A DNA stretch of 64,000 bases from Streptomyces sp. CNH099. Its GTDB lineage: Bacteria > Actinomycetota > Actinomycetes > Streptomycetales > Streptomycetaceae. The stretch is taken from positions 248,001 to 312,000 of the forward strand of contig AZWL01000007.1 in the NCBI GenBank assembly GCA_000514715.1, written 5' to 3'. Below the pieces are notes generated by a model. It was given only the letters and a program-made list of their open reading frames with translations, did no database searches and was not told the origin of the DNA. The position numbers and the translations under genes are program-made. Positions 1 through 64,000 of this stretch are shown here, in pieces; the stretch's first letter is position 1, and each line of letters starts with the position of its first letter.

Positions 1-1693
1 TGTGGGGCGCGTTGAGCGACAGCTCGCGGTAGAGGGACGCCAGCCCCGTCTGGCCGAGTTCGGCGCCGTCCGTGCGGTACGGGGCCGCCGACTCGATCAG
101 CGTCGTGAACAGCGACAGCGTCCCGTCGCCGTTGTCCGCCAGCTCCACCACCCGCGCCAGCTGCGGGAAGTCCACGTGCGAGGCCGTGGTGACCTCCCAG
201 AACCCGCCGTCGGCGCCGCCGTGCGGGGTGATCTCGTTGCGGTGGCTGTGCCCGTTCACCCACGCGACGACGTTGCGGTGGGCCAGCAGCAGCTCCACCA
301 GCTCCGCGCCGGTGTGCCGCTCGTCGTCCGGCCGGAACGGGTCCGGCGTCGTGTTGTCCATCGACTTGCTGGTGTGGTGGCTGAAGACGACGACGTACGA
401 GTCCCGGTGCTCCGTCAGCTTCCGCTCCAGCCAGCGCAGCTGCGCCGTGCCCACCGAGCCGCGGTAGTCGCCGCCCTGGTCGGTGGTGTCCAGGCTGATG
501 CCGACGACGCCCGGGCCCGTCCCGCTCAGCGCGAAGTCGTAGTACAGGTCGCCGGACTCCCGGTTGGCCTCCGTGTAGCCGTGGCCCACGGGACCCGCCC
601 CGGTGAAACGCCCCAGCAGGTGCGCGGCCACGTACTCGTGCGCCGTGAACGGCACCCGCCGCTCGTCCGGCGTGACGGTGCGCATCAGGCGCCGCTGCGT
701 CCGCAGCATCTCGGCGAACGCCTCGCCCCGCGGGTCGGTGTGCGACCGCAGGGTGTCGAACAGCGGCCCGGCGATCGACTCCGGCAGCGTCATCAGCTTC
801 CGGTCGCCGACCGCGTACTCCGCGAAGAACGGCTGCCGCGCCGCGTAGCAGCCGCCGGGCAGCAGGTCGTGGTTGCCGACGGTGGAGTACCACGGCAGGT
901 GCAGCCCCGGGCTCGTCACCTCCCGGATCGCCGCCTCCAGATAGCCGTCCACGCGCGGGAACCCCAGCGCCTTGTCGGCGTCGCGCAGCCGGCTCTGCGG
1001 GTGCCAGTAGCGGTCGACGCCGCTGTTCTGCACGCCCTCGTACGCCGCCGGGTCGACGCTGTTGGGAACGATCCGCCCGCCGCTCATCGCGGTGAGGAAC
1101 CACTCCAGCTCCAGCGAGCTGTTGTTGTCGGTGTTGTCGCCGGTGGTGACGGCGCAGCCGAGGGCGAGCCCGGTGGCGGGCCCGGCGGTCAGCGAGTTGA
1201 CCCGCTCGATGAGCGCGACCGCGCCCGGCACGCTCAGCGCCTCCTGCGGACGCCAGCCGTTGCCCGCGCGCTCGCGGAAGTACTCCGAGCGCAGCGGCGT
1301 CTGCACGTCCACGATGTGCAGGTCGGTGAGCTGTACGAACGCGGTGAGCGGGGTGCGCGTCTCCGCGCGGCGCGGGCCGGCCGCGCCCAGTTCGGTGCGT
1401 ACGGCCCGGGGCCAGCCCGCGCCCTCCGTCAGCCGCCGGTAGCCGCCGCGGCCCACGGCCGCCGCCGTCGTACGGATCGTGGTGCCCGCGGACGACGGCG
1501 CCGGCGGGCGGCCGGGCACCCGCCCGCGCGCGGCCGGCGCCGGCGGCCCGGCGGACCGCGCGGTGGCCCGCGGCTGGCCCGGGCCGAGGGCCAGGCCGAG
1601 TCCGGCGGCCGCGCCCGTGGCCCCCGCGGCGCCCAGGAGGACGGCGCGCCGGCGGGGGCCCGGGGGCCTGGGGGACGTGGTTTCGCGGTGCAT
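1..1693 (-). CDS. Tat-exported calcineurin-like metallophosphoesterase (3' end beyond window)
   Basis: The ATG is preceded by AGGAG at a normal distance, and the reading frame runs off the window's left edge after about 564 codons. The N-terminus has three arginines (residues 14-16) followed by a small hydrophobic Ala/Gly/Leu stretch, which reads as a Tat signal. The metallophosphoesterase metal ligands appear in order: QLTDLHIVD near residue 123, GDNTDN near 184, GNHD near 272, FSHH and NGHSH near 480. The long spacing between motifs fits the actinobacterial secreted family related to TIGR03767 rather than a small phosphodiesterase. It probably hydrolyses a phosphoester outside the membrane; the substrate cannot be read from sequence. 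It diverges from the S8 peptidase. The C-terminus is not visible. Confidence 0.88.
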   Translation of the reverse strand, partial: MHRETTSPRPPGPRRRAVLLGAAGATGAAAGLGLALGPGQPRATARSAGPPAPAARGRVPGRPPAPSSAGTTIRTTAAAVGRGGYRRLTEGAGWPRAVRTELGAAGPRRAETRTPLTAFVQLTDLHIVDVQTPLRSEYFRERAGNGWRPQEALSVPGAVALIERVNSLTAGPATGLALGCAVTTGDNTDNNSSLELEWFLTAMSGGRIVPNSVDPAAYEGVQNSGVDRYWHPQSRLRDADKALGFPRVDGYLEAAIREVTSPGLHLPWYSTVGNHDLLPGGCYAARQPFFAEYAVGDRKLMTLPESIAGPLFDTLRSHTDPRGEAFAEMLRTQRRLMRTVTPDERRVPFTAHEYVAAHLLGRFTGAGPVGHGYTEANRESGDLYYDFALSGTGPGVVGISLDTTDQGGDYRGSVGTAQLRWLERKLTEHRDSYVVVFSHHTSKSMDNTTPDPFRPDDERHTGAELVELLLAHRNVVAWVNGHSHRNEITPHGGADGGFWEVTTASHVDFPQLARVVELADNGDGTLSLFTTLIESAAPYRTDGAELGQTGLASLYRELSLNAPH

Positions 1694-2060
1694 CGGCGCT
1701 CCTGAGGGGACGAGCGGGAGGCTTCGACGCGGGTGGTGTGCACCCGTATGCTCGGAGCCTTGGCACGCCGGGTGACCTGCTACTTAACGCAACCGGAACG
1801 GCGGCGGCCGGGAAGCCCACAAATACCTTCGGCGGCGGAAAACACCGCGCAATGGACACGCGATCCTCGCCCGTTCGAGTGGCCGCGGTCACCGTGGGTT
1901 CATCGCGGCGGGAACGTGCCGCAGACCCCCTCCTGGCGGCTTTCCGCCAACGCCGCAATCCGCCACACGCAACTCCCCCCGCGCGCGCGTGACTTGCTGA
2001 TAGATATGCGGACAGCCGGCACCGGATGCCGGTATCCACACAGGTGGGGGTTAACCAGAG
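1694..2060. other. Divergent intergenic region between phosphoesterase and S8 peptidase
   Basis: This stretch separates two divergent exported-protein genes and should hold both promoters. I see no convincing gene. A small hairpin (CCGGCA / TGCCGG, 2016-2032) lies just upstream of the peptidase start, and the sequence TAGATAT near 2000 is the most AT-rich spot and a possible -10 element for the peptidase. The ribosome binding site of the peptidase is weak. Confidence 0.4.
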
Positions 2061-6669
<4,609 letters not shown>

Positions 6670-6818
6670 GGACCGCGGCCCGGCCACCGTCCGGCCGGGT
6701 TTTCCACAGGCGGTACGTGTCGCGGGGCGCGGGGTGCCGCCGTCATCCACAGGCCGCACCGGGCAGGCGCCCCACGTGCGAGGATTGCGGTCAGTCGTAG
6801 CGGTAAGGAGTAGCCCAG

Positions 6819-9398
6819 GTGCCTGGCACGAATCTGACCCGGGAAGAGGCGCAGGAGCGCGCGCGCCTGCTGACGGTGGACGCGTACGAGATCGACCTCG
6901 ACATCTCCGGGGCCAAGGACGCCGGGGACGGCGGCACCTTCCGGTCGGTGACCACGGTGCGGTTCTCGGCCGCCGAGGAGGGCGCGGAGACCTTCGCCGA
7001 CCTGATCGCGCCCGAGGTGCACGAGGTGGTGCTCAACGGCACCGCGCTCGACGCCGCCGAGGTCTTCGCCGACTCCCGGATCGCCCTGCCCGGCCTGCGC
7101 GCCGGGGAGAACGAGCTGCGGGTCGTCGCCGACTGCGCGTACACCAATACGGGTGAAGGGCTGCACCGCTTCGTCGACCCGGTGGACGGCGAGACGTATC
7201 TCTACACGCAGTTCGAGGTGCCCGACGCGCGCCGGGTGTTCGCGACCTTCGAGCAGCCGGACCTCAAGGCGACGTTCGCCTTCACGGTGACCGCGCCGGA
7301 GGGCTGGCAGGTCATCTCCAACTCGCCGGCACCCCGGCCGGCGGACGGGGTGTGGCGCTTCACGCCCACCCCCCGGATCTCCACCTACATCACCGCGCTG
7401 ATCGCCGGGCCGTACGCCTCCGTGCACGGCACCTGGGAGGGCGACGGCCGGTCGGTGCCGCTGGGCGTCTACTGCCGGCCCTCACTCGCCGAGTACCTCG
7501 ACGCGGAGGCGGTCTTCGAGGTCACGCGGCAGGGCTTCGACTGGTTCCAGCAGCGGTTCGACTACCCGTACCCCTTCGAGAAGTACGACCAGCTGTTCGT
7601 CCCGGAGTTCAACGCCGGCGCGATGGAGAACGCGGGCGCCGTCACCTTCCGCGACCAGTACGTCTTCCGCTCCAAGGTCACCGACGCGGCGTACGAGATG
7701 CGGGCCGACACGATCCTGCACGAGCTGGCCCACATGTGGTTCGGCGACCTGGTGACCATGGAGTGGTGGAACGACCTCTGGCTCAACGAGTCGTTCGCCA
7801 CCTACTCCTCCACCGCCTGCCTCGCCCAGGCGCCCGGCTCGCGCTGGCCGCACGCGTGGACGTCCTTCGCGAACCAGATGAAGACGTGGGCCTACCGGCA
7901 GGACCAGCTGCCGTCCACCCACCCGATCATGGCCGAGATCAACGACCTCGACGACGTGCTGGTCAACTTCGACGGCATCACGTACGCGAAGGGCGCCTCG
8001 GTGCTCAAGCAGCTCGTCGCGTACGTCGGCGAGGACGAGTTCTTCCGCGGCGTCCAGGCGTACTTCAAGCGGCACGCCTTCGGCAACACCCGGCTGACCG
8101 ACCTGCTCGGCGCCCTGGAGGAGACCAGCGGGCGCGACCTGGCGGCCTGGTCCCGGGCGTGGCTGGAGACCGCCGGGATCAACGTGCTCCGGCCCGAGCT
8201 GGAGACCGGCCCCGACGGCGTCGTCACCTCCTTCGCCGTCCGCCAGGAGGCCCCTGCGCTGCCCGCCGGCGCCAAGGGCGAGCCGGTGCTGCGCCCGCAC
8301 CGCATCGCCGTCGGGCTGTACGACCTGAAGGACGGCCGGCTGGTCCGCACCGACCGGCTGGAGCTGGACATCGACGGCGAGCTGACCGACGTGCCGCAGC
8401 TGGCGGGCCGGCCGCGGCCGGCGGTCGTCCTGCTCAACGACGACGACCTCACCTACGCCAAGGTCCGCCTCGACCCCGCCTCCCTCGACGTGGTCACCCG
8501 GCACCTCGGCGACTTCGAGACCACGCTGCCGCGGGCGCTGTGCTGGGCGTCGGCCTGGGACATGACCCGCGACGGCGAGCTGGCCACCCGCGACTACCTG
8601 GCTCTGGTCCTCTCCGGCATCGAGAAGGAGAGCGACATCGGCGTGGTGCAGTCCCTGCACCGCCAGGTGAAGCTGGCCCTCGACCTCTACGCCGCCCCCG
8701 ACTGGCGCGAGACCGGGCTGGCCCGCTGGTCCGAGGCCGCGGAGGCGCAGCTGCACGCCGCCGAGCCCGGCAGCGACCACCAGCTCGCCTGGGCCCGCGC
8801 GCTCGCCGCCACCGCCCGCACGGACGGCCAGCTGGACCTGCTCGCCGGCCTCCTCGACGGCTCCCGCACGATCGACGGCCTCGACGTCGACACCGAGCTG
8901 CGCTGGGCACTGCTGCACCGCCTGGCCGCCACCGGCCGGGCCGGCGACGACGCCGTCGCGGCGGAGCTGGAGCGCGACAGGACCGCCGCCGGCGAACGCC
9001 ACGCGGCCTCGGCCAGGGCGGCGCAGCCGACGGCGGAGGCGAAGTCGCGGGCGTGGACGGAGGTCGTCGAGGAGGGCAACCTCGCCAACGCGGTGCAGGA
9101 GGCGGTGATCGCCGGCTTCGTCCAGACCGACCAGCGCGAGCTGCTGGCGCCGTTCACGACGAAGTACTTCGACGCGGTCAAGGACGTCTTCGAGTCCCGC
9201 AGCCACGAGATCGCCCAGCAGATCGTCGTCGGCCTCTACCCGACCCTGCAGGTCTCCCAGGCCACCCTGGACGCGACGGACGCCTGGCTGGCCGAGGCCC
9301 GGCCGGCCCCGGCGCTGCGCCGCATGGTCACGGAGTCCCGCGCCGGCGTGGAACGCGCCCTCCGCGCCCAGGCAGCCGACGCCGCCGCAGCCTCCTGA
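6819..9398 (+). CDS. pepN: Aminopeptidase N, M1 family zinc metallopeptidase, 859 aa
   Basis: This is a cytoplasmic zinc aminopeptidase that removes N-terminal residues from peptides. The exopeptidase motif GAMEN is at residues 267-271. The zinc site HELAH is at 301-305, with the third ligand Glu324 in WLNESFA, so the active site is intact. The length matches actinobacterial PepN. The GTG start at 6819 is preceded by TAAGGAG with 8-base spacing. No signal peptide is present. A GC-rich hairpin follows the stop. Confidence 0.97.
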   Translation: MPGTNLTREEAQERARLLTVDAYEIDLDISGAKDAGDGGTFRSVTTVRFSAAEEGAETFADLIAPEVHEVVLNGTALDAAEVFADSRIALPGLRAGENELRVVADCAYTNTGEGLHRFVDPVDGETYLYTQFEVPDARRVFATFEQPDLKATFAFTVTAPEGWQVISNSPAPRPADGVWRFTPTPRISTYITALIAGPYASVHGTWEGDGRSVPLGVYCRPSLAEYLDAEAVFEVTRQGFDWFQQRFDYPYPFEKYDQLFVPEFNAGAMENAGAVTFRDQYVFRSKVTDAAYEMRADTILHELAHMWFGDLVTMEWWNDLWLNESFATYSSTACLAQAPGSRWPHAWTSFANQMKTWAYRQDQLPSTHPIMAEINDLDDVLVNFDGITYAKGASVLKQLVAYVGEDEFFRGVQAYFKRHAFGNTRLTDLLGALEETSGRDLAAWSRAWLETAGINVLRPELETGPDGVVTSFAVRQEAPALPAGAKGEPVLRPHRIAVGLYDLKDGRLVRTDRLELDIDGELTDVPQLAGRPRPAVVLLNDDDLTYAKVRLDPASLDVVTRHLGDFETTLPRALCWASAWDMTRDGELATRDYLALVLSGIEKESDIGVVQSLHRQVKLALDLYAAPDWRETGLARWSEAAEAQLHAAEPGSDHQLAWARALAATARTDGQLDLLAGLLDGSRTIDGLDVDTELRWALLHRLAATGRAGDDAVAAELERDRTAAGERHAASARAAQPTAEAKSRAWTEVVEEGNLANAVQEAVIAGFVQTDQRELLAPFTTKYFDAVKDVFESRSHEIAQQIVVGLYPTLQVSQATLDATDAWLAEARPAPALRRMVTESRAGVERALRAQAADAAAAS

Positions 9399-9408
9399 CC
9401 CGGCCCCG

Positions 9409-9448
9409 CCCCCGCTCCCCGGCCGCCCCCCGCGGCCGGAGCGGGGGG
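9409..9448 (+). terminator. Terminator hairpin after pepN
   Basis: A 16-bp GC stem (left arm CCCCCGCTCC...GGCCGC, right arm GCGGCCGGAGCGGGGG) with a two-base bulge starts 11 bases after the pepN stop codon. It has no U-tract. Confidence 0.65.
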
Positions 9449-9533
9449 GGAGCGGGCCCCCACGGGTGCCGTATCTCCCGGCGAACCGCCCCCGCACCGG
9501 CGAGGGCCTCGGGCTTCCGGATGACCTGGGACG

Positions 9534-9724
9534 TCACGCCTCAGCGCCACCGAACACGCGGCGGTACGCCTCGTCATGGGAGACACCGACGTCCTCGCCC
9601 CGGCCCGGCGGGCCCTGTAGGCGGCCAGCGCACGCAGCTCTTGCAGTTCGAGGGCGGTGAGCGGGTCGGCGCCCTCCGGGGGGGGCGGCTGTCCAGTCCG
9701 GCGGCGCGTGAGGTATATGAACGC
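9534..9724 (-). pseudogene. Possible frameshifted small gene between pepN and VOC gene
   Basis: On the minus strand one frame reads PLTALELQELRALAAYR with strong codon bias, then loses coding character. Another frame picks up right after it as GRGEDVGVSHDEAYRRVF and ends at a TGA at 9534-9536. The two halves together would make a plausible small helical protein whose tail resembles antitoxin-like actinobacterial proteins. The switch lies near 9600-9622, in a run of GC-rich bases. I see no clear start codon at the 5' side, near 9724 or beyond. It may be a decayed gene or a base-calling indel. Confidence 0.3.
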
Positions 9725-9782
9725 GCCCGTCAGCTCTCCGCTGCCCGGCAGGTGACGCTCAAAGCGTGACGGAGGTATGGCA

Positions 9783-9822
9783 CCCCGGACGGGGCCACAC
9801 CGGCCCCGTCCGGGGCCGGTGT
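9783..9822. terminator. Two overlapping, mutually exclusive terminator hairpins
   Basis: A perfect 14-bp stem (9783-9796 with 9802-9815, 5-base loop) overlaps a second perfect 12-bp inverted repeat (9797-9808 with 9811-9822). The right arm of the first and both arms of the second share bases, so only one can form at a time. The position, just past the 3' end of the minus-strand VOC gene, fits a strong bidirectional terminator. Confidence 0.65.
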
Positions 9823-9845
9823 GTCGGCCCTCGGCTGGCCGAACC

Positions 9846-10301
9846 TCAGTTTCCGGGCTCCTCGCCGATGGCGGGCATCGGCTCCCCGCTCGGATGCCAC
9901 CTGTGGAGAAACCCGGCCTGCCTGCCGACGTCAACGAGTTCGATCCGGGCACCGATGCTGTCCGTCCGGTGGTAGGCGAACGGCCGGCCGTAGGGACAGC
10001 CGGAGAAGTCCACGGGCATGCCCTCTGCTTCGAGGCGCCGGGAACCGTGCCGCACGTCGCTGGTCCAGAAGCCGATGTGATCGAACCTGGCTCCGTCGGA
10101 CGCGTCCCAGGGACTGTCTGACGGCCCCTCGATGAGTTCGATGAAGGGCGGCCCGCCTGCGGTGAAGACGATGCGGTAGTCCCACTCGCCGAGTCGGTCG
10201 GACACGGGGTCACCCCACTCGACCCCGGCTGCACGCTGAAGGTCGTGCATCGCCGGCGTGAGGTCCGGGACCACGAAGCACACATGGTAGAAGGCAGTCA
10301 T
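9846..10301 (-). CDS. VOC (glyoxalase/bleomycin-resistance fold) protein, 151 aa
   Basis: The sequence begins MTAFYHVCFVVPDL, the first strand-helix of a VOC module, and contains DHIGFWTSDV and PFAYHRTDSIGARIEL further on. These His/Glu positions (HVCF, IEL, HIGF, IEL) are where the family binds a metal, so it may be a small dioxygenase, isomerase or drug-binding protein. The ATG at 10301 overlaps a GGGTGG ribosome-binding-like sequence; earlier in-frame starts up to 10352 are possible but the sequence before the ATG is not VOC-like. It appears monocistronic, ending at the double hairpin. Confidence 0.75.
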   Translation of the reverse strand: MTAFYHVCFVVPDLTPAMHDLQRAAGVEWGDPVSDRLGEWDYRIVFTAGGPPFIELIEGPSDSPWDASDGARFDHIGFWTSDVRHGSRRLEAEGMPVDFSGCPYGRPFAYHRTDSIGARIELVDVGRQAGFLHRWHPSGEPMPAIGEEPGN

Positions 10302-10470
10302 CCACCCATGATCGAGCACGTCGCCACCCCGACGTCGTACCGTGCACGGCACCCGCCACCACGGCGAGCACAGCGTTTGTCAGAGGGGCGGCCTACCCTG
10401 GGGCGGGAGTGCGGGGATGCTGGTCAGGGGGCTGCCGGTCCGGCGGTCACCGGTCCTCGGCCGCCAGCCA

Positions 10471-10507
10471 CCGGCCGGCGAGTGCCGGCCGGCGCTCGCC
10501 GGACCGG
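10471..10507 (-). terminator. Terminator hairpin after the SDR gene
   Basis: An 8-bp stem CCGGCGAG / CTCGCCGG, extended by CCGG pairs beyond a one-base bulge, sits immediately downstream of the SDR stop on the minus strand. The loop contains a further GCCGGC palindrome. Confidence 0.6.
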
Positions 10508-10510
10508 TCG

Positions 10511-11293
10511 TCAACTCACGAACATCGCCGTGGCGTTGACCCAGCCCCCGGTGACCGCGGCCGCGCGGTCGGAGGCGAGGAAGGCCGCCAGGTCCGCGAT
10601 CTCCTGCAGCCGCGGGGAGGCCGGCAGCATCCGGAGGTCGTCCAGGGAGTCCAGGATGTGCTGGACGGCCTCCGGGGTGCCCATCGCCGGGTTGACCGCG
10701 CCCAGCTTCTCCGGGGTGAGGGTCTCCGGGACGCCGGCGGCCCACAGGCCCACGGCGCGGACGCCGCGCGGGCCGAGTTCCTGGGCGAGGGAGCGGACGA
10801 GGGCGTCGATCGCCGAGTCCGCGGGGCAGGTGCCGCCCATCATGGGGCTGGTGTGGGACGAGCCGCTGTTCAGCGCCAGGATGACGCCGGAGCCCTGCTC
10901 GGCCATGCGCCTGCCGGCGGCCCGGGCGGTGATGAAGTTGGTGGTGAGGCCGCCGGTGACGCACGAGACGTAGTCCGCGACGGACAGGTCGATCAGCGGG
11001 GTGCCCTGCACGTCGTTGCGCGTGATCAGGTTGATGCTCACGTCGACGGAGCCGGCCTCCGCCGCCACCCGGGCCGCGTGCTCCTCCACCGCGTCCTCGT
11101 CCAGCGCGTCGACGACGGCGGTCTCGGCCGTGCCGCCGGCGGCGGCGATGTCCGCCGCGACCGCCTCGACGCGGTCGGCGCTCCGGCCGGTGAGGTGGAC
11201 CCGGGCGCCCTCGCGGGCGAAGGTGCGGGCCACCGCGCCGCCGATGCTTCCGCCGGCGCCGTAGATGATCGCGTTCTTGTTCTGCAGCAGCAT
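10511..11293 (-). CDS. Atypical short-chain dehydrogenase/reductase family protein, 260 aa
   Basis: The N-terminus MLLQNKNAIIYGAGGSIGGA is the glycine-rich cofactor loop (Gly12, Gly14, Gly18), and the Rossmann pattern with GRS after strand two suggests NADP(H). However, where a classical SDR has the YxxxK active site, this protein reads CPADSAIDAL, so both the tyrosine and the lysine are absent. Such divergent members are, to my recollection, common in Streptomyces; the activity is unknown. The ATG at 11293 has GGGAG eight bases upstream; an earlier ATG at 11317 adds eight residues. It lies 138 bases downstream of the sigma factor on the same strand and may be co-transcribed. Confidence 0.85.
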   Translation of the reverse strand: MLLQNKNAIIYGAGGSIGGAVARTFAREGARVHLTGRSADRVEAVAADIAAAGGTAETAVVDALDEDAVEEHAARVAAEAGSVDVSINLITRNDVQGTPLIDLSVADYVSCVTGGLTTNFITARAAGRRMAEQGSGVILALNSGSSHTSPMMGGTCPADSAIDALVRSLAQELGPRGVRAVGLWAAGVPETLTPEKLGAVNPAMGTPEAVQHILDSLDDLRMLPASPRLQEIADLAAFLASDRAAAVTGGWVNATAMFVS

Positions 11294-11431
11294 GGTCGCT
11301 CCCGGTGTGGTCGTCATCGAGTGATGCCGGCCATTGAGACGCACACCGGCCGCGGCGGTCATCGCTCCGCGCCCGGCACCGCCGGTGCGGATGCCGGTGT
11401 TCGCCCGGATGCCGCGGGGAAGGCCGTTCCG

Positions 11432-12865
11432 TCAGAGCGTCATCGGCAGCCCGAAGGCGGGCAGCAGGTGGGGCTCGAACGTGGTGATCTCGGCTATCAG
11501 CCCGCCCCCGTGGCCTCCGGCACGGGCGGTGCCCCCGGCCACGCGCAGCACCTCCAGCGTCTGCGCCCGGTACACCGTCGTGCCCGGCCGGCGCACGTAG
11601 CCGGCGACCGCCGGGCGGCCGTTGGCGCGGGTCGGCACGTGCCGCCAGTCGCCGAAGAAGGTCGGCAGGGTCGGGTCGAGCGACCGGGAGACGAAGTCGG
11701 CGATCGTCTGCCGGCCGACGAACCAGAACGGGTTCGGCGGCATCGTCAGCTTCGCGTCCTCCGTCAGCGCCGCCGCCATCGCCGCCGTGTCGAGCCGCTC
11801 GGCCGCCTGCCGGTAGCGTTCGACGGCCGCCAGCTCCGCCGGCGTCGGCGGCGTGAGCGGGGCCCACTCCGTGCGCTCGCCGGCCGGCAGGTGTGCGCGC
11901 AGCGCGGGCCGGGCGCGTTGCAGGGCGCTGTTCACGGCGGCGGTGCTCAGGTCCAGCAGGCCGGCGGTCTCGGCGGCGGGCAGGCCGACGACGTCGCGGA
12001 GGACGAGCACGGCCCGCTGGCGCGGCGGCAGGTGCTGCAGCGCGGTGAGGAAGACCAGGTCGACGGTCTCGCGGGCGACGGCCTGGGCCTCGGGGCCGGC
12101 GTCGGGGGCGGGCACGTCGGCCAGCAGTTCGTCGGGGTAGGGCTGCAGCCAGGTAACGCGGACAGGCGGGTCGGCATCGCCGTGGGCCATGCCGGGCAGG
12201 CGCTCGTAGCGGTCGGGGGTGCGGGAGTGGCGGCGGAGGTGGTCGAGGCAGGTGTTGGTGGCGATGCGGTAGAGCCAGGCGCGTACGGCGGCGCGACCCT
12301 CGTAGGTCTCGCGGCGGCGCCACGCCTTGAGGAACGTCTCCTGTACGAGGTCCTCCGACTCGTCGTACGAGCCGGTCATCCGGTAGCAGTGGACCTGCAG
12401 CTCGCGGCGGTACGCCTCCATCAGGCCGGCGAAGTCCGCGCCGTCGGGGCCGTCGGGGCCGTCGGGGCCGTCGGGGCCGTCGGGGCCGTCGGGGCCGTCG
12501 GGCCGCGGATTCGTCACGGGCGGCGGTGTGACGTTCTCCGCCGTGCGGCCTTCGGCTGCCGTGACCTCCGCGGCGTCCCTCGCCGTACGGGCGATCCGCC
12601 GCAGCCGCCCCACCGACGCCGACAGCTCCGTCACGTCCGCGTAGAACGTCCCCGGCGGCTGCGGCGCGAGCCGCCCGGCGCGCTCGGCGACGTCGGCGAT
12701 CAGCTCCCGCACGGAGCCGGCGGGCCCCGGGCCGCGGCGCTCGCGGTAGGCGCGCTGGCGGCAGGCGGCCGAGCAGTAGACGGACGTGCGCCCGCGCCGC
12801 CCGGCGCGAGGCGGCAGCGCCCCGCCGCAGGCCGCGCACTTCTCCTCCGGCGCGGAAACGGGCAC
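11432..12865 (-). CDS. ECF sigma factor with N-terminal zinc finger and SnoaL-like C-terminus, 477 aa
   Basis: The first 40 residues carry CAACG ... YCSAACRQRAYR, a zinc-finger-like motif of a DNA- or RNA-binding type. A low-complexity Pro-Asp-Gly run leads into sigma region 2 (YRMTGSYDESEDLVQETFLK, AWLYRIATN) and region 4 (LPPRQRAVLVLRDVVGLPAA). The last 150 residues look like a SnoaL/NTF2-like domain (PNPFWFVGRQTIADFV), as in SigJ-type ECF factors where it tunes activity without an anti-sigma factor. The GTG at 12865 follows GGGGGAGGAG; an upstream GTG at 12922 lacks such a site. The fused zinc finger is unusual, since ECF factors normally begin at region 2. The target promoters are unknown. 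Confidence 0.85.
   Translation of the reverse strand: MPVSAPEEKCAACGGALPPRAGRRGRTSVYCSAACRQRAYRERRGPGPAGSVRELIADVAERAGRLAPQPPGTFYADVTELSASVGRLRRIARTARDAAEVTAAEGRTAENVTPPPVTNPRPDGPDGPDGPDGPDGPDGPDGADFAGLMEAYRRELQVHCYRMTGSYDESEDLVQETFLKAWRRRETYEGRAAVRAWLYRIATNTCLDHLRRHSRTPDRYERLPGMAHGDADPPVRVTWLQPYPDELLADVPAPDAGPEAQAVARETVDLVFLTALQHLPPRQRAVLVLRDVVGLPAAETAGLLDLSTAAVNSALQRARPALRAHLPAGERTEWAPLTPPTPAELAAVERYRQAAERLDTAAMAAALTEDAKLTMPPNPFWFVGRQTIADFVSRSLDPTLPTFFGDWRHVPTRANGRPAVAGYVRRPGTTVYRAQTLEVLRVAGGTARAGGHGGGLIAEITTFEPHLLPAFGLPMTL
12441..12502. repeat. In-frame 9-bp minisatellite, about seven copies
   Basis: The unit CCGTCGGGG repeats six full times plus eight bases with no mismatch. In the sigma factor it encodes (Pro-Asp-Gly)n between the zinc finger and sigma region 2. 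Because the unit is three codons, copy-number change alters linker length without a frameshift. Confidence 0.95.
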
Positions 12866-13024
12866 GGCTCCTCCCCCGGTCAGCGTCACACGCTCGTGCG
12901 TGACGTAATTCTGCCAGCCCACCGGCCGCCCCCGCCGTCCGCGCGCGAGCCGCGGGTCGCGGGACTAGCGTGAGAAGTGGACGAACACCGCCATACCACC
13001 CTGCCTCGGAGGAGGCGACGGATC

Positions 13025-13828
13025 ATGACCGCACGACCCGAAGGCGCACCCTGCTGGGCGGACGCGACCTTCCCCGACCTGGAGTCCGCGAAGAGCTTCT
13101 ACGCCGACCTCTTCGGCTGGACCTTCGAGGACGGCGGTGAGGCCGCCGGCCACTACACCCAGGCGTCGTCGGACAGCGGCGTCGCCGCCGGCCTGGCCCC
13201 GCCGATGCCGGGTGTCGAGGACGACACCCCCGGCGGCTGGACGCTGTACTTCGCCACCCCCGACGCCGCCGCCACCGCCGGGGCGATCAACGAGCACGGC
13301 GGCCGGGTCGTCACCGGCCCGATGGAGGTCGGCCCGTACGGCACGATGGCCATCGCCGAGGACCCGGACGGCATCCGCTTCGGCCTGTGGCAGTCGGGCA
13401 GCCACGAGGGGTTCGCCACGATCAACGACGAGCACGGCACCTACTGCTGGGCCGAGGTCGACACCCGCCACCCGGACCACGCCGACGCCTTCTTCCCCGA
13501 GGTCTTCGGCTACCGGGTGCGCAGGATGCAGGACGACAAGATGGACTACGCCGTGTGGAGCGTCGGCGACGGCGACCCGCTGCTCGGCCGGGCGGAGCTG
13601 ACGGGGGACGTCTTCCCCGCCGAGATGCCGCCGCACGTGGGCATCTGCTTCGCGGTGGACGACTGCGACCGGGCCGTGGAGACGACGCGGCGGCACGGCG
13701 GCGACGTGACGTTCGGGCCGCAGGACTCGCCGTTCGGGCGGATGGCGACGCTGCGCGACCCGCAGGGCGCGTCGTTCACGGTGATCAACGTCAACCGCAC
13801 GGTCGGGGAGCTGCCGCAGTTCGCCTGA
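13025..13828 (+). CDS. Two-domain VOC family protein, 267 aa
   Basis: Two VOC halves are visible: PCWADATFPDLESAKSFY opens the first, and GTYCWAEVDTRHPDHADAF opens the second, each with the FY.. LFGW / FFPEVFGY strand-helix signature. The layout matches the actinobacterial family related to mycobacterial CFP30B and hydroxylase-type VOC proteins. The substrate is unknown; no cofactor domain is attached. The ATG at 13025 is set by GGAGGAGG nine bases upstream; an earlier in-frame ATG at 12977 precedes that site and would add a basic, uncharacteristic stretch. It diverges from the ECF sigma factor gene, so the 160-base gap carries both promoters. Confidence 0.88.
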   Translation: MTARPEGAPCWADATFPDLESAKSFYADLFGWTFEDGGEAAGHYTQASSDSGVAAGLAPPMPGVEDDTPGGWTLYFATPDAAATAGAINEHGGRVVTGPMEVGPYGTMAIAEDPDGIRFGLWQSGSHEGFATINDEHGTYCWAEVDTRHPDHADAFFPEVFGYRVRRMQDDKMDYAVWSVGDGDPLLGRAELTGDVFPAEMPPHVGICFAVDDCDRAVETTRRHGGDVTFGPQDSPFGRMATLRDPQGASFTVINVNRTVGELPQFA

Positions 13829-13854
13829 GCACCCGGCCACCGGGGCACCCGCGC

Positions 13855-13894
13855 GGGGCGGGCGGCGCGTACGCACGCGAAAGGCGCCCGCCCC
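13855..13894 (+). terminator. Putative terminator after two-domain VOC gene
   Basis: GGGGCGGGC pairs perfectly with GCCCGCCCC across a 22-base loop. The region is convergent with the small membrane protein gene. A 12-bp perfect palindrome (GCAGGCGCCTGC, 13905-13916) follows and may end the opposite transcript. Confidence 0.5.
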
Positions 13895-13939
13895 GGCGTG
13901 CGGAGCAGGCGCCTGCGCGCGGCGTACGGCCCGGGGCCG

Positions 13940-14164
13940 TCAGCTCTTCTTCTTCTCGGCGGCGACCACCAGGCCGGCGATCACCGCGAAAGCCACGAGC
14001 GGGGTGAGGACGAAGAGACCGAGGGTCTCCGCGACGCTCAGCCCGGGGCCCGGGTCGTCGCCGTCGTCGCGGTTGAGCGCGGAGGCGGCGGGGGACGACA
14101 TCAGCATGATCAGCGCCGTCCCGGCGGCGAGTGCACCGGCGCGCAGGGTCTTCTTCCTGTCCAC
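13940..14164 (-). CDS. Small exported membrane protein, 74 aa
   Basis: A basic N-terminus is followed by a hydrophobic segment (about residues 8-28) that could be a cleaved signal ending in SSPAASA, then an acidic linker RDDGDDPGPG, a second hydrophobic segment (about 45-69), and a C-terminal AEKKKS. This is the layout of a small single-span surface or membrane protein. Codon bias is normal for the window. No family is recognised. It lies 56 bases from the 3' end of the GH77 gene, downstream of it on the same strand, so it might be a read-through partner. Confidence 0.65.
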   Translation of the reverse strand: MDRKKTLRAGALAAGTALIMLMSSPAASALNRDDGDDPGPGLSVAETLGLFVLTPLVAFAVIAGLVVAAEKKKS

Positions 14165-14220
14165 GCTGAAACCGTAGCGAACACCGCCGCCCCCCGCGCG
14201 CCCGGGGTCTGCTAAGCGCG

Positions 14221-16446
<2,226 letters not shown>

Positions 16447-16505
16447 GCCACCCCCAGGTGGTAAGTGACGTCATCGGCTCCGGCGTCACCCACGTCCCCG
16501 GTCGC

Positions 16506-16522
16506 GGGCCCCGGACGGGCCC
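16506..16522 (-). terminator. Possible hairpin after the small repeat protein gene
   Basis: GGGCCC-cggac-GGGCCC forms a 6-bp stem downstream of the 73-aa gene on the minus strand. Short and without a U-tract, so weak support. Confidence 0.3.
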
Positions 16523-16581
16523 CGCCGGGGTGAGCCGGCAGGCTGATCGTACTGCGGCGGACGCGCGCCGTCAGGAGGCCG

Positions 16582-16803
16582 TCACGTGAAGTGAACGGGC
16601 GGCAGCGGCTCGCTGATGAGGTTGTCGTCGGCGGCGAGCGGCGGCTCGCTGGTCAGCGGGGTGCCCGCGGCCAGCGGGGGTTCGCTGGTCAGCGGCAGCT
16701 CGGCGCAGGAGCAGGCGCCGGCCAGGCCGTAGTCGGGGTCGGCGCCCTCGACGGGTTTGTGGTGGTGGTCGTGGCTGGTCTCGTACTGAGCGGGAGTGGC
16801 CAC
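16582..16803 (-). CDS. Small protein with internal PLTSEPPLAA repeats, 73 aa
   Basis: The GTG start at 16803 has a clear GAGGAGG seven bases upstream, which supports translation. The product is acidic, begins with a His-rich stretch (SHDHHHK), has a CSC pair near residue 32, and then carries PLTSEPPLAA twice followed by a degenerate third copy (NLISEPLPP). No membrane segment or fold is apparent. It sits between the GH77-like gene and the hexosaminidase, directly upstream of the former on the same strand. It could be a disordered linker-type protein or a peptide precursor; I recognise no family. Confidence 0.6.
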   Translation of the reverse strand: MATPAQYETSHDHHHKPVEGADPDYGLAGACSCAELPLTSEPPLAAGTPLTSEPPLAADDNLISEPLPPVHFT

Positions 16804-17273
16804 CGGGGGTCCTCCTCGATCGACGGCTGGTCACGTCCGCCGCTACCCGATCATGGGTCCGGCAGTCGTGTCGGCACGCGTTCGTGCCCTACGTCACAGT
16901 ACCCGCAACGGGCGAATTGACGGTAAGGGGGCCCGTAGAACGCAAGAGCTGGGGCGTGCGCCCCCTCCTGACCCGCTTTTTCCGTCGCGGGCCGGGCGGG
17001 CGGGAGACGAGCGGGAGCCGGGAGGGGGACGGGCGGGGGAACGGGCGGGGGACGGGCGGCGCGGCAACGCCCGGCCACGGGGCCGCCCGTGCCGCGGTGC
17101 CGTCGCGGGGTGTCCGCTCCGGGGCGGCGCGGGTACGCTGGCTCGTTCGTCCGGCGGGCCGGGACCGAACGGCGCGTTGACAGCGGCGGTGCCGCGGTGG
17201 TGGGCTCTGCGCTGCGCCTCGCGCGCGAACGCGCCGCGCGGCGGCGGGTCGTGGGACGCGGGACGGAAGCGGA
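16804..17273. other. Divergent intergenic region with G-rich tandem repeat
   Basis: This gap separates the small repeat protein from the hexosaminidase. Around 17019-17060 it contains three near-identical G-rich units (GGGGGACGGGC-like), part of a longer run of G-triplets that could fold into G-quadruplexes. A TTGACA lies at about 17177 but no matching -10 follows at 16-19 bases. Several short open frames exist but none has a convincing start or codon signal, so I call no gene. Confidence 0.4.
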
Positions 17274-20200
17274 ATGCGTAACGGCGGTGAAACGCCGTGG
17301 CGATGGGCGGCTGACGGCACCGGAGTACGGTCGTACGAGCCGGCCGGGACGCCGGGGTACGGCGCCGGCCCGGCACCGGTGCCGGGGCCGGAAACGGACG
17401 GAGGGCGGACGGAGTTGGGCGGAGCTGCCAGGCGGCGGGTGGCCACGGCGACGGCACTGTCCGCCGCCGTGATCGGCGGGCTGCTCGGCGGCCGGGCCCC
17501 CGACGCCGCCGCACAGCCGCAGCAGCCGGACGCCGGCGGCACGGGGCCGACCGGATCCGCCGGTGCGACCGAGTCGCCGGCCGCCGAGGAGGCGCTGCGG
17601 GACGCGGTGTGGCCGCGCCCGCAGCAGCTGCGCGCCCGCGCCGGCGAGGTGCCCGCGGGCGGGCAGGCGGTGCTGGTCGCCCCCGCGGACGCGGACCCGC
17701 GGGCGCTCACGGAGCTGCGCGAGGTGCTGCGTGCCGTCGGCGTCCGGGAGTTCACGCAGATACGCCCCGGGGCCGCGTTGCCCGCCACCGGCCTGGTCGT
17801 GTACGCCGACCAGTCGCCGTCCGGCCCCGCGGGCGTCACCGGTCCGCCGCCCCGCCGCTCCCCCGCCGAGGCCGCGCTGCGCGCCCTGGGCGCCGGCGAG
17901 CAGGCCGACCTGCCGGCCGGCGGCTACCGGCTCGCCGCCGGGCAGCACGCCGGGCGCGACGTCGTCGCGCTGTCCGGCACAGACGCCGAGGGCCTCTTCC
18001 ACGGGGTGCAGACGCTGCGCGAGCTGGCCCGCGCCGCCGACGCGGAGGGCACGCTGCCCGCGGTGTCCGTGCGCGACTGGCCCGGCACCGCCGTGCGCGG
18101 CATCGCCGAGAACCACTACGGCCGCCCCTGGAGCCACGAACAGCGCCTGGCGCAGCTCGACTTCATGGGCCGGACGAAGCTCAACCGCTACCTCTACTCC
18201 CCCGGCGACGACCGGTACCGCCAGGCCGACTGGCGCAGGGCGTACCCGGCCGGGCAGCGCGCCCGGTTCCGCGAGCTGGCCGAGCGGGCCCGCGCCAACC
18301 ACGTCACGCTCGCCTGGGCGGTGGCGCCCGGCCAGAACTTCTGCTTCTCCTCCGGCCGCGACCGCAAGGACCTGCTGGCGAAGGCCGACGCGATGTGGGC
18401 GCTGGGCGTACGGGCGTTCCAGCTGCAGTTCCACGACGTCAGCTACAGCGAGTGGGCCTGCGAGGAGGACGCCGACGAGTACGGCTCGGGCCCGGAGGCC
18501 GCCGCCCGCGCGCAGGCCGAGACGGCCAACGCGCTCGCCGCGCACCTGTCCCGCCGGCACCCGGACGCGGCCCCGCTGTCGCTGCTGCCGACCGAGTACT
18601 ACCAGGACGGCGCCACCGACTACCGCTCCGCGCTCGCCGGCGAGCTGGACGAGCGGGTGGAGGTCGCGTGGTCCGGCGTCGGCGCCGTGCCCAAGGAGAT
18701 CAGCGGCGGCCAGCTGCGCGGCGCGCAGGCCGCGTTCGGCGGCCACCCGCTGGTCACGCAGGACAACTACCCGGTCAACGACTACGCCCGGGACCGCATC
18801 TTCCTCGGACCGTACGACGGCCGCGACCCGGCGGTCGCCGCCGGCTCCGCGGGGCTGCTGGCCGGCGCGATGGAACAGCCCGCCGCCTCCCGCGTGCCGC
18901 TGTTCACCGTCGCCGACTACGCCTGGAACCCGCGCGCGTACGACCCGGACGCCGCCTGGCGCGCCGCCGTCCGCGACCTCGCCGCGGACGCCCCCGACCC
19001 CGAGGCCGCGGGCGCCGCGCTCGCCGCGCTGGCCGGCAACTCGGCGTCGTCGGAGCTGGGTGCGCGGGAGTCGGCGTACCTGCGACCGCTGATCGCGGAC
19101 TTCTGGCGCGAGCGCGAGCGCGCGTCGGGCGGCCGGCCCGGCGGCGCGGAACAGGCCGCCGAGCGGCTGCGGGCCGCGTTCACGGTGATGCGCCGGGCGC
19201 CGGAGGAGCTGGCGCCGCTGGCGGACGGCACGTTCGGCGACGAGGTGCGGCCGTGGCTGGCGCAGCTGGCGCGGTACGGGCGGGCCGGCGAGCGGGCCGT
19301 GGACATGGTCACCGCGCAGGCCGCCGGGCGCCACGGCCAGGCGTGGCAGGCGCGTCTTGAGCTGCAGCGCCTCGCCGGCGAGACGGGCCGCGGCGGCGGG
19401 GTGGTCGGCGCGGGCGTGCTCGACTCCTTCCTCAGCCGCGCGCTGACCGACTCGGACTCCTGGGTGGGCGCGGGCGGCGCCGCGGGGCGTGCCGCCAGCG
19501 GCGGCGCGTCCGCCTCCGGCGGCGCGGAGCCGCTGCCCGGCTCGTCGGTGGCCGCGGCGGCCGACGGCAGGCCGGCGACGTCGTACCGGGCCGCCCGCCC
19601 GCCGTCCCCGGGAACGCACGAGGCGCTGGTGGTGGAGTTCGACCGGCGGCCGCTGCGGGCGGTGACGGTGCTGACCCAGCCCGGCACCGGCACCCGGGCC
19701 GAGGTGCAGATCCGGGTACGGGACGGGGGCGTCACCGCGTGGCGCCCGCTCGGCGGACTCGACGGCGGCGGCTGGACGGAGCTGGCCGCGAGGCGCGGGG
19801 AGGCCGACGCGGTACGGCTCGTGTGGGCCGCCGACACCACGGCGCCGGTGGTGCACGAGGTGGTGCCGTGGTCCGCCGACGAGCCCGGCGCGCGGCTCGC
19901 GCTCTCCCGCGACGAGGCCGACGTGACCATCGGCGGCGACCCGGTCGTGGTCGACGCCGAGCTGTCCGCGCGCCGGCCGGGCGACGCGGGCGGCACGGTG
20001 ACGGCGGAGGCGCCGGACGGGCTGACGGCGCAGGCCCCCGGCGAGGTGCGGATACCCCGCGGCACGACCGCCCGGGCCCCGGTCGAGATCCGCGCGACGG
20101 CGGACGTGCGGCCGGGCACGTACGAGATCCCGGTGCGGCTGGCCGACGGCGACTCCGCCGCCCAGGTCCGCACCGTCACCGTGCACGCCTACCCGCCGGT

Positions 20201-20600
20201 GGGCGACCGCGACCTGGCCCGCGCCGGCCGCGCGTCGTCGTCGGCGGACGAGACCCCGGACTTCCCGGCGGCGGCGGTCGCCGACGGCGACCCGGAGACG
20301 CGGTGGTCCTCGCCGGCCGAGGACGGCGCGTGGGTGCAGGTACGGCTGGCGGAGCCGGCGCGGGTCGGCGAGGTGGCGCTCACCTGGGAGAGCGCGTACG
20401 CGAAGCGCTACCGCGTGCAGGTCTCCCCCGACGGCCGCCGCTGGCGCACCGCGGCGTCGGTGGACGACGGCGAGGGCGGCCGTGAGTCGGTGCGGATGGA
20501 CGAGCCCGAGGTGCGGTACGTGCGGGTGCAGGGCGTGGAGCGGGCGACGGAGTTCGGCTATTCGCTGTACGCACTGAAGGTCCACCCGGTCCGCGACTGA
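17274..20600 (+). CDS. Exported GH84-like beta-N-acetylglucosaminidase with C-terminal F5/8-type domain, 1108 aa
   Basis: A 50-residue N-terminal extension ends in RRR and a hydrophobic segment (about residues 55-72), a Sec- or Tat-type export signal or anchor. A GH20b/84b-like domain follows (EGLFHGVQTLRELA). The GH84 TIM barrel starts VRGIAENHYGRPWS and contains FQLQFHDVSYSEW, the catalytic site of the family. GH84 enzymes use an Asp-Asp pair; here the first position is His387 and the second Asp388. An alpha-helical region, a linker, and a discoidin/CBM32-like C-terminus (ADGDPETRWSS ... YRVQVSPDGRRW) complete it. It likely removes GlcNAc from chitin, peptidoglycan or glycoconjugates outside the cell, fitting the amino-sugar operon 4 kb away. 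The start follows GGAAGCGGA. Confidence 0.85.
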   Translation: MRNGGETPWRWAADGTGVRSYEPAGTPGYGAGPAPVPGPETDGGRTELGGAARRRVATATALSAAVIGGLLGGRAPDAAAQPQQPDAGGTGPTGSAGATESPAAEEALRDAVWPRPQQLRARAGEVPAGGQAVLVAPADADPRALTELREVLRAVGVREFTQIRPGAALPATGLVVYADQSPSGPAGVTGPPPRRSPAEAALRALGAGEQADLPAGGYRLAAGQHAGRDVVALSGTDAEGLFHGVQTLRELARAADAEGTLPAVSVRDWPGTAVRGIAENHYGRPWSHEQRLAQLDFMGRTKLNRYLYSPGDDRYRQADWRRAYPAGQRARFRELAERARANHVTLAWAVAPGQNFCFSSGRDRKDLLAKADAMWALGVRAFQLQFHDVSYSEWACEEDADEYGSGPEAAARAQAETANALAAHLSRRHPDAAPLSLLPTEYYQDGATDYRSALAGELDERVEVAWSGVGAVPKEISGGQLRGAQAAFGGHPLVTQDNYPVNDYARDRIFLGPYDGRDPAVAAGSAGLLAGAMEQPAASRVPLFTVADYAWNPRAYDPDAAWRAAVRDLAADAPDPEAAGAALAALAGNSASSELGARESAYLRPLIADFWRERERASGGRPGGAEQAAERLRAAFTVMRRAPEELAPLADGTFGDEVRPWLAQLARYGRAGERAVDMVTAQAAGRHGQAWQARLELQRLAGETGRGGGVVGAGVLDSFLSRALTDSDSWVGAGGAAGRAASGGASASGGAEPLPGSSVAAAADGRPATSYRAARPPSPGTHEALVVEFDRRPLRAVTVLTQPGTGTRAEVQIRVRDGGVTAWRPLGGLDGGGWTELAARRGEADAVRLVWAADTTAPVVHEVVPWSADEPGARLALSRDEADVTIGGDPVVVDAELSARRPGDAGGTVTAEAPDGLTAQAPGEVRIPRGTTARAPVEIRATADVRPGTYEIPVRLADGDSAAQVRTVTVHAYPPVGDRDLARAGRASSSADETPDFPAAAVADGDPETRWSSPAEDGAWVQVRLAEPARVGEVALTWESAYAKRYRVQVSPDGRRWRTAASVDDGEGGRESVRMDEPEVRYVRVQGVERATEFGYSLYALKVHPVRD

Positions 20601-20728
20601 CAGCGGGGCAAACAAGCCACCGCGGGCCGACTCCCGCCCAGTTGCGTGCACCCGAGAGGGCCTGGTCATCGAGCACCACCTCCCCTCCGATTTCGCGGTC
20701 ATCATCCTGAATTCGAACAGAATTCACA

Positions 20729-20769
20729 TCCGGTCACGTCACGAAGTCTTGTTCTGACCGGTGACCGGA
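20729..20769. repeat. 9-bp inverted repeat with 23-base spacer
   Basis: TCCGGTCAC at 20729-20737 pairs with GTGACCGGA at 20761-20769. Possible roles are a terminator for the hexosaminidase, a binding site, or part of an integration junction; nothing decides between them. Confidence 0.5.
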
Positions 20770-20861
20770 AGCACTCGATTATTTGTGGTGCCAGAGTTTA
20801 CCTGGTTGCCGAATCCCGGCGTTCGAACAAGCCACAGCCCACACGTGATCAATGGCCATTT

Positions 20862-20874
20862 CCTGGTTACCAGG
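20862..20874. promoter_or_regulatory. 13-bp perfect palindrome upstream of the nuclease operon
   Basis: CCTGGT-T-ACCAGG is a perfect odd-centred palindrome 110 bases before the small membrane protein start. It has the size of a dimeric repressor half-site pair. No regulator is assigned. Confidence 0.35.
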
Positions 20875-20985
20875 CCTGTCGATCCCTGCCCACCGAACGG
20901 GAATTGTCAGTGCCGGTTGCTAAACACGTTCCCAAGGCAGGGCTGCACCGGAGCAGCCGGCCACCACAGGAAAAGGAGACGGCGG

Positions 20986-21207
20986 ATGTCTCGTGGAAAT
21001 CGCGCGCCAGAGGGCTTCGTTTACGTCAGGTCGCACCTCCGGCGTAAGCCGACGGGCCGGGCCCGTGGAAGGAGGCTCAGCGGCTGGACGATCGCGGCTC
21101 TGGTCGCGGGAGTGTGGCTGTGGGGGCAGGTCGTCGGGTTCGGCGGCTCCGGGGATGAGGGGCCGGCCTCGTCAGAGACGTCGGTATCCGAATCGGCGAA
21201 CCGCTGA
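20986..21207 (+). CDS. Small membrane protein coupled to Mrr-like nuclease, 73 aa
   Basis: The ATG has a strong AAAAGGAG seven bases upstream. The product has a very basic N-terminal half (SHLRRKPTGRARGRR), one transmembrane helix (about residues 34-50, WTIAALVAGVWLWGQVV) and an acidic Ser/Glu-rich tail. Its TGA overlaps the ATG of the nuclease gene by one base, so the two are very likely translationally coupled. No family is recognised. It may tether, stabilise or regulate the nuclease at the membrane. Confidence 0.7.
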   Translation: MSRGNRAPEGFVYVRSHLRRKPTGRARGRRLSGWTIAALVAGVWLWGQVVGFGGSGDEGPASSETSVSESANR

Positions 21208-21917
21208 TGGCCCCTCGCCGACCGCACGTGCGCAGGCCCCGCGGTAGAGGTGAAGTACTCGCCGCCTGCGTGGTGGTTGCGGCGGTCGTGGTGGCGGCGG
21301 TCCAGCAGGCTCCGGCCGCGCTTCACTCCCTGGTCCACGGGTGGCCGGTACTGGTCGGCGCAGGCATCGGGACTGCGGCGTACGGGCTCTGGCGCACTCG
21401 GCGCAGGGCCCGGGCCTGGCGGATACGCGCCGCGATGCTCGCCACGTTGCGCATTCGGCTCACAGACCTGGACACCATGGACGACAAGGCTTTTGAGTTC
21501 GCACTTCGGGATCTGCTGGTTCGAGACGGCTGGACAGCCCGCGTTGTCGGCCGGAAGGGGGACCAGGCCGCCGACGTCATCGGCGACCACGGGCGACGGG
21601 GCCGGATCGTGGTGCAGGCCAAGCACACCCGCGTCGGGACCAAGGTCGGCTCCTCGGTGATGTACCAGGTGAAGGGCACTGCCCGCCCGGTCCACCGTGC
21701 GGACACCGCGGTCGTCGTCACCAACGCGGGCTTCACCCGCGACGCCAAAGCCTGGGGTGACCGACACCACGTCCACTGGACGGACCGGGACCGGCTGCGG
21801 GCATGGGCCGAACTCGGGACGCCGCTCCACGACCTTCTCCGCCTGCCGGAGCGACGGAGGCGGCGACGTCTGAGGGGAGGACGAGAGGCACCCGGACCAC
21901 AACCCGGCACCGGATAA
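21207..21917 (+). CDS. Membrane-anchored Mrr-type restriction endonuclease-like protein, 236 aa
   Basis: Two hydrophobic helices (about residues 17-34 and 45-62) precede an Mrr_cat / PD-(D/E)xK nuclease domain. The fold starts with MDDKAFEFALRDLLVRDGW; the catalytic pattern is GDQAADVI (Asp119, Asp123) followed by VVQAKH (Gln137, Lys139), and VVVTNAGFT and WTDRDRL are typical of the family. Such proteins cut DNA, often modified DNA, and membrane-bound forms are known in actinobacteria without assigned function. The C-terminus is Arg-rich. It shares a coupled start with the preceding small protein and ends at a perfect hairpin. No methyltransferase is present nearby, which argues against a classical restriction-modification pair. 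Confidence 0.85.
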   Translation: MAPRRPHVRRPRGRGEVLAACVVVAAVVVAAVQQAPAALHSLVHGWPVLVGAGIGTAAYGLWRTRRRARAWRIRAAMLATLRIRLTDLDTMDDKAFEFALRDLLVRDGWTARVVGRKGDQAADVIGDHGRRGRIVVQAKHTRVGTKVGSSVMYQVKGTARPVHRADTAVVVTNAGFTRDAKAWGDRHHVHWTDRDRLRAWAELGTPLHDLLRLPERRRRRRLRGGREAPGPQPGTG

Positions 21918-21931
21918 ACCCCGCACGAAGC

Positions 21932-21949
21932 CACCGGCTCCCGCCGGTG
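21932..21949 (+). terminator. Terminator hairpin after Mrr-like gene
   Basis: CACCGGC-tccc-GCCGGTG is a perfect 7-bp stem with a tetraloop, 15 bases past the stop codon. Confidence 0.6.
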
Positions 21950-22087
21950 TGACTCAGCCGGTCAAGAAGTTCAGCCTGCCGCAGCACCGGCACGCGGACC
22001 TCCCGACGGCCCCGGAAGCGGCGAGATCCCGCCCAGCCGCGACGATCGGACGGGATCCCGTGAACGGCCCGGCTTGGAGGAGCGGGT

Positions 22088-22285
22088 TCAGTGGGGGTGT
22101 CTGCGGATGAGGACGTTGGCGTCACTGACGGCCGAGTGGTCGCCCGCCGCGCGGGCCGCGGCCCGCTTGTCGGCCAGTTCGGCGCACCGGCTGCAGCCGG
22201 GGGCCGGGATGGCGTCGGGGAGGGGGAATGAACCGGTCAGGTAGACGGGGCCGGCCGCGTAGGTACGGCGCGCGGGGGCGGTCAC
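22088..22285 (-). CDS. Small unknown protein with C-x-x-C, 65 aa
   Basis: The GTG start overlaps the preceding gene's TGA by four bases (GTGA), with GAGGAG eight bases upstream. The product has a CSRC motif near residue 29 (PGCSRCAELADKRAAARAAGD) and a helical Ala-rich tail. It may bind metal, but two cysteines alone are not enough to say so. Last gene of a four-gene run of very small overlapping frames, whose co-translation supports all four being real. No function can be named. Confidence 0.6.
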   Translation of the reverse strand: MTAPARRTYAAGPVYLTGSFPLPDAIPAPGCSRCAELADKRAAARAAGDHSAVSDANVLIRRHPH

Positions 22286-22548
22286 CGGGCCGCTCCTCGC
22301 CAGACGAGGACGCGCGTCCGCAGGACCGCGGCCTGGCGCTCCTCGTCGGTTGGCTGCCGGACGGCGGGAAGCGGCGCAATCCACGGGAGCCCGCCGCGCG
22401 GGGGTCTCAGCCGGACGTACTCGTCAAGCAGCCGGACCACGAGACCGGGACGACCGGCCCTCCGGTCGATCAGTAAGTCGCCCCTCTTCGGCGGCTCCCG
22501 CCGACCATCGCTGCCGGGACCGATGGCCTCGGACCGATCAGCGTTCAT
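22282..22548 (-). CDS. Small unknown protein, 88 aa
   Basis: The ATG at 22548 overlaps the upstream stop by four bases (ATGA) and its own stop overlaps the next start. The sequence contains PKRGDLLIDRRAGRPGLV and VRLRPPRGGLPWIA, suggesting a small beta-rich fold with conserved Gly/Arg turns, then a helix (TDEERQAAVLRTRVL). I recall similar small proteins beside regulatory genes in Streptomyces accessory regions but know no function. Confidence 0.6.
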   Translation of the reverse strand: MNADRSEAIGPGSDGRREPPKRGDLLIDRRAGRPGLVVRLLDEYVRLRPPRGGLPWIAPLPAVRQPTDEERQAAVLRTRVLVWRGAAR

Positions 22549-22703
22549 TCCTTCTCCCTCTCGTGTCCGGGCGGGTAGCTACGCCAGTCCGGTGCTTCCC
22601 CCAGGCCCGCGAGCGCCGGCCGCTGGTTGAACGGCGCGGGCCGACGCGGTCGCCGGTCCACCGGTGGCAACCGGCGGATCTCGGGCTTCTCGTCGGCGCT
22701 CAT
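22545..22703 (-). CDS. Small unknown protein, 52 aa
   Basis: The product MSADEKPEIRRLPPVDRRPR... is rich in Pro and Arg and appears largely disordered. The start lies two bases after the stop of the 61-aa gene, and its TGA overlaps the start of the 88-aa gene, so the evidence for it is its place in the overlapping operon. A longer reading from 22739 is possible but would overlap the upstream gene. Confidence 0.5.
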   Translation of the reverse strand: MSADEKPEIRRLPPVDRRPRRPAPFNQRPALAGLGEAPDWRSYPPGHEREKE

Positions 22704-22705
22704 GG

Positions 22706-22891
22706 TCACCGCCTTCCGCGGCAGCGCGGGCACCTGCAAGGCGGCATGCTGAGGGTGTTGAGCGGTTCGCAGTCGCGGGCGTAGAAGTGCTTCTGACGCC
22801 CCCAGGTGCGCCCGCTGTCGCGGGATACGCGCAGGGTCATCAGCGGCCGCTCACTCGCCGCCCTCGACACGGAGGCACTCAACTCGAACAT
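22706..22891 (-). CDS. Small unknown protein with C-terminal CxCPxC, 61 aa
   Basis: The core reads LRVSRDSGRTWGRQK then EPLNTLSMPPCRCPRCRGRR. The end has cysteines in CxCPxC spacing, a probable metal knuckle. The pattern resembles a small family I recall from Streptomyces genomes of unknown role. The ATG at 22891 has GGAG eight bases upstream. It is the first gene of the four-gene operon and diverges from the HTH regulator with a 165-base shared control region. Confidence 0.6.
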   Translation of the reverse strand: MFELSASVSRAASERPLMTLRVSRDSGRTWGRQKHFYARDCEPLNTLSMPPCRCPRCRGRR

Positions 22892-23056
22892 GCGGACGCT
22901 CCAGGAAGCGTTGGCCACGCCCTCGGGCCGGTGGTGCGGTCGCGGGGGCCTTGTTACTGGATCATCGCGTTCCACGACGGACACCACACCGACACGGTGA
23001 GACGTCTACGGACATCTACCTGTCCACGCCCGCGGGTTGCTGTCATCCTGTGCGGT

Positions 23057-23797
23057 ATGGGCACGAACGAACGCCTGCGAAGGGCAATGCACCGCGCCAA
23101 CCTCGACATCGGCGGCCTCGCAGCCGGCGCCGAGGTCTCGACCAAGACCGTTGAACGCTGGATCGCCGGCACCGCCCCGTACCCGCGCACCCGTTACCGG
23201 GTGGCTGCGATCCTCCACGAGGAGGAGTCGTATCTGTGGCCGGAGTCCACGAACACGGCGTCACTCGCGGGCGCCGAGATGGTTGCCACCTATCCGCGAC
23301 GCAGCGAGGTCCCGCGGCACCTGTGGATGGAGCTGCTGCGCGCCGCGCAGCGTGACGTCGACCTGCTCGCGTTCGCGGGGCTGTTCCTCACGGAGGAGCA
23401 TCCCGAGTGGCTGGACACGCTGGCCGCGAAGGCAAGCGCCGGCGTGCGGGTGCGGGTCCTCCTCGGCGACCCTGGCGGCACGCAGCTCGCCGCGCGGGAC
23501 GGGGAGTACCGGATCGGGGGCGGTGTCGCTGGGCGTGTGGCCGCGGTGCGGTCCTACTACGAGCAGCGCATGCCGGACTCGGCGGAGGTCCGGCTGCACG
23601 ACACCCCGCTGTACAACTCGATCTACAGATTCGACGACGACATGCTCGTCAACGTGCATGCCTACGGTGTGCTCGCCGCACACACCCCGGTAATGCACCT
23701 GAGGCGCATCGACGGCCGGTACTTCCACACCTACGTCGAATCGTACGAGCGGGTGTGGGCGTCGGCTCGCCCGGCATCGACCACGGTGGAGGCGTGA
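23057..23797 (+). CDS. HTH regulator with phospholipase-D-like/DUF5919-type C-terminal domain, 246 aa
   Basis: The first 60 residues form an XRE-like helix-turn-helix (LRRAMHRANLDIGGLAAGAE, VSTKTVERWIAG). The rest (VDLLAFAGLFLTEEHPEWLD, VRVRVLLGDPGG, DDMLVNVHAYGVLAAHTPVMHLRR) resembles the PLD-like fold seen in Streptomyces regulators, without a clear HKD catalytic motif, so it is probably a sensing domain. It is coupled by a one-base overlap to the Nudix gene, a pairing I have seen repeatedly in Streptomyces. No clear ribosome binding site precedes ATG 23057, so the transcript may be leaderless. It probably controls itself and the divergent small-gene operon. Confidence 0.8.
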   Translation: MGTNERLRRAMHRANLDIGGLAAGAEVSTKTVERWIAGTAPYPRTRYRVAAILHEEESYLWPESTNTASLAGAEMVATYPRRSEVPRHLWMELLRAAQRDVDLLAFAGLFLTEEHPEWLDTLAAKASAGVRVRVLLGDPGGTQLAARDGEYRIGGGVAGRVAAVRSYYEQRMPDSAEVRLHDTPLYNSIYRFDDDMLVNVHAYGVLAAHTPVMHLRRIDGRYFHTYVESYERVWASARPASTTVEA

Positions 23798-24294
23798 TGG
23801 TGGCCAAGGGGACGAAGCGCGTGGACTACTGGCAGGATCCACAGGCGCCGAAGCCGACGAGTCGCAAGACGAGTGCGTCGGTATTCGTGCAGGACGACGA
23901 CGGCCGCGTACTTCTCCTTCGCCGCGTTGACAACGACTTGTGGACCATCCCCACCGGGGGCGTGAAGAAGGGCGAGACCGTCGGCCACGCCGGCGTACGT
24001 GAGTGCCGGGAGGAGACCGGTCTCGACGTCGAGGTGACCGGCCTCGTGGGGGTGTTCTCCACACCTGACCACGTGATCGTCTACCTGCATGGCGACCGGG
24101 TGGACGAGGTGCGGCAGCCGATCAACATCTGCCTGCGCGCCCGGGTGGTCGGCGGCAGCGTCCAGCCAGAACCTTCCGAGGCACAGGAAGTGTGCTGGAT
24201 CGCCCCGGGCGCGCTGGACGACTACCCGATCCATCCGGCACTGCGCCTGCGCATCGACCACGGCCTGGCTCACACGGATCCGTACGTGAGCTGA
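23797..24294 (+). CDS. Nudix hydrolase, 165 aa
   Basis: The Nudix box is complete: GVKKGE, then after seven residues RECREETGLDV, matching GX5EX7REUXEEXGU. The start of the fold (SASVFVQDDDGRVLLLRRVDNDLW) and downstream strands are normal. It should hydrolyse a nucleoside diphosphate linked to another moiety; the substrate is not predictable. The ATG overlaps the stop of the HTH gene by one base with GGTGGAGG upstream, so the two are made together. Confidence 0.9.
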   Translation: MVAKGTKRVDYWQDPQAPKPTSRKTSASVFVQDDDGRVLLLRRVDNDLWTIPTGGVKKGETVGHAGVRECREETGLDVEVTGLVGVFSTPDHVIVYLHGDRVDEVRQPINICLRARVVGGSVQPEPSEAQEVCWIAPGALDDYPIHPALRLRIDHGLAHTDPYVS

Positions 24295-24326
24295 CGAGCC
24301 GCTTCGCCGGGTGGCCTGTACGGGAC

Positions 24327-24434
24327 ATGGGCAACCCCGCCTCCGCAAACGGCGCCAGAACGGCCGCCAGGCCCGCGGTCGACGCCGCCAGTGCCCGCGA
24401 GACCGCCGAGGCGCTGGCCGAGTACGTCCGGTGA
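24327..24434 (+). CDS. Very short ORF, possible remnant, 35 aa
   Basis: MGNPASANGARTAARPAV then DAASARETAEALAEYVR ends 11 bases before the GNAT start. Helical with coding-like codon use, but no ribosome binding site that I trust. It may be the tail of a lost gene or chance. Confidence 0.2.
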   Translation: MGNPASANGARTAARPAVDAASARETAEALAEYVR

Positions 24435-24445
24435 GGAGGAGCCGC

Positions 24446-24910
24446 ATGGCAAAGGTGACGGTGCAGCGCTACGACGGACCCGAGGCGACGCGGAGGCTCG
24501 GGGCCTTCCTGCCCGCGTACCGGGAGATCTACGCCGAGCTGCCTTACAGAGCCCGCAGGACGTCGTGGACTTCACCCAGATGTTCGCCGTCCAGTCCGAG
24601 CGGCCGGGCTTCCGCGTCGCGCTGGCCCGGGACGCGGGCGAGGGTCGTCGGCTTCGCCTACGGATTCTGCCTTCCGCCGGAGACCGGCTGGTGGCGAAAC
24701 CTCCTCACCCTCGCGCCGGCCGAATTCACCGCCGAGGACGGGCAGCGCACCTTCGCCGTCATTGAGCTGGCCGTACGCCGACCCTGGCGACGTCAGGGCA
24801 TGGGCATCGCCCGCCGGCTGCACGCCGCACGGTGACGCTCACCGTGCGACCGGAGCCCGAGGCAGCGCCGGCGCAGTCCGCGTACGCCTCCGGCCTCCGG
24901 AACATTCCCT
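24446..24910 (+). pseudogene. GNAT-family acetyltransferase pseudogene with several frame breaks
   Basis: The 5' part MAKVTVQRYDGPEATRR...EIYAELPY is in one frame. SPQDVVDFTQMFAVQSERPG then RVALARDAGEG continues in another, starting near 24547. RVVGFAYGFCLPPETGWW and VIELAVRRPWRRQGMGIARR return to the first frame near 24645. The last part, VTLTVRPEPEAAPAQSAYAS, is out of frame again from 24832, with the expected helix between missing. The acetyl-CoA loop RRQGMG is still readable. At least three lesions make expression of a working enzyme very unlikely, unless the sequence has base-calling errors. Confidence 0.8.
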
Positions 24911-24989
24911 CCTTCCGGTTCTGGACGAGGGCGGGGCTCGGTGGGTGCGGCTGCCGATGGTCTCGGTTCCGGCAGGCGCCCGGCGGGGC

Positions 24990-25994
24990 TCAGCCGTAGT
25001 GGGCGCGGGTACGGGACTTCGCCGCCTCCGGCGCTTCCGTGCGGTCCAGGCCCAGCAGGGCCGCGCCCAGCACCGGCGGGGCCGTCACCACCCGCGGGAC
25101 CGCCTTCGGCGCCCGTGCCGTGAGCTGCGTGCGGACGCGGTCGTCCAGCTGCGCGTGGCCCGCGGCCAGGACGCTGCCGCCGAGCACCACCGGCACCTCC
25201 TCGTCCAGCAGGCCGAGCCGCTCCAGCGCCACCGCCGCCAGCGCCACCACCTCGTCCGCCTGCCGGTCCACGAGGGACCGCGCCACCGGGTCGCCCGCGG
25301 CGGCCACCGCGAACAGCAGCGGCGCGAGCCGCTGGGTGCGGGCCACCGGGATGGCGCCCAGGTGCACGCCCTCGATCAGCTCGTGCATCGTGCCGAGGCC
25401 GAAGTGCGCGGGCAGCGCCGTCGCCAGGGCCGTCGTCTCGCCGCGGCCGTCCTCCGCCCGCGCCGCGTACCAGATCGCCTCCGCCGCGAGGCCCGCGCCG
25501 CCGCCCCAGTCGCCGGAGAGCTTGCCGAGGGCGGGGAAGCGGTGGGTGCGGCCGTCGGGCAGCAGGCCGGCGCAGTTGATGCCGGCGCCGCAGACGACGG
25601 CGACGCCGCGCGGCTCGGCGCCCGGCGGGAGGCCGGCGCGGAGCAGGGCGAACGTGTCGTTGTGGACGGCGACCGTACGGCCCCAGCCGCGTTCCGCCAG
25701 CGCCGCGCCGATGGTGCGCTCCTCCACGGGCAGGTCGACGTTGGCCAGGCACGCGGACACGTGCTCGGCGACGGGCCCGCCACCGGAGCCGGGGCCGCCC
25801 GGCGCGCCGCCGGCGCTCCGTACCGCCCCCGCCACCGCCTCCGCCAGCACCCCGACCGCCGCCGCCACCCCCGTCGCCGGCGGCCGGAAGCCGCCGCTGC
25901 GCGCCTCGCCCAGCACCGTGCCGTCCGCCGCGACCAGCGCCGCGTCCGTCTTGCTGTTCCCCGCGTCGATCGCCAGCACGGCGGCCGCGCTCAC
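24990..25994 (-). CDS. csnK: Amino-sugar kinase of the BadF/BcrA ATPase family (csnK-type), 334 aa
   Basis: This is an N-acetylglucosamine/glucosamine-type kinase. AVLAIDAGNSKTDAALV is the phosphate 1 loop of the ASKHA fold, VCGAGINCAG and LSGDWGGGAGLAAEAI are typical of GlcNAc kinases, and VVLGGSVLAAG near the C-terminus is the adenosine motif. The GTG start overlaps the stop of the GH4 gene by four bases. It should phosphorylate sugar units brought in by the operon's transporter, using ATP. It is the last gene of the csn-type operon; the accessory island follows immediately. Confidence 0.88.
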   Translation of the reverse strand: MSAAAVLAIDAGNSKTDAALVAADGTVLGEARSGGFRPPATGVAAAVGVLAEAVAGAVRSAGGAPGGPGSGGGPVAEHVSACLANVDLPVEERTIGAALAERGWGRTVAVHNDTFALLRAGLPPGAEPRGVAVVCGAGINCAGLLPDGRTHRFPALGKLSGDWGGGAGLAAEAIWYAARAEDGRGETTALATALPAHFGLGTMHELIEGVHLGAIPVARTQRLAPLLFAVAAAGDPVARSLVDRQADEVVALAAVALERLGLLDEEVPVVLGGSVLAAGHAQLDDRVRTQLTARAPKAVPRVVTAPPVLGAALLGLDRTEAPEAAKSRTRAHYG

Positions 25995-27256
25995 GCCCAC
26001 GGCAGGTGCTCCCGGTTGTGGTCGAGCAGCGCGCCGGTCAGCCGCTCGGCCCGGTCGTACTGGCCGACCAGCGGGTGCGCGAGCAGCGCGCGGAACACGC
26101 GCTCGCGCCCGCCGTGCAGGGCGGCGTCCAGCGCCAGCCGCTCGTACGCCGTCGTGTGGGCGACCAGGCCCGCGAAGAGCGGGTCCAGCGCCGGGACCGC
26201 GAGCGGCCGGGCGCCGTCCGCGGTGACCTCGGCCTGCACCTCGACGACCGCGTCGTCGGGCAGGAACGGCAGGGTGCCGCGGTTGACGGTGTTGACGACC
26301 TGGACCGCGCCGGCCGCGTCGCCCAGCAGCGACGCGGCGAGCGCGACGGCGGCCTCGGAGTAGAACGCCCCGCCGCGCTGCGCCAGCAGCTCCGGCTTGG
26401 TGTCGAGCGCCGGGTCGGCGTACATCCGCAGCAGCTCGGCCTCGATCCCGGCGACCCGCGCGCCGCGGGAGGGGCCCTCGCGCTGTTCGCGGACGACCTC
26501 GTCGTGGGCGTAGTAGTAGCGCAGGTAGTACGAGGGCACGACGCCGAGCCGGGTCGGCAGGTCCGGCGGCAGGTGCAGGTCCCCGGCGATCCGGTCGCCG
26601 TGCTCGGCGATCAGCTTCGGCAGCACGTCGGTGCCGCCGGGGCCGCCGAGGCGTACGCCCAGCTCCCACGTGAGGTGGTTGAGGCCGACGTGGTCCAGGT
26701 GGACGTCCTCGGGGGCGGCGTCCAGGAGCGCGGCGAACTTCCGTTGCAGGTGGATCGCGACGTTGCACAGCCCCACCGCGCGGTGTCCGGCCTGCAGCAG
26801 CGCGCGGGTCACGATGCCGACGGGGTTGGTGAAGTCGATGATCCAGGCGCCGGGCGCGGCCCTGCGCACCTGGTCGGCGATGTCGAGGACCACCGGCACG
26901 GTGCGCAGCGCCTTCGCGAGGCCGCCCGCGCCGGTGGTCTCCTGGCCGACGCAGCCGCAGTCCAGCGGCCACGTCTCGTCCTGCTGCCGGGCCGTCTGCC
27001 CGCCGACGCGCAGCTGGACGAGCACGGCGTCGGCGCCCTCGACGCCCTCGGCCAGCCGGCCGGTGGTGACGACCCGCCCGGGGTGGCCCTGCCGGGCGAA
27101 CATCCGCCGGGCCAGCGCGCCGACCAGCTCCAGCCTCTCGGCGGCGGGGTCGATGAGCACCAGCTCGTCGACGGGCAGCGTGTCGCGCAGCCGCGCGAAG
27201 CCGTCGACGAGTTCTGGCGTGTACGTGGATCCGCCGCCGACCACTGCGAGTTTCAA
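25991..27256 (-). CDS. csnH: GH4 family NAD-dependent glycosidase (csnH-type), 421 aa
   Basis: GH4 enzymes cleave glycosides by an NAD- and metal-dependent oxidation-elimination mechanism. The NAD loop is LAVVGGGSTYTPEL at the N-terminus. The metal-binding cysteine is in VGLCNVAIH and the histidine in VGLNHLTWE; DFTNPVG and TYTP also match. The length is normal. The TTG start at 27256 overlaps the permease stop by four bases (TTGA) and has AGGAG eight bases upstream; no ATG or GTG lies before the NAD loop. It likely hydrolyses imported glucosamine oligomers or their phosphates in the cytoplasm. Confidence 0.9.
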   Translation of the reverse strand: MKLAVVGGGSTYTPELVDGFARLRDTLPVDELVLIDPAAERLELVGALARRMFARQGHPGRVVTTGRLAEGVEGADAVLVQLRVGGQTARQQDETWPLDCGCVGQETTGAGGLAKALRTVPVVLDIADQVRRAAPGAWIIDFTNPVGIVTRALLQAGHRAVGLCNVAIHLQRKFAALLDAAPEDVHLDHVGLNHLTWELGVRLGGPGGTDVLPKLIAEHGDRIAGDLHLPPDLPTRLGVVPSYYLRYYYAHDEVVREQREGPSRGARVAGIEAELLRMYADPALDTKPELLAQRGGAFYSEAAVALAASLLGDAAGAVQVVNTVNRGTLPFLPDDAVVEVQAEVTADGARPLAVPALDPLFAGLVAHTTAYERLALDAALHGGRERVFRALLAHPLVGQYDRAERLTGALLDHNREHLPWA

Positions 27257-28086
27257 CCTTTGACTCCTGTCAGGGTGACGCCCTCGATGAAGGCTTTCTG
27301 GGCGAAGAAGAAGACCACGATCACCGGGGCCATGACCAGCACCGTGGCCGCCATGGTGAGGTTCCAGTCGGTCTGGTGGGCGCCCTTGAACGACTCCAGC
27401 CCGTAGCTCAGCGTCCACCAGCCCGGGTCCTCCGAAGCGTAGATCTGCGGCCCGAAGTAGTCGTTCCAGCAGTAGAAGAAGTGGAACAGGGCGACGGCGG
27501 CGATGGCGGGTTTCGCCATCGGCACCACGATGCGCAGCAGCGTGCGCAGTTCGCCGCAGCCGTCGATGCGCGCGGCCTCGGTGTACTCGCGCGGGATGGT
27601 CAGCAGGAACTGCCGGAGCAGGAAGACGCTGAAGGGGTTGGCGAAGGCGAACGGGATGATCAACGGCCACAGCGTGCCGGTCAGGTCCATCTGCCGGGAC
27701 CAGAACAGGTACATGGGCACGATGACGACCTGCGGCGGCAGCATCATCGCGGCGATGACCATCATCATCGCCAGGTTCCGCCCGCGGAAGCGGAACTTGG
27801 CCAGCGCGTACGCCACGGGGAGGCTGGAGCCGACGGCGAGCACGGTGCCGAGGCCGGCGTAGAGCAGCGTGTTGCGCCACCAGGTGAGGAACCCGGGCGT
27901 CTCCCACACCGTGCGGAAGTTGCCCCACTCCCAGGTGCGCGGCCACAGCGCCCGGGTCAGCGCCTGGTCGTCGCTCATCACGGCGGTGAGGAAGACGAAG
28001 ACGAACGGCAGTACGAAGAACAGGGAGGCGGCGATGGCCAGGGCGTGCACCGCGACCCAGTGCAGCAGCTCGCGGCGGCGCGCCAT
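27253..28086 (-). CDS. csnG: ABC sugar transporter permease (csnG-type, second), 277 aa
   Basis: About six transmembrane helices are visible, beginning at residue 8. The EAA loop that docks to the ATPase reads EYTEAARIDGCGELRTLLR. This is the carbohydrate uptake (CUT1) MalG type. The ATG overlaps the end of the first permease gene by one base. No ATPase gene is in the operon, so a shared MsiK-type ATPase elsewhere is expected, as in Streptomyces sugar importers. Confidence 0.94.
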   Translation of the reverse strand: MARRRELLHWVAVHALAIAASLFFVLPFVFVFLTAVMSDDQALTRALWPRTWEWGNFRTVWETPGFLTWWRNTLLYAGLGTVLAVGSSLPVAYALAKFRFRGRNLAMMMVIAAMMLPPQVVIVPMYLFWSRQMDLTGTLWPLIIPFAFANPFSVFLLRQFLLTIPREYTEAARIDGCGELRTLLRIVVPMAKPAIAAVALFHFFYCWNDYFGPQIYASEDPGWWTLSYGLESFKGAHQTDWNLTMAATVLVMAPVIVVFFFAQKAFIEGVTLTGVKG

Positions 28087-29033
28087 CAGTCGTCCTCCTT
28101 CAGGAAGCCGCTGCCGCGGCGCATCAGCACGTAGGTGAAGGCCATCGCGAGGACGAAGAGCACGAGGGCGACGACGCACGCCGCGCCCGTGTCGAACCGC
28201 TGGAAGCCCAGGTGGTAGACGCTCTGCGGGACGGTGAGGGTCGACTTCTCCGGGTAGCCGGGCTCGAAGTGCTGGCCGGAGCCGCCGATGACGCCGCTGG
28301 CGACCTTCGCGGCCACGATGGGCTCGGTGTAGTACTGCATCGTCGCGATCACGCCGGTGACGACGGCGAAGAGCACGACGGGCCGGATGTTCGGCAGCGT
28401 GACGTACCGGAACCTCGCCCACGCGCCGGCGCCGTCCAGCTCGGCGGCCTCGTACTGCTCCTTGGGCACGTCCAGCAGCGAGGCCATGAAGATGACCATG
28501 AGGTCGCCGATGCACCACAGCGCGAGGACCGTCAGCGCGGGTTTGGACCACTGCGCGTCGTTGAACCAGCCGGGTTCGCCCAGCCCGATCCGGTCGAGGA
28601 TGGTGTTGACGGGCCCGGTGCCGGGGTTCATCAGGAAGACGAAGGCCATGGTCGCGGCGACCGGCGGCGCCAGGAACGGCAGGTAGAACAGGGTCCGGAA
28701 GACCCCCGCGCCGGTCTTGATCCGGGTGATGAGCAGGCCGACGCCGAGTCCGAAGACGGTGCGCAGGGTGACCATCACGGCGACCAGCCACAGGGTGTTG
28801 GTCAGCGCGGGCCAGAAGAAGGGGTAGTCGAACAGGACGTAGCGCCAGTTCTTCAGCCCCACCCAGACGGGGTCGGTGAACCCGTCGTACTTCATGAAGG
28901 AGAAGTAGACGGTGGCGCCGAGCGGGTAGGCGAAGAAGACGCTGAAGCCGATCAGCCAGGGCGAGAGGAACCCGAGGGTGCGCAGCGCCGCGCGGCGGCG
29001 CCGCGCACCCAGGGTGTGGACGGCGGCGGACAT
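28086..29033 (-). CDS. csnF: ABC sugar transporter permease (csnF-type, first), 315 aa
   Basis: MalF-type CUT1 permease with about six transmembrane helices and the EAA loop EQYEAAELDGAGAWARFR. The ATG at 29033 overlaps the stop of the binding-protein gene; the final TGA overlaps the next start. Earlier starts in the open frame lie inside the binding-protein gene and are not credible. Pairs with the second permease to form the membrane pore. Confidence 0.94.
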   Translation of the reverse strand: MSAAVHTLGARRRRAALRTLGFLSPWLIGFSVFFAYPLGATVYFSFMKYDGFTDPVWVGLKNWRYVLFDYPFFWPALTNTLWLVAVMVTLRTVFGLGVGLLITRIKTGAGVFRTLFYLPFLAPPVAATMAFVFLMNPGTGPVNTILDRIGLGEPGWFNDAQWSKPALTVLALWCIGDLMVIFMASLLDVPKEQYEAAELDGAGAWARFRYVTLPNIRPVVLFAVVTGVIATMQYYTEPIVAAKVASGVIGGSGQHFEPGYPEKSTLTVPQSVYHLGFQRFDTGAACVVALVLFVLAMAFTYVLMRRGSGFLKEDD

Positions 29034-30376
29034 CAGCCGGCCTGCGCGTTGTCCTTGTCGATCTGCTCGTCCGCCTGCTCCAGCAGGGACGCCAGATCGT
29101 CCTCCTCGCCGCTTTCGTACTTCAGCCCGTAGTCCTGCAGGGTGAGCAGGAAGGCGCCGCCGTTCCTGGAGGACGGGGCGTGGCTGGACCCGGGGTGCTG
29201 GGCGATGTCGACGAACGTGCGGTAGACGGGGTCGTCGTTGAGCCTGGGGGACTCCAGCGCGGCCAGCGTGGAGGGCACGTTGTGGATGGCGTTGGCGAAG
29301 TCCACGACGGCGTCGGTGTCGGTCGTCAGGTACTTCACCAGCTCCCAGGCGGCGTTCTTCTTCCCGCTGGTGGCGGCGATGCCGGTGATGGTGCCGGAGA
29401 GGTAGCCCTTGCCGTACGAGTCCGCCTGGTCGTCGGGGACGGGGAAGGGGGCCGCGCCTATCTCGAAGTCGACGCCGGCGTCGGCGGCCATCTTGCCGCG
29501 CCACTCGCCGTCCATCTGCATGGCGACCTGGCCGGTGTGGAAGGGGTGCTTGGGGCCCCACTCGTCGCCGAAGGTGTTGCGGTACCTGCGCAGCTTCTCG
29601 AAGCCGCCCAGCTCCTCGACCATGCTCTTCTGCCACTCGAAGAGTTCGGTCATCCGCGGGTCGGCGGCGGCGTTGGAGTCGCCCTCGTCGTCGAAGTAGG
29701 TGACGCCGAACTGGCCGCCGTAGTGCTCGACGGTGGTCTCGTAGCCCTGGTAGTTGGGCATGAAGCCCAGCTGTTCGTAGCCGTCGCCGTCGGGCCGGGT
29801 GAGCTTCTTCGCGACCTCCTCGAACTCGGAGAGGGTCTTCGGCGGGGCGTCGATGCCGGCCTCCGCGAAGGCGTCCTTGTTGTAGTAGAGGCCGTACGCG
29901 TCGCCGAGCAGGGGCAGCGCGCAGCGCTTGCCCTCGTACCGGGTGTACTCCAGCATCGGCGCCGGGAAGGTCTTCGCCGGGTCGATGCCGGACTCGTCCA
30001 GGAACGGGCCGAGGTCGGCGAGGACGTTCGAGGAGCAGAAGCGGCCGACGTTGTCGGTGGTGAACGAGGACACCACGTCGGGCGCGTTGTCGCCGCCGGC
30101 GCGCAGGCCCTGGTTCAGCTTGTCGTCGTTGACGCCCTTGACGGCCTCGACGGTGATGTGGGGGAACTCCTTCTCGAACGCGTCGATGTTGGCCTCGATC
30201 GCCTCGACCTCGGACGGCGCGCTCCAGCCGTGCCAGAACGTGAGCGTGACCTCGGCGTCCGGGTCGTCGTTCGCGGCGCCGGTGTCGTTGCTTCCGGTGC
30301 AGGCGGCGGCCAGGGACAGCGCGGCCGCGGCGGCGACCGCGGCGACGGCGCGGGCGCGTGGGCGGGTTGCGGGCAT
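29033..30376 (-). CDS. csnE: Sugar-binding lipoprotein of ABC importer (csnE-type), 447 aa
   Basis: The signal peptide ends in a lipobox LAAAC with the lipidated Cys at about residue 26. The mature protein is a family 1 solute-binding protein (EVTLTFWHGWSAPSEVEA, YGLYYNKDAFAEAGI, GKGYLSGTITGIAA). It captures oligosaccharides outside the membrane for the two permeases that follow. The ATG has AGGAGG about ten bases upstream. About 110 bases separate it from the regulator, with a short GCGTACAG triplet repeat (30403-30434), so it may also have its own promoter. Confidence 0.92.
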   Translation of the reverse strand: MPATRPRARAVAAVAAAAALSLAAACTGSNDTGAANDDPDAEVTLTFWHGWSAPSEVEAIEANIDAFEKEFPHITVEAVKGVNDDKLNQGLRAGGDNAPDVVSSFTTDNVGRFCSSNVLADLGPFLDESGIDPAKTFPAPMLEYTRYEGKRCALPLLGDAYGLYYNKDAFAEAGIDAPPKTLSEFEEVAKKLTRPDGDGYEQLGFMPNYQGYETTVEHYGGQFGVTYFDDEGDSNAAADPRMTELFEWQKSMVEELGGFEKLRRYRNTFGDEWGPKHPFHTGQVAMQMDGEWRGKMAADAGVDFEIGAAPFPVPDDQADSYGKGYLSGTITGIAATSGKKNAAWELVKYLTTDTDAVVDFANAIHNVPSTLAALESPRLNDDPVYRTFVDIAQHPGSSHAPSSRNGGAFLLTLQDYGLKYESGEEDDLASLLEQADEQIDKDNAQAG

Positions 30377-30487
30377 GGGTGACGTACCTCCTGGCGGGAG
30401 ACGGGTACGGGCGTACAGGCGTACAGGCGTACGGGTGAGACGGGCCGGGCCGGGCGGGTCCGGCGGCCGGTGGCCGGTGGGCGGGCT

Positions 30488-31696
30488 TCAGCGGGCGGTG
30501 GTGTCGAAGACCTCGTCGCGGGTGGTGGCGAGCGCGCTCTCCAGCGCGCCGGTGAGCACGGGGTGCCGCTCGACCTCGCCGGTCACCAGGCGGGGCCGGG
30601 GCGCGGCCAGTTCGGCCAGCTCGGACTGGACGAGGGCGCGCAGCCGGTCGCCGCCGGCGGCCAGCACGGCGCCGGAGAGCACGATGAGCTGCGGGTCGAG
30701 GACGGCGACGACGGCGGCGAGGCCGACGGCGAGGCGCTGGGCGTAGCGGGCGAGCAGTTCGGCGTGACGGGGTTCTTCGGGGTCGGCGGCGGCGCGCGCG
30801 ACGAGTTCGACGGCGACCTCGGCGTAGTGCCCGCGCTCGGGCGTGAGGCCCAGCTCGCGGGCGAGCGGGGCGAGCGCCTGGGCGCCGGCCAGCTCCTGGA
30901 AGCCGCCGCTGTTGGCGCGGGTGACCTGGCGGACGAGGGTGGCGCCGGGCACCGGCAGGAAGCCGACCTCACCGGCGCCGCCGGTGCCGCCGCGGTGCAG
31001 CCGGCCGCCGATGACGACGGCGGCGCCGAGGCCCTCCTCGTTCCACAGCAGGACGAAGTCGTCGTGGCCGCGGGCGGCGCCGCGGCGCTGCTCGGCGACG
31101 GCGGCGAGGTTCACGTCGTTGTCGTACGCCAGCGGCATGGGCAGGGCGGCGGCCAGCTCCTCCAGCAGCGTCGGGGAGTGCCAGCCGGGCAGGTGGGAGG
31201 CGTAGCGCAGGCGGCCGGTGCCGGGGTCGAAGGCGCCGGGGGTGCCGATGACGGCGCGGTGCAGCTCGGCGCGGGTGAGCCCGGCGTCCTTGGCGGCGCC
31301 GTCGACGGCGCGGACGACGCGGCGCACGGTGCCCTCCGCGGCGGAGCCGCCGCCGGTGCGCTTGGCGGTGGCCAGTTCGTACGAGCCGACCGTGCGGCCG
31401 GTGACGTCGGCGACGGCCGCGTGGATCCGGGCGGCGGTGACGTCGAGTCCGACGACGTGCGCGACGGCGGGGTTGAGGGCGTACAGCTGGGCGTTGGGTC
31501 CCGGGCTGCCCTCGCTGGTGCCGGTCGCGACCACCAGGCCGGCCGCCTCCAGCCGGGCCAGCAGCTGCGAGGCGGTCGGTTTGGACAGGCCGGTGAGCTT
31601 GCCGAGCCTGGTGCGCGAGAGCGCGCCGTGCTCCAGCAGCAGGTCCAGCGCGGCACGGTCGTTCATCGCGCGCAGCGTCCCGGGGCCACCGGCCAT
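30488..31696 (-). CDS. csnR: ROK-family repressor (csnR-type), 402 aa
   Basis: The N-terminal winged helix (GALSRTRLGKLTGLSKPTAS, QLLARLEAAGLVV) is followed by a ROK/sugar-kinase-like fold (VVGLDVTAARIHAAVADVTG, GTPGAFDPGTG, YDNDVNLAAVAE, GLGAAVVIGGRLHRGGTGGAGEVG). The ASKHA elements sense a sugar ligand. It lies first in the operon. From memory, S. coelicolor CsnR represses chitosanase and this operon and is released by glucosamine oligomers. The ATG at 31696 has GAGAGG eight bases upstream; an earlier GTG nine bases before is less well placed. A perfect palindrome 59 bases upstream is its likely operator. Confidence 0.9.
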   Translation of the reverse strand: MAGGPGTLRAMNDRAALDLLLEHGALSRTRLGKLTGLSKPTASQLLARLEAAGLVVATGTSEGSPGPNAQLYALNPAVAHVVGLDVTAARIHAAVADVTGRTVGSYELATAKRTGGGSAAEGTVRRVVRAVDGAAKDAGLTRAELHRAVIGTPGAFDPGTGRLRYASHLPGWHSPTLLEELAAALPMPLAYDNDVNLAAVAEQRRGAARGHDDFVLLWNEEGLGAAVVIGGRLHRGGTGGAGEVGFLPVPGATLVRQVTRANSGGFQELAGAQALAPLARELGLTPERGHYAEVAVELVARAAADPEEPRHAELLARYAQRLAVGLAAVVAVLDPQLIVLSGAVLAAGGDRLRALVQSELAELAAPRPRLVTGEVERHPVLTGALESALATTRDEVFDTTAR

Positions 31697-31754
31697 GGGC
31701 GTCACCTCTCACCGATCCGGACTCGTGCCGTACAGCTTGCCGTCTCTGAATGGT

Positions 31755-31769
31755 TAGGAAACTTTCCTA
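31755..31769. promoter_or_regulatory. CsnR/ROK-type operator palindrome upstream of csnR
   Basis: TAGGAAA-C-TTTCCTA is a perfect 15-bp palindrome in an AT-rich patch of an otherwise GC-rich gap. The sequence closely resembles what I remember of the Streptomyces CsnR box and other ROK operators. Binding here would give autoregulation of the operon. Confidence 0.8.
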
Positions 31770-31858
31770 TCTGAGTGCGGCGAAAGTAATGCCCCGGACG
31801 GAGCACGTCAAGAGGGTGTGCGCCGGCGGATCCGGCCGTCCGCGGGCGCCGGGCGGTG

Positions 31859-32881
31859 CTACTCCCCGCCCCCGCCACCGCCGTCGCCGCCGCCCGGGGC
31901 CGGCTGCTGCCGCGGCACCACGGCAGCCTGGGCCGGCGGCGCCACCAGCACGCCCGTCGGCAGGTCCGACATCACGATCCCGGCCGCCAGCAGCGTCTCG
32001 CGGATGCGCCAGCGCAGCTCGCGCTCGACCCCGAAGGACTTCCCCGGCATCGTCTTGACCTGCACCTGCAGCGTCGCCGTGCCCTGCGAGACGGCGGTCA
32101 GGCCCAGCACCTCGACCTCGCCCCACAGCTGCTCGCTCCACGGCTCGGTGCGGCCCAGCTCCTCGCCGGCCGCGAGGATCGCGGCACGCACCCGGTCCAG
32201 GTCCTCACCGGCCGGTACGGGCACGTCGACCGCGGCCGTCGCCCAGCCCTGGCTGAGGTTGCCGATCCGCTTGACCTCGCCGTTGCGCATGTACCAGATC
32301 GCCCCGTTGTCGCCGCGCAGCTTGGTCACCCGCAGCCCGACCTCGATCACCTCGCCGGTGACCTCGCCGACGTCGATGGTGTCCCCGACCCCGTACTGGT
32401 CCTCGACGAGCATGAAGATCCCGGAGAGGAAGTCCATCACCAGGTTGCGGGCGCCGAAGCCGATCGCGACGCCCGCGACGCCGGCGCTGGCCAGCAGCGG
32501 CGCCAGGTCGATCTCCAGCGCGGACAGGATGGTCAGGGCGGCTGTGCCGAGGATCACAAAGGAGGCGCCGCTGCGCAGGATGGAACCGAGCGCCTCGGAG
32601 CGCTGCCGGCGTCTCTCGTGGTTGACGAGCAGGCCGCCGAGGGCGGTGCCGTCCACGGCGTCGGCGGTGCGCGTCATCCGCGCTATCAGCCTGGTGATCA
32701 TACGCTGCACCACGCGGCGCAGCACGTACGCGATGACGGCGATCAGCAGGATGCGCAGGCCCACGCCCAGCCACGAGGTCCAGTTCTCCTGGAGCCACCC
32801 GGCCGCCTCCTCCGCGCTCCTGCGCGAGTCTTCGAGCGACGGAGAGGGGCTCTCTGCGGCCGGGAGGCGGGTGACGGACAC
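31859..32881 (-). CDS. Small-conductance mechanosensitive channel (MscS family), 340 aa
   Basis: Two to three transmembrane helices (from about residue 40 and 95) lead to the pore helix LLASAGVAGVAIGFGARNL, the Ala/Gly-rich TM3 of MscS, followed by FLSGIFMLVEDQYGVGDTI, the start of the beta domain. It releases solutes under osmotic downshock. The C-terminus is Pro/Gly-rich with a poly-Gly tail. The GTG start has GGAAGG upstream at a rather long distance. Divergent from the HNH gene. Confidence 0.93.
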   Translation of the reverse strand: MSVTRLPAAESPSPSLEDSRRSAEEAAGWLQENWTSWLGVGLRILLIAVIAYVLRRVVQRMITRLIARMTRTADAVDGTALGGLLVNHERRRQRSEALGSILRSGASFVILGTAALTILSALEIDLAPLLASAGVAGVAIGFGARNLVMDFLSGIFMLVEDQYGVGDTIDVGEVTGEVIEVGLRVTKLRGDNGAIWYMRNGEVKRIGNLSQGWATAAVDVPVPAGEDLDRVRAAILAAGEELGRTEPWSEQLWGEVEVLGLTAVSQGTATLQVQVKTMPGKSFGVERELRWRIRETLLAAGIVMSDLPTGVLVAPPAQAAVVPRQQPAPGGGDGGGGGGE

Positions 32882-33182
32882 GGGCCTGGAACCTTCCGTT
32901 CTGGGGCGCGGGCACTCACCCTACCCGGCGCTCCGGCCTGCTCTTTCCCGCCGCGGCGAGCGCCCGTCCTGCGCCGGGGCCGCGGTCCGGTCGGCGCCGC
33001 GGGCGGCGAGGCGTAGGGCCGGGTCGAAGCGGGGATCACGTCCTCGGGCGCGGCCGTGGAACCTTGCCGGACGGTTGGCCCGTTTACCTGATCGTGGTGG
33101 CGCGGAGGCGGGCGTGCAGGACACACTGTTGACCAGATCGTCCCGGCGCGAGCCACGCGCCGCCGGCGTACAAGGAGGCACC
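32882..33182. other. Divergent intergenic region between mscS and HNH gene
   Basis: GC-rich, with a TAGGGT on the minus strand near 32922-32927 that could be a -10 element for the MscS gene, and TTGACC at about 33128 toward the HNH gene. Neither has a convincing partner box. No gene is supported. Confidence 0.3.
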
Positions 33183-33719
33183 GTGCCGCACGTCCTCGTT
33201 CTCAACGCTTCATACGAGCCGCTCGGCGTCGTGCCACTGCGCCGCGCGCTCATCCTGGTGCTGAACGGCAAGGCCGTGAGCCTGGAGGAGTCCGGCGCCT
33301 TCCTGCACAGCGCCACGCGGGTGATAGCGGCGCCGAGCGTCGTGCGCCTGCAGCGCTTCGTACGGGTCCCCGTCCGGGGGCCCGTTCCGCTCACGCGCCG
33401 GGCGCTCTTCGCCCGCGACGGGGGGCGCTGCGCGTACTGCGGCGGCGTGGCCACCAGCGTCGACCACGTCATCCCGCGCAGCCGCGGCGGACAGCACCGC
33501 TGGGACAACGTCGTGGCGGCCTGCCGCCGCTGCAACCACGTGAAGGCCGACCGGCCGATCCACGAGCTGGGCTGGCGCTTGCGCCACCAGCCGGGTCCGC
33601 CGTCCGGGCTGGCCTGGCGGATCATCGGAACGGGGCATAGGGACCCGCGCTGGTTGCCTTATCTGCAGCCATACGGCGCGGACGAGGCCCTGGCCCGGAT
33701 CGACGGCATCTCTGCCTAG
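33183..33719 (+). CDS. HNH endonuclease domain protein, 178 aa
   Basis: The HNH domain is clear: CAYCGG, then TSVDHVIPRSRGG, then DNVVAACRRCNHVK, with four zinc cysteines as two CxxC pairs. The N-terminal half (LVLNASYEPLGVVPLRRALI) is typical of a widespread actinobacterial HNH family with chromosomal, not phage, context. Substrate and role are unknown. The GTG at 33183 lies just after AAGGAGG. A hairpin follows. Confidence 0.92.
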   Translation: MPHVLVLNASYEPLGVVPLRRALILVLNGKAVSLEESGAFLHSATRVIAAPSVVRLQRFVRVPVRGPVPLTRRALFARDGGRCAYCGGVATSVDHVIPRSRGGQHRWDNVVAACRRCNHVKADRPIHELGWRLRHQPGPPSGLAWRIIGTGHRDPRWLPYLQPYGADEALARIDGISA

Positions 33720-33744
33720 AACCGGGCCTTTGTTATGCCCGCTC

Positions 33745-33761
33745 CGGCGCCCACGGCGCCG
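33745..33761 (+). terminator. Terminator hairpin after HNH gene
   Basis: CGGCGCC-cac-GGCGCCG, a perfect 7-bp stem with a 3-base loop, 25 bases past the stop. The preceding CGGGC / GCCCG pair (about 33723-33741) may add a second hairpin. Confidence 0.5.
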
Positions 33762-33978
33762 TCCTCCCCCGGAACCGAACGGGTGCGCTCCGCGTGATGA
33801 AGGGCAGGATGGGGGCCCGGCACCCGCTCGCGCAGCACGCTACGGTACCGATCCGAACAAGATCCCGGGAATCGCGGTGTGACGGTCGGCACGGACCGCC
33901 ATACTTGCCGACGGTGCCCGGGGCGGACTGGACCCGCCCGCATCCGGGCGAACAGCCAGCGACCCAGGGGGAGGTCAC

Positions 33979-35478
33979 GTGACGTACCCGCCGCGGGCCG
34001 GCAGCGCCGCGCCGCCGGAGCACCAGACCGCGCCTGCGCTTCCCGCGCAGCCCGGGCCCGACGGCCCACCCGCACCGCAGGCGGGTCCCCCCGGCGCCGC
34101 CGCGCCGCCGCCCCCCGTCGCGCCGCCGGAGCGGCGCTCCGCGTTCACCGAGGGCTTCGAGCGGCTGCGCGCCGCCGCGACCACCGAGCCGGGCCGGCTG
34201 CGGATCATCGGGGCGGTGCTGGCGGCGCTGGTCGTGCTGTTCGGCGCGCTCACCACGTGGCAGGTGTCCGACCGGGCGGCGGCGGCCGAAGACGTCGTCG
34301 AACGCAGCCAGCCGCTGAGCGCGGAAGCCGCCGAGATCTACCGCTCCCTGGCCGACGCCAACACCACCGCGGCCACGGGCTTCCTGGAGGGCGGGCAGGA
34401 GCCGCGCGAGGTGCGCGACCGGTACGACGACGACATCACGCGGGCCTCGGAGCTGCTAGTGCGGGCCGCGGCCAGCTCCCAGGGCGCCGAGGAGTCGCAG
34501 GACCAGATCGAGAAGCTGAACCGGGCGCTGCCCGTCTACACCTCGCTCGTCGAGACCGCCCGCGCCAACAACCGCCAGGGCCTGCCGCTCGGCGGCGCGT
34601 ACCTGCGCTACGCGGACGACCAGATGCGCGAGACGCTGCTGCCCGCCGCCCGCAAGCTGTACAGCTCCGAGACCGCCCAGCTGGAGCAGGACTACTCCGA
34701 CGCCCGGGCGTGGCCCTGGGGCGCGCTGGCCAGCGGACTGGTCGCGCTCGGCGTGCTGTTCTGGGCGCAGCGCCGCCACTACCGCCGGACGAACCGGGTG
34801 TTCAACCACGGCCTGCTGGCGGCCACCGCGGCCACCGCGGTCGTGCTGCTGTGGCTGGCCGTCGGGCACACCTTCGCCCGCTCCGGCCTCGGCGACTCCG
34901 ACCGGCACGGCGCCCAGTCGCTGCACGCGCTCAACGAGGCGCGGATCAACACCCTCACGGCCCGCGCCGACGAGAACCTCACGTACGTCAACCGGGGCTC
35001 CGTCACCAACGAGAAGGGCCTCGACAAGTACGAGGCCACCTACCTCAAGGGCATGAGGGAGCTGGCCGGCAAGGACATCGACGCGGAGACGGCGCCGGCG
35101 GGCAGCATGCTCGGCCGCGCCATGGAACTGGCCGACGACAGCGAGGGCCGCAGGCCCGTCGCCGAGGCCATGGACAACGTGCGCGACTGGCGCCGGATGC
35201 ACGGCGAGGCGCAGGAGAGGAACGTCGCGGGCGAGTACGAGTCCGCGAAGGACATGGTCATCGGCGGCGAGGGGGAGAAGTCGACCAGCGAGTTCTTCGA
35301 CCGGGTCGACGACAGCCTCGTCCAGGCCCTGGAGCACGAGCAGCGGGAGTTCACGTCGGCGGCCGAGGACGGCCGGGGGGCGCTCTCCGGCCTGTGGATC
35401 GGCGCCGCGGTGCTCGCCGTGCTGGGCGCCGTCGGCGCGGTGTTCGGCATCGGCCGCAGGCTCTCGGAGTACCGGTGA
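33979..35478 (+). CDS. glnX: Four-TM sensor protein, GlnX-like (module A), 499 aa
   Basis: A Pro/Ala-rich cytoplasmic N-terminus (about 60 residues) precedes TM1 (75-95), a long helical extracytoplasmic region, TM2 and TM3 near the middle, a second helical domain, and TM4 at the C-terminus (IGAAVLAVLGAVGAVFG). The order sensor - glutamate-type binding protein - PknG kinase equals the mycobacterial glnX-glnH-pknG locus, where GlnX passes amino-acid signals across the membrane. The GTG at 33979 follows GGGGGAGG. It heads a long same-strand gene run. Confidence 0.78.
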   Translation: MTYPPRAGSAAPPEHQTAPALPAQPGPDGPPAPQAGPPGAAAPPPPVAPPERRSAFTEGFERLRAAATTEPGRLRIIGAVLAALVVLFGALTTWQVSDRAAAAEDVVERSQPLSAEAAEIYRSLADANTTAATGFLEGGQEPREVRDRYDDDITRASELLVRAAASSQGAEESQDQIEKLNRALPVYTSLVETARANNRQGLPLGGAYLRYADDQMRETLLPAARKLYSSETAQLEQDYSDARAWPWGALASGLVALGVLFWAQRRHYRRTNRVFNHGLLAATAATAVVLLWLAVGHTFARSGLGDSDRHGAQSLHALNEARINTLTARADENLTYVNRGSVTNEKGLDKYEATYLKGMRELAGKDIDAETAPAGSMLGRAMELADDSEGRRPVAEAMDNVRDWRRMHGEAQERNVAGEYESAKDMVIGGEGEKSTSEFFDRVDDSLVQALEHEQREFTSAAEDGRGALSGLWIGAAVLAVLGAVGAVFGIGRRLSEYR

Positions 35479-36527
35479 CGGCGGAGGGGAAGGCAGCTGT
35501 GCGGACAACACCGAGGACGGCAGCACCGAGGACGGCACCGCCCGGGACGAGGCGGAGCCTGCGCGGCTGGGGCGGCGTGGCCGGGACGGCGGCCGCCGTC
35601 GCGCTGACCGCCGCGCTGCTGCCCGGCCTCGCGGGCGACGTACGGCAGGACCACCCGGCCGCGGCCGGCGACCGCGCCGCCGGCGGCGCGGTGGCGGCGC
35701 AGCCGGCGAAGTCGGCGAAGGCGGGCCAGGAGGAGTGCGAGACGCCGGAGGCGAGCCTGCGGCCGTCCGCGAACGCCACGGGCGACGGCGTCCAGCGCAT
35801 CATCGACCGCGGCCGTCTCATCGCGGGCATCGACCAGAACAGCTACCGGTGGGGCTACCGCAACCCGCTCACCGGCAAGCTGGAGGGCTTCGACATCGAC
35901 CTGGCGCGGGCCATCGCCGGGGAGATCCTCGGCGACGAGTCGAAGGTCACCTTCCGCTCCATCCCCACCAGCGAGCGCATCACGGCGCTGAAGGAGAAGC
36001 AGGTGGACATCGTGGTGCGCACGATGACGATCAACTGCGAGCGCATCGAGGAGGTGGCCTTCTCCACCGAGTACTTCACCGGCGACCAGGCGGTGCTGGC
36101 CCCCGCCGGCTCGGACATCACCGGCTTCGACGAGAGCCTCAAGGGCAAGCGCGTCTGCACCGCCGAGGGCTCCACGGGCGAGGGGGCCCTGGAGGAGGGG
36201 AAGTACGGCGCGGAGGTCAAGCTGGTGCCGAACCAGCTCGACTGCCTGGTGCGGCTGCAGCTCGGCGAGGCCGACGCGGTCGTCACCGACAACGCGCTGG
36301 CGGCCGGCCAGGCCGCGCAGGACCCCTCGACGCGGCTGGTCGGCACCCTGAACCGCCCCGAGCCCTACGGCGTGGCGATGAACATCGACCACCACGACCT
36401 GGTGCGCCGGGTGAACAAGCTGCTTGAGGACTACCGCCAGAACGGCTGGCAAGACGCCTACCAGAAGTGGCTGGCCAAGGACATGCCGGGGATCGACGGG
36501 CCGCCGGCCCCGAAGTACAAGGACTGA
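35475..36527 (+). CDS. glnH: Glutamate-type binding protein, GlnH-like (module A), 350 aa
   Basis: A hydrophobic N-terminal segment (VAGTAAAVALTAALLPGLAG) without a lipobox suggests a signal or anchor. The SBP family 3 core follows: GRLIAGIDQNSYRWGYRNP, GFDIDLARAIAG, VDIVVRTMTINCERIEEV, and a C-terminal WQDAYQKWL. No permease or ATPase is nearby, so this is a sensor rather than a transport subunit. The GTG overlaps the sensor's stop by four bases (GTGA); a later GTG at 35499 with AAGG upstream is an alternative. Confidence 0.88.
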   Translation: MTAEGKAAVRTTPRTAAPRTAPPGTRRSLRGWGGVAGTAAAVALTAALLPGLAGDVRQDHPAAAGDRAAGGAVAAQPAKSAKAGQEECETPEASLRPSANATGDGVQRIIDRGRLIAGIDQNSYRWGYRNPLTGKLEGFDIDLARAIAGEILGDESKVTFRSIPTSERITALKEKQVDIVVRTMTINCERIEEVAFSTEYFTGDQAVLAPAGSDITGFDESLKGKRVCTAEGSTGEGALEEGKYGAEVKLVPNQLDCLVRLQLGEADAVVTDNALAAGQAAQDPSTRLVGTLNRPEPYGVAMNIDHHDLVRRVNKLLEDYRQNGWQDAYQKWLAKDMPGIDGPPAPKYKD

Positions 36528-36584
36528 GCAGGCGCACGAAGCGACACGTCAACGGGCAGAGCACGGCAGCACGGAGGGAAACAG

Positions 36585-37946
36585 ATGCCGCTCCCGCCAC
36601 GGGGCTCGATGGACCGCGAGGAGGTCGATCGTGCGCTTGCGCGGCTGGGAGCCGAGCACGAGGCGATCGAGACCTCGCTGCTCGCGCTCCAGGACCACGC
36701 GGGACGCCGGCTGCTGGAGGGCGCCGAGCTGTCCGGTACGACGAAGGAGCGCTGGGCCGCCGCCGAGCAGGCGATCACGCTGCTGTGGGCGCACTTCGAG
36801 GCGTACACCGGCGCGCTGGCCTCCGCTCGGGAGATCCGCACCCGCCGCCGCTCGCCCGGCGCCGCGGAGCTGGCCGAGCTGACCGCGCTGCTGCGCGACC
36901 ACGGCGTCACCATCGCGCCGGGAGCCGCCTCGTCCCCCGCGGCCGCCGGCGGCTACCCGGCGGCGCTCACGGGCCCGGCCCGGCTGTCGGAGTCGCTGAA
37001 GCTGGACGAGCTGGTGGGGCGGATGAACCGGTGGTACGCGGAGGTGATCGACGTCGTCGCGGCGGCGGACTCCGTGTGGTCGGCGCTGCCCGCGCGCATC
37101 GACCTGCTCGCCGCCGAGCTGCAGCGCACCCGTTCGCTGGCCCAGTCCGTCGGCGTGCGTCCCGGCGAGCACCCGGCGGGCGACGACCTGGAGCGGATCA
37201 CCGCGGAGCTGGCCGCGCTGCGCGACGAGGTGGTGCGCGACCCGCTGGCGTTCTGGTCCCGGCCGGCCGGGCGCAGCCCCGGCGCGGCGCCGGGCGGCGG
37301 GGCGCCGGACACCGCGCGCTACGACGCGGCGGCCCGCGGTCTGGAGGACGTGCGCCGGGAGATCGACGCCGTGCTGCACGTCCGGCAGGACGCGGAGGAG
37401 CGGCTGGTCAAGGTGCGCGACGTGCTGTCGCGCGCGGACCGTACGCTGGGCGAGGCCCGCCGGGCGCGCGGCGAGGTGCTGGCGAAGATAGCGGCGTCGG
37501 AGGTGCCGGCGGTCAGCGGCCCGCCGACCGCGCTGAACGAACAGCTGGCCAACGCGGTGGAGTTCCGCAGGCGGGCCCAGTGGCACCGGCTGTCGCCGCT
37601 GCTGGAGAGCCTGGAGCAGCGGGCCGAGGAGGAGTTGCTGCGGGCGCGGGAGTCGCTGACGGCGGTGACCGCGCCGCTGGCCGTCCGGGCGGAGCTGCGC
37701 GGCCGGCTGGACGCGTACAAGGCGAAGGTGGCGCGGCACGGCTTCGCCGAGGACCGCATCCTGGTGGAGCGGTACGACGTGGCGCGCCGGCTGCTGTGGT
37801 CGGCACCCTGCGATCTGATCGCGGCGGAGCAGGCGGTGCTGCGCTACCAGCGGGCCACGGCGGAGGTGCTGGCCGCCGGGCGGGCGGCACCGCCCTCGCG
37901 CGCACTGCGCGCCGAGGGGGAGGACCGGCCCGGGGGCATGGCGTGA
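36585..37946 (+). CDS. Coiled-coil protein conserved in PknG modules, 453 aa
   Basis: Almost entirely helical with long heptad-rich stretches (LAAELQRTRSLAQS, RLVKVRDVLSRADRTLGEAR, LESLEQRAEEELLRARESL). No signal peptide or membrane helix. I recognise no enzyme motif. Its position between the binding protein and the kinase suggests a cytoplasmic scaffold or kinase substrate. The ATG is preceded by CGGAGGGAAACAG. Confidence 0.75.
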   Translation: MPLPPRGSMDREEVDRALARLGAEHEAIETSLLALQDHAGRRLLEGAELSGTTKERWAAAEQAITLLWAHFEAYTGALASAREIRTRRRSPGAAELAELTALLRDHGVTIAPGAASSPAAAGGYPAALTGPARLSESLKLDELVGRMNRWYAEVIDVVAAADSVWSALPARIDLLAAELQRTRSLAQSVGVRPGEHPAGDDLERITAELAALRDEVVRDPLAFWSRPAGRSPGAAPGGGAPDTARYDAAARGLEDVRREIDAVLHVRQDAEERLVKVRDVLSRADRTLGEARRARGEVLAKIAASEVPAVSGPPTALNEQLANAVEFRRRAQWHRLSPLLESLEQRAEEELLRARESLTAVTAPLAVRAELRGRLDAYKAKVARHGFAEDRILVERYDVARRLLWSAPCDLIAAEQAVLRYQRATAEVLAAGRAAPPSRALRAEGEDRPGGMA

Positions 37947-37974
37947 GGCTGGACGGAACGGAGTTGGGGGAGTC

Positions 37975-40566
37975 ATGAGCAACGCGCAGGCATGTCAGCG
38001 GCCGGGCTGCGGAGGCACGTACGAGGACGTCGGCGGCGGCGAGCTGTACTGCGACACCTGCGGCCTCGCCCCCGTCGTGTCGCCGGACGGCGTCGTCGGC
38101 TCCGCGCCCACCGGGGTGACCGGCCGCGGCCGCGGCAGCCGGGGCAGCTCGTCGAACAGCTCCAGCGCGTCGAGCCGGTCGAGCAGCACGTCCCGGAGCA
38201 GTTCGCGGGCGTCGCGCCGGTCGGTCTCCGGGCGGCTGTCGCGCGCGCTGACCGGGGAGTCCACGGGCCGCTCGGTCTCGGTCAAGAGTTCCCGTACGTC
38301 CGCGGTCGCCTCCCGCGGCAAGCTGGGCGCGGGCCTGGTGTCGGTGCCGGAGGTGCCGCGGCCCGACCCGCGCACCGCGGTGCTGGAGAACCCCGAGGTG
38401 CCCGAGCGCAAGCGGTACTGCAGCCGCAGCGACTGCGGGGCGCCGGTGGGCCGGTCGCGCGGCGGCCGGCCGGGGCGTACCGAGGGCTTCTGCACCAAGT
38501 GCGGGCAGCCGTACTCCTTCGTGCCGAAGCTGCAGGAGGGCGACATCGTCCACGGGCAGTACCAGGTCGCGGGCTGCCTCGCGCACGGCGGCCTGGGCTG
38601 GATCTACCTGGCGATCGACCGCGCGGTCGCCGACCGCTGGGTGGTGCTCAAGGGCCTGCTGAACACCGGCGACGAGGACGCGATCGCCGCCGCGGTCTCC
38701 GAGCGCCGCTTCCTCGCGGAGATCGAGCACGCGGGCATCGTGCGCATCTACAACTTCGTCGAGCACCTCGACCAGCGCACCGGCAGCCTCGACGGCTACA
38801 TCGTCATGGAGTACGTCGGCGGCAAGTCGATGAAGGAGATCGCCAACGAGCGGCGCACGCCGGACGGCAAGCGGGACCCGCTGCCGGTCGAGGTGGCGTG
38901 CGCGTACGGGATCGAGGCGCTGGAGGCGCTCGGCCACCTGCACAGCCGCAACCTGCTGTACTGCGACTTCAAGGTCGACAACGCGATCCAGCAGGGCGAC
39001 CAGCTCAAGCTGATCGACATGGGCGCGGTGCGCCGCATGGACGACGACGAGTCGGCCATCTTCGGCACCGTCGGCTACCAGGCCCCGGAGGTCGCCGACG
39101 TCGGCCCGTCCGTCGCCTCCGACCTGTACACGGTGGCCCGCACGCTGGCCGTGCTGACCTTCGACTTCCAGGGCTACACCAACGTCTTCGTCGACAGCCT
39201 GCCCGACCCCGACTCGATCGACGTCTTCAACCGGTACGAGTCCTTCTACCGCCTGCTGGTCCGCGCCACCGACCCCGACCCGGCCCGGCGGTTCGCCTCG
39301 GCCGCGGAGATGTCCGAGCAGCTGACGGGCGTGCTGCGGGAGGTCGTGGCGGTGCAGACGGGCAAGCCGCAGCCGGCGCTGTCCACGCTCTTCGGGCCGG
39401 AGCTGCGGGTGGTGGACACCGAGCTGTTCCCGCCGGCGACCGGCGAGACCTCGCAGCTGGGCGCCCGGGTGGTCGGCAAGCGCGCCCGCGCGGCGCGGGC
39501 CGCGGGCAACGGCGCCCCGGCGCTGCCGGCCGCCCAGGGCGTGCCGGCGCAGCTGCCGGGCGGCGCGCAGGGGATGGGCACGCAGGTGGCGCTGCCCGCG
39601 CAGATCGCCGACACGCTGCCGCTGGACTCCGCCGCGGCGGCGCTGGCGCTGCCGGTGCCGCGGGTGAACCCGAACGACCCCAACGCGGGCTTCCTCGCGG
39701 GCCTGCTGGCGTCCGCGCCGGCGGAGCTGACCGCCGCGCTGTCCAACGCGCCGACCGACTCCGTCGAGCTGCAGCTGCGCCGGGTGCGCGCCCATCTGGA
39801 GCTGGGCGACCTGGCGGCGACCGGCTCGGCGCTGGGCGAGCTGGGCGAGCAGCACCCCGACGACTGGCGGATCGTCTGGTACCGGGGGCTGCAGGCGCTG
39901 GCCACCCGCGACTTCGAGACCGCCGCGCTGTCGTTCGACGCGATCTACGACGCCTTCCCCGGCGAGCCCGCGCCGAAGCTGGCGCTGGGCATCTGCGCCG
40001 AGGTGCTGGGCCAGCTGGACAACGCCACCGAGTACTACCGGCTGGTGTGGACGACCGACCCGGCCTACGTCAGCGCCGCGTTCGGCCTGGCCCGGGTGCG
40101 GCTCGCCGCCGCCGACCGGTCCGGTGCGGTACGGGCGCTGGAGTCCGTACCGGAGGCGTCGATCCACTACACCGCGGCGCGCATCGCCGCGATCAGAGCG
40201 CGGCTGCGCCAGCGCGCGCCGCAGGAGCCGCTGCTGACCGATCTGCAGGCCGCCGGCACGCAGGTGGAGCGGCTGCAGGACGTGGGTCTGGACGCCGGCC
40301 GCCGGGCGAGGCTGTCCACCGAGGTACTGGGCAGTGCGTTGGACTGGGTGCTGACCGGCCGCACCGGGGCCGGTGCGGGTCCGTCCGGCCCGGCGGGCTC
40401 CTACGGCACGCTGCAGCCGCTGCTGGGCTGCGCGCTGGACGAGAACGGACTGCGGCTCGGTCTGGAAAACTCCTTCCGCGTGCTGGCCCGGCTCGCACAG
40501 CACGGCCACGAGCGGATCGACATGGTCGAACGGGCCAACCGCTACCGGCCGAAGACCTGGGTATGA
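37975..40566 (+). CDS. pknG: PknG-type Ser/Thr protein kinase (module A), 863 aa
   Basis: An N-terminal zinc ribbon (Cys7, 12, 26, 29) is followed by a Ser/Arg-rich stretch (about 55-115), a rubredoxin-like knuckle (Cys149, 154, 173, 176), and a kinase domain with Lys226 in VVLKGL, catalytic YCDFK (Asp331, Lys333, Asn336) and DMG (Asp348). The rest is TPR-like, as in mycobacterial PknG. The ATG overlaps nothing but follows GGGGGAGTC. PknG kinases phosphorylate FHA proteins to control glutamate and 2-oxoglutarate metabolism; an FHA protein is encoded three genes downstream. It is paired here with a PP2C phosphatase. Confidence 0.93.
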   Translation: MSNAQACQRPGCGGTYEDVGGGELYCDTCGLAPVVSPDGVVGSAPTGVTGRGRGSRGSSSNSSSASSRSSSTSRSSSRASRRSVSGRLSRALTGESTGRSVSVKSSRTSAVASRGKLGAGLVSVPEVPRPDPRTAVLENPEVPERKRYCSRSDCGAPVGRSRGGRPGRTEGFCTKCGQPYSFVPKLQEGDIVHGQYQVAGCLAHGGLGWIYLAIDRAVADRWVVLKGLLNTGDEDAIAAAVSERRFLAEIEHAGIVRIYNFVEHLDQRTGSLDGYIVMEYVGGKSMKEIANERRTPDGKRDPLPVEVACAYGIEALEALGHLHSRNLLYCDFKVDNAIQQGDQLKLIDMGAVRRMDDDESAIFGTVGYQAPEVADVGPSVASDLYTVARTLAVLTFDFQGYTNVFVDSLPDPDSIDVFNRYESFYRLLVRATDPDPARRFASAAEMSEQLTGVLREVVAVQTGKPQPALSTLFGPELRVVDTELFPPATGETSQLGARVVGKRARAARAAGNGAPALPAAQGVPAQLPGGAQGMGTQVALPAQIADTLPLDSAAAALALPVPRVNPNDPNAGFLAGLLASAPAELTAALSNAPTDSVELQLRRVRAHLELGDLAATGSALGELGEQHPDDWRIVWYRGLQALATRDFETAALSFDAIYDAFPGEPAPKLALGICAEVLGQLDNATEYYRLVWTTDPAYVSAAFGLARVRLAAADRSGAVRALESVPEASIHYTAARIAAIRARLRQRAPQEPLLTDLQAAGTQVERLQDVGLDAGRRARLSTEVLGSALDWVLTGRTGAGAGPSGPAGSYGTLQPLLGCALDENGLRLGLENSFRVLARLAQHGHERIDMVERANRYRPKTWV

Positions 40567-40577
40567 GAGGACAGCCC

Positions 40578-41987
40578 ATGGCGAACACACCTCCCGTATC
40601 CCAGCTGAGCGCGTGCCCCTCGTGCGAGGAGCCGCTGGAGGCGGGCGACCTGTTCTGCGGGGCGTGCGGTGCGGATCTCGCCGCGCCGGCGCCCGCGCCG
40701 GCTGCGGCCGCGGGTTCAGCCGCGGCCGCCGAGCCCGCGGCCGGGCCGAACGGGGCCGGACCCGCGCCCGCGGCGCCGCCGGCGGGCGCCGGCGACGCGG
40801 CCCCGGCCGCGCCCGCGGCCGGTCCGGTGGCCGGGCCGGACAGCCGGTCACCGGAGGCGCAGCGCACCGGCAGCTACCGCATCGCCGGGCCCGGGGACGG
40901 GCCGCAGGCCGCCGGCGACACCGGCGAGTACCTGCTCGACGCGCCCGAGGAGGACCCCGAGCACTACCGCCTCGCCGAGCCGGTGGCGCCGCAGGGCGCC
41001 GACCCGCGGGCGGCGCTGGGCACCGCCGCCCCGGACGCACCGGACACCCGGGCCGCCGAACCCGCCGCCGGGCCGGTGCCGTCCGGGCGGCGCTGCATCG
41101 CCTGCCGTACGGGGGCGATCGACACCGACGGGTACTGCGAGCGCTGCGGCCACGCGCAGCCGCGCGAGCGGGACCACATGGAGCGGGAGACGGACGGCGT
41201 CGCCGCGGTCAGCGACCGGGGCCTGCGCCACCACCGCAACGAGGACTTCTTCGCCATCGCCGGGGCGGCGCTGCCCAACGGCGCGCCCGCGACCGTCGCG
41301 GTCGTCTGCGACGGCGTGTCCTCCGCCAGCCGCCCGGACGAGGCCTCCGCCGCCGCGAGTTCGGCCGCGGGCACGTCGCTGCAGGCCGGGCTGGGCCGCG
41401 GGCTGCACCCGCAGCAGGCGATGCACGAGGCGCTGCTGGCCGCCGCGGGCGCGGTCAACGAGCTGGCCGCGCAGCACTCGCCGCTCAGCCACCAGAACGC
41501 CCCGGCCTGCACGATCGTCAGCGCGGTGATCGCCGGCGGCATCCTGACCGTCGGCTGGGTCGGCGACTCGCGCGCGTACTGGGTGCCGGAGGACCGCGCC
41601 GCACCCTCCGCCCGGCTCACCGAGGACGACTCGTGGGCGGCGCAGATGGTCGCCGCCGGGCTGATGAACGAGGCCGACGCGTACGCCGACGAGCGCGCGC
41701 ACGCGATCACCGGCTGGCTGGGCGCGGACGCGCACGAACTCGACCCGCACACGGCCTCGTTCAAGCCGGACGGCCCGGGCGTGGTGATCGTGTGCACCGA
41801 CGGCCTGTGGAACTACGCCGAGGCGGCGGCCGAACTGGCCGCCGCGGTGCCGCCGGACGCCGCGGCCCGGCCGCTGCACGCGGCCCAGGTGCTCGTCGGC
41901 CACGCGCTGGACGGCGGCGGCCACGACAACGTAACAGTGGCGGTACTCCCGTTCCCCGGCCCGGCGGGCGGGGCAGGCCCTTCCTGA
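40578..41987 (+). CDS. PP2C-type protein phosphatase with zinc ribbons (module A), 469 aa
   Basis: Two four-cysteine ribbons (CPSC ... CGAC at 13-30, and CIAC ... CERC near 170-190) flank a Pro/Ala-rich linker. The PP2C domain has all metal-binding motifs: SDRGLRHHRNEDFF, VVCDGVSS, WVGDSRAYW, CTDGLWNY, GGHDNVTV. It should reverse phosphorylation set by the preceding kinase. The ATG at 40578 has GAGAGG seven bases upstream; an in-frame ATG at 40563 overlaps the kinase stop (ATGA) and would add five residues. Confidence 0.93.
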   Translation: MANTPPVSQLSACPSCEEPLEAGDLFCGACGADLAAPAPAPAAAAGSAAAAEPAAGPNGAGPAPAAPPAGAGDAAPAAPAAGPVAGPDSRSPEAQRTGSYRIAGPGDGPQAAGDTGEYLLDAPEEDPEHYRLAEPVAPQGADPRAALGTAAPDAPDTRAAEPAAGPVPSGRRCIACRTGAIDTDGYCERCGHAQPRERDHMERETDGVAAVSDRGLRHHRNEDFFAIAGAALPNGAPATVAVVCDGVSSASRPDEASAAASSAAGTSLQAGLGRGLHPQQAMHEALLAAAGAVNELAAQHSPLSHQNAPACTIVSAVIAGGILTVGWVGDSRAYWVPEDRAAPSARLTEDDSWAAQMVAAGLMNEADAYADERAHAITGWLGADAHELDPHTASFKPDGPGVVIVCTDGLWNYAEAAAELAAAVPPDAAARPLHAAQVLVGHALDGGGHDNVTVAVLPFPGPAGGAGPS

Positions 41988-42060
41988 TGGAAGGGGGACG
42001 CGGGGTGGCCTGACCGCCACGGGGGGCGGCGCAAGGTACGTGTTCAGCCTCTCTTGCCCG

Positions 42061-42090
42061 ATGAATTGTCTACATAGATCTAAATACCAT
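42061..42090 (+). promoter_or_regulatory. AT-rich segment, possible internal promoter before the VWA gene
   Basis: The 30 bases before the VWA ribosome binding site hold the run CATAGATCTAAATACC, among the AT-richest in the window, with TTGTCT just upstream. The -35/-10 spacing is not canonical, so the exact boxes are unsure. It could start a separate VWA-FHA transcript. Confidence 0.3.
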
Positions 42091-42107
42091 CAGTGGGAGG
42101 GGACGAG

Positions 42108-43463
42108 ATGGCCAACTTCTCGAAGTCGAACGCGCCGGAGTTCTCGGTCGAGGTCTACCAGAACGAGTACCTGCCCGAAGGCGGCCGCGAGGTGAACGCG
42201 ATCGTGACCGTCGCCTCGACGGGCGGCGGCACCACGGGCGGCATGCCGCTGCCCGCGGCCGACCCGGGGCGCGCCCGGTTCGGCACCGGGGACCCGGACG
42301 CGGGCGTGGTGATCATGGTCGACTGCTCGGGCTCGATGGACTATCCCCCCACCAAGATGCGCAATGCCCGGGACGCCACGGGCGCCGCAATCGAGACGGT
42401 GCGCGACGGCGTCGCGTTCGCCGTCGTCGCCGGCACCCACGTGGCCCGCGAGGTCTACCCCGGCGGCGGCCGGCTCGCGGTCGCCGACGCCACCACCCGT
42501 ACCGAGGCCAAGGAGGCGCTGCGCAAGCTGAGCGCCGGCGGCGGCACCGCGATCGGCACCTGGCTGCGGCTCGCGGACAAGCTGCTCGGCTCCGCCGACG
42601 TGGCCATCCGGCACGGGATCCTGCTCACCGACGGCCGCAACGAGCACGAGTCGCCGGAGGACCTGCGGGCCGCACTCGACGCCTGCGCCGGCCGCTTCAC
42701 CTGCGACGCCCGCGGCGTCGGCACCGACTGGGAGGTCAAGGAGGTCACCGGCATCGCCTCGGCGCTGCTGGGCACCGCCGACATCGTCGCCGACCCGGCC
42801 GGGCTGGCCGGGGACTTCACGCAGATGATGGAGGCCGCGATGGGCAAGGAGGTCGCCGACGTCGCGCTGCGGCTGTGGACGCCGCAGGGCTCGGCGATCA
42901 AGTTCGTCAAGCAGGTCGCGCCCACGGTCGAGGAGCTGACCGAGCGGCGTACGGAGGCGGGCCCGCGCGCCGGGGACTACCCGACCGGCTCGTGGGGCGA
43001 CGAGTCCCGCGACTACCACGTCTGCGTCGAGGTGCCCGCGGCGGCCGTGGGCCAGGAGATGCTCGCGGCCCGGGTCTCGCTGATCCTGCCGCAGCCGGAC
43101 GGCAGCGCCCAGACGCTCTCCCAGGGGCTGATCCGGGCGGTGTGGACGGACGACATGGTGGCCTCCACCCGGATAAACGCGCAGGTCGCGCACTACACCG
43201 GCCAGGCCGAACTCGCCCACGTCATCCAGGAGGGGCTGGAGGACCGCAAGGCCGGCGACATGGACGGCGCCACGGCCAAACTGGGCCGCGCCGTCCAGCT
43301 GGCGAGCGCCTCCGGCAACGAGGACACCGCAAAGCTACTGTCGAAGGTGGTGGACGTGGTCGACGCCGCGAGCGGTACTGTGCGTCTGAAGCCCAAGGTC
43401 ACGGAAGCCGACGAGATGACGCTGGAGACGCGGTCGACGAAGACCGTCCGGGTCAAGAAGTGA
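42108..43463 (+). CDS. VWA-domain protein with intact MIDAS (module A), 451 aa
   Basis: The von Willebrand A domain has the metal site DCSGSMD (Asp72, Ser74, Ser76), a GGGTAIGTWL threonine and LLTDGRN. The C-terminal half has a beta-rich domain and a helical TPR-like end (LEDRKAGDMDGATAKLGRAVQ). No membrane segment, so it is cytoplasmic and binds a protein partner via the bound metal. The ATG has GGGAGGGG upstream. I infer that it scaffolds kinase signalling. Immediately followed by the FHA gene. Confidence 0.9.
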   Translation: MANFSKSNAPEFSVEVYQNEYLPEGGREVNAIVTVASTGGGTTGGMPLPAADPGRARFGTGDPDAGVVIMVDCSGSMDYPPTKMRNARDATGAAIETVRDGVAFAVVAGTHVAREVYPGGGRLAVADATTRTEAKEALRKLSAGGGTAIGTWLRLADKLLGSADVAIRHGILLTDGRNEHESPEDLRAALDACAGRFTCDARGVGTDWEVKEVTGIASALLGTADIVADPAGLAGDFTQMMEAAMGKEVADVALRLWTPQGSAIKFVKQVAPTVEELTERRTEAGPRAGDYPTGSWGDESRDYHVCVEVPAAAVGQEMLAARVSLILPQPDGSAQTLSQGLIRAVWTDDMVASTRINAQVAHYTGQAELAHVIQEGLEDRKAGDMDGATAKLGRAVQLASASGNEDTAKLLSKVVDVVDAASGTVRLKPKVTEADEMTLETRSTKTVRVKK

Positions 43464-43491
43464 CGAGAGCGAGACAGGGGGATCCACCGAG

Positions 43492-44484
43492 ATGGCGACC
43501 TGCCCGAACGGTCACCCGTCAGGAGCCGAGGACTGGTGCGAGGTGTGCGGCATCCGCATGCCCGGCGCCGTCCCGCCGCCGGCCGCCCAGGTCCCGCCGC
43601 CGGGCCCGGGGGGCTACGGCTACCCCGGTCCCCCGGCCGGCGAGCCCACCCAGGCCGCCGAGCTCTGCCCGTCCTGCGGCACGCCCCGGGAGGGGCAGGC
43701 GCAGTTCTGTGAGGAGTGCCGGTACAACTTCGTCACCCAGAGCGCCCAGCCGTACGTGCCGCCGGCGCCGGCGGGCGGCTTCTCGCAGGGCTTCCACCCG
43801 CAGCACCCGCAGGGGCTGACGTACCAGCCGTCGGGCCCCTCCCAGGTCCACCGCGGCTCCGAGCCGCTCGGCCCGGACACCGGCGCGGCGCAGCCACCGC
43901 CGCCTCCGCCTCCGCCCCCGCCGCCGGGTCCGGGTGCGGGCCCGGGGCCGGGCGTGCCCGCGCCGGCGCAGCCGGACCCGCGGGCCGGCGGCGACTTCGT
44001 GATCACGCCGCCCAGCTCGGCGCAGCCCCCGCCGCAGCAGGGGCAGCACTTCCCCGGCCAGGGGCCGCCGCAGCAGCCGGTGGGCTGGGTGGCGGTCGTG
44101 GCGCCGGACCGGGAGTACTTCGCCGCGATGATGACCCGCAGCGGTCCCGAGGCGCAGGGGCTGAACCTCCCGGCGTACTCGCCGGAGCAGAAGGTGCCGC
44201 TGGTCGGCCCGCAGGTCGCGATCGGCCGCAAGCGGCAGTCGACGGGCGAGGTGCCGGACATCGACCTCGCCCGGCCGCCGGAGGACCCGGGCGTCTCGCA
44301 CAAGCACGCGGTGCTCGTCGAGCAGCCGGAGGGCGGCTGGGCGGTCGTCGACCAGAACAGCACCAACGGCACGACGGTCAACGGCGCCGCCGACCCGATC
44401 CAGCCCTTCGTCCCGGTGCCGCTGAAGGAGGGCGACCGGGTGCACGTGGGGGCGTGGACGACGATCCGCATCGAGCGCGGCTAG
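43492..44484 (+). CDS. Zinc-ribbon FHA-domain protein (module A), 330 aa
   Basis: Two zinc ribbons at the N-terminus (CPNGH ... CEVCG and CPSCG ... CEECR) lead to a proline-rich linker with a run of eleven prolines. The C-terminal FHA domain has GRKR at 245-248, SHKH at 269-272 and a DQNSTNGTTVNG loop, so it should bind phosphothreonine. FHA proteins of this kind are targets of PknG kinases (GarA, OdhI), but the phosphorylated threonine motif typical of GarA is not at its N-terminus. The zinc-ribbon-plus-FHA arrangement is repeated in this module's other proteins. Confidence 0.92.
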   Translation: MATCPNGHPSGAEDWCEVCGIRMPGAVPPPAAQVPPPGPGGYGYPGPPAGEPTQAAELCPSCGTPREGQAQFCEECRYNFVTQSAQPYVPPAPAGGFSQGFHPQHPQGLTYQPSGPSQVHRGSEPLGPDTGAAQPPPPPPPPPPPGPGAGPGPGVPAPAQPDPRAGGDFVITPPSSAQPPPQQGQHFPGQGPPQQPVGWVAVVAPDREYFAAMMTRSGPEAQGLNLPAYSPEQKVPLVGPQVAIGRKRQSTGEVPDIDLARPPEDPGVSHKHAVLVEQPEGGWAVVDQNSTNGTTVNGAADPIQPFVPVPLKEGDRVHVGAWTTIRIERG

Positions 44485-44573
44485 CCGCCCGCTCCCCCTG
44501 CACAACCGCACCACCCGCACCACCCGGCCGACCCGGTGCCGCGTCGTTCCGACCCGGCCGGCCGAGGCGCTGT

Positions 44574-44595
44574 CGTACGGACCCCATCCCGTACG
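44574..44595. terminator. Convergent terminator hairpin between FHA and Trypco2-like genes
   Basis: CGTACGG-accccatc-CCGTACG is a perfect 7-bp stem with an 8-base loop, placed between two convergent genes. Confidence 0.5.
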
Positions 44596-44648
44596 CCACC
44601 GCCGCCCCCGGCGCCACCCGCCGCCACCGCCGCCTCAGCGCCGAGGCG

Positions 44649-44954
44649 TCAGCGGCCGATCGGCCGCTCCCCGGCCGCGCCGTGCGGCACCAGCTCCAGC
44701 TGCATCCGGTGCGTGCCCACCCGGGTCGCGGACCCGCCGGCGCCCGCCTCCACCACCCCGAACCGCAGCGACAGCCGCCCCTCGCCCGTACGGTGCAGCT
44801 CCATCGCGAACTCCAGGCTCACCCGGTCCACCCGGAACCGCCAGGCGCCGTCGCCCCGCTCCCCCTCCCGCTCCGCCTGCGCCAGCTCCCGCCGCACCTC
44901 GGCGATCGCGTCCGCCAGTCCCACCAGCTCGTCGTTCCGCGCCTCGTGTCCCAT
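44649..44954 (-). CDS. Trypco2-like (trypsin co-occurring) small protein, 101 aa
   Basis: The N-terminus LADAIAEVRRELAQAERE is a helix; the rest is beta-rich (RFRVDRVSLEFAMELHRTGEG, SLRFGVVEAGAGG, THRMQLELVPHG). This layout matches the small domain known as trypsin-co-occurring domain 2, recognised by context next to trypsin-like proteases. It is divergent from exactly such a protease. Its role is unknown; it may present or activate the protease. The ATG has GAGGGGG upstream. Starts beyond 44954 are not credible. Confidence 0.75.
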   Translation of the reverse strand: MGHEARNDELVGLADAIAEVRRELAQAEREGERGDGAWRFRVDRVSLEFAMELHRTGEGRLSLRFGVVEAGAGGSATRVGTHRMQLELVPHGAAGERPIGR

Positions 44955-45027
44955 CAGGACCCCCTCGCCTCATCACCCGGTGTCGTCACCGGGTGCCAGA
45001 GTGTAGAGCGGAAGCCGCGGACCGCGT

Positions 45028-45033
45028 TATCGT
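45028..45033 (+). promoter_or_regulatory. -10 element for leaderless trypsin-like gene
   Basis: TATCGT fits the TANNNT -10 consensus and ends eight bases before the ATG, the spacing of leaderless actinobacterial transcripts. No ribosome binding site lies between, which agrees with leaderless translation. Confidence 0.5.
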
Positions 45034-45041
45034 CACCCGTC

Positions 45042-46394
45042 ATGGGGGACCGGGCTGACGCGGACGGCACCGGCTGGCGGCTGCGGCTGCGCGACGGCCG
45101 CGGCATCCGCGGCGCGGGCGTCCTCATCGCCCCGGACCGGGCCCTGACCGCCGCGCACGTGCTGCCGCACGCCGACGCCGAGCTGATCGTCGACTACGCC
45201 GACTACCCGGGCGCGGAGCCCGCCCGCGCCCGTGCGCTGCCCGGCTGCGTCAAGCCCCGCAGCGCGGACCCCGCCGACGGCGACGTCGCGCTGCTGTCCG
45301 TCTACCCGCCGCGCGCGGGGGTGCGCCCGGTGCCGCTGCGCGGCGTCCCCCGCTACACCGGCTGGACCGTGCGCATGGGCGGCTTCCCCCGCGGCCGGGA
45401 CCAGGGATTATGGGTGCGGGCCCGGGTGGAAGGACCGTACGGCGCCTGGTGGCAGCTGACCCCGGAGGTCCCGGCGTACGTCGCGACCGAGGGCTTCAGC
45501 GGCACCGCGGTCGCGGGCGCCCAGCTGGAGGAGGTCTCGGCCCAGCCGCCGCCGGAGCTGCTCGGCCTGGTCGTCAGCCGGTTCTACGACGACCGCCGGG
45601 AGCCCGGGTTCGAGCAGCGGCACGCGTACATGATCCCGCTGGACCGGATCGCGGAGCTGCTGCCGGAGGTGCGCCGGCTCATGGACGGCCCGCCGCCGCA
45701 CGACGCCGCGCTGTCCGCCGTCGCGCCGGAGCGGTCCGGCGCCGGGGCCGACCCCGCGTTCGCCGCGCGGATCGCCGCGTGGGCCGCGGGCTCCGGGCCG
45801 GCGGTGCTGCTCGCCGACGCCGCCGCGGGCTCCCCGTACGACCTCGCCTTCGTCGCCGGGCTGCGCCGCACCGGCGTCGCGGTGGACGCCGCCGGGCGGA
45901 CCGCCGACGGCCTGGCCCGCGCGCTGGGCGAGCGGCTGCGGCTGCCGGAGCCGTACGGCGGCGACGTCACCGCCTGGCTGCGCGGCGCCGGCCCGCGGCC
46001 CGCCCGCCGCGACTCCGGCCGGCGGCTCGACCTGCCGGTCGCCGTCGCCGTGGCCGGGGCAGACGCGTCGGCGGAACCGGCGGCGGCGGTGGCGGTGCTG
46101 CGGCGGCTGGCGGAGCTGGACGCCCGGCTGCTCGTCGTCTTCCGCCGGCCCGGCGGCCCGGCCCGCGAGGCGGCGGAACGGCTGGTGGAGTGCCCGGCGC
46201 TGCGCCGTTACGCCCGTGGTCTTGTGCGCCGGGTGATCGCGCTGGAGCGCGGCCGGCCGGCGCGGTCCCGGGTGGCCAACAGGCGCAACAGCGCGCTCAC
46301 CGCGCACCGCTGCGACCGCCACCCGGTGGCGGAGCTGCGTGCCCTGGTCGACGGGCTGCACGCCGACCTCGCCCGGCTGGAGAGCCCCCCATGA
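45042..46394 (+). CDS. Trypsin-like serine peptidase with unknown C-terminal domain (module B), 450 aa
   Basis: The trypsin-like triad is intact: His39 in LTAAHVLP, Asp81 in DGDVALLSV, Ser153 in GFSGTAV. There is no signal peptide, so it is cytoplasmic, unlike most trypsins. Residues about 230-450 form an unknown alpha/beta domain (LLADAAAGSPYDLAFVAGLR ... LLVVFRRPGGPAREAAE) of Rossmann-like look. Such proteases are found in actinobacterial conflict or signalling systems with Trypco2 partners. The stop overlaps the next kinase's start (ATGA), so both are made together. Confidence 0.85.
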   Translation: MGDRADADGTGWRLRLRDGRGIRGAGVLIAPDRALTAAHVLPHADAELIVDYADYPGAEPARARALPGCVKPRSADPADGDVALLSVYPPRAGVRPVPLRGVPRYTGWTVRMGGFPRGRDQGLWVRARVEGPYGAWWQLTPEVPAYVATEGFSGTAVAGAQLEEVSAQPPPELLGLVVSRFYDDRREPGFEQRHAYMIPLDRIAELLPEVRRLMDGPPPHDAALSAVAPERSGAGADPAFAARIAAWAAGSGPAVLLADAAAGSPYDLAFVAGLRRTGVAVDAAGRTADGLARALGERLRLPEPYGGDVTAWLRGAGPRPARRDSGRRLDLPVAVAVAGADASAEPAAAVAVLRRLAELDARLLVVFRRPGGPAREAAERLVECPALRRYARGLVRRVIALERGRPARSRVANRRNSALTAHRCDRHPVAELRALVDGLHADLARLESPP

Positions 46395-48982
46395 CACCAG
46401 TGACAGAACCGGCCCCGGCCGCGCCGCCGGCCCGCTGCCCCCACCGCAGGTACTCCGGCGCCGACTGCGCCGGCGAGCTGCTGGCCGCGGGCTACTGCGG
46501 GCGCTGCGGCCGGCACCGCGACCAGCCGCCGCTGCCCGAGCCGGACGGCGGCCCGGCCAGGCCGCTGGTGCTGCCGGAGCTGCCCGCGGACGACGCGTAC
46601 GACTCGGTGCTCCCGGAGAACGCGCCGCTGGCGTACGGCAAGCGCTGCGGCAACAAGGCGTGCGGCGCGCTGCTGGCGCCGCCGCTGGTGGAGCCGCCGG
46701 TGCCGAACGAGGGCCACTGCCCGGCGTGCGGCCACCGCTACTCGTTCGTGCCGCGGCTGCGCGAGGGCGACATGCTCGGCCAGTACCGGGTGCGCGGCTG
46801 CCTGGCGCACGGCGGCCAGGGCTGGGTGCACCTCGCCGAGAACACCCGCCTCGACGACACCCAGGTGGCGGTCAAGGAGCTGCTGAACCGGCACGACGAG
46901 CAGCTGGCCGAGCTGGCCGAGAGCGAGCGCCGCTACCTCATCGCGCTCGACCACCCCGACATCGTGCGGATCCTCGACTACCTGCGCGAGGAGCGGGGCG
47001 GGGCCGAGCAGCCGATGACCTACATCGTCATGGAGTACGTCGGCAGCAACACCCTGGAGAAGATCGTCGCGGAGGTGCGCCGCGGCCGGCGCGGGCTCGA
47101 CATCGAGGAGGTCGCCACCTACGGCTGCCGGATCCTCGACGCGCTGGACCACCTGCACCGGCGTACGGACCCGATCGGGCCGCTGGCGTACTGCGACATG
47201 AAGCCCTCCAACGTCATCCACTACCGGGACGGCCTCAAGGTCATCGACCTCGGCGGGGTACGCCGCATCGGCGAGCGCACCGCGCCCGCGCTCACCGAGG
47301 GCTTCGCCGCCCCCGAGACCGGCCGCACCGGCCCGACCGTCGCGCACGACCTGCACACCGTCGGCCGGACGCTGGAGGAGCTGGCCCGCTTCGCCGCCAC
47401 CCGCGACATCCCCGGCACCGGCATCGCCTCCTTCCGGCACGCGGTGCGGTGCGCCACGGCACCGGAGCCGGGCGACCGGTTCGCCTCCGCCGCCGAGATG
47501 AGCGAGCAGCTGCGCGGTGTGCTGCGGGAGATCCGGGCGCTGCGCGACAAGCGGGACCGGCCGGAGCCCTCCGCCCTGTTCGAGCCGACGCGGCGGCTGC
47601 TGGACGCCGGGCTCGGCACGCTGCCGCCGCTGAGCCGCTGGCTGGCCCGGCAGCCGCCGCGGCGCGGCGCGCGGCCGGTGTCGGAGCCGCTGGACGTGGG
47701 GCCGCCGCGGGCGGGCGACGTGGCGCTGGCGCTGCCGGTGCCGGTGCCGCACCCGCAGGACGGGCTGCGCAGCCTGTTCCGGCTGTCGACGTACGACCCG
47801 GACCGGAAGCTGTCCCAGCGGCCGGGCGAGCCGTCCGCCGAGGTCTGCTTCCACAACGTGCGGCTGTTCCTGCGGGACTCGCCCGCGCCCGCGCCGGCGA
47901 AGGCGGCGGCGGAGCTGGCCGAGGCGCGGCGGATCCTGGCCGGCAGCCCGCACCGGGCCTGGCAGCTCCGGTGGTACGAGGGACTGCTCGCCCTGGTCCG
48001 CGCACAGGCCGCCGCGGACGACACCGGTACGGACGAGGCCGATGCGGGCGGGACCGCCACCCCCGCGGGTGAGACGGACGCGGACGACGCCGGGTCACCC
48101 GAAGCGGCGGCGCTGAGCCGGGCGTACGACCACTTCGCGGCGGTCTACCGGCGGCTGCCCGGCGAGTACGCGCCCAAGCTGGCGCTCGGCTACTGCGCCG
48201 AGCGGCTGGCCGCCGCCGACCGGCCCGCGGCGGCGGGCGGGCGCACCCCGGAGGAGCTGCGCCGGATCGCGACGGACCACTACCTCGCCGTCTGGTCGCG
48301 CAACCGCATGCAGGGCAACGGCGCCTTCGGCCTGGCCCGGCTCGCGCTCGCCCGCGGCAGCCGGCGGGACGCGGTGGAGGTGCTGCGCAAGGTGCCGGAG
48401 GACTCCCCCGACAGGTTCGCCGCGCGGATCGCCGCCCTGCGCATCTCGGCCGCGCGGCTGGAGCGGGGGGACCCGGAGCTGCCGACGCTGCGGGAGATCG
48501 GCGCGGCCCGCAGCGAGCTGGCCGCCCCCGCGGACACCGCGCGCCCCGCGCACCCCGCGGACGGCACGCCGCTGCAGCTGGCGCAGGAGCACGGGCTGCT
48601 GCTGGAGGCGGAGTTCCTGGAGTGGGCGCTCGACCTGGTCACGGGGCCGGGCGCGCACGGCCCGCGCGGCCCGCACGGCACCGCGGATCCGGGCGTGCCG
48701 GACGGTACGGAGGGTGCGGACGGCACGGGCGGCGGTGCCGGGCGCGGCGACGGCTTCCCGTACGACCGGCTGCTCGGCGAGCCCTACGTCCCGCGCGGCG
48801 GAGAACGCCCCCTGCCCCGCGTCGCCCCGTTCCGCCGATCCGCCGGGCGCGACTCCCCCGAGTGGCACATCCGGCTGCTGCTCGCGGCCTGCTACCGGAA
48901 GCTGTCCCGGCACTGCCGGGACGACGACCGCGCCAAGCTCGTCGAGCTGCACAACGCGGTCCGCCCGCCCACCGTCGCCTGA
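46391..48982 (+). CDS. Second PknG-type Ser/Thr kinase (module B), 863 aa
   Basis: The layout mirrors the module A kinase: cysteine knuckles (Cys16, 26, 36, 39; then 86, 91, 110, 113), YSFVPRLREGDMLGQYRVRG, kinase motifs Lys162 in VAVKELL, YCDMK (Asp269, Lys271, Asn274), and DLG (Asp286), then a TPR-like C-terminus with a low-complexity Gly/Asp insert near 750. All catalytic residues are present. The two kinases are both 863 residues and share CLAHGG, SERR, SAAEMSEQL and LPVP landmarks, pointing to an old duplication. It has no neighbouring FHA protein or phosphatase. The start overlaps the protease stop by four bases. Confidence 0.93.
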   Translation: MTPVTEPAPAAPPARCPHRRYSGADCAGELLAAGYCGRCGRHRDQPPLPEPDGGPARPLVLPELPADDAYDSVLPENAPLAYGKRCGNKACGALLAPPLVEPPVPNEGHCPACGHRYSFVPRLREGDMLGQYRVRGCLAHGGQGWVHLAENTRLDDTQVAVKELLNRHDEQLAELAESERRYLIALDHPDIVRILDYLREERGGAEQPMTYIVMEYVGSNTLEKIVAEVRRGRRGLDIEEVATYGCRILDALDHLHRRTDPIGPLAYCDMKPSNVIHYRDGLKVIDLGGVRRIGERTAPALTEGFAAPETGRTGPTVAHDLHTVGRTLEELARFAATRDIPGTGIASFRHAVRCATAPEPGDRFASAAEMSEQLRGVLREIRALRDKRDRPEPSALFEPTRRLLDAGLGTLPPLSRWLARQPPRRGARPVSEPLDVGPPRAGDVALALPVPVPHPQDGLRSLFRLSTYDPDRKLSQRPGEPSAEVCFHNVRLFLRDSPAPAPAKAAAELAEARRILAGSPHRAWQLRWYEGLLALVRAQAAADDTGTDEADAGGTATPAGETDADDAGSPEAAALSRAYDHFAAVYRRLPGEYAPKLALGYCAERLAAADRPAAAGGRTPEELRRIATDHYLAVWSRNRMQGNGAFGLARLALARGSRRDAVEVLRKVPEDSPDRFAARIAALRISAARLERGDPELPTLREIGAARSELAAPADTARPAHPADGTPLQLAQEHGLLLEAEFLEWALDLVTGPGAHGPRGPHGTADPGVPDGTEGADGTGGGAGRGDGFPYDRLLGEPYVPRGGERPLPRVAPFRRSAGRDSPEWHIRLLLAACYRKLSRHCRDDDRAKLVELHNAVRPPTVA

Positions 48983-49007
48983 CCCGCCCGACTGGAGGCG
49001 AACCCCG

Positions 49008-50531
49008 ATGGACACGCTGCGGTTCGGCGTCACCCTCGCGGACGCCGCGGAGGCGCGCCACCGGCTGCGCGCCGACGTGGCCGCGCACACCGTGGACACC
49101 ACCGTGGAGGTCACCGCCGAGGCCGCGGGCGGGCCGGTCCCGGCGCCCGCCGACACCGGAGTCATCGTGGCGCTCGACTTCGCGCCGGACCGGCTGGCCG
49201 AGACCCGGCGCGCGGTCGCCGCCGCGATCGCCGCGCTGCCCGACGGCGCGTCGTTCGCGGTGCTGCACGGCGGCGGCGCACCGCGGATCCGGTACCCGTA
49301 CGGCAGGAGCGAGGTGTGGGCGCGCGCGGACGACATGAACCGGAGCATGGCGCGGTTCGAGGCGGCGCAGATGGTGCCCGCCGACGCCGCGACCGCCGCG
49401 GGCGGCGGACCCGGCGGCTACGCCGGCTGGCTCGACGCGGCCCGCGCGCACCTCGTCCGCGAGCCGCGGCGGATCGCCCACCTGCTCATGATCACCGACG
49501 GCCGCGGCCACGACGACGGCCGCCTCGACGCCGCGATCGACGCCTGCGTCGGCGAGTTGACGTGCGACGTCATCGGGGTGGGCGGCGACTGGGAGCCGGA
49601 GCTGCCGGCCCGCATCGCGACCCGGCTGCACGGCAGGGCCGAGCTGGCCGAGGGCGCCGGGCCGCTCGCCGATCGGCTCGCGGAGATCACCGGCCGGCTG
49701 CGGTCGACCCGGGTGCCGGCGGTGCCGGTCGAGGTGCGGCTGCGGGCCGGGGTGACGCTGCTGTCGTTCCGCGAGGCGGCCCCGGTCAGCCGGGAGCTGC
49801 GGCCCGACCCGCGGCCGGCGGCCGCGGACCCGTGGCGCCACGTCTTCACCACCCGGCTGTGGGACGCCGGCGTCCGCCGCTACATCCTGTCGGTCGAGGC
49901 CCGCCCGGACGGCGACCCCGCGACCGGGCGGGACGCCGACCCGCTCGACACCGACCTGCTGCTGGCCCAGATCGCGCTGGGGCCGGGGCGCGCGGCGCCG
50001 CCGGAGCGGACGGCGGCGGAGCGGACGGCGGCGGAAGGGGCGGTGGCGACGGTACGGGTGCGCTGGTCGTACTCCGGCCCGGGCACCCACCCGCCCCCCG
50101 GCGGCCCGCGGACCCGCGGCGCCAGCGCCACGTACCGCATGCGCGACCGGCTGGCCGACGCCTTCAACGCGGGCTGCACCGCCGTCTCCCGCCGCGACCT
50201 GCGCACGGCGGAGGCCATGCTCGGCGAGGCGGCGCGGCTCGCGTACGAGCTGCAGGACCGGGACTTCCTCGACCACGACCTGAACCGCATCGCCGAGGTG
50301 CTGGACGCGCGCAACGGCGTCGTACGGGTACGGGACGGCGCCACCGTCGACCGGACGGCGCTGCTGCGCAGCCGGCTGTCGCGCGGGCAGCACCGGCCGC
50401 TGGACCTCCCCCCGCCGGCCCCGGCCGGCGTCCCCTGCCCCGCCCCGGCCTGCGGCCGGCTCTCCACCGCCGCCGCCGGCTTCTGCGTCGCCTGCGGCAC
50501 CCGGCTGGCGACCGCCGGGAGACCGCGGTGA
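49008..50531 (+). CDS. VWA-like protein with degenerate MIDAS and C-terminal zinc ribbon (module B), 507 aa
   Basis: The VWA fold is recognisable (GVIVALDFAPDRLAE, LLMITDGRGHDDG, CDVIGVGGDWEPELPARIA), but the metal motif DxSxS has become DFAPD at residues 57-61, so two serine ligands are lost. TDG is kept. A TPR-like helical part and a zinc ribbon (CPAPACG ... CVACG) follow. It matches the module A VWA protein in layout. The ATG has TGGAGG upstream. Its stop overlaps the next GTG by four bases. Confidence 0.85.
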   Translation: MDTLRFGVTLADAAEARHRLRADVAAHTVDTTVEVTAEAAGGPVPAPADTGVIVALDFAPDRLAETRRAVAAAIAALPDGASFAVLHGGGAPRIRYPYGRSEVWARADDMNRSMARFEAAQMVPADAATAAGGGPGGYAGWLDAARAHLVREPRRIAHLLMITDGRGHDDGRLDAAIDACVGELTCDVIGVGGDWEPELPARIATRLHGRAELAEGAGPLADRLAEITGRLRSTRVPAVPVEVRLRAGVTLLSFREAAPVSRELRPDPRPAAADPWRHVFTTRLWDAGVRRYILSVEARPDGDPATGRDADPLDTDLLLAQIALGPGRAAPPERTAAERTAAEGAVATVRVRWSYSGPGTHPPPGGPRTRGASATYRMRDRLADAFNAGCTAVSRRDLRTAEAMLGEAARLAYELQDRDFLDHDLNRIAEVLDARNGVVRVRDGATVDRTALLRSRLSRGQHRPLDLPPPAPAGVPCPAPACGRLSTAAAGFCVACGTRLATAGRPR

Positions 50532-51514
50532 GCGCGCGGCTGCGGCGGCTGGTCCGCGCGCTGCTGTTCCCGCAGACCGTCAAGTACCGGCTGCTGCGGC
50601 ACCTGACCGCGGTGCTGGTACTCGGCGCGGTCGCGAGCACGGCGCTGCTCGTGTCGTACGACAGGGTGCACCGGGTGCCCGCGGAGCTGCAGGCGGACGC
50701 GGTGCTCGCGGTGCAGGACGCGGTGGCGTTCCGCAGGGCGCTGGTGCAGGCGGACGGGCACGTGCACCGCGCGTACGTGGACGGCCTCATGGACACCGTC
50801 GGCCCCGGCGAGGGCTACCAGCAGCAGAGCGGCGCCGCCCGCCAGGCGCTGTCGCGGCTGTCCGACCGGCAGATCGAGGGCGACGACGGCCGCCGGGTCG
50901 TCGAGGTGCTGAACGTCCTCCACAACTCGTACCAGGAGGCCGTGTCCGAGGCCGCCTACCAGCGGGGCCCGGAGAACCGGCTGATGCGGGAGCAGAACCT
51001 CCGCGAGGCCGAGACGGTGCTGCGGCGGGAGCTGACGGGCATCCTCCCGCGGCTCGCCGAACTCCAGCGCGACCAGCTCGCGACCATCAAGGACGAGACG
51101 GACGTGAGCGCCGCCGAGAAGGCGGGCTGGTCGGTCGCTGTGGCGGCGCTGCTGGTGCTGGCGCTCGTGCTGGTGCGGTGCTGGCTGGTGCTGTGGCGGT
51201 ACTGCGGGCGGCTGTTCAGCGGCGGGCTGGCCGTCGCGCTCGTGCTCGTCGGCGTCCTCGTCGCGGCGCCGCTCGCGGCGGCGTACGACACCCAGCACAA
51301 GCTGGACGCGGTGCACACCGCCCTGGTGCGCGTCGACCGGGCAGACGGGCAGGGGCCCATCGACGCCGGCGCCACGACGGTGCGCGACACCATCGCGTCC
51401 ACCTCGACGGCCGCCCGCGCCCTGCCGTGGCTGGCGGCGGGCTGCGGCGCGGCCGTCGTCTGCGCCGCGGGCGGCCTGCTCTGGCGGCTGTACGACGACT
51501 ACGGGAGGGACTAG
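50528..51514 (+). CDS. Four-TM membrane sensor-like protein (module B), 328 aa
   Basis: TM1 (about residues 27-45), a long helical extracytoplasmic loop, TM2 and TM3 close together in the middle (VAVAALLVLALVLVRCWLVL, LAVALVLVGVLVAAPLAAA), and TM4 near the end. Topology and position match the GlnX-like sensor of module A, though direct sequence similarity is weak by eye. The GTG overlaps the VWA stop (GTGA). Probably transmits a ligand signal from the next gene's binding protein. Confidence 0.75.
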   Translation: MSARLRRLVRALLFPQTVKYRLLRHLTAVLVLGAVASTALLVSYDRVHRVPAELQADAVLAVQDAVAFRRALVQADGHVHRAYVDGLMDTVGPGEGYQQQSGAARQALSRLSDRQIEGDDGRRVVEVLNVLHNSYQEAVSEAAYQRGPENRLMREQNLREAETVLRRELTGILPRLAELQRDQLATIKDETDVSAAEKAGWSVAVAALLVLALVLVRCWLVLWRYCGRLFSGGLAVALVLVGVLVAAPLAAAYDTQHKLDAVHTALVRVDRADGQGPIDAGATTVRDTIASTSTAARALPWLAAGCGAAVVCAAGGLLWRLYDDYGRD

Positions 51515-51516
51515 CC

Positions 51517-52809
51517 GTGCTCCGGATCTCCCCGCTCCCCCCGCTGCGCCGGGCTCTCGCTGCGGCGGCCGCGGCGACTGTGCTCGCCGGCTGCGTCGGC
51601 GGCCAGGCGCCCGTCGACGAGACGGCGGACCGCCCGGTCACGGTGCTCGGGCCGTGGACCGGCACGCAGGCGGAGACCTTCGAACGCGTACTGGCGAGCG
51701 AGGACTTCGACTACGTCTACCAGGGCACCGCCGCCCAGCGGGAGGTGCTGCTCTCCCAGGTGCAGGCCGGCACCCCGCCCGACATCGTGATCATGCCCGG
51801 CGTGGGCGAGCTGTCGGAGTACGCCGCCGACGGCCTGCTGGAGCCGCTCGACGGGCGGGGCCTGTACGAGCCCGCCCACTACGGCGCGCCGTGGACGCCG
51901 CGGGCCACCGGGAAGTCCGGCAGGCACGTGTACTGGGTGCCGGTGCGGGCGGCGCTGAAGAGCATCGTCTGGTACCGGGCGGCGAACGGCAGGCCCGCGT
52001 CCGTCGGGGCGCGGGAGTGGTGCGTCGGCCTGGGCGACGACGGCGCCGCCGGCTGGCCGGCCAGCGACTGGATCGAGGACCTGCTGCTGCAGACCGCCGG
52101 GCCGCGGACGTACGCCCGCTGGGCGCGCGGCGAGCTGGGGTGGACGGCGGAGCCGGTGGTACGGGCCTGGCGGGCGTGGGGCTCGCTGATGAAGGCGGAC
52201 GGGCCGGGGCCGCCGCGGTGGGCGCTGCTCAACGACCACCGGGGCGCCGCCGGCGAGCGGGGGCTGCTGTTCGGCGGCCGGGCGGAGACCGACGAGCGGT
52301 GCGTGGCGGAGCACCAGGGCTCGTTCGCCCTCGACCTGTACGGGGACGCCGCCGGCCGGGCGGAGTACGCGCCGTCGACCCCGTACCTGCCGGGCACGAC
52401 GGCGCCGCGCGGGCGGGAGGTGAGCGGGGACTTCGCGGCGCTCTTCGACGACCGGGACAAGGCGCGGGAGGTGTTCCGGTTCCTCGCCTCCCGGGAGGGT
52501 CAGTGGTTCTGGGCCTCTTTGTCCGGGGCGTCGGGGTCGTCGGTGTACAGCGCCAACTCCGCGATCGGGGCGCCGTGGCCGGAGGACCCGGTGACGCGCC
52601 GGATAGCCCGCGACCTCAACGACACCTCCGTGCCGCGCTGCCTGGACGCCTCCGACGTGATGCCGCCCGCGGTGCGCGACGCGTTCTACGACGCCGCGAT
52701 GCAGTACCTCGCCGCCGACGGCCGCGACCCGCTGCCGTGGCTGCGCGACATCCAGCTGGTGCACGACCACGAGAAGCGGCGACCGTGGATGACGGACGTC
52801 TGCGGCTGA
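51517..52809 (+). CDS. Solute-binding lipoprotein (module B), 430 aa
   Basis: A signal peptide with lipobox LAGC (Cys near residue 27) precedes a family 1 solute-binding fold (RPVTVLGPWTGTQAETFERV, QAGTPPDIVIMPGVGELSEY, YWVPVRAALKSIVWYR). No permease or ATPase follows, so it likely senses rather than transports. It replaces the glutamate-type (family 3) protein of module A with a sugar/oligopeptide type. The GTG follows GGGAGG three bases after the preceding stop. Confidence 0.85.
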   Translation: MLRISPLPPLRRALAAAAAATVLAGCVGGQAPVDETADRPVTVLGPWTGTQAETFERVLASEDFDYVYQGTAAQREVLLSQVQAGTPPDIVIMPGVGELSEYAADGLLEPLDGRGLYEPAHYGAPWTPRATGKSGRHVYWVPVRAALKSIVWYRAANGRPASVGAREWCVGLGDDGAAGWPASDWIEDLLLQTAGPRTYARWARGELGWTAEPVVRAWRAWGSLMKADGPGPPRWALLNDHRGAAGERGLLFGGRAETDERCVAEHQGSFALDLYGDAAGRAEYAPSTPYLPGTTAPRGREVSGDFAALFDDRDKAREVFRFLASREGQWFWASLSGASGSSVYSANSAIGAPWPEDPVTRRIARDLNDTSVPRCLDASDVMPPAVRDAFYDAAMQYLAADGRDPLPWLRDIQLVHDHEKRRPWMTDVCG

Positions 52810-52857
52810 GGCCCGGGGCCGGCCGGACCCGGCCTCCCGAAGCCGTGCCTCCGGGGT

Positions 52858-52863
52858 TAGGGT
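52858..52863 (+). promoter_or_regulatory. -10 element for leaderless ABC ATPase gene
   Basis: TAGGGT matches TANNNT and ends seven bases before the ATG, typical of a leaderless start; no ribosome binding site is present. Confidence 0.5.
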
Positions 52864-52870
52864 CGGCCTC

Positions 52871-53596
52871 ATGACCGCCGCGATCTCCGCCCGTGACCTG
52901 CGCAAGCGCTACGGGGACGTACACGCGGTCGACGGGGTCAGCTTCGAGGTCCGCGCCGGCGAGTTCTTCGGGCTGCTGGGGCCGAACGGCGCCGGCAAGA
53001 CCACCACCCTGGAGATGGTCGAGGGCCTGCGCCGCCCCGACGAGGGCCGGGCGCTGCTCCTCGGCGAGCCGTCCTGGCCGCGCAACCCCGGGCTGCTGCG
53101 GCGCGTGGGCGTCCAGCTGCAGGCGTCGGCGTTCTTCGAGAAGCTCACCGCCCGCGAGCAGATCCGCACCTTCGCCTCCCTCTACGGCGTCGCCGACGAG
53201 CGGGCCGACGCGATGCTCGCCGAGGTCGGCCTCGCCGAGAAGGCCGGCACCCGCGAGGACAGGCTCTCCGGCGGCCAGGCGCAGCGGCTGTCGATCGCCT
53301 GCGCGCTCGTGCACGACCCCGAGCTGGTCTTCCTCGACGAGCCGACCACCGGCCTCGACCCGCAGGCCCGGCGCAACCTGTGGGACCTCCTGCGCGGCAT
53401 CAACGCCGCGGGCCGCACGGTCGTCCTCACCACGCACTACATGGACGAGGCCGAGGTGCTCTGCGACCGCGTGGCCGTCATGGACGCCGGCCGCATCCTG
53501 CGCGTCGGCCCGCCCGCCGAGCTGGCCGCGGAGCTGGAGGCGGACTCGCTGGAGGACGTGTTCCTGCAGCTGACCGGGCGGGAGTACCGCGAGTGA
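52871..53596 (+). CDS. ABC-2 transporter ATP-binding protein (DrrA-type), 241 aa
   Basis: The Walker A loop GPNGAGKTT, LSGGQ signature (LSGGQAQR), and Walker B with FLDEPTTGLDP are all intact. The type is the short exporter ATPase (DrrA/NodI-like). It powers export by the permease whose start overlaps its stop by four bases (GTGA). Substrate unknown; drug or lipid export is common for this family. Confidence 0.95.
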   Translation: MTAAISARDLRKRYGDVHAVDGVSFEVRAGEFFGLLGPNGAGKTTTLEMVEGLRRPDEGRALLLGEPSWPRNPGLLRRVGVQLQASAFFEKLTAREQIRTFASLYGVADERADAMLAEVGLAEKAGTREDRLSGGQAQRLSIACALVHDPELVFLDEPTTGLDPQARRNLWDLLRGINAAGRTVVLTTHYMDEAEVLCDRVAVMDAGRILRVGPPAELAAELEADSLEDVFLQLTGREYRE

Positions 53597-54660
53597 AGCC
53601 GTTCGCCAGCCTGTCGAAGGCCATGGCGCTGGGGCTGCTCCGCGACCGCGCCTCCGTGTTCTTCATCCTGGTCTTCCCGCTGATGTTCCTGGCCCTGTTC
53701 GGCGCGCTGTTCAAGGACGCGGGCGTCTCCCGCGCCACGGTGGTGCAGGTCGGCGCCGTCGAGGTCCTCGACGAGATGCCGCCGAAGCAGCGCGCCGCCC
53801 TCGACGACGTACTGGAGATCGACAGGTCCGGGAACCGGGCGGAGGCGCTGGAGAAGGTGCGCGACGGCGACGCCGACGCCGCCGTGTGGGAGGAGCCCGG
53901 CGGCCGGGTGCAGATGCGCGTCTCGGCGGCCGACCCGGTGCAGGCGGGCAACGTCGGCGGCGTGCTGCGGTCGATCGTGGACCGGGCCAGCATCGCGGCG
54001 ACCGGGCAGCCGCCCGCGTACACGCTCACGGGCGGGCAGGTCGAGGACGAGTCGCTGGAGGCCATCCAGTACTTCACCCCCGGGCTGCTCGGCTGGGCGG
54101 TGGCGATGGGCGGGGTGTTCAGCGCCGCGCTCGGGCTGGTCAACTGGCGCAAGAAGCGCATCCTGCGCCGGCTGTGGCTGGCGCCGGTGCGCGCCGGACC
54201 GGTGATCTGCGCCCGCCTCGGCGTCAACATGCTGCTGGCCTTCGCCCAGACCGCCATCTTCCTGCTGGTGGCCACCGTGCCGTACTACGGACTGCGGCTG
54301 ACCGGCGACTGGTGGCTGGTGATCCCCCTGGTGGCCTGCGGCAGCCTGGCGTTCGTGTCGGTCGGCTTCGCGATCGGCGCGTGGGCGAAGACCGAGGACG
54401 CCGCCAACGGGCTCGCGCAGATCGTCGTGCTGCCGATGGCGTTCCTGTCCGGGTCGTTCTTCCCCCTCGACGCGGCGCCGCCGTGGGTCCGGTCGATCTC
54501 CGAAGCGCTGCCCCTCAAGCACCTGGTGCAGGCCATGCAGGACGTGCTCACCCGCGGCGGCAGCTGGTCGGACGCGCTGCCGGCGATGGGCATCATGCTG
54601 CTGACGGCGGCGGTGTTCACGGCCCTGGCCCACCGCCTGTTCCGCTGGGACGCCACGTAG
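53593..54660 (+). CDS. ABC-2 exporter permease, 355 aa
   Basis: One N-terminal TM helix, an extracytoplasmic domain of about 150 residues, then five TM helices (starting at about residue 175) with GLLGWAVAMGGVFSAALGLV and a C-terminal LPMAFLSGSFFPLDAAP motif typical of ABC-2 exporters. The GTG start is coupled to the ATPase. No regulator is adjacent. Confidence 0.93.
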   Translation: MKPFASLSKAMALGLLRDRASVFFILVFPLMFLALFGALFKDAGVSRATVVQVGAVEVLDEMPPKQRAALDDVLEIDRSGNRAEALEKVRDGDADAAVWEEPGGRVQMRVSAADPVQAGNVGGVLRSIVDRASIAATGQPPAYTLTGGQVEDESLEAIQYFTPGLLGWAVAMGGVFSAALGLVNWRKKRILRRLWLAPVRAGPVICARLGVNMLLAFAQTAIFLLVATVPYYGLRLTGDWWLVIPLVACGSLAFVSVGFAIGAWAKTEDAANGLAQIVVLPMAFLSGSFFPLDAAPPWVRSISEALPLKHLVQAMQDVLTRGGSWSDALPAMGIMLLTAAVFTALAHRLFRWDAT

Positions 54661-54838
54661 CGCGGACGCCGCGCGCCGGCCGCGTCGCGGCGGTGCGGGT
54701 CGACAACGGCCCCGTCACCGGGCTCTACTCTGTGCGCAGTCCCGCGCAGCTGTCGCGACTGGAGCGGGAGACTGCTTCTGGGCCGCTGCGCCCGCGGCGC
54801 GGCCGACGCCGGAACCTCCGTTACCTCAAGGGAGAATC

Positions 54839-55624
54839 ATGCGACACGCGGTTAACCTGCCTCCGTTCGCCTCGCCGGAGACCCTGGTCTCGCTCGGCGT
54901 CGACGCCGAACGGGCAGGCTGGGACGGTGTGTTCTTCTGGGATCACATGACCTGGCTGCCCGAGCTGCGGCTGAACGTGCACGATCCGTGGGTGCTGCTC
55001 GGCGCCGTGGCAAGCCGGACCGAGCGAGTGCTCCTCGGCACCATGGTGACGCCGCTGGCCCGGCGCCGGCCGTGGAAGGTGGCCAAGGAGATCACCACGC
55101 TCGACCATCTCAGCGGCGGACGGGCGGTGCTGGGCGTGGGGCTCGGCGCGCCGCCTGAGGCGGAGTTCGAGGCGTTCGGCGAGCCGGGCGCCGCACGCCA
55201 CCGCGCCGACCTGCTCGACGAGGGCCTGACCGTCCTGGACGGCCTGCTGCGCGGCCCCGTCGACCACGACGGCGAGCACTACCGCGTACACACGGAGATG
55301 CTCCCCCGGCCGGTGCGGGATCCTCGACCGCCTCTCTGGGTCGCGGGCGAGTTCCCGCACCGGAGGCCGCTTGCGAGGGCGGCCCGCTGGGACGGCTTCG
55401 TCCCGCTCTCCGCGGACGGAGCCCTGACCCCGGACCAGGTCGCCGACTACCTCGACGGGGTCGAGCGGCCACCCGCCTGGGACGTGGTCGCGGTGCCCTC
55501 GGCCGGCATCCCCGCCCGCGAGTACGCCCAGGCGGGCGTGACCTGGCTCGTGGAGGGCATCTTCCCCGAGGGCGACTGGATCGACGAACTCCGGGCATCG
55601 ATCCGCCGCGGGCCGCGCGGTTGA
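54839..55624 (+). CDS. LLM-class (F420/FMN-dependent) oxidoreductase, 261 aa
   Basis: The TIM-barrel luciferase-like pattern is clear: AERAGWDGVFFWDHMTW, GTMVTPLARRRPWKVAKE, TLDHLSGGRAVLGVGLG, PLWVAGEF. Shorter than bacterial luciferase, as usual for F420-dependent members. Substrate unknown. The ATG has AAGGGAG upstream. No operon partner on either side. Confidence 0.92.
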   Translation: MRHAVNLPPFASPETLVSLGVDAERAGWDGVFFWDHMTWLPELRLNVHDPWVLLGAVASRTERVLLGTMVTPLARRRPWKVAKEITTLDHLSGGRAVLGVGLGAPPEAEFEAFGEPGAARHRADLLDEGLTVLDGLLRGPVDHDGEHYRVHTEMLPRPVRDPRPPLWVAGEFPHRRPLARAARWDGFVPLSADGALTPDQVADYLDGVERPPAWDVVAVPSAGIPAREYAQAGVTWLVEGIFPEGDWIDELRASIRRGPRG

Positions 55625-55846
55625 GTGGTCCGTTCCTGAAACCCTGCGAGGGCCGACGTCGAGGGCGGAGATCGGCGCGCCGGCGGCGCTGCGGGCTGCG
55701 CGGGCGCCGGAGAAGGACTTCGGTGCCCGCGGCGGCGCGCTGTCCGTTCTCCGCAAGCCTGTGGCCCGGCCTCGCCGGGCGCTTCCCCCTCCCCCCACCG
55801 GGCGCGGGTCCTACGACTTCCGTCCTCCGCCGGGCGGGATGAGACC

Positions 55847-56260
55847 ATGGAGACGATGACTGAGATTCCAGTGGGACCGCCGCCGCCGGGGACGTTCTAC
55901 GAGCAGGTCGGCGGCGAGGAGACGTTCCGCCGCCTCGTCCACCGGTTCTACGAGGGCGTGGCGGAGGATCCGCTGCTGCGCCCGATGTACCCCGAGGAGG
56001 ACCTCGGGCCGGCCGAGGAGCGGCTGACGCTGTTCCTCATCCAGTACTGGGGCGGCCCGCGCACGTACAGCGACCGGCGGGGGCACCCGCGGCTGCGCAT
56101 GCGGCACGCGCCGTTCGCGGTGGACCGCGCGGCGCACGACGCCTGGCTGCGCCACATGCGCACGGCGGTGGACGAGTTGAAGCTGCCCGCGGAGCAGGAG
56201 AAGCAGCTCTGGGACTACCTCGTGTACGCCGCCTCCTCAATGGTGAACACCCCCGGCTGA
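55847..56260 (+). CDS. Truncated haemoglobin, group II (GlbO-like), 137 aa
   Basis: Tyr(B10) in HRFYEGV, the proximal His region RMRHAPF, and Trp(G8) in DAWLRHM match group II (TrHbO). [18 protein letters not shown] is a family hallmark. It binds O2 or NO and may protect from oxidative or nitrosative stress. The first ATG (55847) is chosen; a second at 55856 would drop three residues but lacks space for a ribosome site. Monocistronic. Confidence 0.94.
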
Positions 56261-56282
56261 CCGGCGGGTTCCGCTCCGCGAC

Positions 56283-56297
56283 CGGTCCGCGGGACCG
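56283..56297 (+). terminator. Short hairpin after globin gene
   Basis: CGGTCC-gcg-GGACCG is a perfect 6-bp stem, 22 bases past the stop. Short but well placed. Confidence 0.4.
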
Positions 56298-56392
56298 ATC
56301 ACGATCAGGTCAAGTTCCGCCGCCGCTCGCTACCGCGTGCGAATGCGTTCTGACAGCATCCAGACAATTCGACGGTGGTGTCTGGGGGCTGC

Positions 56393-59300
56393 GTGACGGG
56401 GTTCGTTCTGCTGCGGGCGCGCGCCCACCGGCTGCTCCTCGCCGCCGCCCTGCTGGCCGTCGTGCTCACCACCGCCGTGCTGGCCACGCTCGCGGCCTTC
56501 TCCGGCACCGTCGGCGACGCCGCGCTGCGGCGCACGCTCGCCGGTGACGCGGCGGCCGACGCGGCGCTGACCCTCGAAGTCCCGTATCTGACGGGTGCGG
56601 ACCGCGCGGCGGCGGCCGAGGCGGTCGAGCGCCACGCGCGGGGCGCCTTCGCGGGGCTGCCCGTGCGGGTGCAGAGCCTGGACCGCTCCGGGCCGTACGA
56701 GCTGCCGCGCCGGCTGCGGCCGCCGGCGGCGCGGGGCGGGGAGGACCCGGACCTGACGCATCTGGGGGCGCTGGAGCGGTCGGAGGTGGCGCTGGCGGCG
56801 GGGCGGTGGCCCGGAGCGGCGGACGAGGCGCAGAGCGGCGGAGGCGCCGCGGGTGCTTCGGGCGGCGCGGACGGCGCGGATGCCGCGGGCGGCGCGGGCG
56901 GCGTACCCGTGCAGGTGGCCGTGCCGCAGGTCGCCGCCGACCGGCTCGGCCTCGCCCCCGGCGACACGCTCACCCTCGCCGGCCGCGGCGACGGCGACCC
57001 CCCGCTGCCCGTCGAGGTCACCGGCGTCCACCGGCCCCGCGACCGCGAGGCCCCCTACTGGCTCGCCGACGAACTCCGCGGCAAGGGCGTGCAGAAGGGC
57101 GGCTACACCACCTACGGCCCGCTGCTCGCCGACCCCGGCTCCTTCGCCTCCGGCCGCGTGGCGCAGGCCGCCGGCGCGTGGGTGCTGCGCGCCGACTTCG
57201 ACGGGATGACGGCCGACCGCGCGGACGCCCTGCGCGCCTCCGTGCAGAAGACCTCCGGCGCGCTCGCGGACGAGCCGGTCTTCGACGGCCGCGCGGTCGC
57301 CGGCACCCGGCTGCCGCAGCTCCTCGACGGCACCGAGCGCGCCCTGCTCGTCAGCCGGTCGACGCTGCTGATCGTCGCCCTGCAGCTGGTGCTGCTCGCC
57401 GCGTACGCGCTGCTGCTCGTCGCCCGGCTGCTCGGCGCGGAGCGCCGCGGCGAGACCGACCTGCTGCGCGCCCGCGGCGGCTCGCGCCGCCGCATCGGCG
57501 CGCTGACCGCCGCCGAGTCGCTGCTCCTCGCGCTGCCCGCGGCGATCGCCGCGCCGCTGCTCGCCGGGCCGCTGATCCGGCTGCTGGCCGCGCGGGGGCC
57601 GCTGGAGCGGGCCGGGCTCACCCCGGACTCCGCGGCGGGCACCGGCACCTGGCTGGTCGCCGCCGGCTGCGCGCTGGGCTGCGCGGCGGCGGTGGTGGCG
57701 CCGACGCTGCTGCGCGGCGGCGGCGCCGACGGGGTGCTGTCGCCGGGCCGTACGGTACGGGCGAAGCCGCTGCCCGCGCCGCTGCGGGCGGGCGCCGACG
57801 GGGCGCTGCTGGTGGTGGCGGCGGTGGCGTACTGGCAGCTGGACCGGCAGACCTCCGGCAGCGGCGCCCTCAGCGGCGACCGCTCCGGCACGCTGGGCAT
57901 CGACCCGGTGCTGGTCGCCGCGCCCGCGCTGGCGCTGCTGGCCGGCACGGTGCTGACGCTGCGCCTCCTGCCGCCCGTCGCCCGGCTCGCGGAGCGCCGC
58001 GCGGTGGCGGGGCGGGGGCTGCCCGCGGCGCTGGCCGGCTGGCAGCTGAGCCGCCGCCCCCTGCGCGGGGCGGGGCCGGTGCTGCTGCTGGTGCTGGCGG
58101 TGGCGATCGGGATGCTGGCGCTGGCGCAGGGCGCCTCGTGGGAGCGTTCGCAGCGCGACCAGGCGGACTTCCACGCGGGCACGGACGTACGGGTCCTGGG
58201 CAGCCGGCTCCCGGAGCTGGGCCAGGGCGGCATGATGGAGCGCGTCCCGGGCGTCGCGGCGGCCGCCCCGGCGGCCCGGTGGGGCATGAGCCTGTCGGGC
58301 GGCGCTTCTGCGGAGGTGCTGGCCCTGGACACGGCGCGGGCGGCGGACGGCCTGCGGCTGCGGACCGACCTGGCGGACGGCGCGGGGGGCGCGGAGCTGC
58401 TCCGCGAGCTGGCTCCGCCGGCGGCCGGGTCGTCGCCGGGTCCGGACCGGACGACCGGAGAGCCTCCGGCGGCGGCCGGGGCCGGGGCCGCAGACGGCGA
58501 GTCCGGCCCGCCGGACCGGGACGGGCCGGACGGACACTGCCCGGGCGCGGCAGGCGCGCGGGGCGCGGACACCGCAACCGGCGCGGTGCACGCGGCCGCA
58601 CGCGCCGAACACACCGGCACGGGCCACGCGGGCTTCGCCACGTGTCGCGCGGGCGACGCGGTGGACCCGGCTGCGCGCGGAGGGCCCGCCGCCGGCGGCC
58701 CGGCCCAGGACGACAGACCCGGCCCGGCCCACCAGGCGGCCACGGGCGCCGCGAACCCCGCGGCTCCCGCGGCTCCCGCGGACACCGCCGAGCGGGCCGC
58801 GGCCGGCGCGGGGCTGGAGCTGCCCGGGGCACCCGGGGAGCTGCGGATCGTGGCGCGGCTCGCCGCCGACGGCGGCGCCCGCGGCGGGGCCCCGGCCGCG
58901 GTGACCGTGACGGTCGAGGACCGGTACGGGGCCGCGTACGGGCTGCCCGCCGGCGACCTCCCCGCGGACGGCCGCACCCGCACCCTGACCGCCGCCATCG
59001 CCGCCGCCGCGGGGGCCCCCGACGGCCGCCCCGCGGGGCCGCTGCGGCTCACCGGCCTCCGGCTCGTACACCCGCAGCCGGGCAACGGCGGGGAGCGCCG
59101 GCTCGACGTCGAGCGGATCGAGGTCGCGGGGTCCGCCGCCGGCGACCGCGCGGACGCGGGCGGCGGGCGGCGGCCGGGCCGGGAAGTCCCCGTGCCGGAC
59201 GGGTTCACCTGGCACGGGGAGGCCGCCTCCGAGCCCGAGGCGCTGCCCGAGGAGGTTCCACCCGCCGTCGTGGAGCGGCCCCGTACCACCGACCGGTCCG

Positions 59301-60217
59301 CGCTCTCCCTCCGCTACGACACCGGCGACCAGCTCATCGACCCCTGGACCGGCCCGCCCGTGGTCACCGTCACCGTCTCCGCCGCGCGCGGCGCGACCCC
59401 GCCGCTGACCGCCCTGGCCACCGACGCGATGCTGCGCTCCACCGGCTCGAAAGTCGGCGACACCCTCAGCGTCCCCGTGCCCGGCGGCAGCCTGTCCGTG
59501 CGGATCGCCGGCTCGCTGGCCGAGCTGCCGACCACCGGCCCCGGCTCCCCCGCCCGCGGGGAGCAGTCCCGCGGACAGTTCGGCGGCGCCCTGCTGCTGG
59601 ACCTGCCCACCGTCAACCACGCGCTGACCCAGCGGGGGCTGGCCACGCTGCCGCCCTCCGAGTGGTGGCTGACGACCGAGCGCGGCCGCACGGACACCGC
59701 CGTCACGGCGCTGCGCGGGCGCGCCGACACCGACCCCGCCCACGTGCTCGTACGGGACGAACTCGCCGGCGAACTCGGCGGCGACCCCCTCGGCGCCGGC
59801 CCGCAGGCCGCGCTCGCCGCCACCGCCGTCGCCGCGGCGGTGCTGGCCGCGCTCGGCTTCGCGGTCAGCGCGGCGGCGTCCGTACGGGCACGCACCCGCG
59901 AGTTCGCGGTGCTCCGCGCCCTGGGGGCGCCGCAGCGGCAGCTGGCGCGCACCTTCGCCGCCGAGCAGGGCGTGCTGATCGGGCTCGCGCTGGCCGCCGG
60001 GTCGCTGCTCGGCTGGGCGCTGGCCCGCGCCGTCATCCCGCTCATCACGCTCACCGGCCGGGCCGCGCAGCCGGTGCCGCCGGTGGTCGTGGAGCTGCCG
60101 GCGGGGTCCGTGGCGGGCCTGCTGGCGTCGGTCGCGGCCGTTCCCGTCCTCGTCACCGTGCTCGTCGCGCTGCGCCGCGGCGATCCGGCGACGGCACTGC
60201 GCCTGGGAGGCGAGTGA
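56393..60217 (+). CDS. FtsX/MacB-type ABC permease, 1274 aa
   Basis: An N-terminal TM helix is followed by an extracytoplasmic domain, then TM helices around residue 320 (STLLIVALQLVLLAAYALLL) with ERRGETDLLRARGGSRRRIG, the FtsX cytoplasmic loop; a second FtsX unit is at the C-terminus (VRARTREFAVLRALGAPQRQ). The second extracytoplasmic domain has an added Ala/Gly/Pro-rich segment of about 125 residues. GTG 56393 is chosen for the GGGGG just upstream; a GTG at 56375 would add six residues. Works with the following permease and ATPase, likely to move lipid, peptide or lipoprotein cargo. Confidence 0.9.
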   Translation: MTGFVLLRARAHRLLLAAALLAVVLTTAVLATLAAFSGTVGDAALRRTLAGDAAADAALTLEVPYLTGADRAAAAEAVERHARGAFAGLPVRVQSLDRSGPYELPRRLRPPAARGGEDPDLTHLGALERSEVALAAGRWPGAADEAQSGGGAAGASGGADGADAAGGAGGVPVQVAVPQVAADRLGLAPGDTLTLAGRGDGDPPLPVEVTGVHRPRDREAPYWLADELRGKGVQKGGYTTYGPLLADPGSFASGRVAQAAGAWVLRADFDGMTADRADALRASVQKTSGALADEPVFDGRAVAGTRLPQLLDGTERALLVSRSTLLIVALQLVLLAAYALLLVARLLGAERRGETDLLRARGGSRRRIGALTAAESLLLALPAAIAAPLLAGPLIRLLAARGPLERAGLTPDSAAGTGTWLVAAGCALGCAAAVVAPTLLRGGGADGVLSPGRTVRAKPLPAPLRAGADGALLVVAAVAYWQLDRQTSGSGALSGDRSGTLGIDPVLVAAPALALLAGTVLTLRLLPPVARLAERRAVAGRGLPAALAGWQLSRRPLRGAGPVLLLVLAVAIGMLALAQGASWERSQRDQADFHAGTDVRVLGSRLPELGQGGMMERVPGVAAAAPAARWGMSLSGGASAEVLALDTARAADGLRLRTDLADGAGGAELLRELAPPAAGSSPGPDRTTGEPPAAAGAGAADGESGPPDRDGPDGHCPGAAGARGADTATGAVHAAARAEHTGTGHAGFATCRAGDAVDPAARGGPAAGGPAQDDRPGPAHQAATGAANPAAPAAPADTAERAAAGAGLELPGAPGELRIVARLAADGGARGGAPAAVTVTVEDRYGAAYGLPAGDLPADGRTRTLTAAIAAAAGAPDGRPAGPLRLTGLRLVHPQPGNGGERRLDVERIEVAGSAAGDRADAGGGRRPGREVPVPDGFTWHGEAASEPEALPEEVPPAVVERPRTTDRSALSLRYDTGDQLIDPWTGPPVVTVTVSAARGATPPLTALATDAMLRSTGSKVGDTLSVPVPGGSLSVRIAGSLAELPTTGPGSPARGEQSRGQFGGALLLDLPTVNHALTQRGLATLPPSEWWLTTERGRTDTAVTALRGRADTDPAHVLVRDELAGELGGDPLGAGPQAALAATAVAAAVLAALGFAVSAAASVRARTREFAVLRALGAPQRQLARTFAAEQGVLIGLALAAGSLLGWALARAVIPLITLTGRAAQPVPPVVVELPAGSVAGLLASVAAVPVLVTVLVALRRGDPATALRLGGE

Positions 60218-60276
60218 GATGCCCGCCGCACGCGCCGCCGCCCGGCCGGGCCCGGACACGACCGGAGGCCGGTGAC

Positions 60277-63258
60277 ATGCCCCCGGCACAGGACCCACCG
60301 GAGACGCCGGAGACGCCGGACACCGAAGCAGCCCCGGACGCCGCGGACCGGCCGGACACGGCGCGCTCCCCGGGTTCACCGGACGCCCCGGACACCCCGG
60401 ACACCCCCGTCGCGCCGCGGGCGCCCGGCGCCGCGCCCTGGGTGCGGACCCGGCTGCGGGCCGCGCCCGCCGGCGCGGTCGCCCTCGCGCTGCTCGTCCT
60501 CGTCACCGCCTTCCTCGCCGCCGCGTTCCCGCGCGGCGTGGACACGTACGAGGACCGCGAGGCCCGCCGGCTGATCGACGGCGCCACGGCGGCCGAGCGC
60601 AACGTGGCGCTGACCGTGCCGCCGGATCCCGAGGTGCTCTTCGAGGACCGGCTGGAGTCGATGTCCGCGCAGACCGTCGCGGCGTACGCGCGGCCGGTGC
60701 TGCGCGCGTTCCGCGACCCGCTGCGGGCGGAGACCGGCCAGGTCTCGTACGGGGTGCGCACCCGGCCCGTGCTGGTCGCGGACGACCCGTGGCTGCCGCG
60801 GACCGACGGGCAGCGGCCCGAGCTGCAGCTCGACGCCCGCGCGGGCGTCGGCGAGCGCGCCCGGGTCGTCGACGGCAGACTGCCGAAGCCGACGCCGTAC
60901 GGGGCCGCGGGCCCACCGGGCACACCGGGCTCACCCGACAAGCCGAGCGGCGCCGGGGCCCGCGCGGACGAGGTCGTCCTGGAGGCCGCCGTCACCGCCG
61001 CCACCGCCCGCGAGCTGGGCATCCGCGTCGGCTCCCGCATCCACCTCCCGCGGGCCGGCGGCACGCTCGTCGGCCACGTCACCGGCATCGTGGCGCCCAA
61101 GGCGCCGCGCAGCGACTACTGGTCCGTCGACCCGCTCCTGCGCGCCCCCCAGCTGCGCCAGAAGCCGTCCGCGACGGAGCCGCGGCGCTACTGGGCCGCC
61201 GCCCTCCTCCTCCACCCCGACAGCGGCCCCGCCCTCTACGCCGGTACGGGGTCCTTCGACCTCGCCGGCGAGGACCCCGCCACCGGCCCGTACTGGAACG
61301 TGCCCGTCGCCGGCGGCGCCCTCAGCGGGCGCGACGTGCCCGCCGTGCTCGACGCGCTGTCGTCGCTGCAGGAGGGCCCCGCGTACCAGCGCCTCACCGA
61401 GCGGCTCGGCACCAACCTCGACGTCACCACCGGCGCCGCCGGGCTGCTCGGCGGCTACACCGGGCTGCGCGACGCCGTCACGCCCGTCGTGGCCGTCGCC
61501 GCGTTCGGCGTCAGCGCCGTCGCCGCCGTGGTGCTGGGCATGAGCGGCGGCCTCGCCGTGTCCCGGCGCCGCGCCGAGCTGGCCCTGCTCCGCTCCCGCG
61601 GCGGCTCCCTGCGCGGCATCGCCGCCCGCCTCCTCGCCGAGAACGCCGCCGCCGTGCTGCCCGCCGCCGCGGCCGGCTACGGCCTCGCCGCGCTGCTGCT
61701 GCCCGCCGGGCGGCCCGGGCCCGCGCTGCTCGCGGCGGGTGCGACGGCGGCCCTGGCGCTGTGCGCGCTGCCCGTCCTCGCGGTGGCCGCCGTGCGCCGG
61801 CCGCGGCCCCCGGCCCGTACCGACCTGGTCCGGGCCCGGCCCTCGCGGCGGCGGCTGGTGGCGGAGCTGACGGCGGTGGTGCTGGCGGTGGGCGCCCTCG
61901 TGGCGCTGCGCCGCCGGGGCGGCGCGGACGGCGGCGCCGACGCGCTCGTCAGCGCGGCGCCGGTGCTGGTCGGGGTGGTCGCGGCGGCCGTGTTCGTACG
62001 CCTCTACCCGCTGCCGCTACGGCTCGCCGCCCGCCCCGCGGCGTGGACGCGCGGCTCGCTCGGGTTCCTGTCGCTGGCCCGCGCCGGGCGCGCCCCGGCG
62101 GCGTCCGCGCTGCCGCTGCTGGCGCTGCTCGTGGCGCTGACCACCGCCTCGTTCGGCGGCTCGGTGCTGGCGGGCGTGGCCGACGCGCGCGCGACGGCCT
62201 CGCTGCACAGCGTCGGCGGCGACGCCCGCCTCACCTCGTCCGGGCCGCTGCCCGACGGGGTCGCGGCGCAGGCGGCGGAGGCCGGCGGCGTGCGGCACAC
62301 CGCGGCCGTCAGCACCGAGACCGGGCTGCAGGTCATGGGGCTGAGCGGCGATCTCACGCTGCTGACGGCGGACGCGGGCGCGTACGCGAGGCTCAGCGCT
62401 GACCTGGGCCTCGGCGCGTTCGACGCCGGCCGGCTGCGGGACCGGAACGGCGGCCGGGCGCTGCCCGCGCTCGTCTCGCCGGGCGTCGCCGAGCTGGTCG
62501 TCGACGGCACGCTGGGGCTGCAGTCGTCCCGGGGCCGGATCACGGCCGAGGTCGCCGAGGTGCGCCGGGTGACGCCCGCGGTGACGGGCGGCGAGTTCGC
62601 CGTGGTGGACGCCGCCGCGGTGGCGCGGCGGCTGCCCGGCACGGCGGCGCTGCCCGAGGCGCGGCCGGACACGCTGCTGTTCTCGGCCGCCGACGGCGGC
62701 CTGGACGGCGCCGCGCTGCGCGCCCTGGCCCGCGCGGAGGCGCCCGGCGCCACCCTGCTGCTGCGCGGCGACGTGGCGGACGACCTGGCCGCCTCCCAGC
62801 TCCAGCGCGGCGCGGAGCGGCTGTACGCCGGGGCCGCCGTCGCCGCCACCGGCTACGCCCTGCTCGCCGTGCTGCTGTCGCTGCTGCGGGCCGCGCCCGA
62901 GCGCGTCGCGCTGCTGGCGCGGCTGCGCACCATGGGCTTCGGCCGGCGGCAGGGACGCGGGCTGCTGGTGCTGGAGGCGCTGCCGCAGCTGGTGGCGGCC
63001 GGCCTGGTGGGGGCGCTGGCCGGGCTGGTCACCGTACGGCTGCTGGGGCCCGGCATCGACCTGGGCGCGCTCGCGCTCGGCGAGGAGAGCCCCGACCTGC
63101 TCGGCGCCGGCGGCGCGGAGCTGCGCGCGGACCCGCTGGCGCTGGCGCTGCCGTCGGTGGCGGTACCGGCGCTGGCGCTGGCGGCGGTGCTGGTGCAGGC
63201 GTGGTGGGGCGGCAGACGGCAGGCCGTACAGGAACTGCGGGCAGGGGAGAGGGAGTGA
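60277..63258 (+). CDS. FtsX/MacB-type ABC permease, second subunit, 993 aa
   Basis: A Pro/Asp/Thr-rich cytoplasmic N-terminus (about 55 residues, TPDTEAAPDAADRPD-like) precedes TM1 (near 70). FtsX-type loops appear as SRRRAELALLRSRGGSLRG and ERVALLARLRTMGFGRRQGR. The ATG has GGAGG upstream. The end overlaps nothing; the ATPase starts one base later. Pairs with the larger permease to form one exporter. Confidence 0.9.
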   Translation: MPPAQDPPETPETPDTEAAPDAADRPDTARSPGSPDAPDTPDTPVAPRAPGAAPWVRTRLRAAPAGAVALALLVLVTAFLAAAFPRGVDTYEDREARRLIDGATAAERNVALTVPPDPEVLFEDRLESMSAQTVAAYARPVLRAFRDPLRAETGQVSYGVRTRPVLVADDPWLPRTDGQRPELQLDARAGVGERARVVDGRLPKPTPYGAAGPPGTPGSPDKPSGAGARADEVVLEAAVTAATARELGIRVGSRIHLPRAGGTLVGHVTGIVAPKAPRSDYWSVDPLLRAPQLRQKPSATEPRRYWAAALLLHPDSGPALYAGTGSFDLAGEDPATGPYWNVPVAGGALSGRDVPAVLDALSSLQEGPAYQRLTERLGTNLDVTTGAAGLLGGYTGLRDAVTPVVAVAAFGVSAVAAVVLGMSGGLAVSRRRAELALLRSRGGSLRGIAARLLAENAAAVLPAAAAGYGLAALLLPAGRPGPALLAAGATAALALCALPVLAVAAVRRPRPPARTDLVRARPSRRRLVAELTAVVLAVGALVALRRRGGADGGADALVSAAPVLVGVVAAAVFVRLYPLPLRLAARPAAWTRGSLGFLSLARAGRAPAASALPLLALLVALTTASFGGSVLAGVADARATASLHSVGGDARLTSSGPLPDGVAAQAAEAGGVRHTAAVSTETGLQVMGLSGDLTLLTADAGAYARLSADLGLGAFDAGRLRDRNGGRALPALVSPGVAELVVDGTLGLQSSRGRITAEVAEVRRVTPAVTGGEFAVVDAAAVARRLPGTAALPEARPDTLLFSAADGGLDGAALRALARAEAPGATLLLRGDVADDLAASQLQRGAERLYAGAAVAATGYALLAVLLSLLRAAPERVALLARLRTMGFGRRQGRGLLVLEALPQLVAAGLVGALAGLVTVRLLGPGIDLGALALGEESPDLLGAGGAELRADPLALALPSVAVPALALAAVLVQAWWGGRRQAVQELRAGERE

Positions 63259-63259
63259 G

Positions 63260-64000
63260 ATGGCCCAGACGCAACAGAGCACGGGCGGCACGGCGGGTGA
63301 CGCAGCGGGTGACGCGGCGGGCGGGACGAGCGGCGCGACGCTGGCGGAGCTGGAGCGGCGGGCGGCGGAGCGGAGCGCCGGACCGGCGTACGGGCACGAC
63401 GCGCTGATCTCCTGCGACCAGCTGGTGCGCATCTTCCGCACCGACGGCGTGGAGGTGCAGGCGCTCCAGGGACTCGACCTGCTGGTCGCCGACGGCGAGC
63501 TGATGGCCCTGGTCGGCGCCTCCGGCAGCGGCAAGTCGACCCTGCTCGGCATCCTCGCCGGCCTCGACGTGCCCACCGCGGGCAGCGCCGCCGTCGCCGG
63601 CTTCGACCTGCTGGCGATGGACGCCCGGGCGCGGCTGCGCTACCGCCGGGAGGTCGTCGGCTTCGTCTGGCAGCAGACCGCGCGCAACCTCCTGCCGTAC
63701 CTGACCGCCGTGCAGAACGTCGTACTGCCCATGCAGCTCAGCGAGGGCGGCGGCGGCCGGCGCGCCCGCCGCCGGCGGGTGGCGCACGCGGAGGACCTGC
63801 TCGGTCTCCTGGGCCTCGCCCACTGCCGCGACCGCCGCCCGCGGGAGATGTCCGGCGGCGAACAGCAGCGCACGGCCATCGCCGTGGCGCTGGCCAACTC
63901 GCCGGCGGTGATCCTGGCGGACGAGCCGACGGGCGAGCTGGACTCGGCGACGGCCGAGCAGATCTTCGCCGCCTTCCGCACGGCGAACGAGGAGCTGGGC
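63260..64000 (+). CDS. ABC ATPase of the FtsX/MacB-type system (3' end beyond window)
   Basis: An N-terminal extension with direct AGDA repeats leads to Walker A GASGSGKST, signature MSGGEQQR, and Walker B VILADEPTGELD. The MacB/LolD class of ATPase is indicated by the GELD motif. ATG 63260 is next to the permease stop. At least 247 codons are in the window; the remainder is cut off. Confidence 0.95.
   Translation, partial: MAQTQQSTGGTAGDAAGDAAGGTSGATLAELERRAAERSAGPAYGHDALISCDQLVRIFRTDGVEVQALQGLDLLVADGELMALVGASGSGKSTLLGILAGLDVPTAGSAAVAGFDLLAMDARARLRYRREVVGFVWQQTARNLLPYLTAVQNVVLPMQLSEGGGGRRARRRRVAHAEDLLGLLGLAHCRDRRPREMSGGEQQRTAIAVALANSPAVILADEPTGELDSATAEQIFAAFRTANEELG

Follow-up and report, generated by a model that had tools for sequence, protein, structure and literature searches.

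Module B of Streptomyces sp. CNH099, five genes with one divergent neighbour, is best explained as a PknG-type pathway of a separate, old lineage whose usual output is a protease, with the kinase (B2) and the protease (B1) forming a complex that switches proteolysis, a reading to which we give a probability of roughly 55%. It draws on a conserved gene set and order, kinase–protease fusions, retained catalytic residues, a Trypco2 protein (trypsin-co-occurring domain 2) that tracks the protease, and homology of the sensor and the kinase TPR domain to a known pathway.

Two kinase gene sets in one window

The window, that is, the whole analysed stretch of 64,000 nucleotides, contains two kinase gene sets, and modules A and B are both real. 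A first, sequence-only reading had located them correctly, with a membrane sensor, a binding protein, a kinase and a VWA protein in each, while its count of eleven plus-strand genes is corrected here to twelve, plus one divergent gene.

Module A is GlnX-GlnH-PknG in its streptomycete form, with seven genes that all lie on the plus strand. A1 (33979..35478; 499 residues) is a GlnX-family membrane sensor that reaches the GlnX subfamily model NF058618 (491.5 bits, cut-off 250) but misses the stricter equivalog NF041460 (198.9, cut-off 780). It shares an operon with the GlnH-like SBP_bac_3 binding protein A2 (35475..36527; 350 residues; 89.6 bits). A3 (36585..37946; 453 residues) is a coiled-coil protein, and A4 (37975..40566) is the PknG kinase, with rubredoxin, kinase and TPR domains all above their Pfam cut-offs (PknG_rubred 106, Pkinase 76.5 and PknG_TPR 296 bits). 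These are followed by a PP2C-type phosphatase with zinc ribbons, A5 (40563..41987; 474 residues; PP2C_2, 40 bits), the VWA protein A6 (42108..43463, with an earlier open start at 42093; VWA_3_C 80.3 and VWA_3 35.9 bits) and a zinc-ribbon and FHA protein, A7 (43492..44484; 330 residues; FHA, 52.5 bits). The GlnX-GlnH-PknG system of mycobacteria and Corynebacterium glutamicum likewise has a PknG-type TPR kinase, a GlnX-type sensor and a binding protein in one operon. Sets of a kinase, a PP2C and a vWA protein are known as TerY-P triads. Actinobacterial sets of a kinase, a PP2C and a stand-alone vWA protein, as treated in part of PMC7159879, have the same combination as module A, which adds GlnX, the binding protein, FHA and the coiled-coil protein.

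Module B runs on the plus strand in the order protease, PknG-like kinase, VWA protein, GlnX-like sensor and SBP_bac_1 binding protein, with the Trypco2 gene (44649..44954, minus strand; 101 residues; PF19631, 80.5 bits, E 1e-22, cut-off 24.2) diverging from the protease gene; the first reading had counted this divergent gene but given it no name. B1 (45042..46394; 450 residues) is a trypsin-like protease of the HtrA/DegS-type fold (Trypsin_2, 35.1 bits, cut-off 27.6) whose C-terminal portion is alpha/beta and helical. A simple scan finds no hydrophobic segment in it, in agreement with its earlier description as cytoplasmic. Its gene overlaps by 4 bases that of B2 (46391..48982), a PknG-like kinase (Pkinase 71.2, PknG_TPR 79.7 bits). 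B3 (49008..50531; 507 residues) is a VWA protein (VWA_3, 27.8 bits, cut-off 27) with a degenerate metal-site motif, the DxSxS having been lost; by eye, its C-terminus carries a cysteine set resembling a zinc ribbon. B4 (50528..51514; 328 residues) is a four-segment membrane sensor homologous to GlnX but outside the curated family (NF058618 54.3 bits, E 1e-14, against the NCBI cut-off of 250), and its second outer stretch comprises only about 48 residues in a simple hydropathy scan. Four membrane segments had been claimed for both sensors, yet such a scan gives three in A1 and four in B4. B5 (51517..52809; 430 residues) has a lipobox-like start, judged by eye, and is of the SBP_bac_1/8 type (SBP_bac_1, 32.6 bits) rather than the SBP_bac_3 type; ‘sugar-type’, as the first reading called it, is only a family label.

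Both kinases are 863 residues long from ATG starts and both have the TPR match (cut-off 27), as the first reading had it, and the equal length looks like chance, as homologues vary. The cysteine knuckles ascribed to both are clear in A4, but in B2 the rubredoxin match (23.3 bits) falls below its cut-off of 28.5; the four columns are Cys in 74–75 of 116 aligned kinases, B2 included. PP2C and FHA were matched in module A only in a Pfam scan of both sets, which bears out their description as module A extras and their absence from B. The protease is nevertheless no simple substitute for them, because it occupies the position that the coiled-coil gene has in module A, and its family and the A3 coiled-coil protein have homologous C-terminal domains (hhalign probability 98.8, E 9e-17).

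The module B family, its protease and Trypco2

Module B occurs in at least 114 of 392 genomes of the same genus (hits above 300 bits). Neighbourhoods were compared in 110 B-type loci (10 plus 100) from a full table of 120, six module A loci (L046–L051) and four more distant kinases (L055–L058) being set apart. The protease gene lies directly upstream of the kinase gene on the same strand in 74 of the 110, is fused to it in 11 and is lacking in 21, with four loci cut by a contig end; all four distant-kinase loci have a protease. The order of protease, kinase, VWA protein, sensor and binding protein is kept across species and genera; with scores of loci showing it, the set cannot be put down to chance. 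The suggested tie between a PknG-family kinase set and a protease is therefore upheld, including by the one-frame fusions, and in the two fusions that were scanned (L052 and L054) the Pfam matches to Trypsin_2, Pkinase and PknG_TPR fall within a single frame.

For the flanking genes we relied on unfiltered clustering, the coding-frame-filtered version being too coarse (VWA 56, sensor 35, Trypco2 15 and binding protein 0 of 89 loci). Downstream of the binding-protein gene no cluster of similar frames takes in more than 15 of 84 loci, so a transporter is not regularly found there. In front of the protease the largest cluster covers 41 of 88 loci (both strands of one place; the next has 14) and is taken to be Trypco2 by its position and number. 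Another conserved effector in the protease-less modules was considered and rejected, the clusters from those 21 loci being the kinase, the sensor, the binding protein and antisense frames; the core, made up of these three proteins, can thus have another output where the protease is missing. With a stricter profile, a divergent Trypco2 gene was found at 32 of 78 separate-protease loci (the four distant ones included), at 11 of 11 fusions and at 0 of 21 protease-less loci, and hence at 43 of 89 protease loci overall, fewer than half; looser counts are inflated by antisense GC-rich frames. The genome has three Trypco2 copies.

The structure model of B1 (pLDDT 87) matches PDB entries that include Rv3671c, DegS and HtrA1, and among 87 aligned proteases the triad is retained almost throughout (His 87, Asp 87, Ser 86). 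A PDB search with the alpha/beta C-terminal domain returned nothing significant, the best E value being 0.38 and the AAA+-like hits weak. A conserved Ser/Thr outside the trypsin domain was sought as a candidate phosphosite in the protease and none was found. In the 116 aligned kinases the beta-3 Lys is present in 113 and the catalytic Asp and the DFG Asp in 114 each, the remainder being gaps. In 12 of the 116 a Ser replaces the catalytic-loop Lys, and as these include fusions L052 and L054 the protease-fused kinases with this change may be weak or altered, which slightly lowered our confidence in the preferred reading.

A proposed ligand-controlled proteolysis switch

Module B is probably a ligand-controlled proteolysis switch. 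By analogy with GlnH-GlnX-PknG, a ligand would bind the anchored protein B5, B5 would act on the outer part of the sensor B4, and the inner part of B4 would engage the TPR domain of B2. For the known pathway, portions of three papers (PMC6069109, PMC9769921, PMC8546545) propose the TPR domain of PknG as the part on which GlnX acts. B2 and B1 would then belong to a single complex, where proteolysis would be turned on or off by a phosphate placed on B1, on Trypco2 or on the VWA protein, with Trypco2 as a dedicated partner of the protease. We infer ligand gating, complex formation, the substrate and the direction of control, the kinase acting on proteolysis and not the reverse, as the first reading had also supposed. 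Module B departs from GlnX-GlnH-PknG in the family of its binding protein, in its shortened sensor, in having a VWA protein, a protease and Trypco2 but no FHA gene, and in its separate kinase lineage. Ser/Thr kinases linked or fused to binding proteins (MSMEG_1200, S. griseus SGR_4432 and S. coelicolor SCO1468) share the genetic link with module B, and the passages of PMC6069109 devoted to them mention neither a protease nor Trypco2.

The biological role may be that of a conflict or programmed-death system in which extracellular cues arm a cytoplasmic trypsin-Trypco2-type protease, a possibility that is compatible with the proposed switch but that we regard as somewhat unlikely. Trypsin-like proteases beside their partner Trypco2, with a vWA protein nearby, are described in such systems in part of Kaur et al. 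2020 (PMC7159879), and module B has the same arrangement, including the neighbouring trypsin-like protease and Trypco1/Trypco2 that mark the VMAP/MoxR-vWA ternary system. The distribution in the genus is patchy, module A is dispensable for the presence of B, and the protease is far more divergent (26–38% identity to B1 across loci, closest 69%, some of them in other genera) than the module A coiled-coil protein (72–75% within the genus). On the other hand, module B differs from the pairs of that account in its linked PknG-type kinase, GlnX-like sensor and binding protein and in its retained triad, and its sensor is of a nutrient-sensing kind. Among the matches listed for 30 genomes with module B, every MoxR AAA+ gene (AAA_3, PF07726) is more than 100 kb away from the B kinase, the nearest at about 170 kb, and PADLOC returned only kinase models at the locus (PD-T4-6, mad6 and PglW), which matched the A4 and B2 kinase domains.

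Control might also run in reverse, with the protease trimming the kinase or sensor, either to end the signal or as an irreversible activation step, while the kinase would have a substrate unlinked to the module. The same gene set and fusions would fit, the core survives without a protease in 21 of 110 loci, and the loop Ser might mark the kinase part as the regulated partner. We consider this improbable, however, since trypsin-Trypco2 pairs elsewhere have been assigned to signalling or release (PMC7159879, in part) and, on the non-A side of the kinase tree, every deep branch contains a protease.

Kinase lineages and the origin of module B

A4 and B2 are 36% identical over 772 positions (52% in the TPR core, 48% in the kinase domain). 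In two kinase trees all sampled A-type kinases form one clade that excludes B2 and includes another family and a kinase read as mycobacterial-type PknG (L068), which joins with support of 100/100 in one tree and 0.999 in the other; the 11 fusions form a clade of their own. The B kinases are thus a separate lineage with their own family, outside the PknG orthologue clade. In 17 of 17 other module A loci checked, a globin gene follows FHA at 0.07–2.6 kb; the B block separates the two in the window, in S. aculeolatus and in one more genome. Apart from the shared domain, module A genes are near a B kinase in one of 110 B-type loci (L168) and one of 80 named loci (L181), and B is present in three genomes that lack an A-type VWA orthologue. 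The edges of the block (44401–44760 against 55501–55760 of the window) share no word of 12 bases or more, and one inverted word of 11 bases was found.

The view of module B as a branch that arose from A by local duplication and was rewired by exchanging phosphatase and FHA for a protease is very improbable: the kinases, VWA proteins, sensors and coiled-coil/protease C-terminal domains do correspond by homology, and the binding proteins by role, but B falls outside the A clade, sits between FHA and globin, seldom has module A genes nearby and occurs in some genomes without A. A recent or tandem duplication is rejected on the kinase trees and the position of the block. Modules A and B likely have an ancient common ancestor, and we favour, within the same estimate of roughly 55%, module B as a second, older kinase operon.

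Work on PknG has treated it as a metabolic kinase that acts on FHA substrates. No PknG-protease module was described in the literature searched, which covered open-licence full texts only and does not prove absence. If our reading is true, the GlnX-PknG input device also drives proteolysis, through a sister lineage usually partnered with a conserved-triad protease and sometimes joined to it in one polypeptide; the trypsin-Trypco2 pairs of conflict systems would gain a testable input, an outside ligand; and module B provides a defined set of accessory genes open to testing in laboratory Streptomyces. More tentatively, and with somewhat less confidence than in the switch itself, module B could represent a widespread actinobacterial ligand-gated kinase–protease switch, leading from an extracytoplasmic binding protein, by way of a sensor resembling GlnX and a kinase of the PknG lineage, to a dedicated cytoplasmic trypsin-Trypco2 protease, in which conflict effectors are mounted on a nutrient-sensing chassis, perhaps deciding cell fate in mycelial bacteria.

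Two PknG-type gene sets in the window

The window, from an 8.1-Mb, high-GC genome, carries two operon-like gene sets on the forward strand, as indicated by intergenic gaps of at most 120 bases within each module and several overlaps of 4 bases (from gene starts). Module A (33979-44484) encodes a GlnX sensor, an SBP_bac_3 protein, a coiled-coil protein (A3), a PknG kinase (A4), and PP2C, VWA (A6) and FHA proteins. Module B (45042-52809) encodes a trypsin-like protease (B1), a PknG-like kinase (B2), a VWA protein (B3), a GlnX-like sensor (B4) and an SBP_bac_1 protein (B5), the latter 82-83% identical to its Streptomyces aculeolatus and S. phytophilus homologues, which makes Streptomyces the most likely genus. 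The sequence-only reading had eleven genes on one strand and one divergent; the divergent gene is identified as Trypco2 (44649-44954; 80.5 bits), while the forward-strand count is corrected to twelve. The whole genome contains only two PknG_TPR matches.

Searched against 392 same-genus genomes, a profile for the B-type TPR region gave, among the matches listed, 115 above 300 bits in 114 genomes, a lower bound with four candidates scored per genome. A-type matches mostly scored 195-270 bits, and listed matches at 270-298 were left unassigned. Among 396 genomes of the phylum, two had matches exceeding 300 bits, both of the same genus and one of them the window's own. A B5-family scan of named genomes confirmed at least 525 relatives, the best 80 of which include Actinacidiphila, Streptosporangium, Amycolatopsis and Kutzneria. 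Among the 63 of these 80 with loci longer than 14 kb, a kinase is present in 62, a sensor in 62, a protease in 45, a VWA protein in 46 and a Trypco2 match, by a loose profile, in 23. The same-genus and named-genome samples share some species, so they do not count as independent. As judged by sequence comparison, module B is a family in its own right.

A protease gene linked to the module B kinase gene

Close study covered 120 loci (L041-L060 and L081-L180), comprising 6 of module A, 110 of B type and 4 with more distant kinases; the window's own and four others of the 115 matches above 300 bits were left out. The proposed pairing of the module B kinase with a trypsin-like protease held up well: the protease lies directly 5' of the kinase on the same strand in 74 of the 110 B-type loci and shares a single reading frame with it in 11, a fusion borne out by Pfam in both cases scanned (L052 and L054). 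The protease is likewise found at all four distant-kinase loci (L055-L058), one of which comes from a different family within the order. It is absent from 21 B-type loci despite more than 3.5 kb of upstream sequence, and four more are cut. A divergent Trypco2 gene, by a strict profile, accompanies 32 of 78 separate proteases, 11 of 11 fusions and none of the 21 protease-less loci. The latter (L059, L060, L081-L089, L092-L097, L099, L114, L117 and L119) are three-gene modules of kinase, sensor and binding protein, lacking VWA and Trypco2 genes, and a check of them for another conserved neighbour found none.

The catalytic triad is kept in 87, 87 and 86 of 87 aligned proteases, whereas trypsin domains in the effector position of VMAP conflict systems are nearly always inactive, according to the available portion of PMC7159879. 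Kinase catalytic residues are largely retained, with the catalytic-loop Lys replaced by Ser in 12 of 116, including the L052 and L054 fusions. An AlphaFold model of B1 (47 sequences, pLDDT 87.3) predicts that an HtrA/DegS-type domain leads into an alpha/beta part and then helices; the second part, folded separately, had no significant match in the PDB. A nine-locus subgroup including L042 and L112 (24 bits in these two) has a weak second trypsin-like match 3' of the binding-protein gene on the opposite strand. The VWA proteins of one subgroup (L041, L126-L138 and window B3) have lost the DxSxS metal-site motif; across the alignment Ala occupies the first Ser in 27 of 81, and the later Asp is retained in 81 of 81.

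B-type sensors are short (median 322 residues, counted from near the match start), and a simple scan found four hydrophobic segments in 82 of 109; B4 retains the first outer stretch and has a short second one. By a loose test, a membrane-anchor-like start occurs in 108 of 109 binding proteins, and in 56 of these 108 the start is also lipobox-like. Since the largest cluster of similar frames 3' of the binding-protein gene spans at most 15 of 84 loci, the binding protein looks like a sensor rather than part of a transporter.

Relationship and arrangement of the two modules

Across 772 aligned positions A4 and B2 share 36% identity, with 48% for the kinase domain and 52% for the TPR core. A maximum-likelihood tree built from 31 kinases places the 16 A-type sequences, which come from the same genus, from a second family of the order and from one locus read as mycobacterial-type (L068), in a single clade (100/100); B2 falls outside it with the B-type kinases. 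Branches are long for B2, L041, L055, L068 and others, which makes the inner branching of the B side uncertain. A rapid tree with 131 kinases recovers the A clade at 0.999 and leaves one deep B-side fork without support. The trees thus indicate that A4 and B2 are related though not recent copies, and the idea that module B is a duplicated branch of module A is not supported as a recent or local event, B2 lying outside the clade of sampled A-type kinases.

The protease-family profile also matches within A3 (37380-37871). Profile-profile alignment of the C-terminal domains of the protease family and A3 gave 98.8% probability (E 9e-17), and a profile built on the A3 C-terminus matched 26 of 47 proteases, against none of 47 shuffled sequences. 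By this domain homology, the gene directly 5' of the kinase is of a related kind in both modules, with a protease at its front in module B; B1 itself is a short form in which at most the start of the shared domain remains. An operon ancestral to both modules is the simplest reading.

A homologue of the window's bacterial globin gene (55640-56260) lies downstream of the FHA gene on the same strand in all 17 other same-genus module-A loci compared (L046-L051, L061-L065, L074-L077, L079 and L080; left out were L072, which stops before FHA, and module-A loci of another family). The intervening distance is 68 to 2598 bases, and the larger gaps could house a gene; a functional link between the globin and the PknG operon is possible. 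The distance is ∼11.2 kb in the window, 10.0 kb in genome G071 (L168) and 13.7 kb in S. aculeolatus (L181), with Trypco2, module B and an ABC-2 transporter pair in between. Set against the adjacency elsewhere, this indicates that a block was inserted, or gene order otherwise altered, in this small group. Shared domain aside, module A genes occur within the sequence examined around the B kinase in one of 110 B-type loci (L168) and one of 80 named loci (L181). Of 16 genomes selected for this comparison, three (G364, G411 and G238) carry module B but lack an A-type VWA orthologue. Gene order thus points to the adjacency of A and B as secondary.

Downstream of module B, within the FHA-globin block, are an ABC-2 exporter pair and a luciferase-like monooxygenase (52871-55624). 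The ABC ATPase is common to L168 and L181 (490-499 bits; other loci at most 112), and the monooxygenase was found in neither. Genome G208 (G208:C1:2382752-2387987), a close relative, has a 95% identical A6 VWA and only partial matches to the B kinase and VWA. The kinase match lies ∼2 kb downstream of the VWA gene of module A, so module B may have decayed there at the same site.

Proposed function of module B

By analogy with GlnH-GlnX-PknG, as described in the available portions of PMC6069109, PMC8546545 and PMC9769921, ligand-bound B5 would signal through B4 to the TPR domain of B2. The protease-kinase fusions suggest that B1 and B2 act in one place. Sequence fits both directions of control, the kinase switching the protease, which we prefer, and the protease trimming the kinase or sensor. 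A conflict or cell-fate role is possible, given that Trypco2 tracks the protease and the distribution is patchy and fast-diverging, but the kind of sensor and the lack of a MoxR-type gene within 100 kb, seen in all 30 genomes tested, favour a sensing role of another sort.

The individual parts of module B are known. Streptomyces kinases linked to binding proteins are already reported in PMC6069109, the available portion of which does not mention a protease, and the PknG-protease combination was not found in the literature searched.
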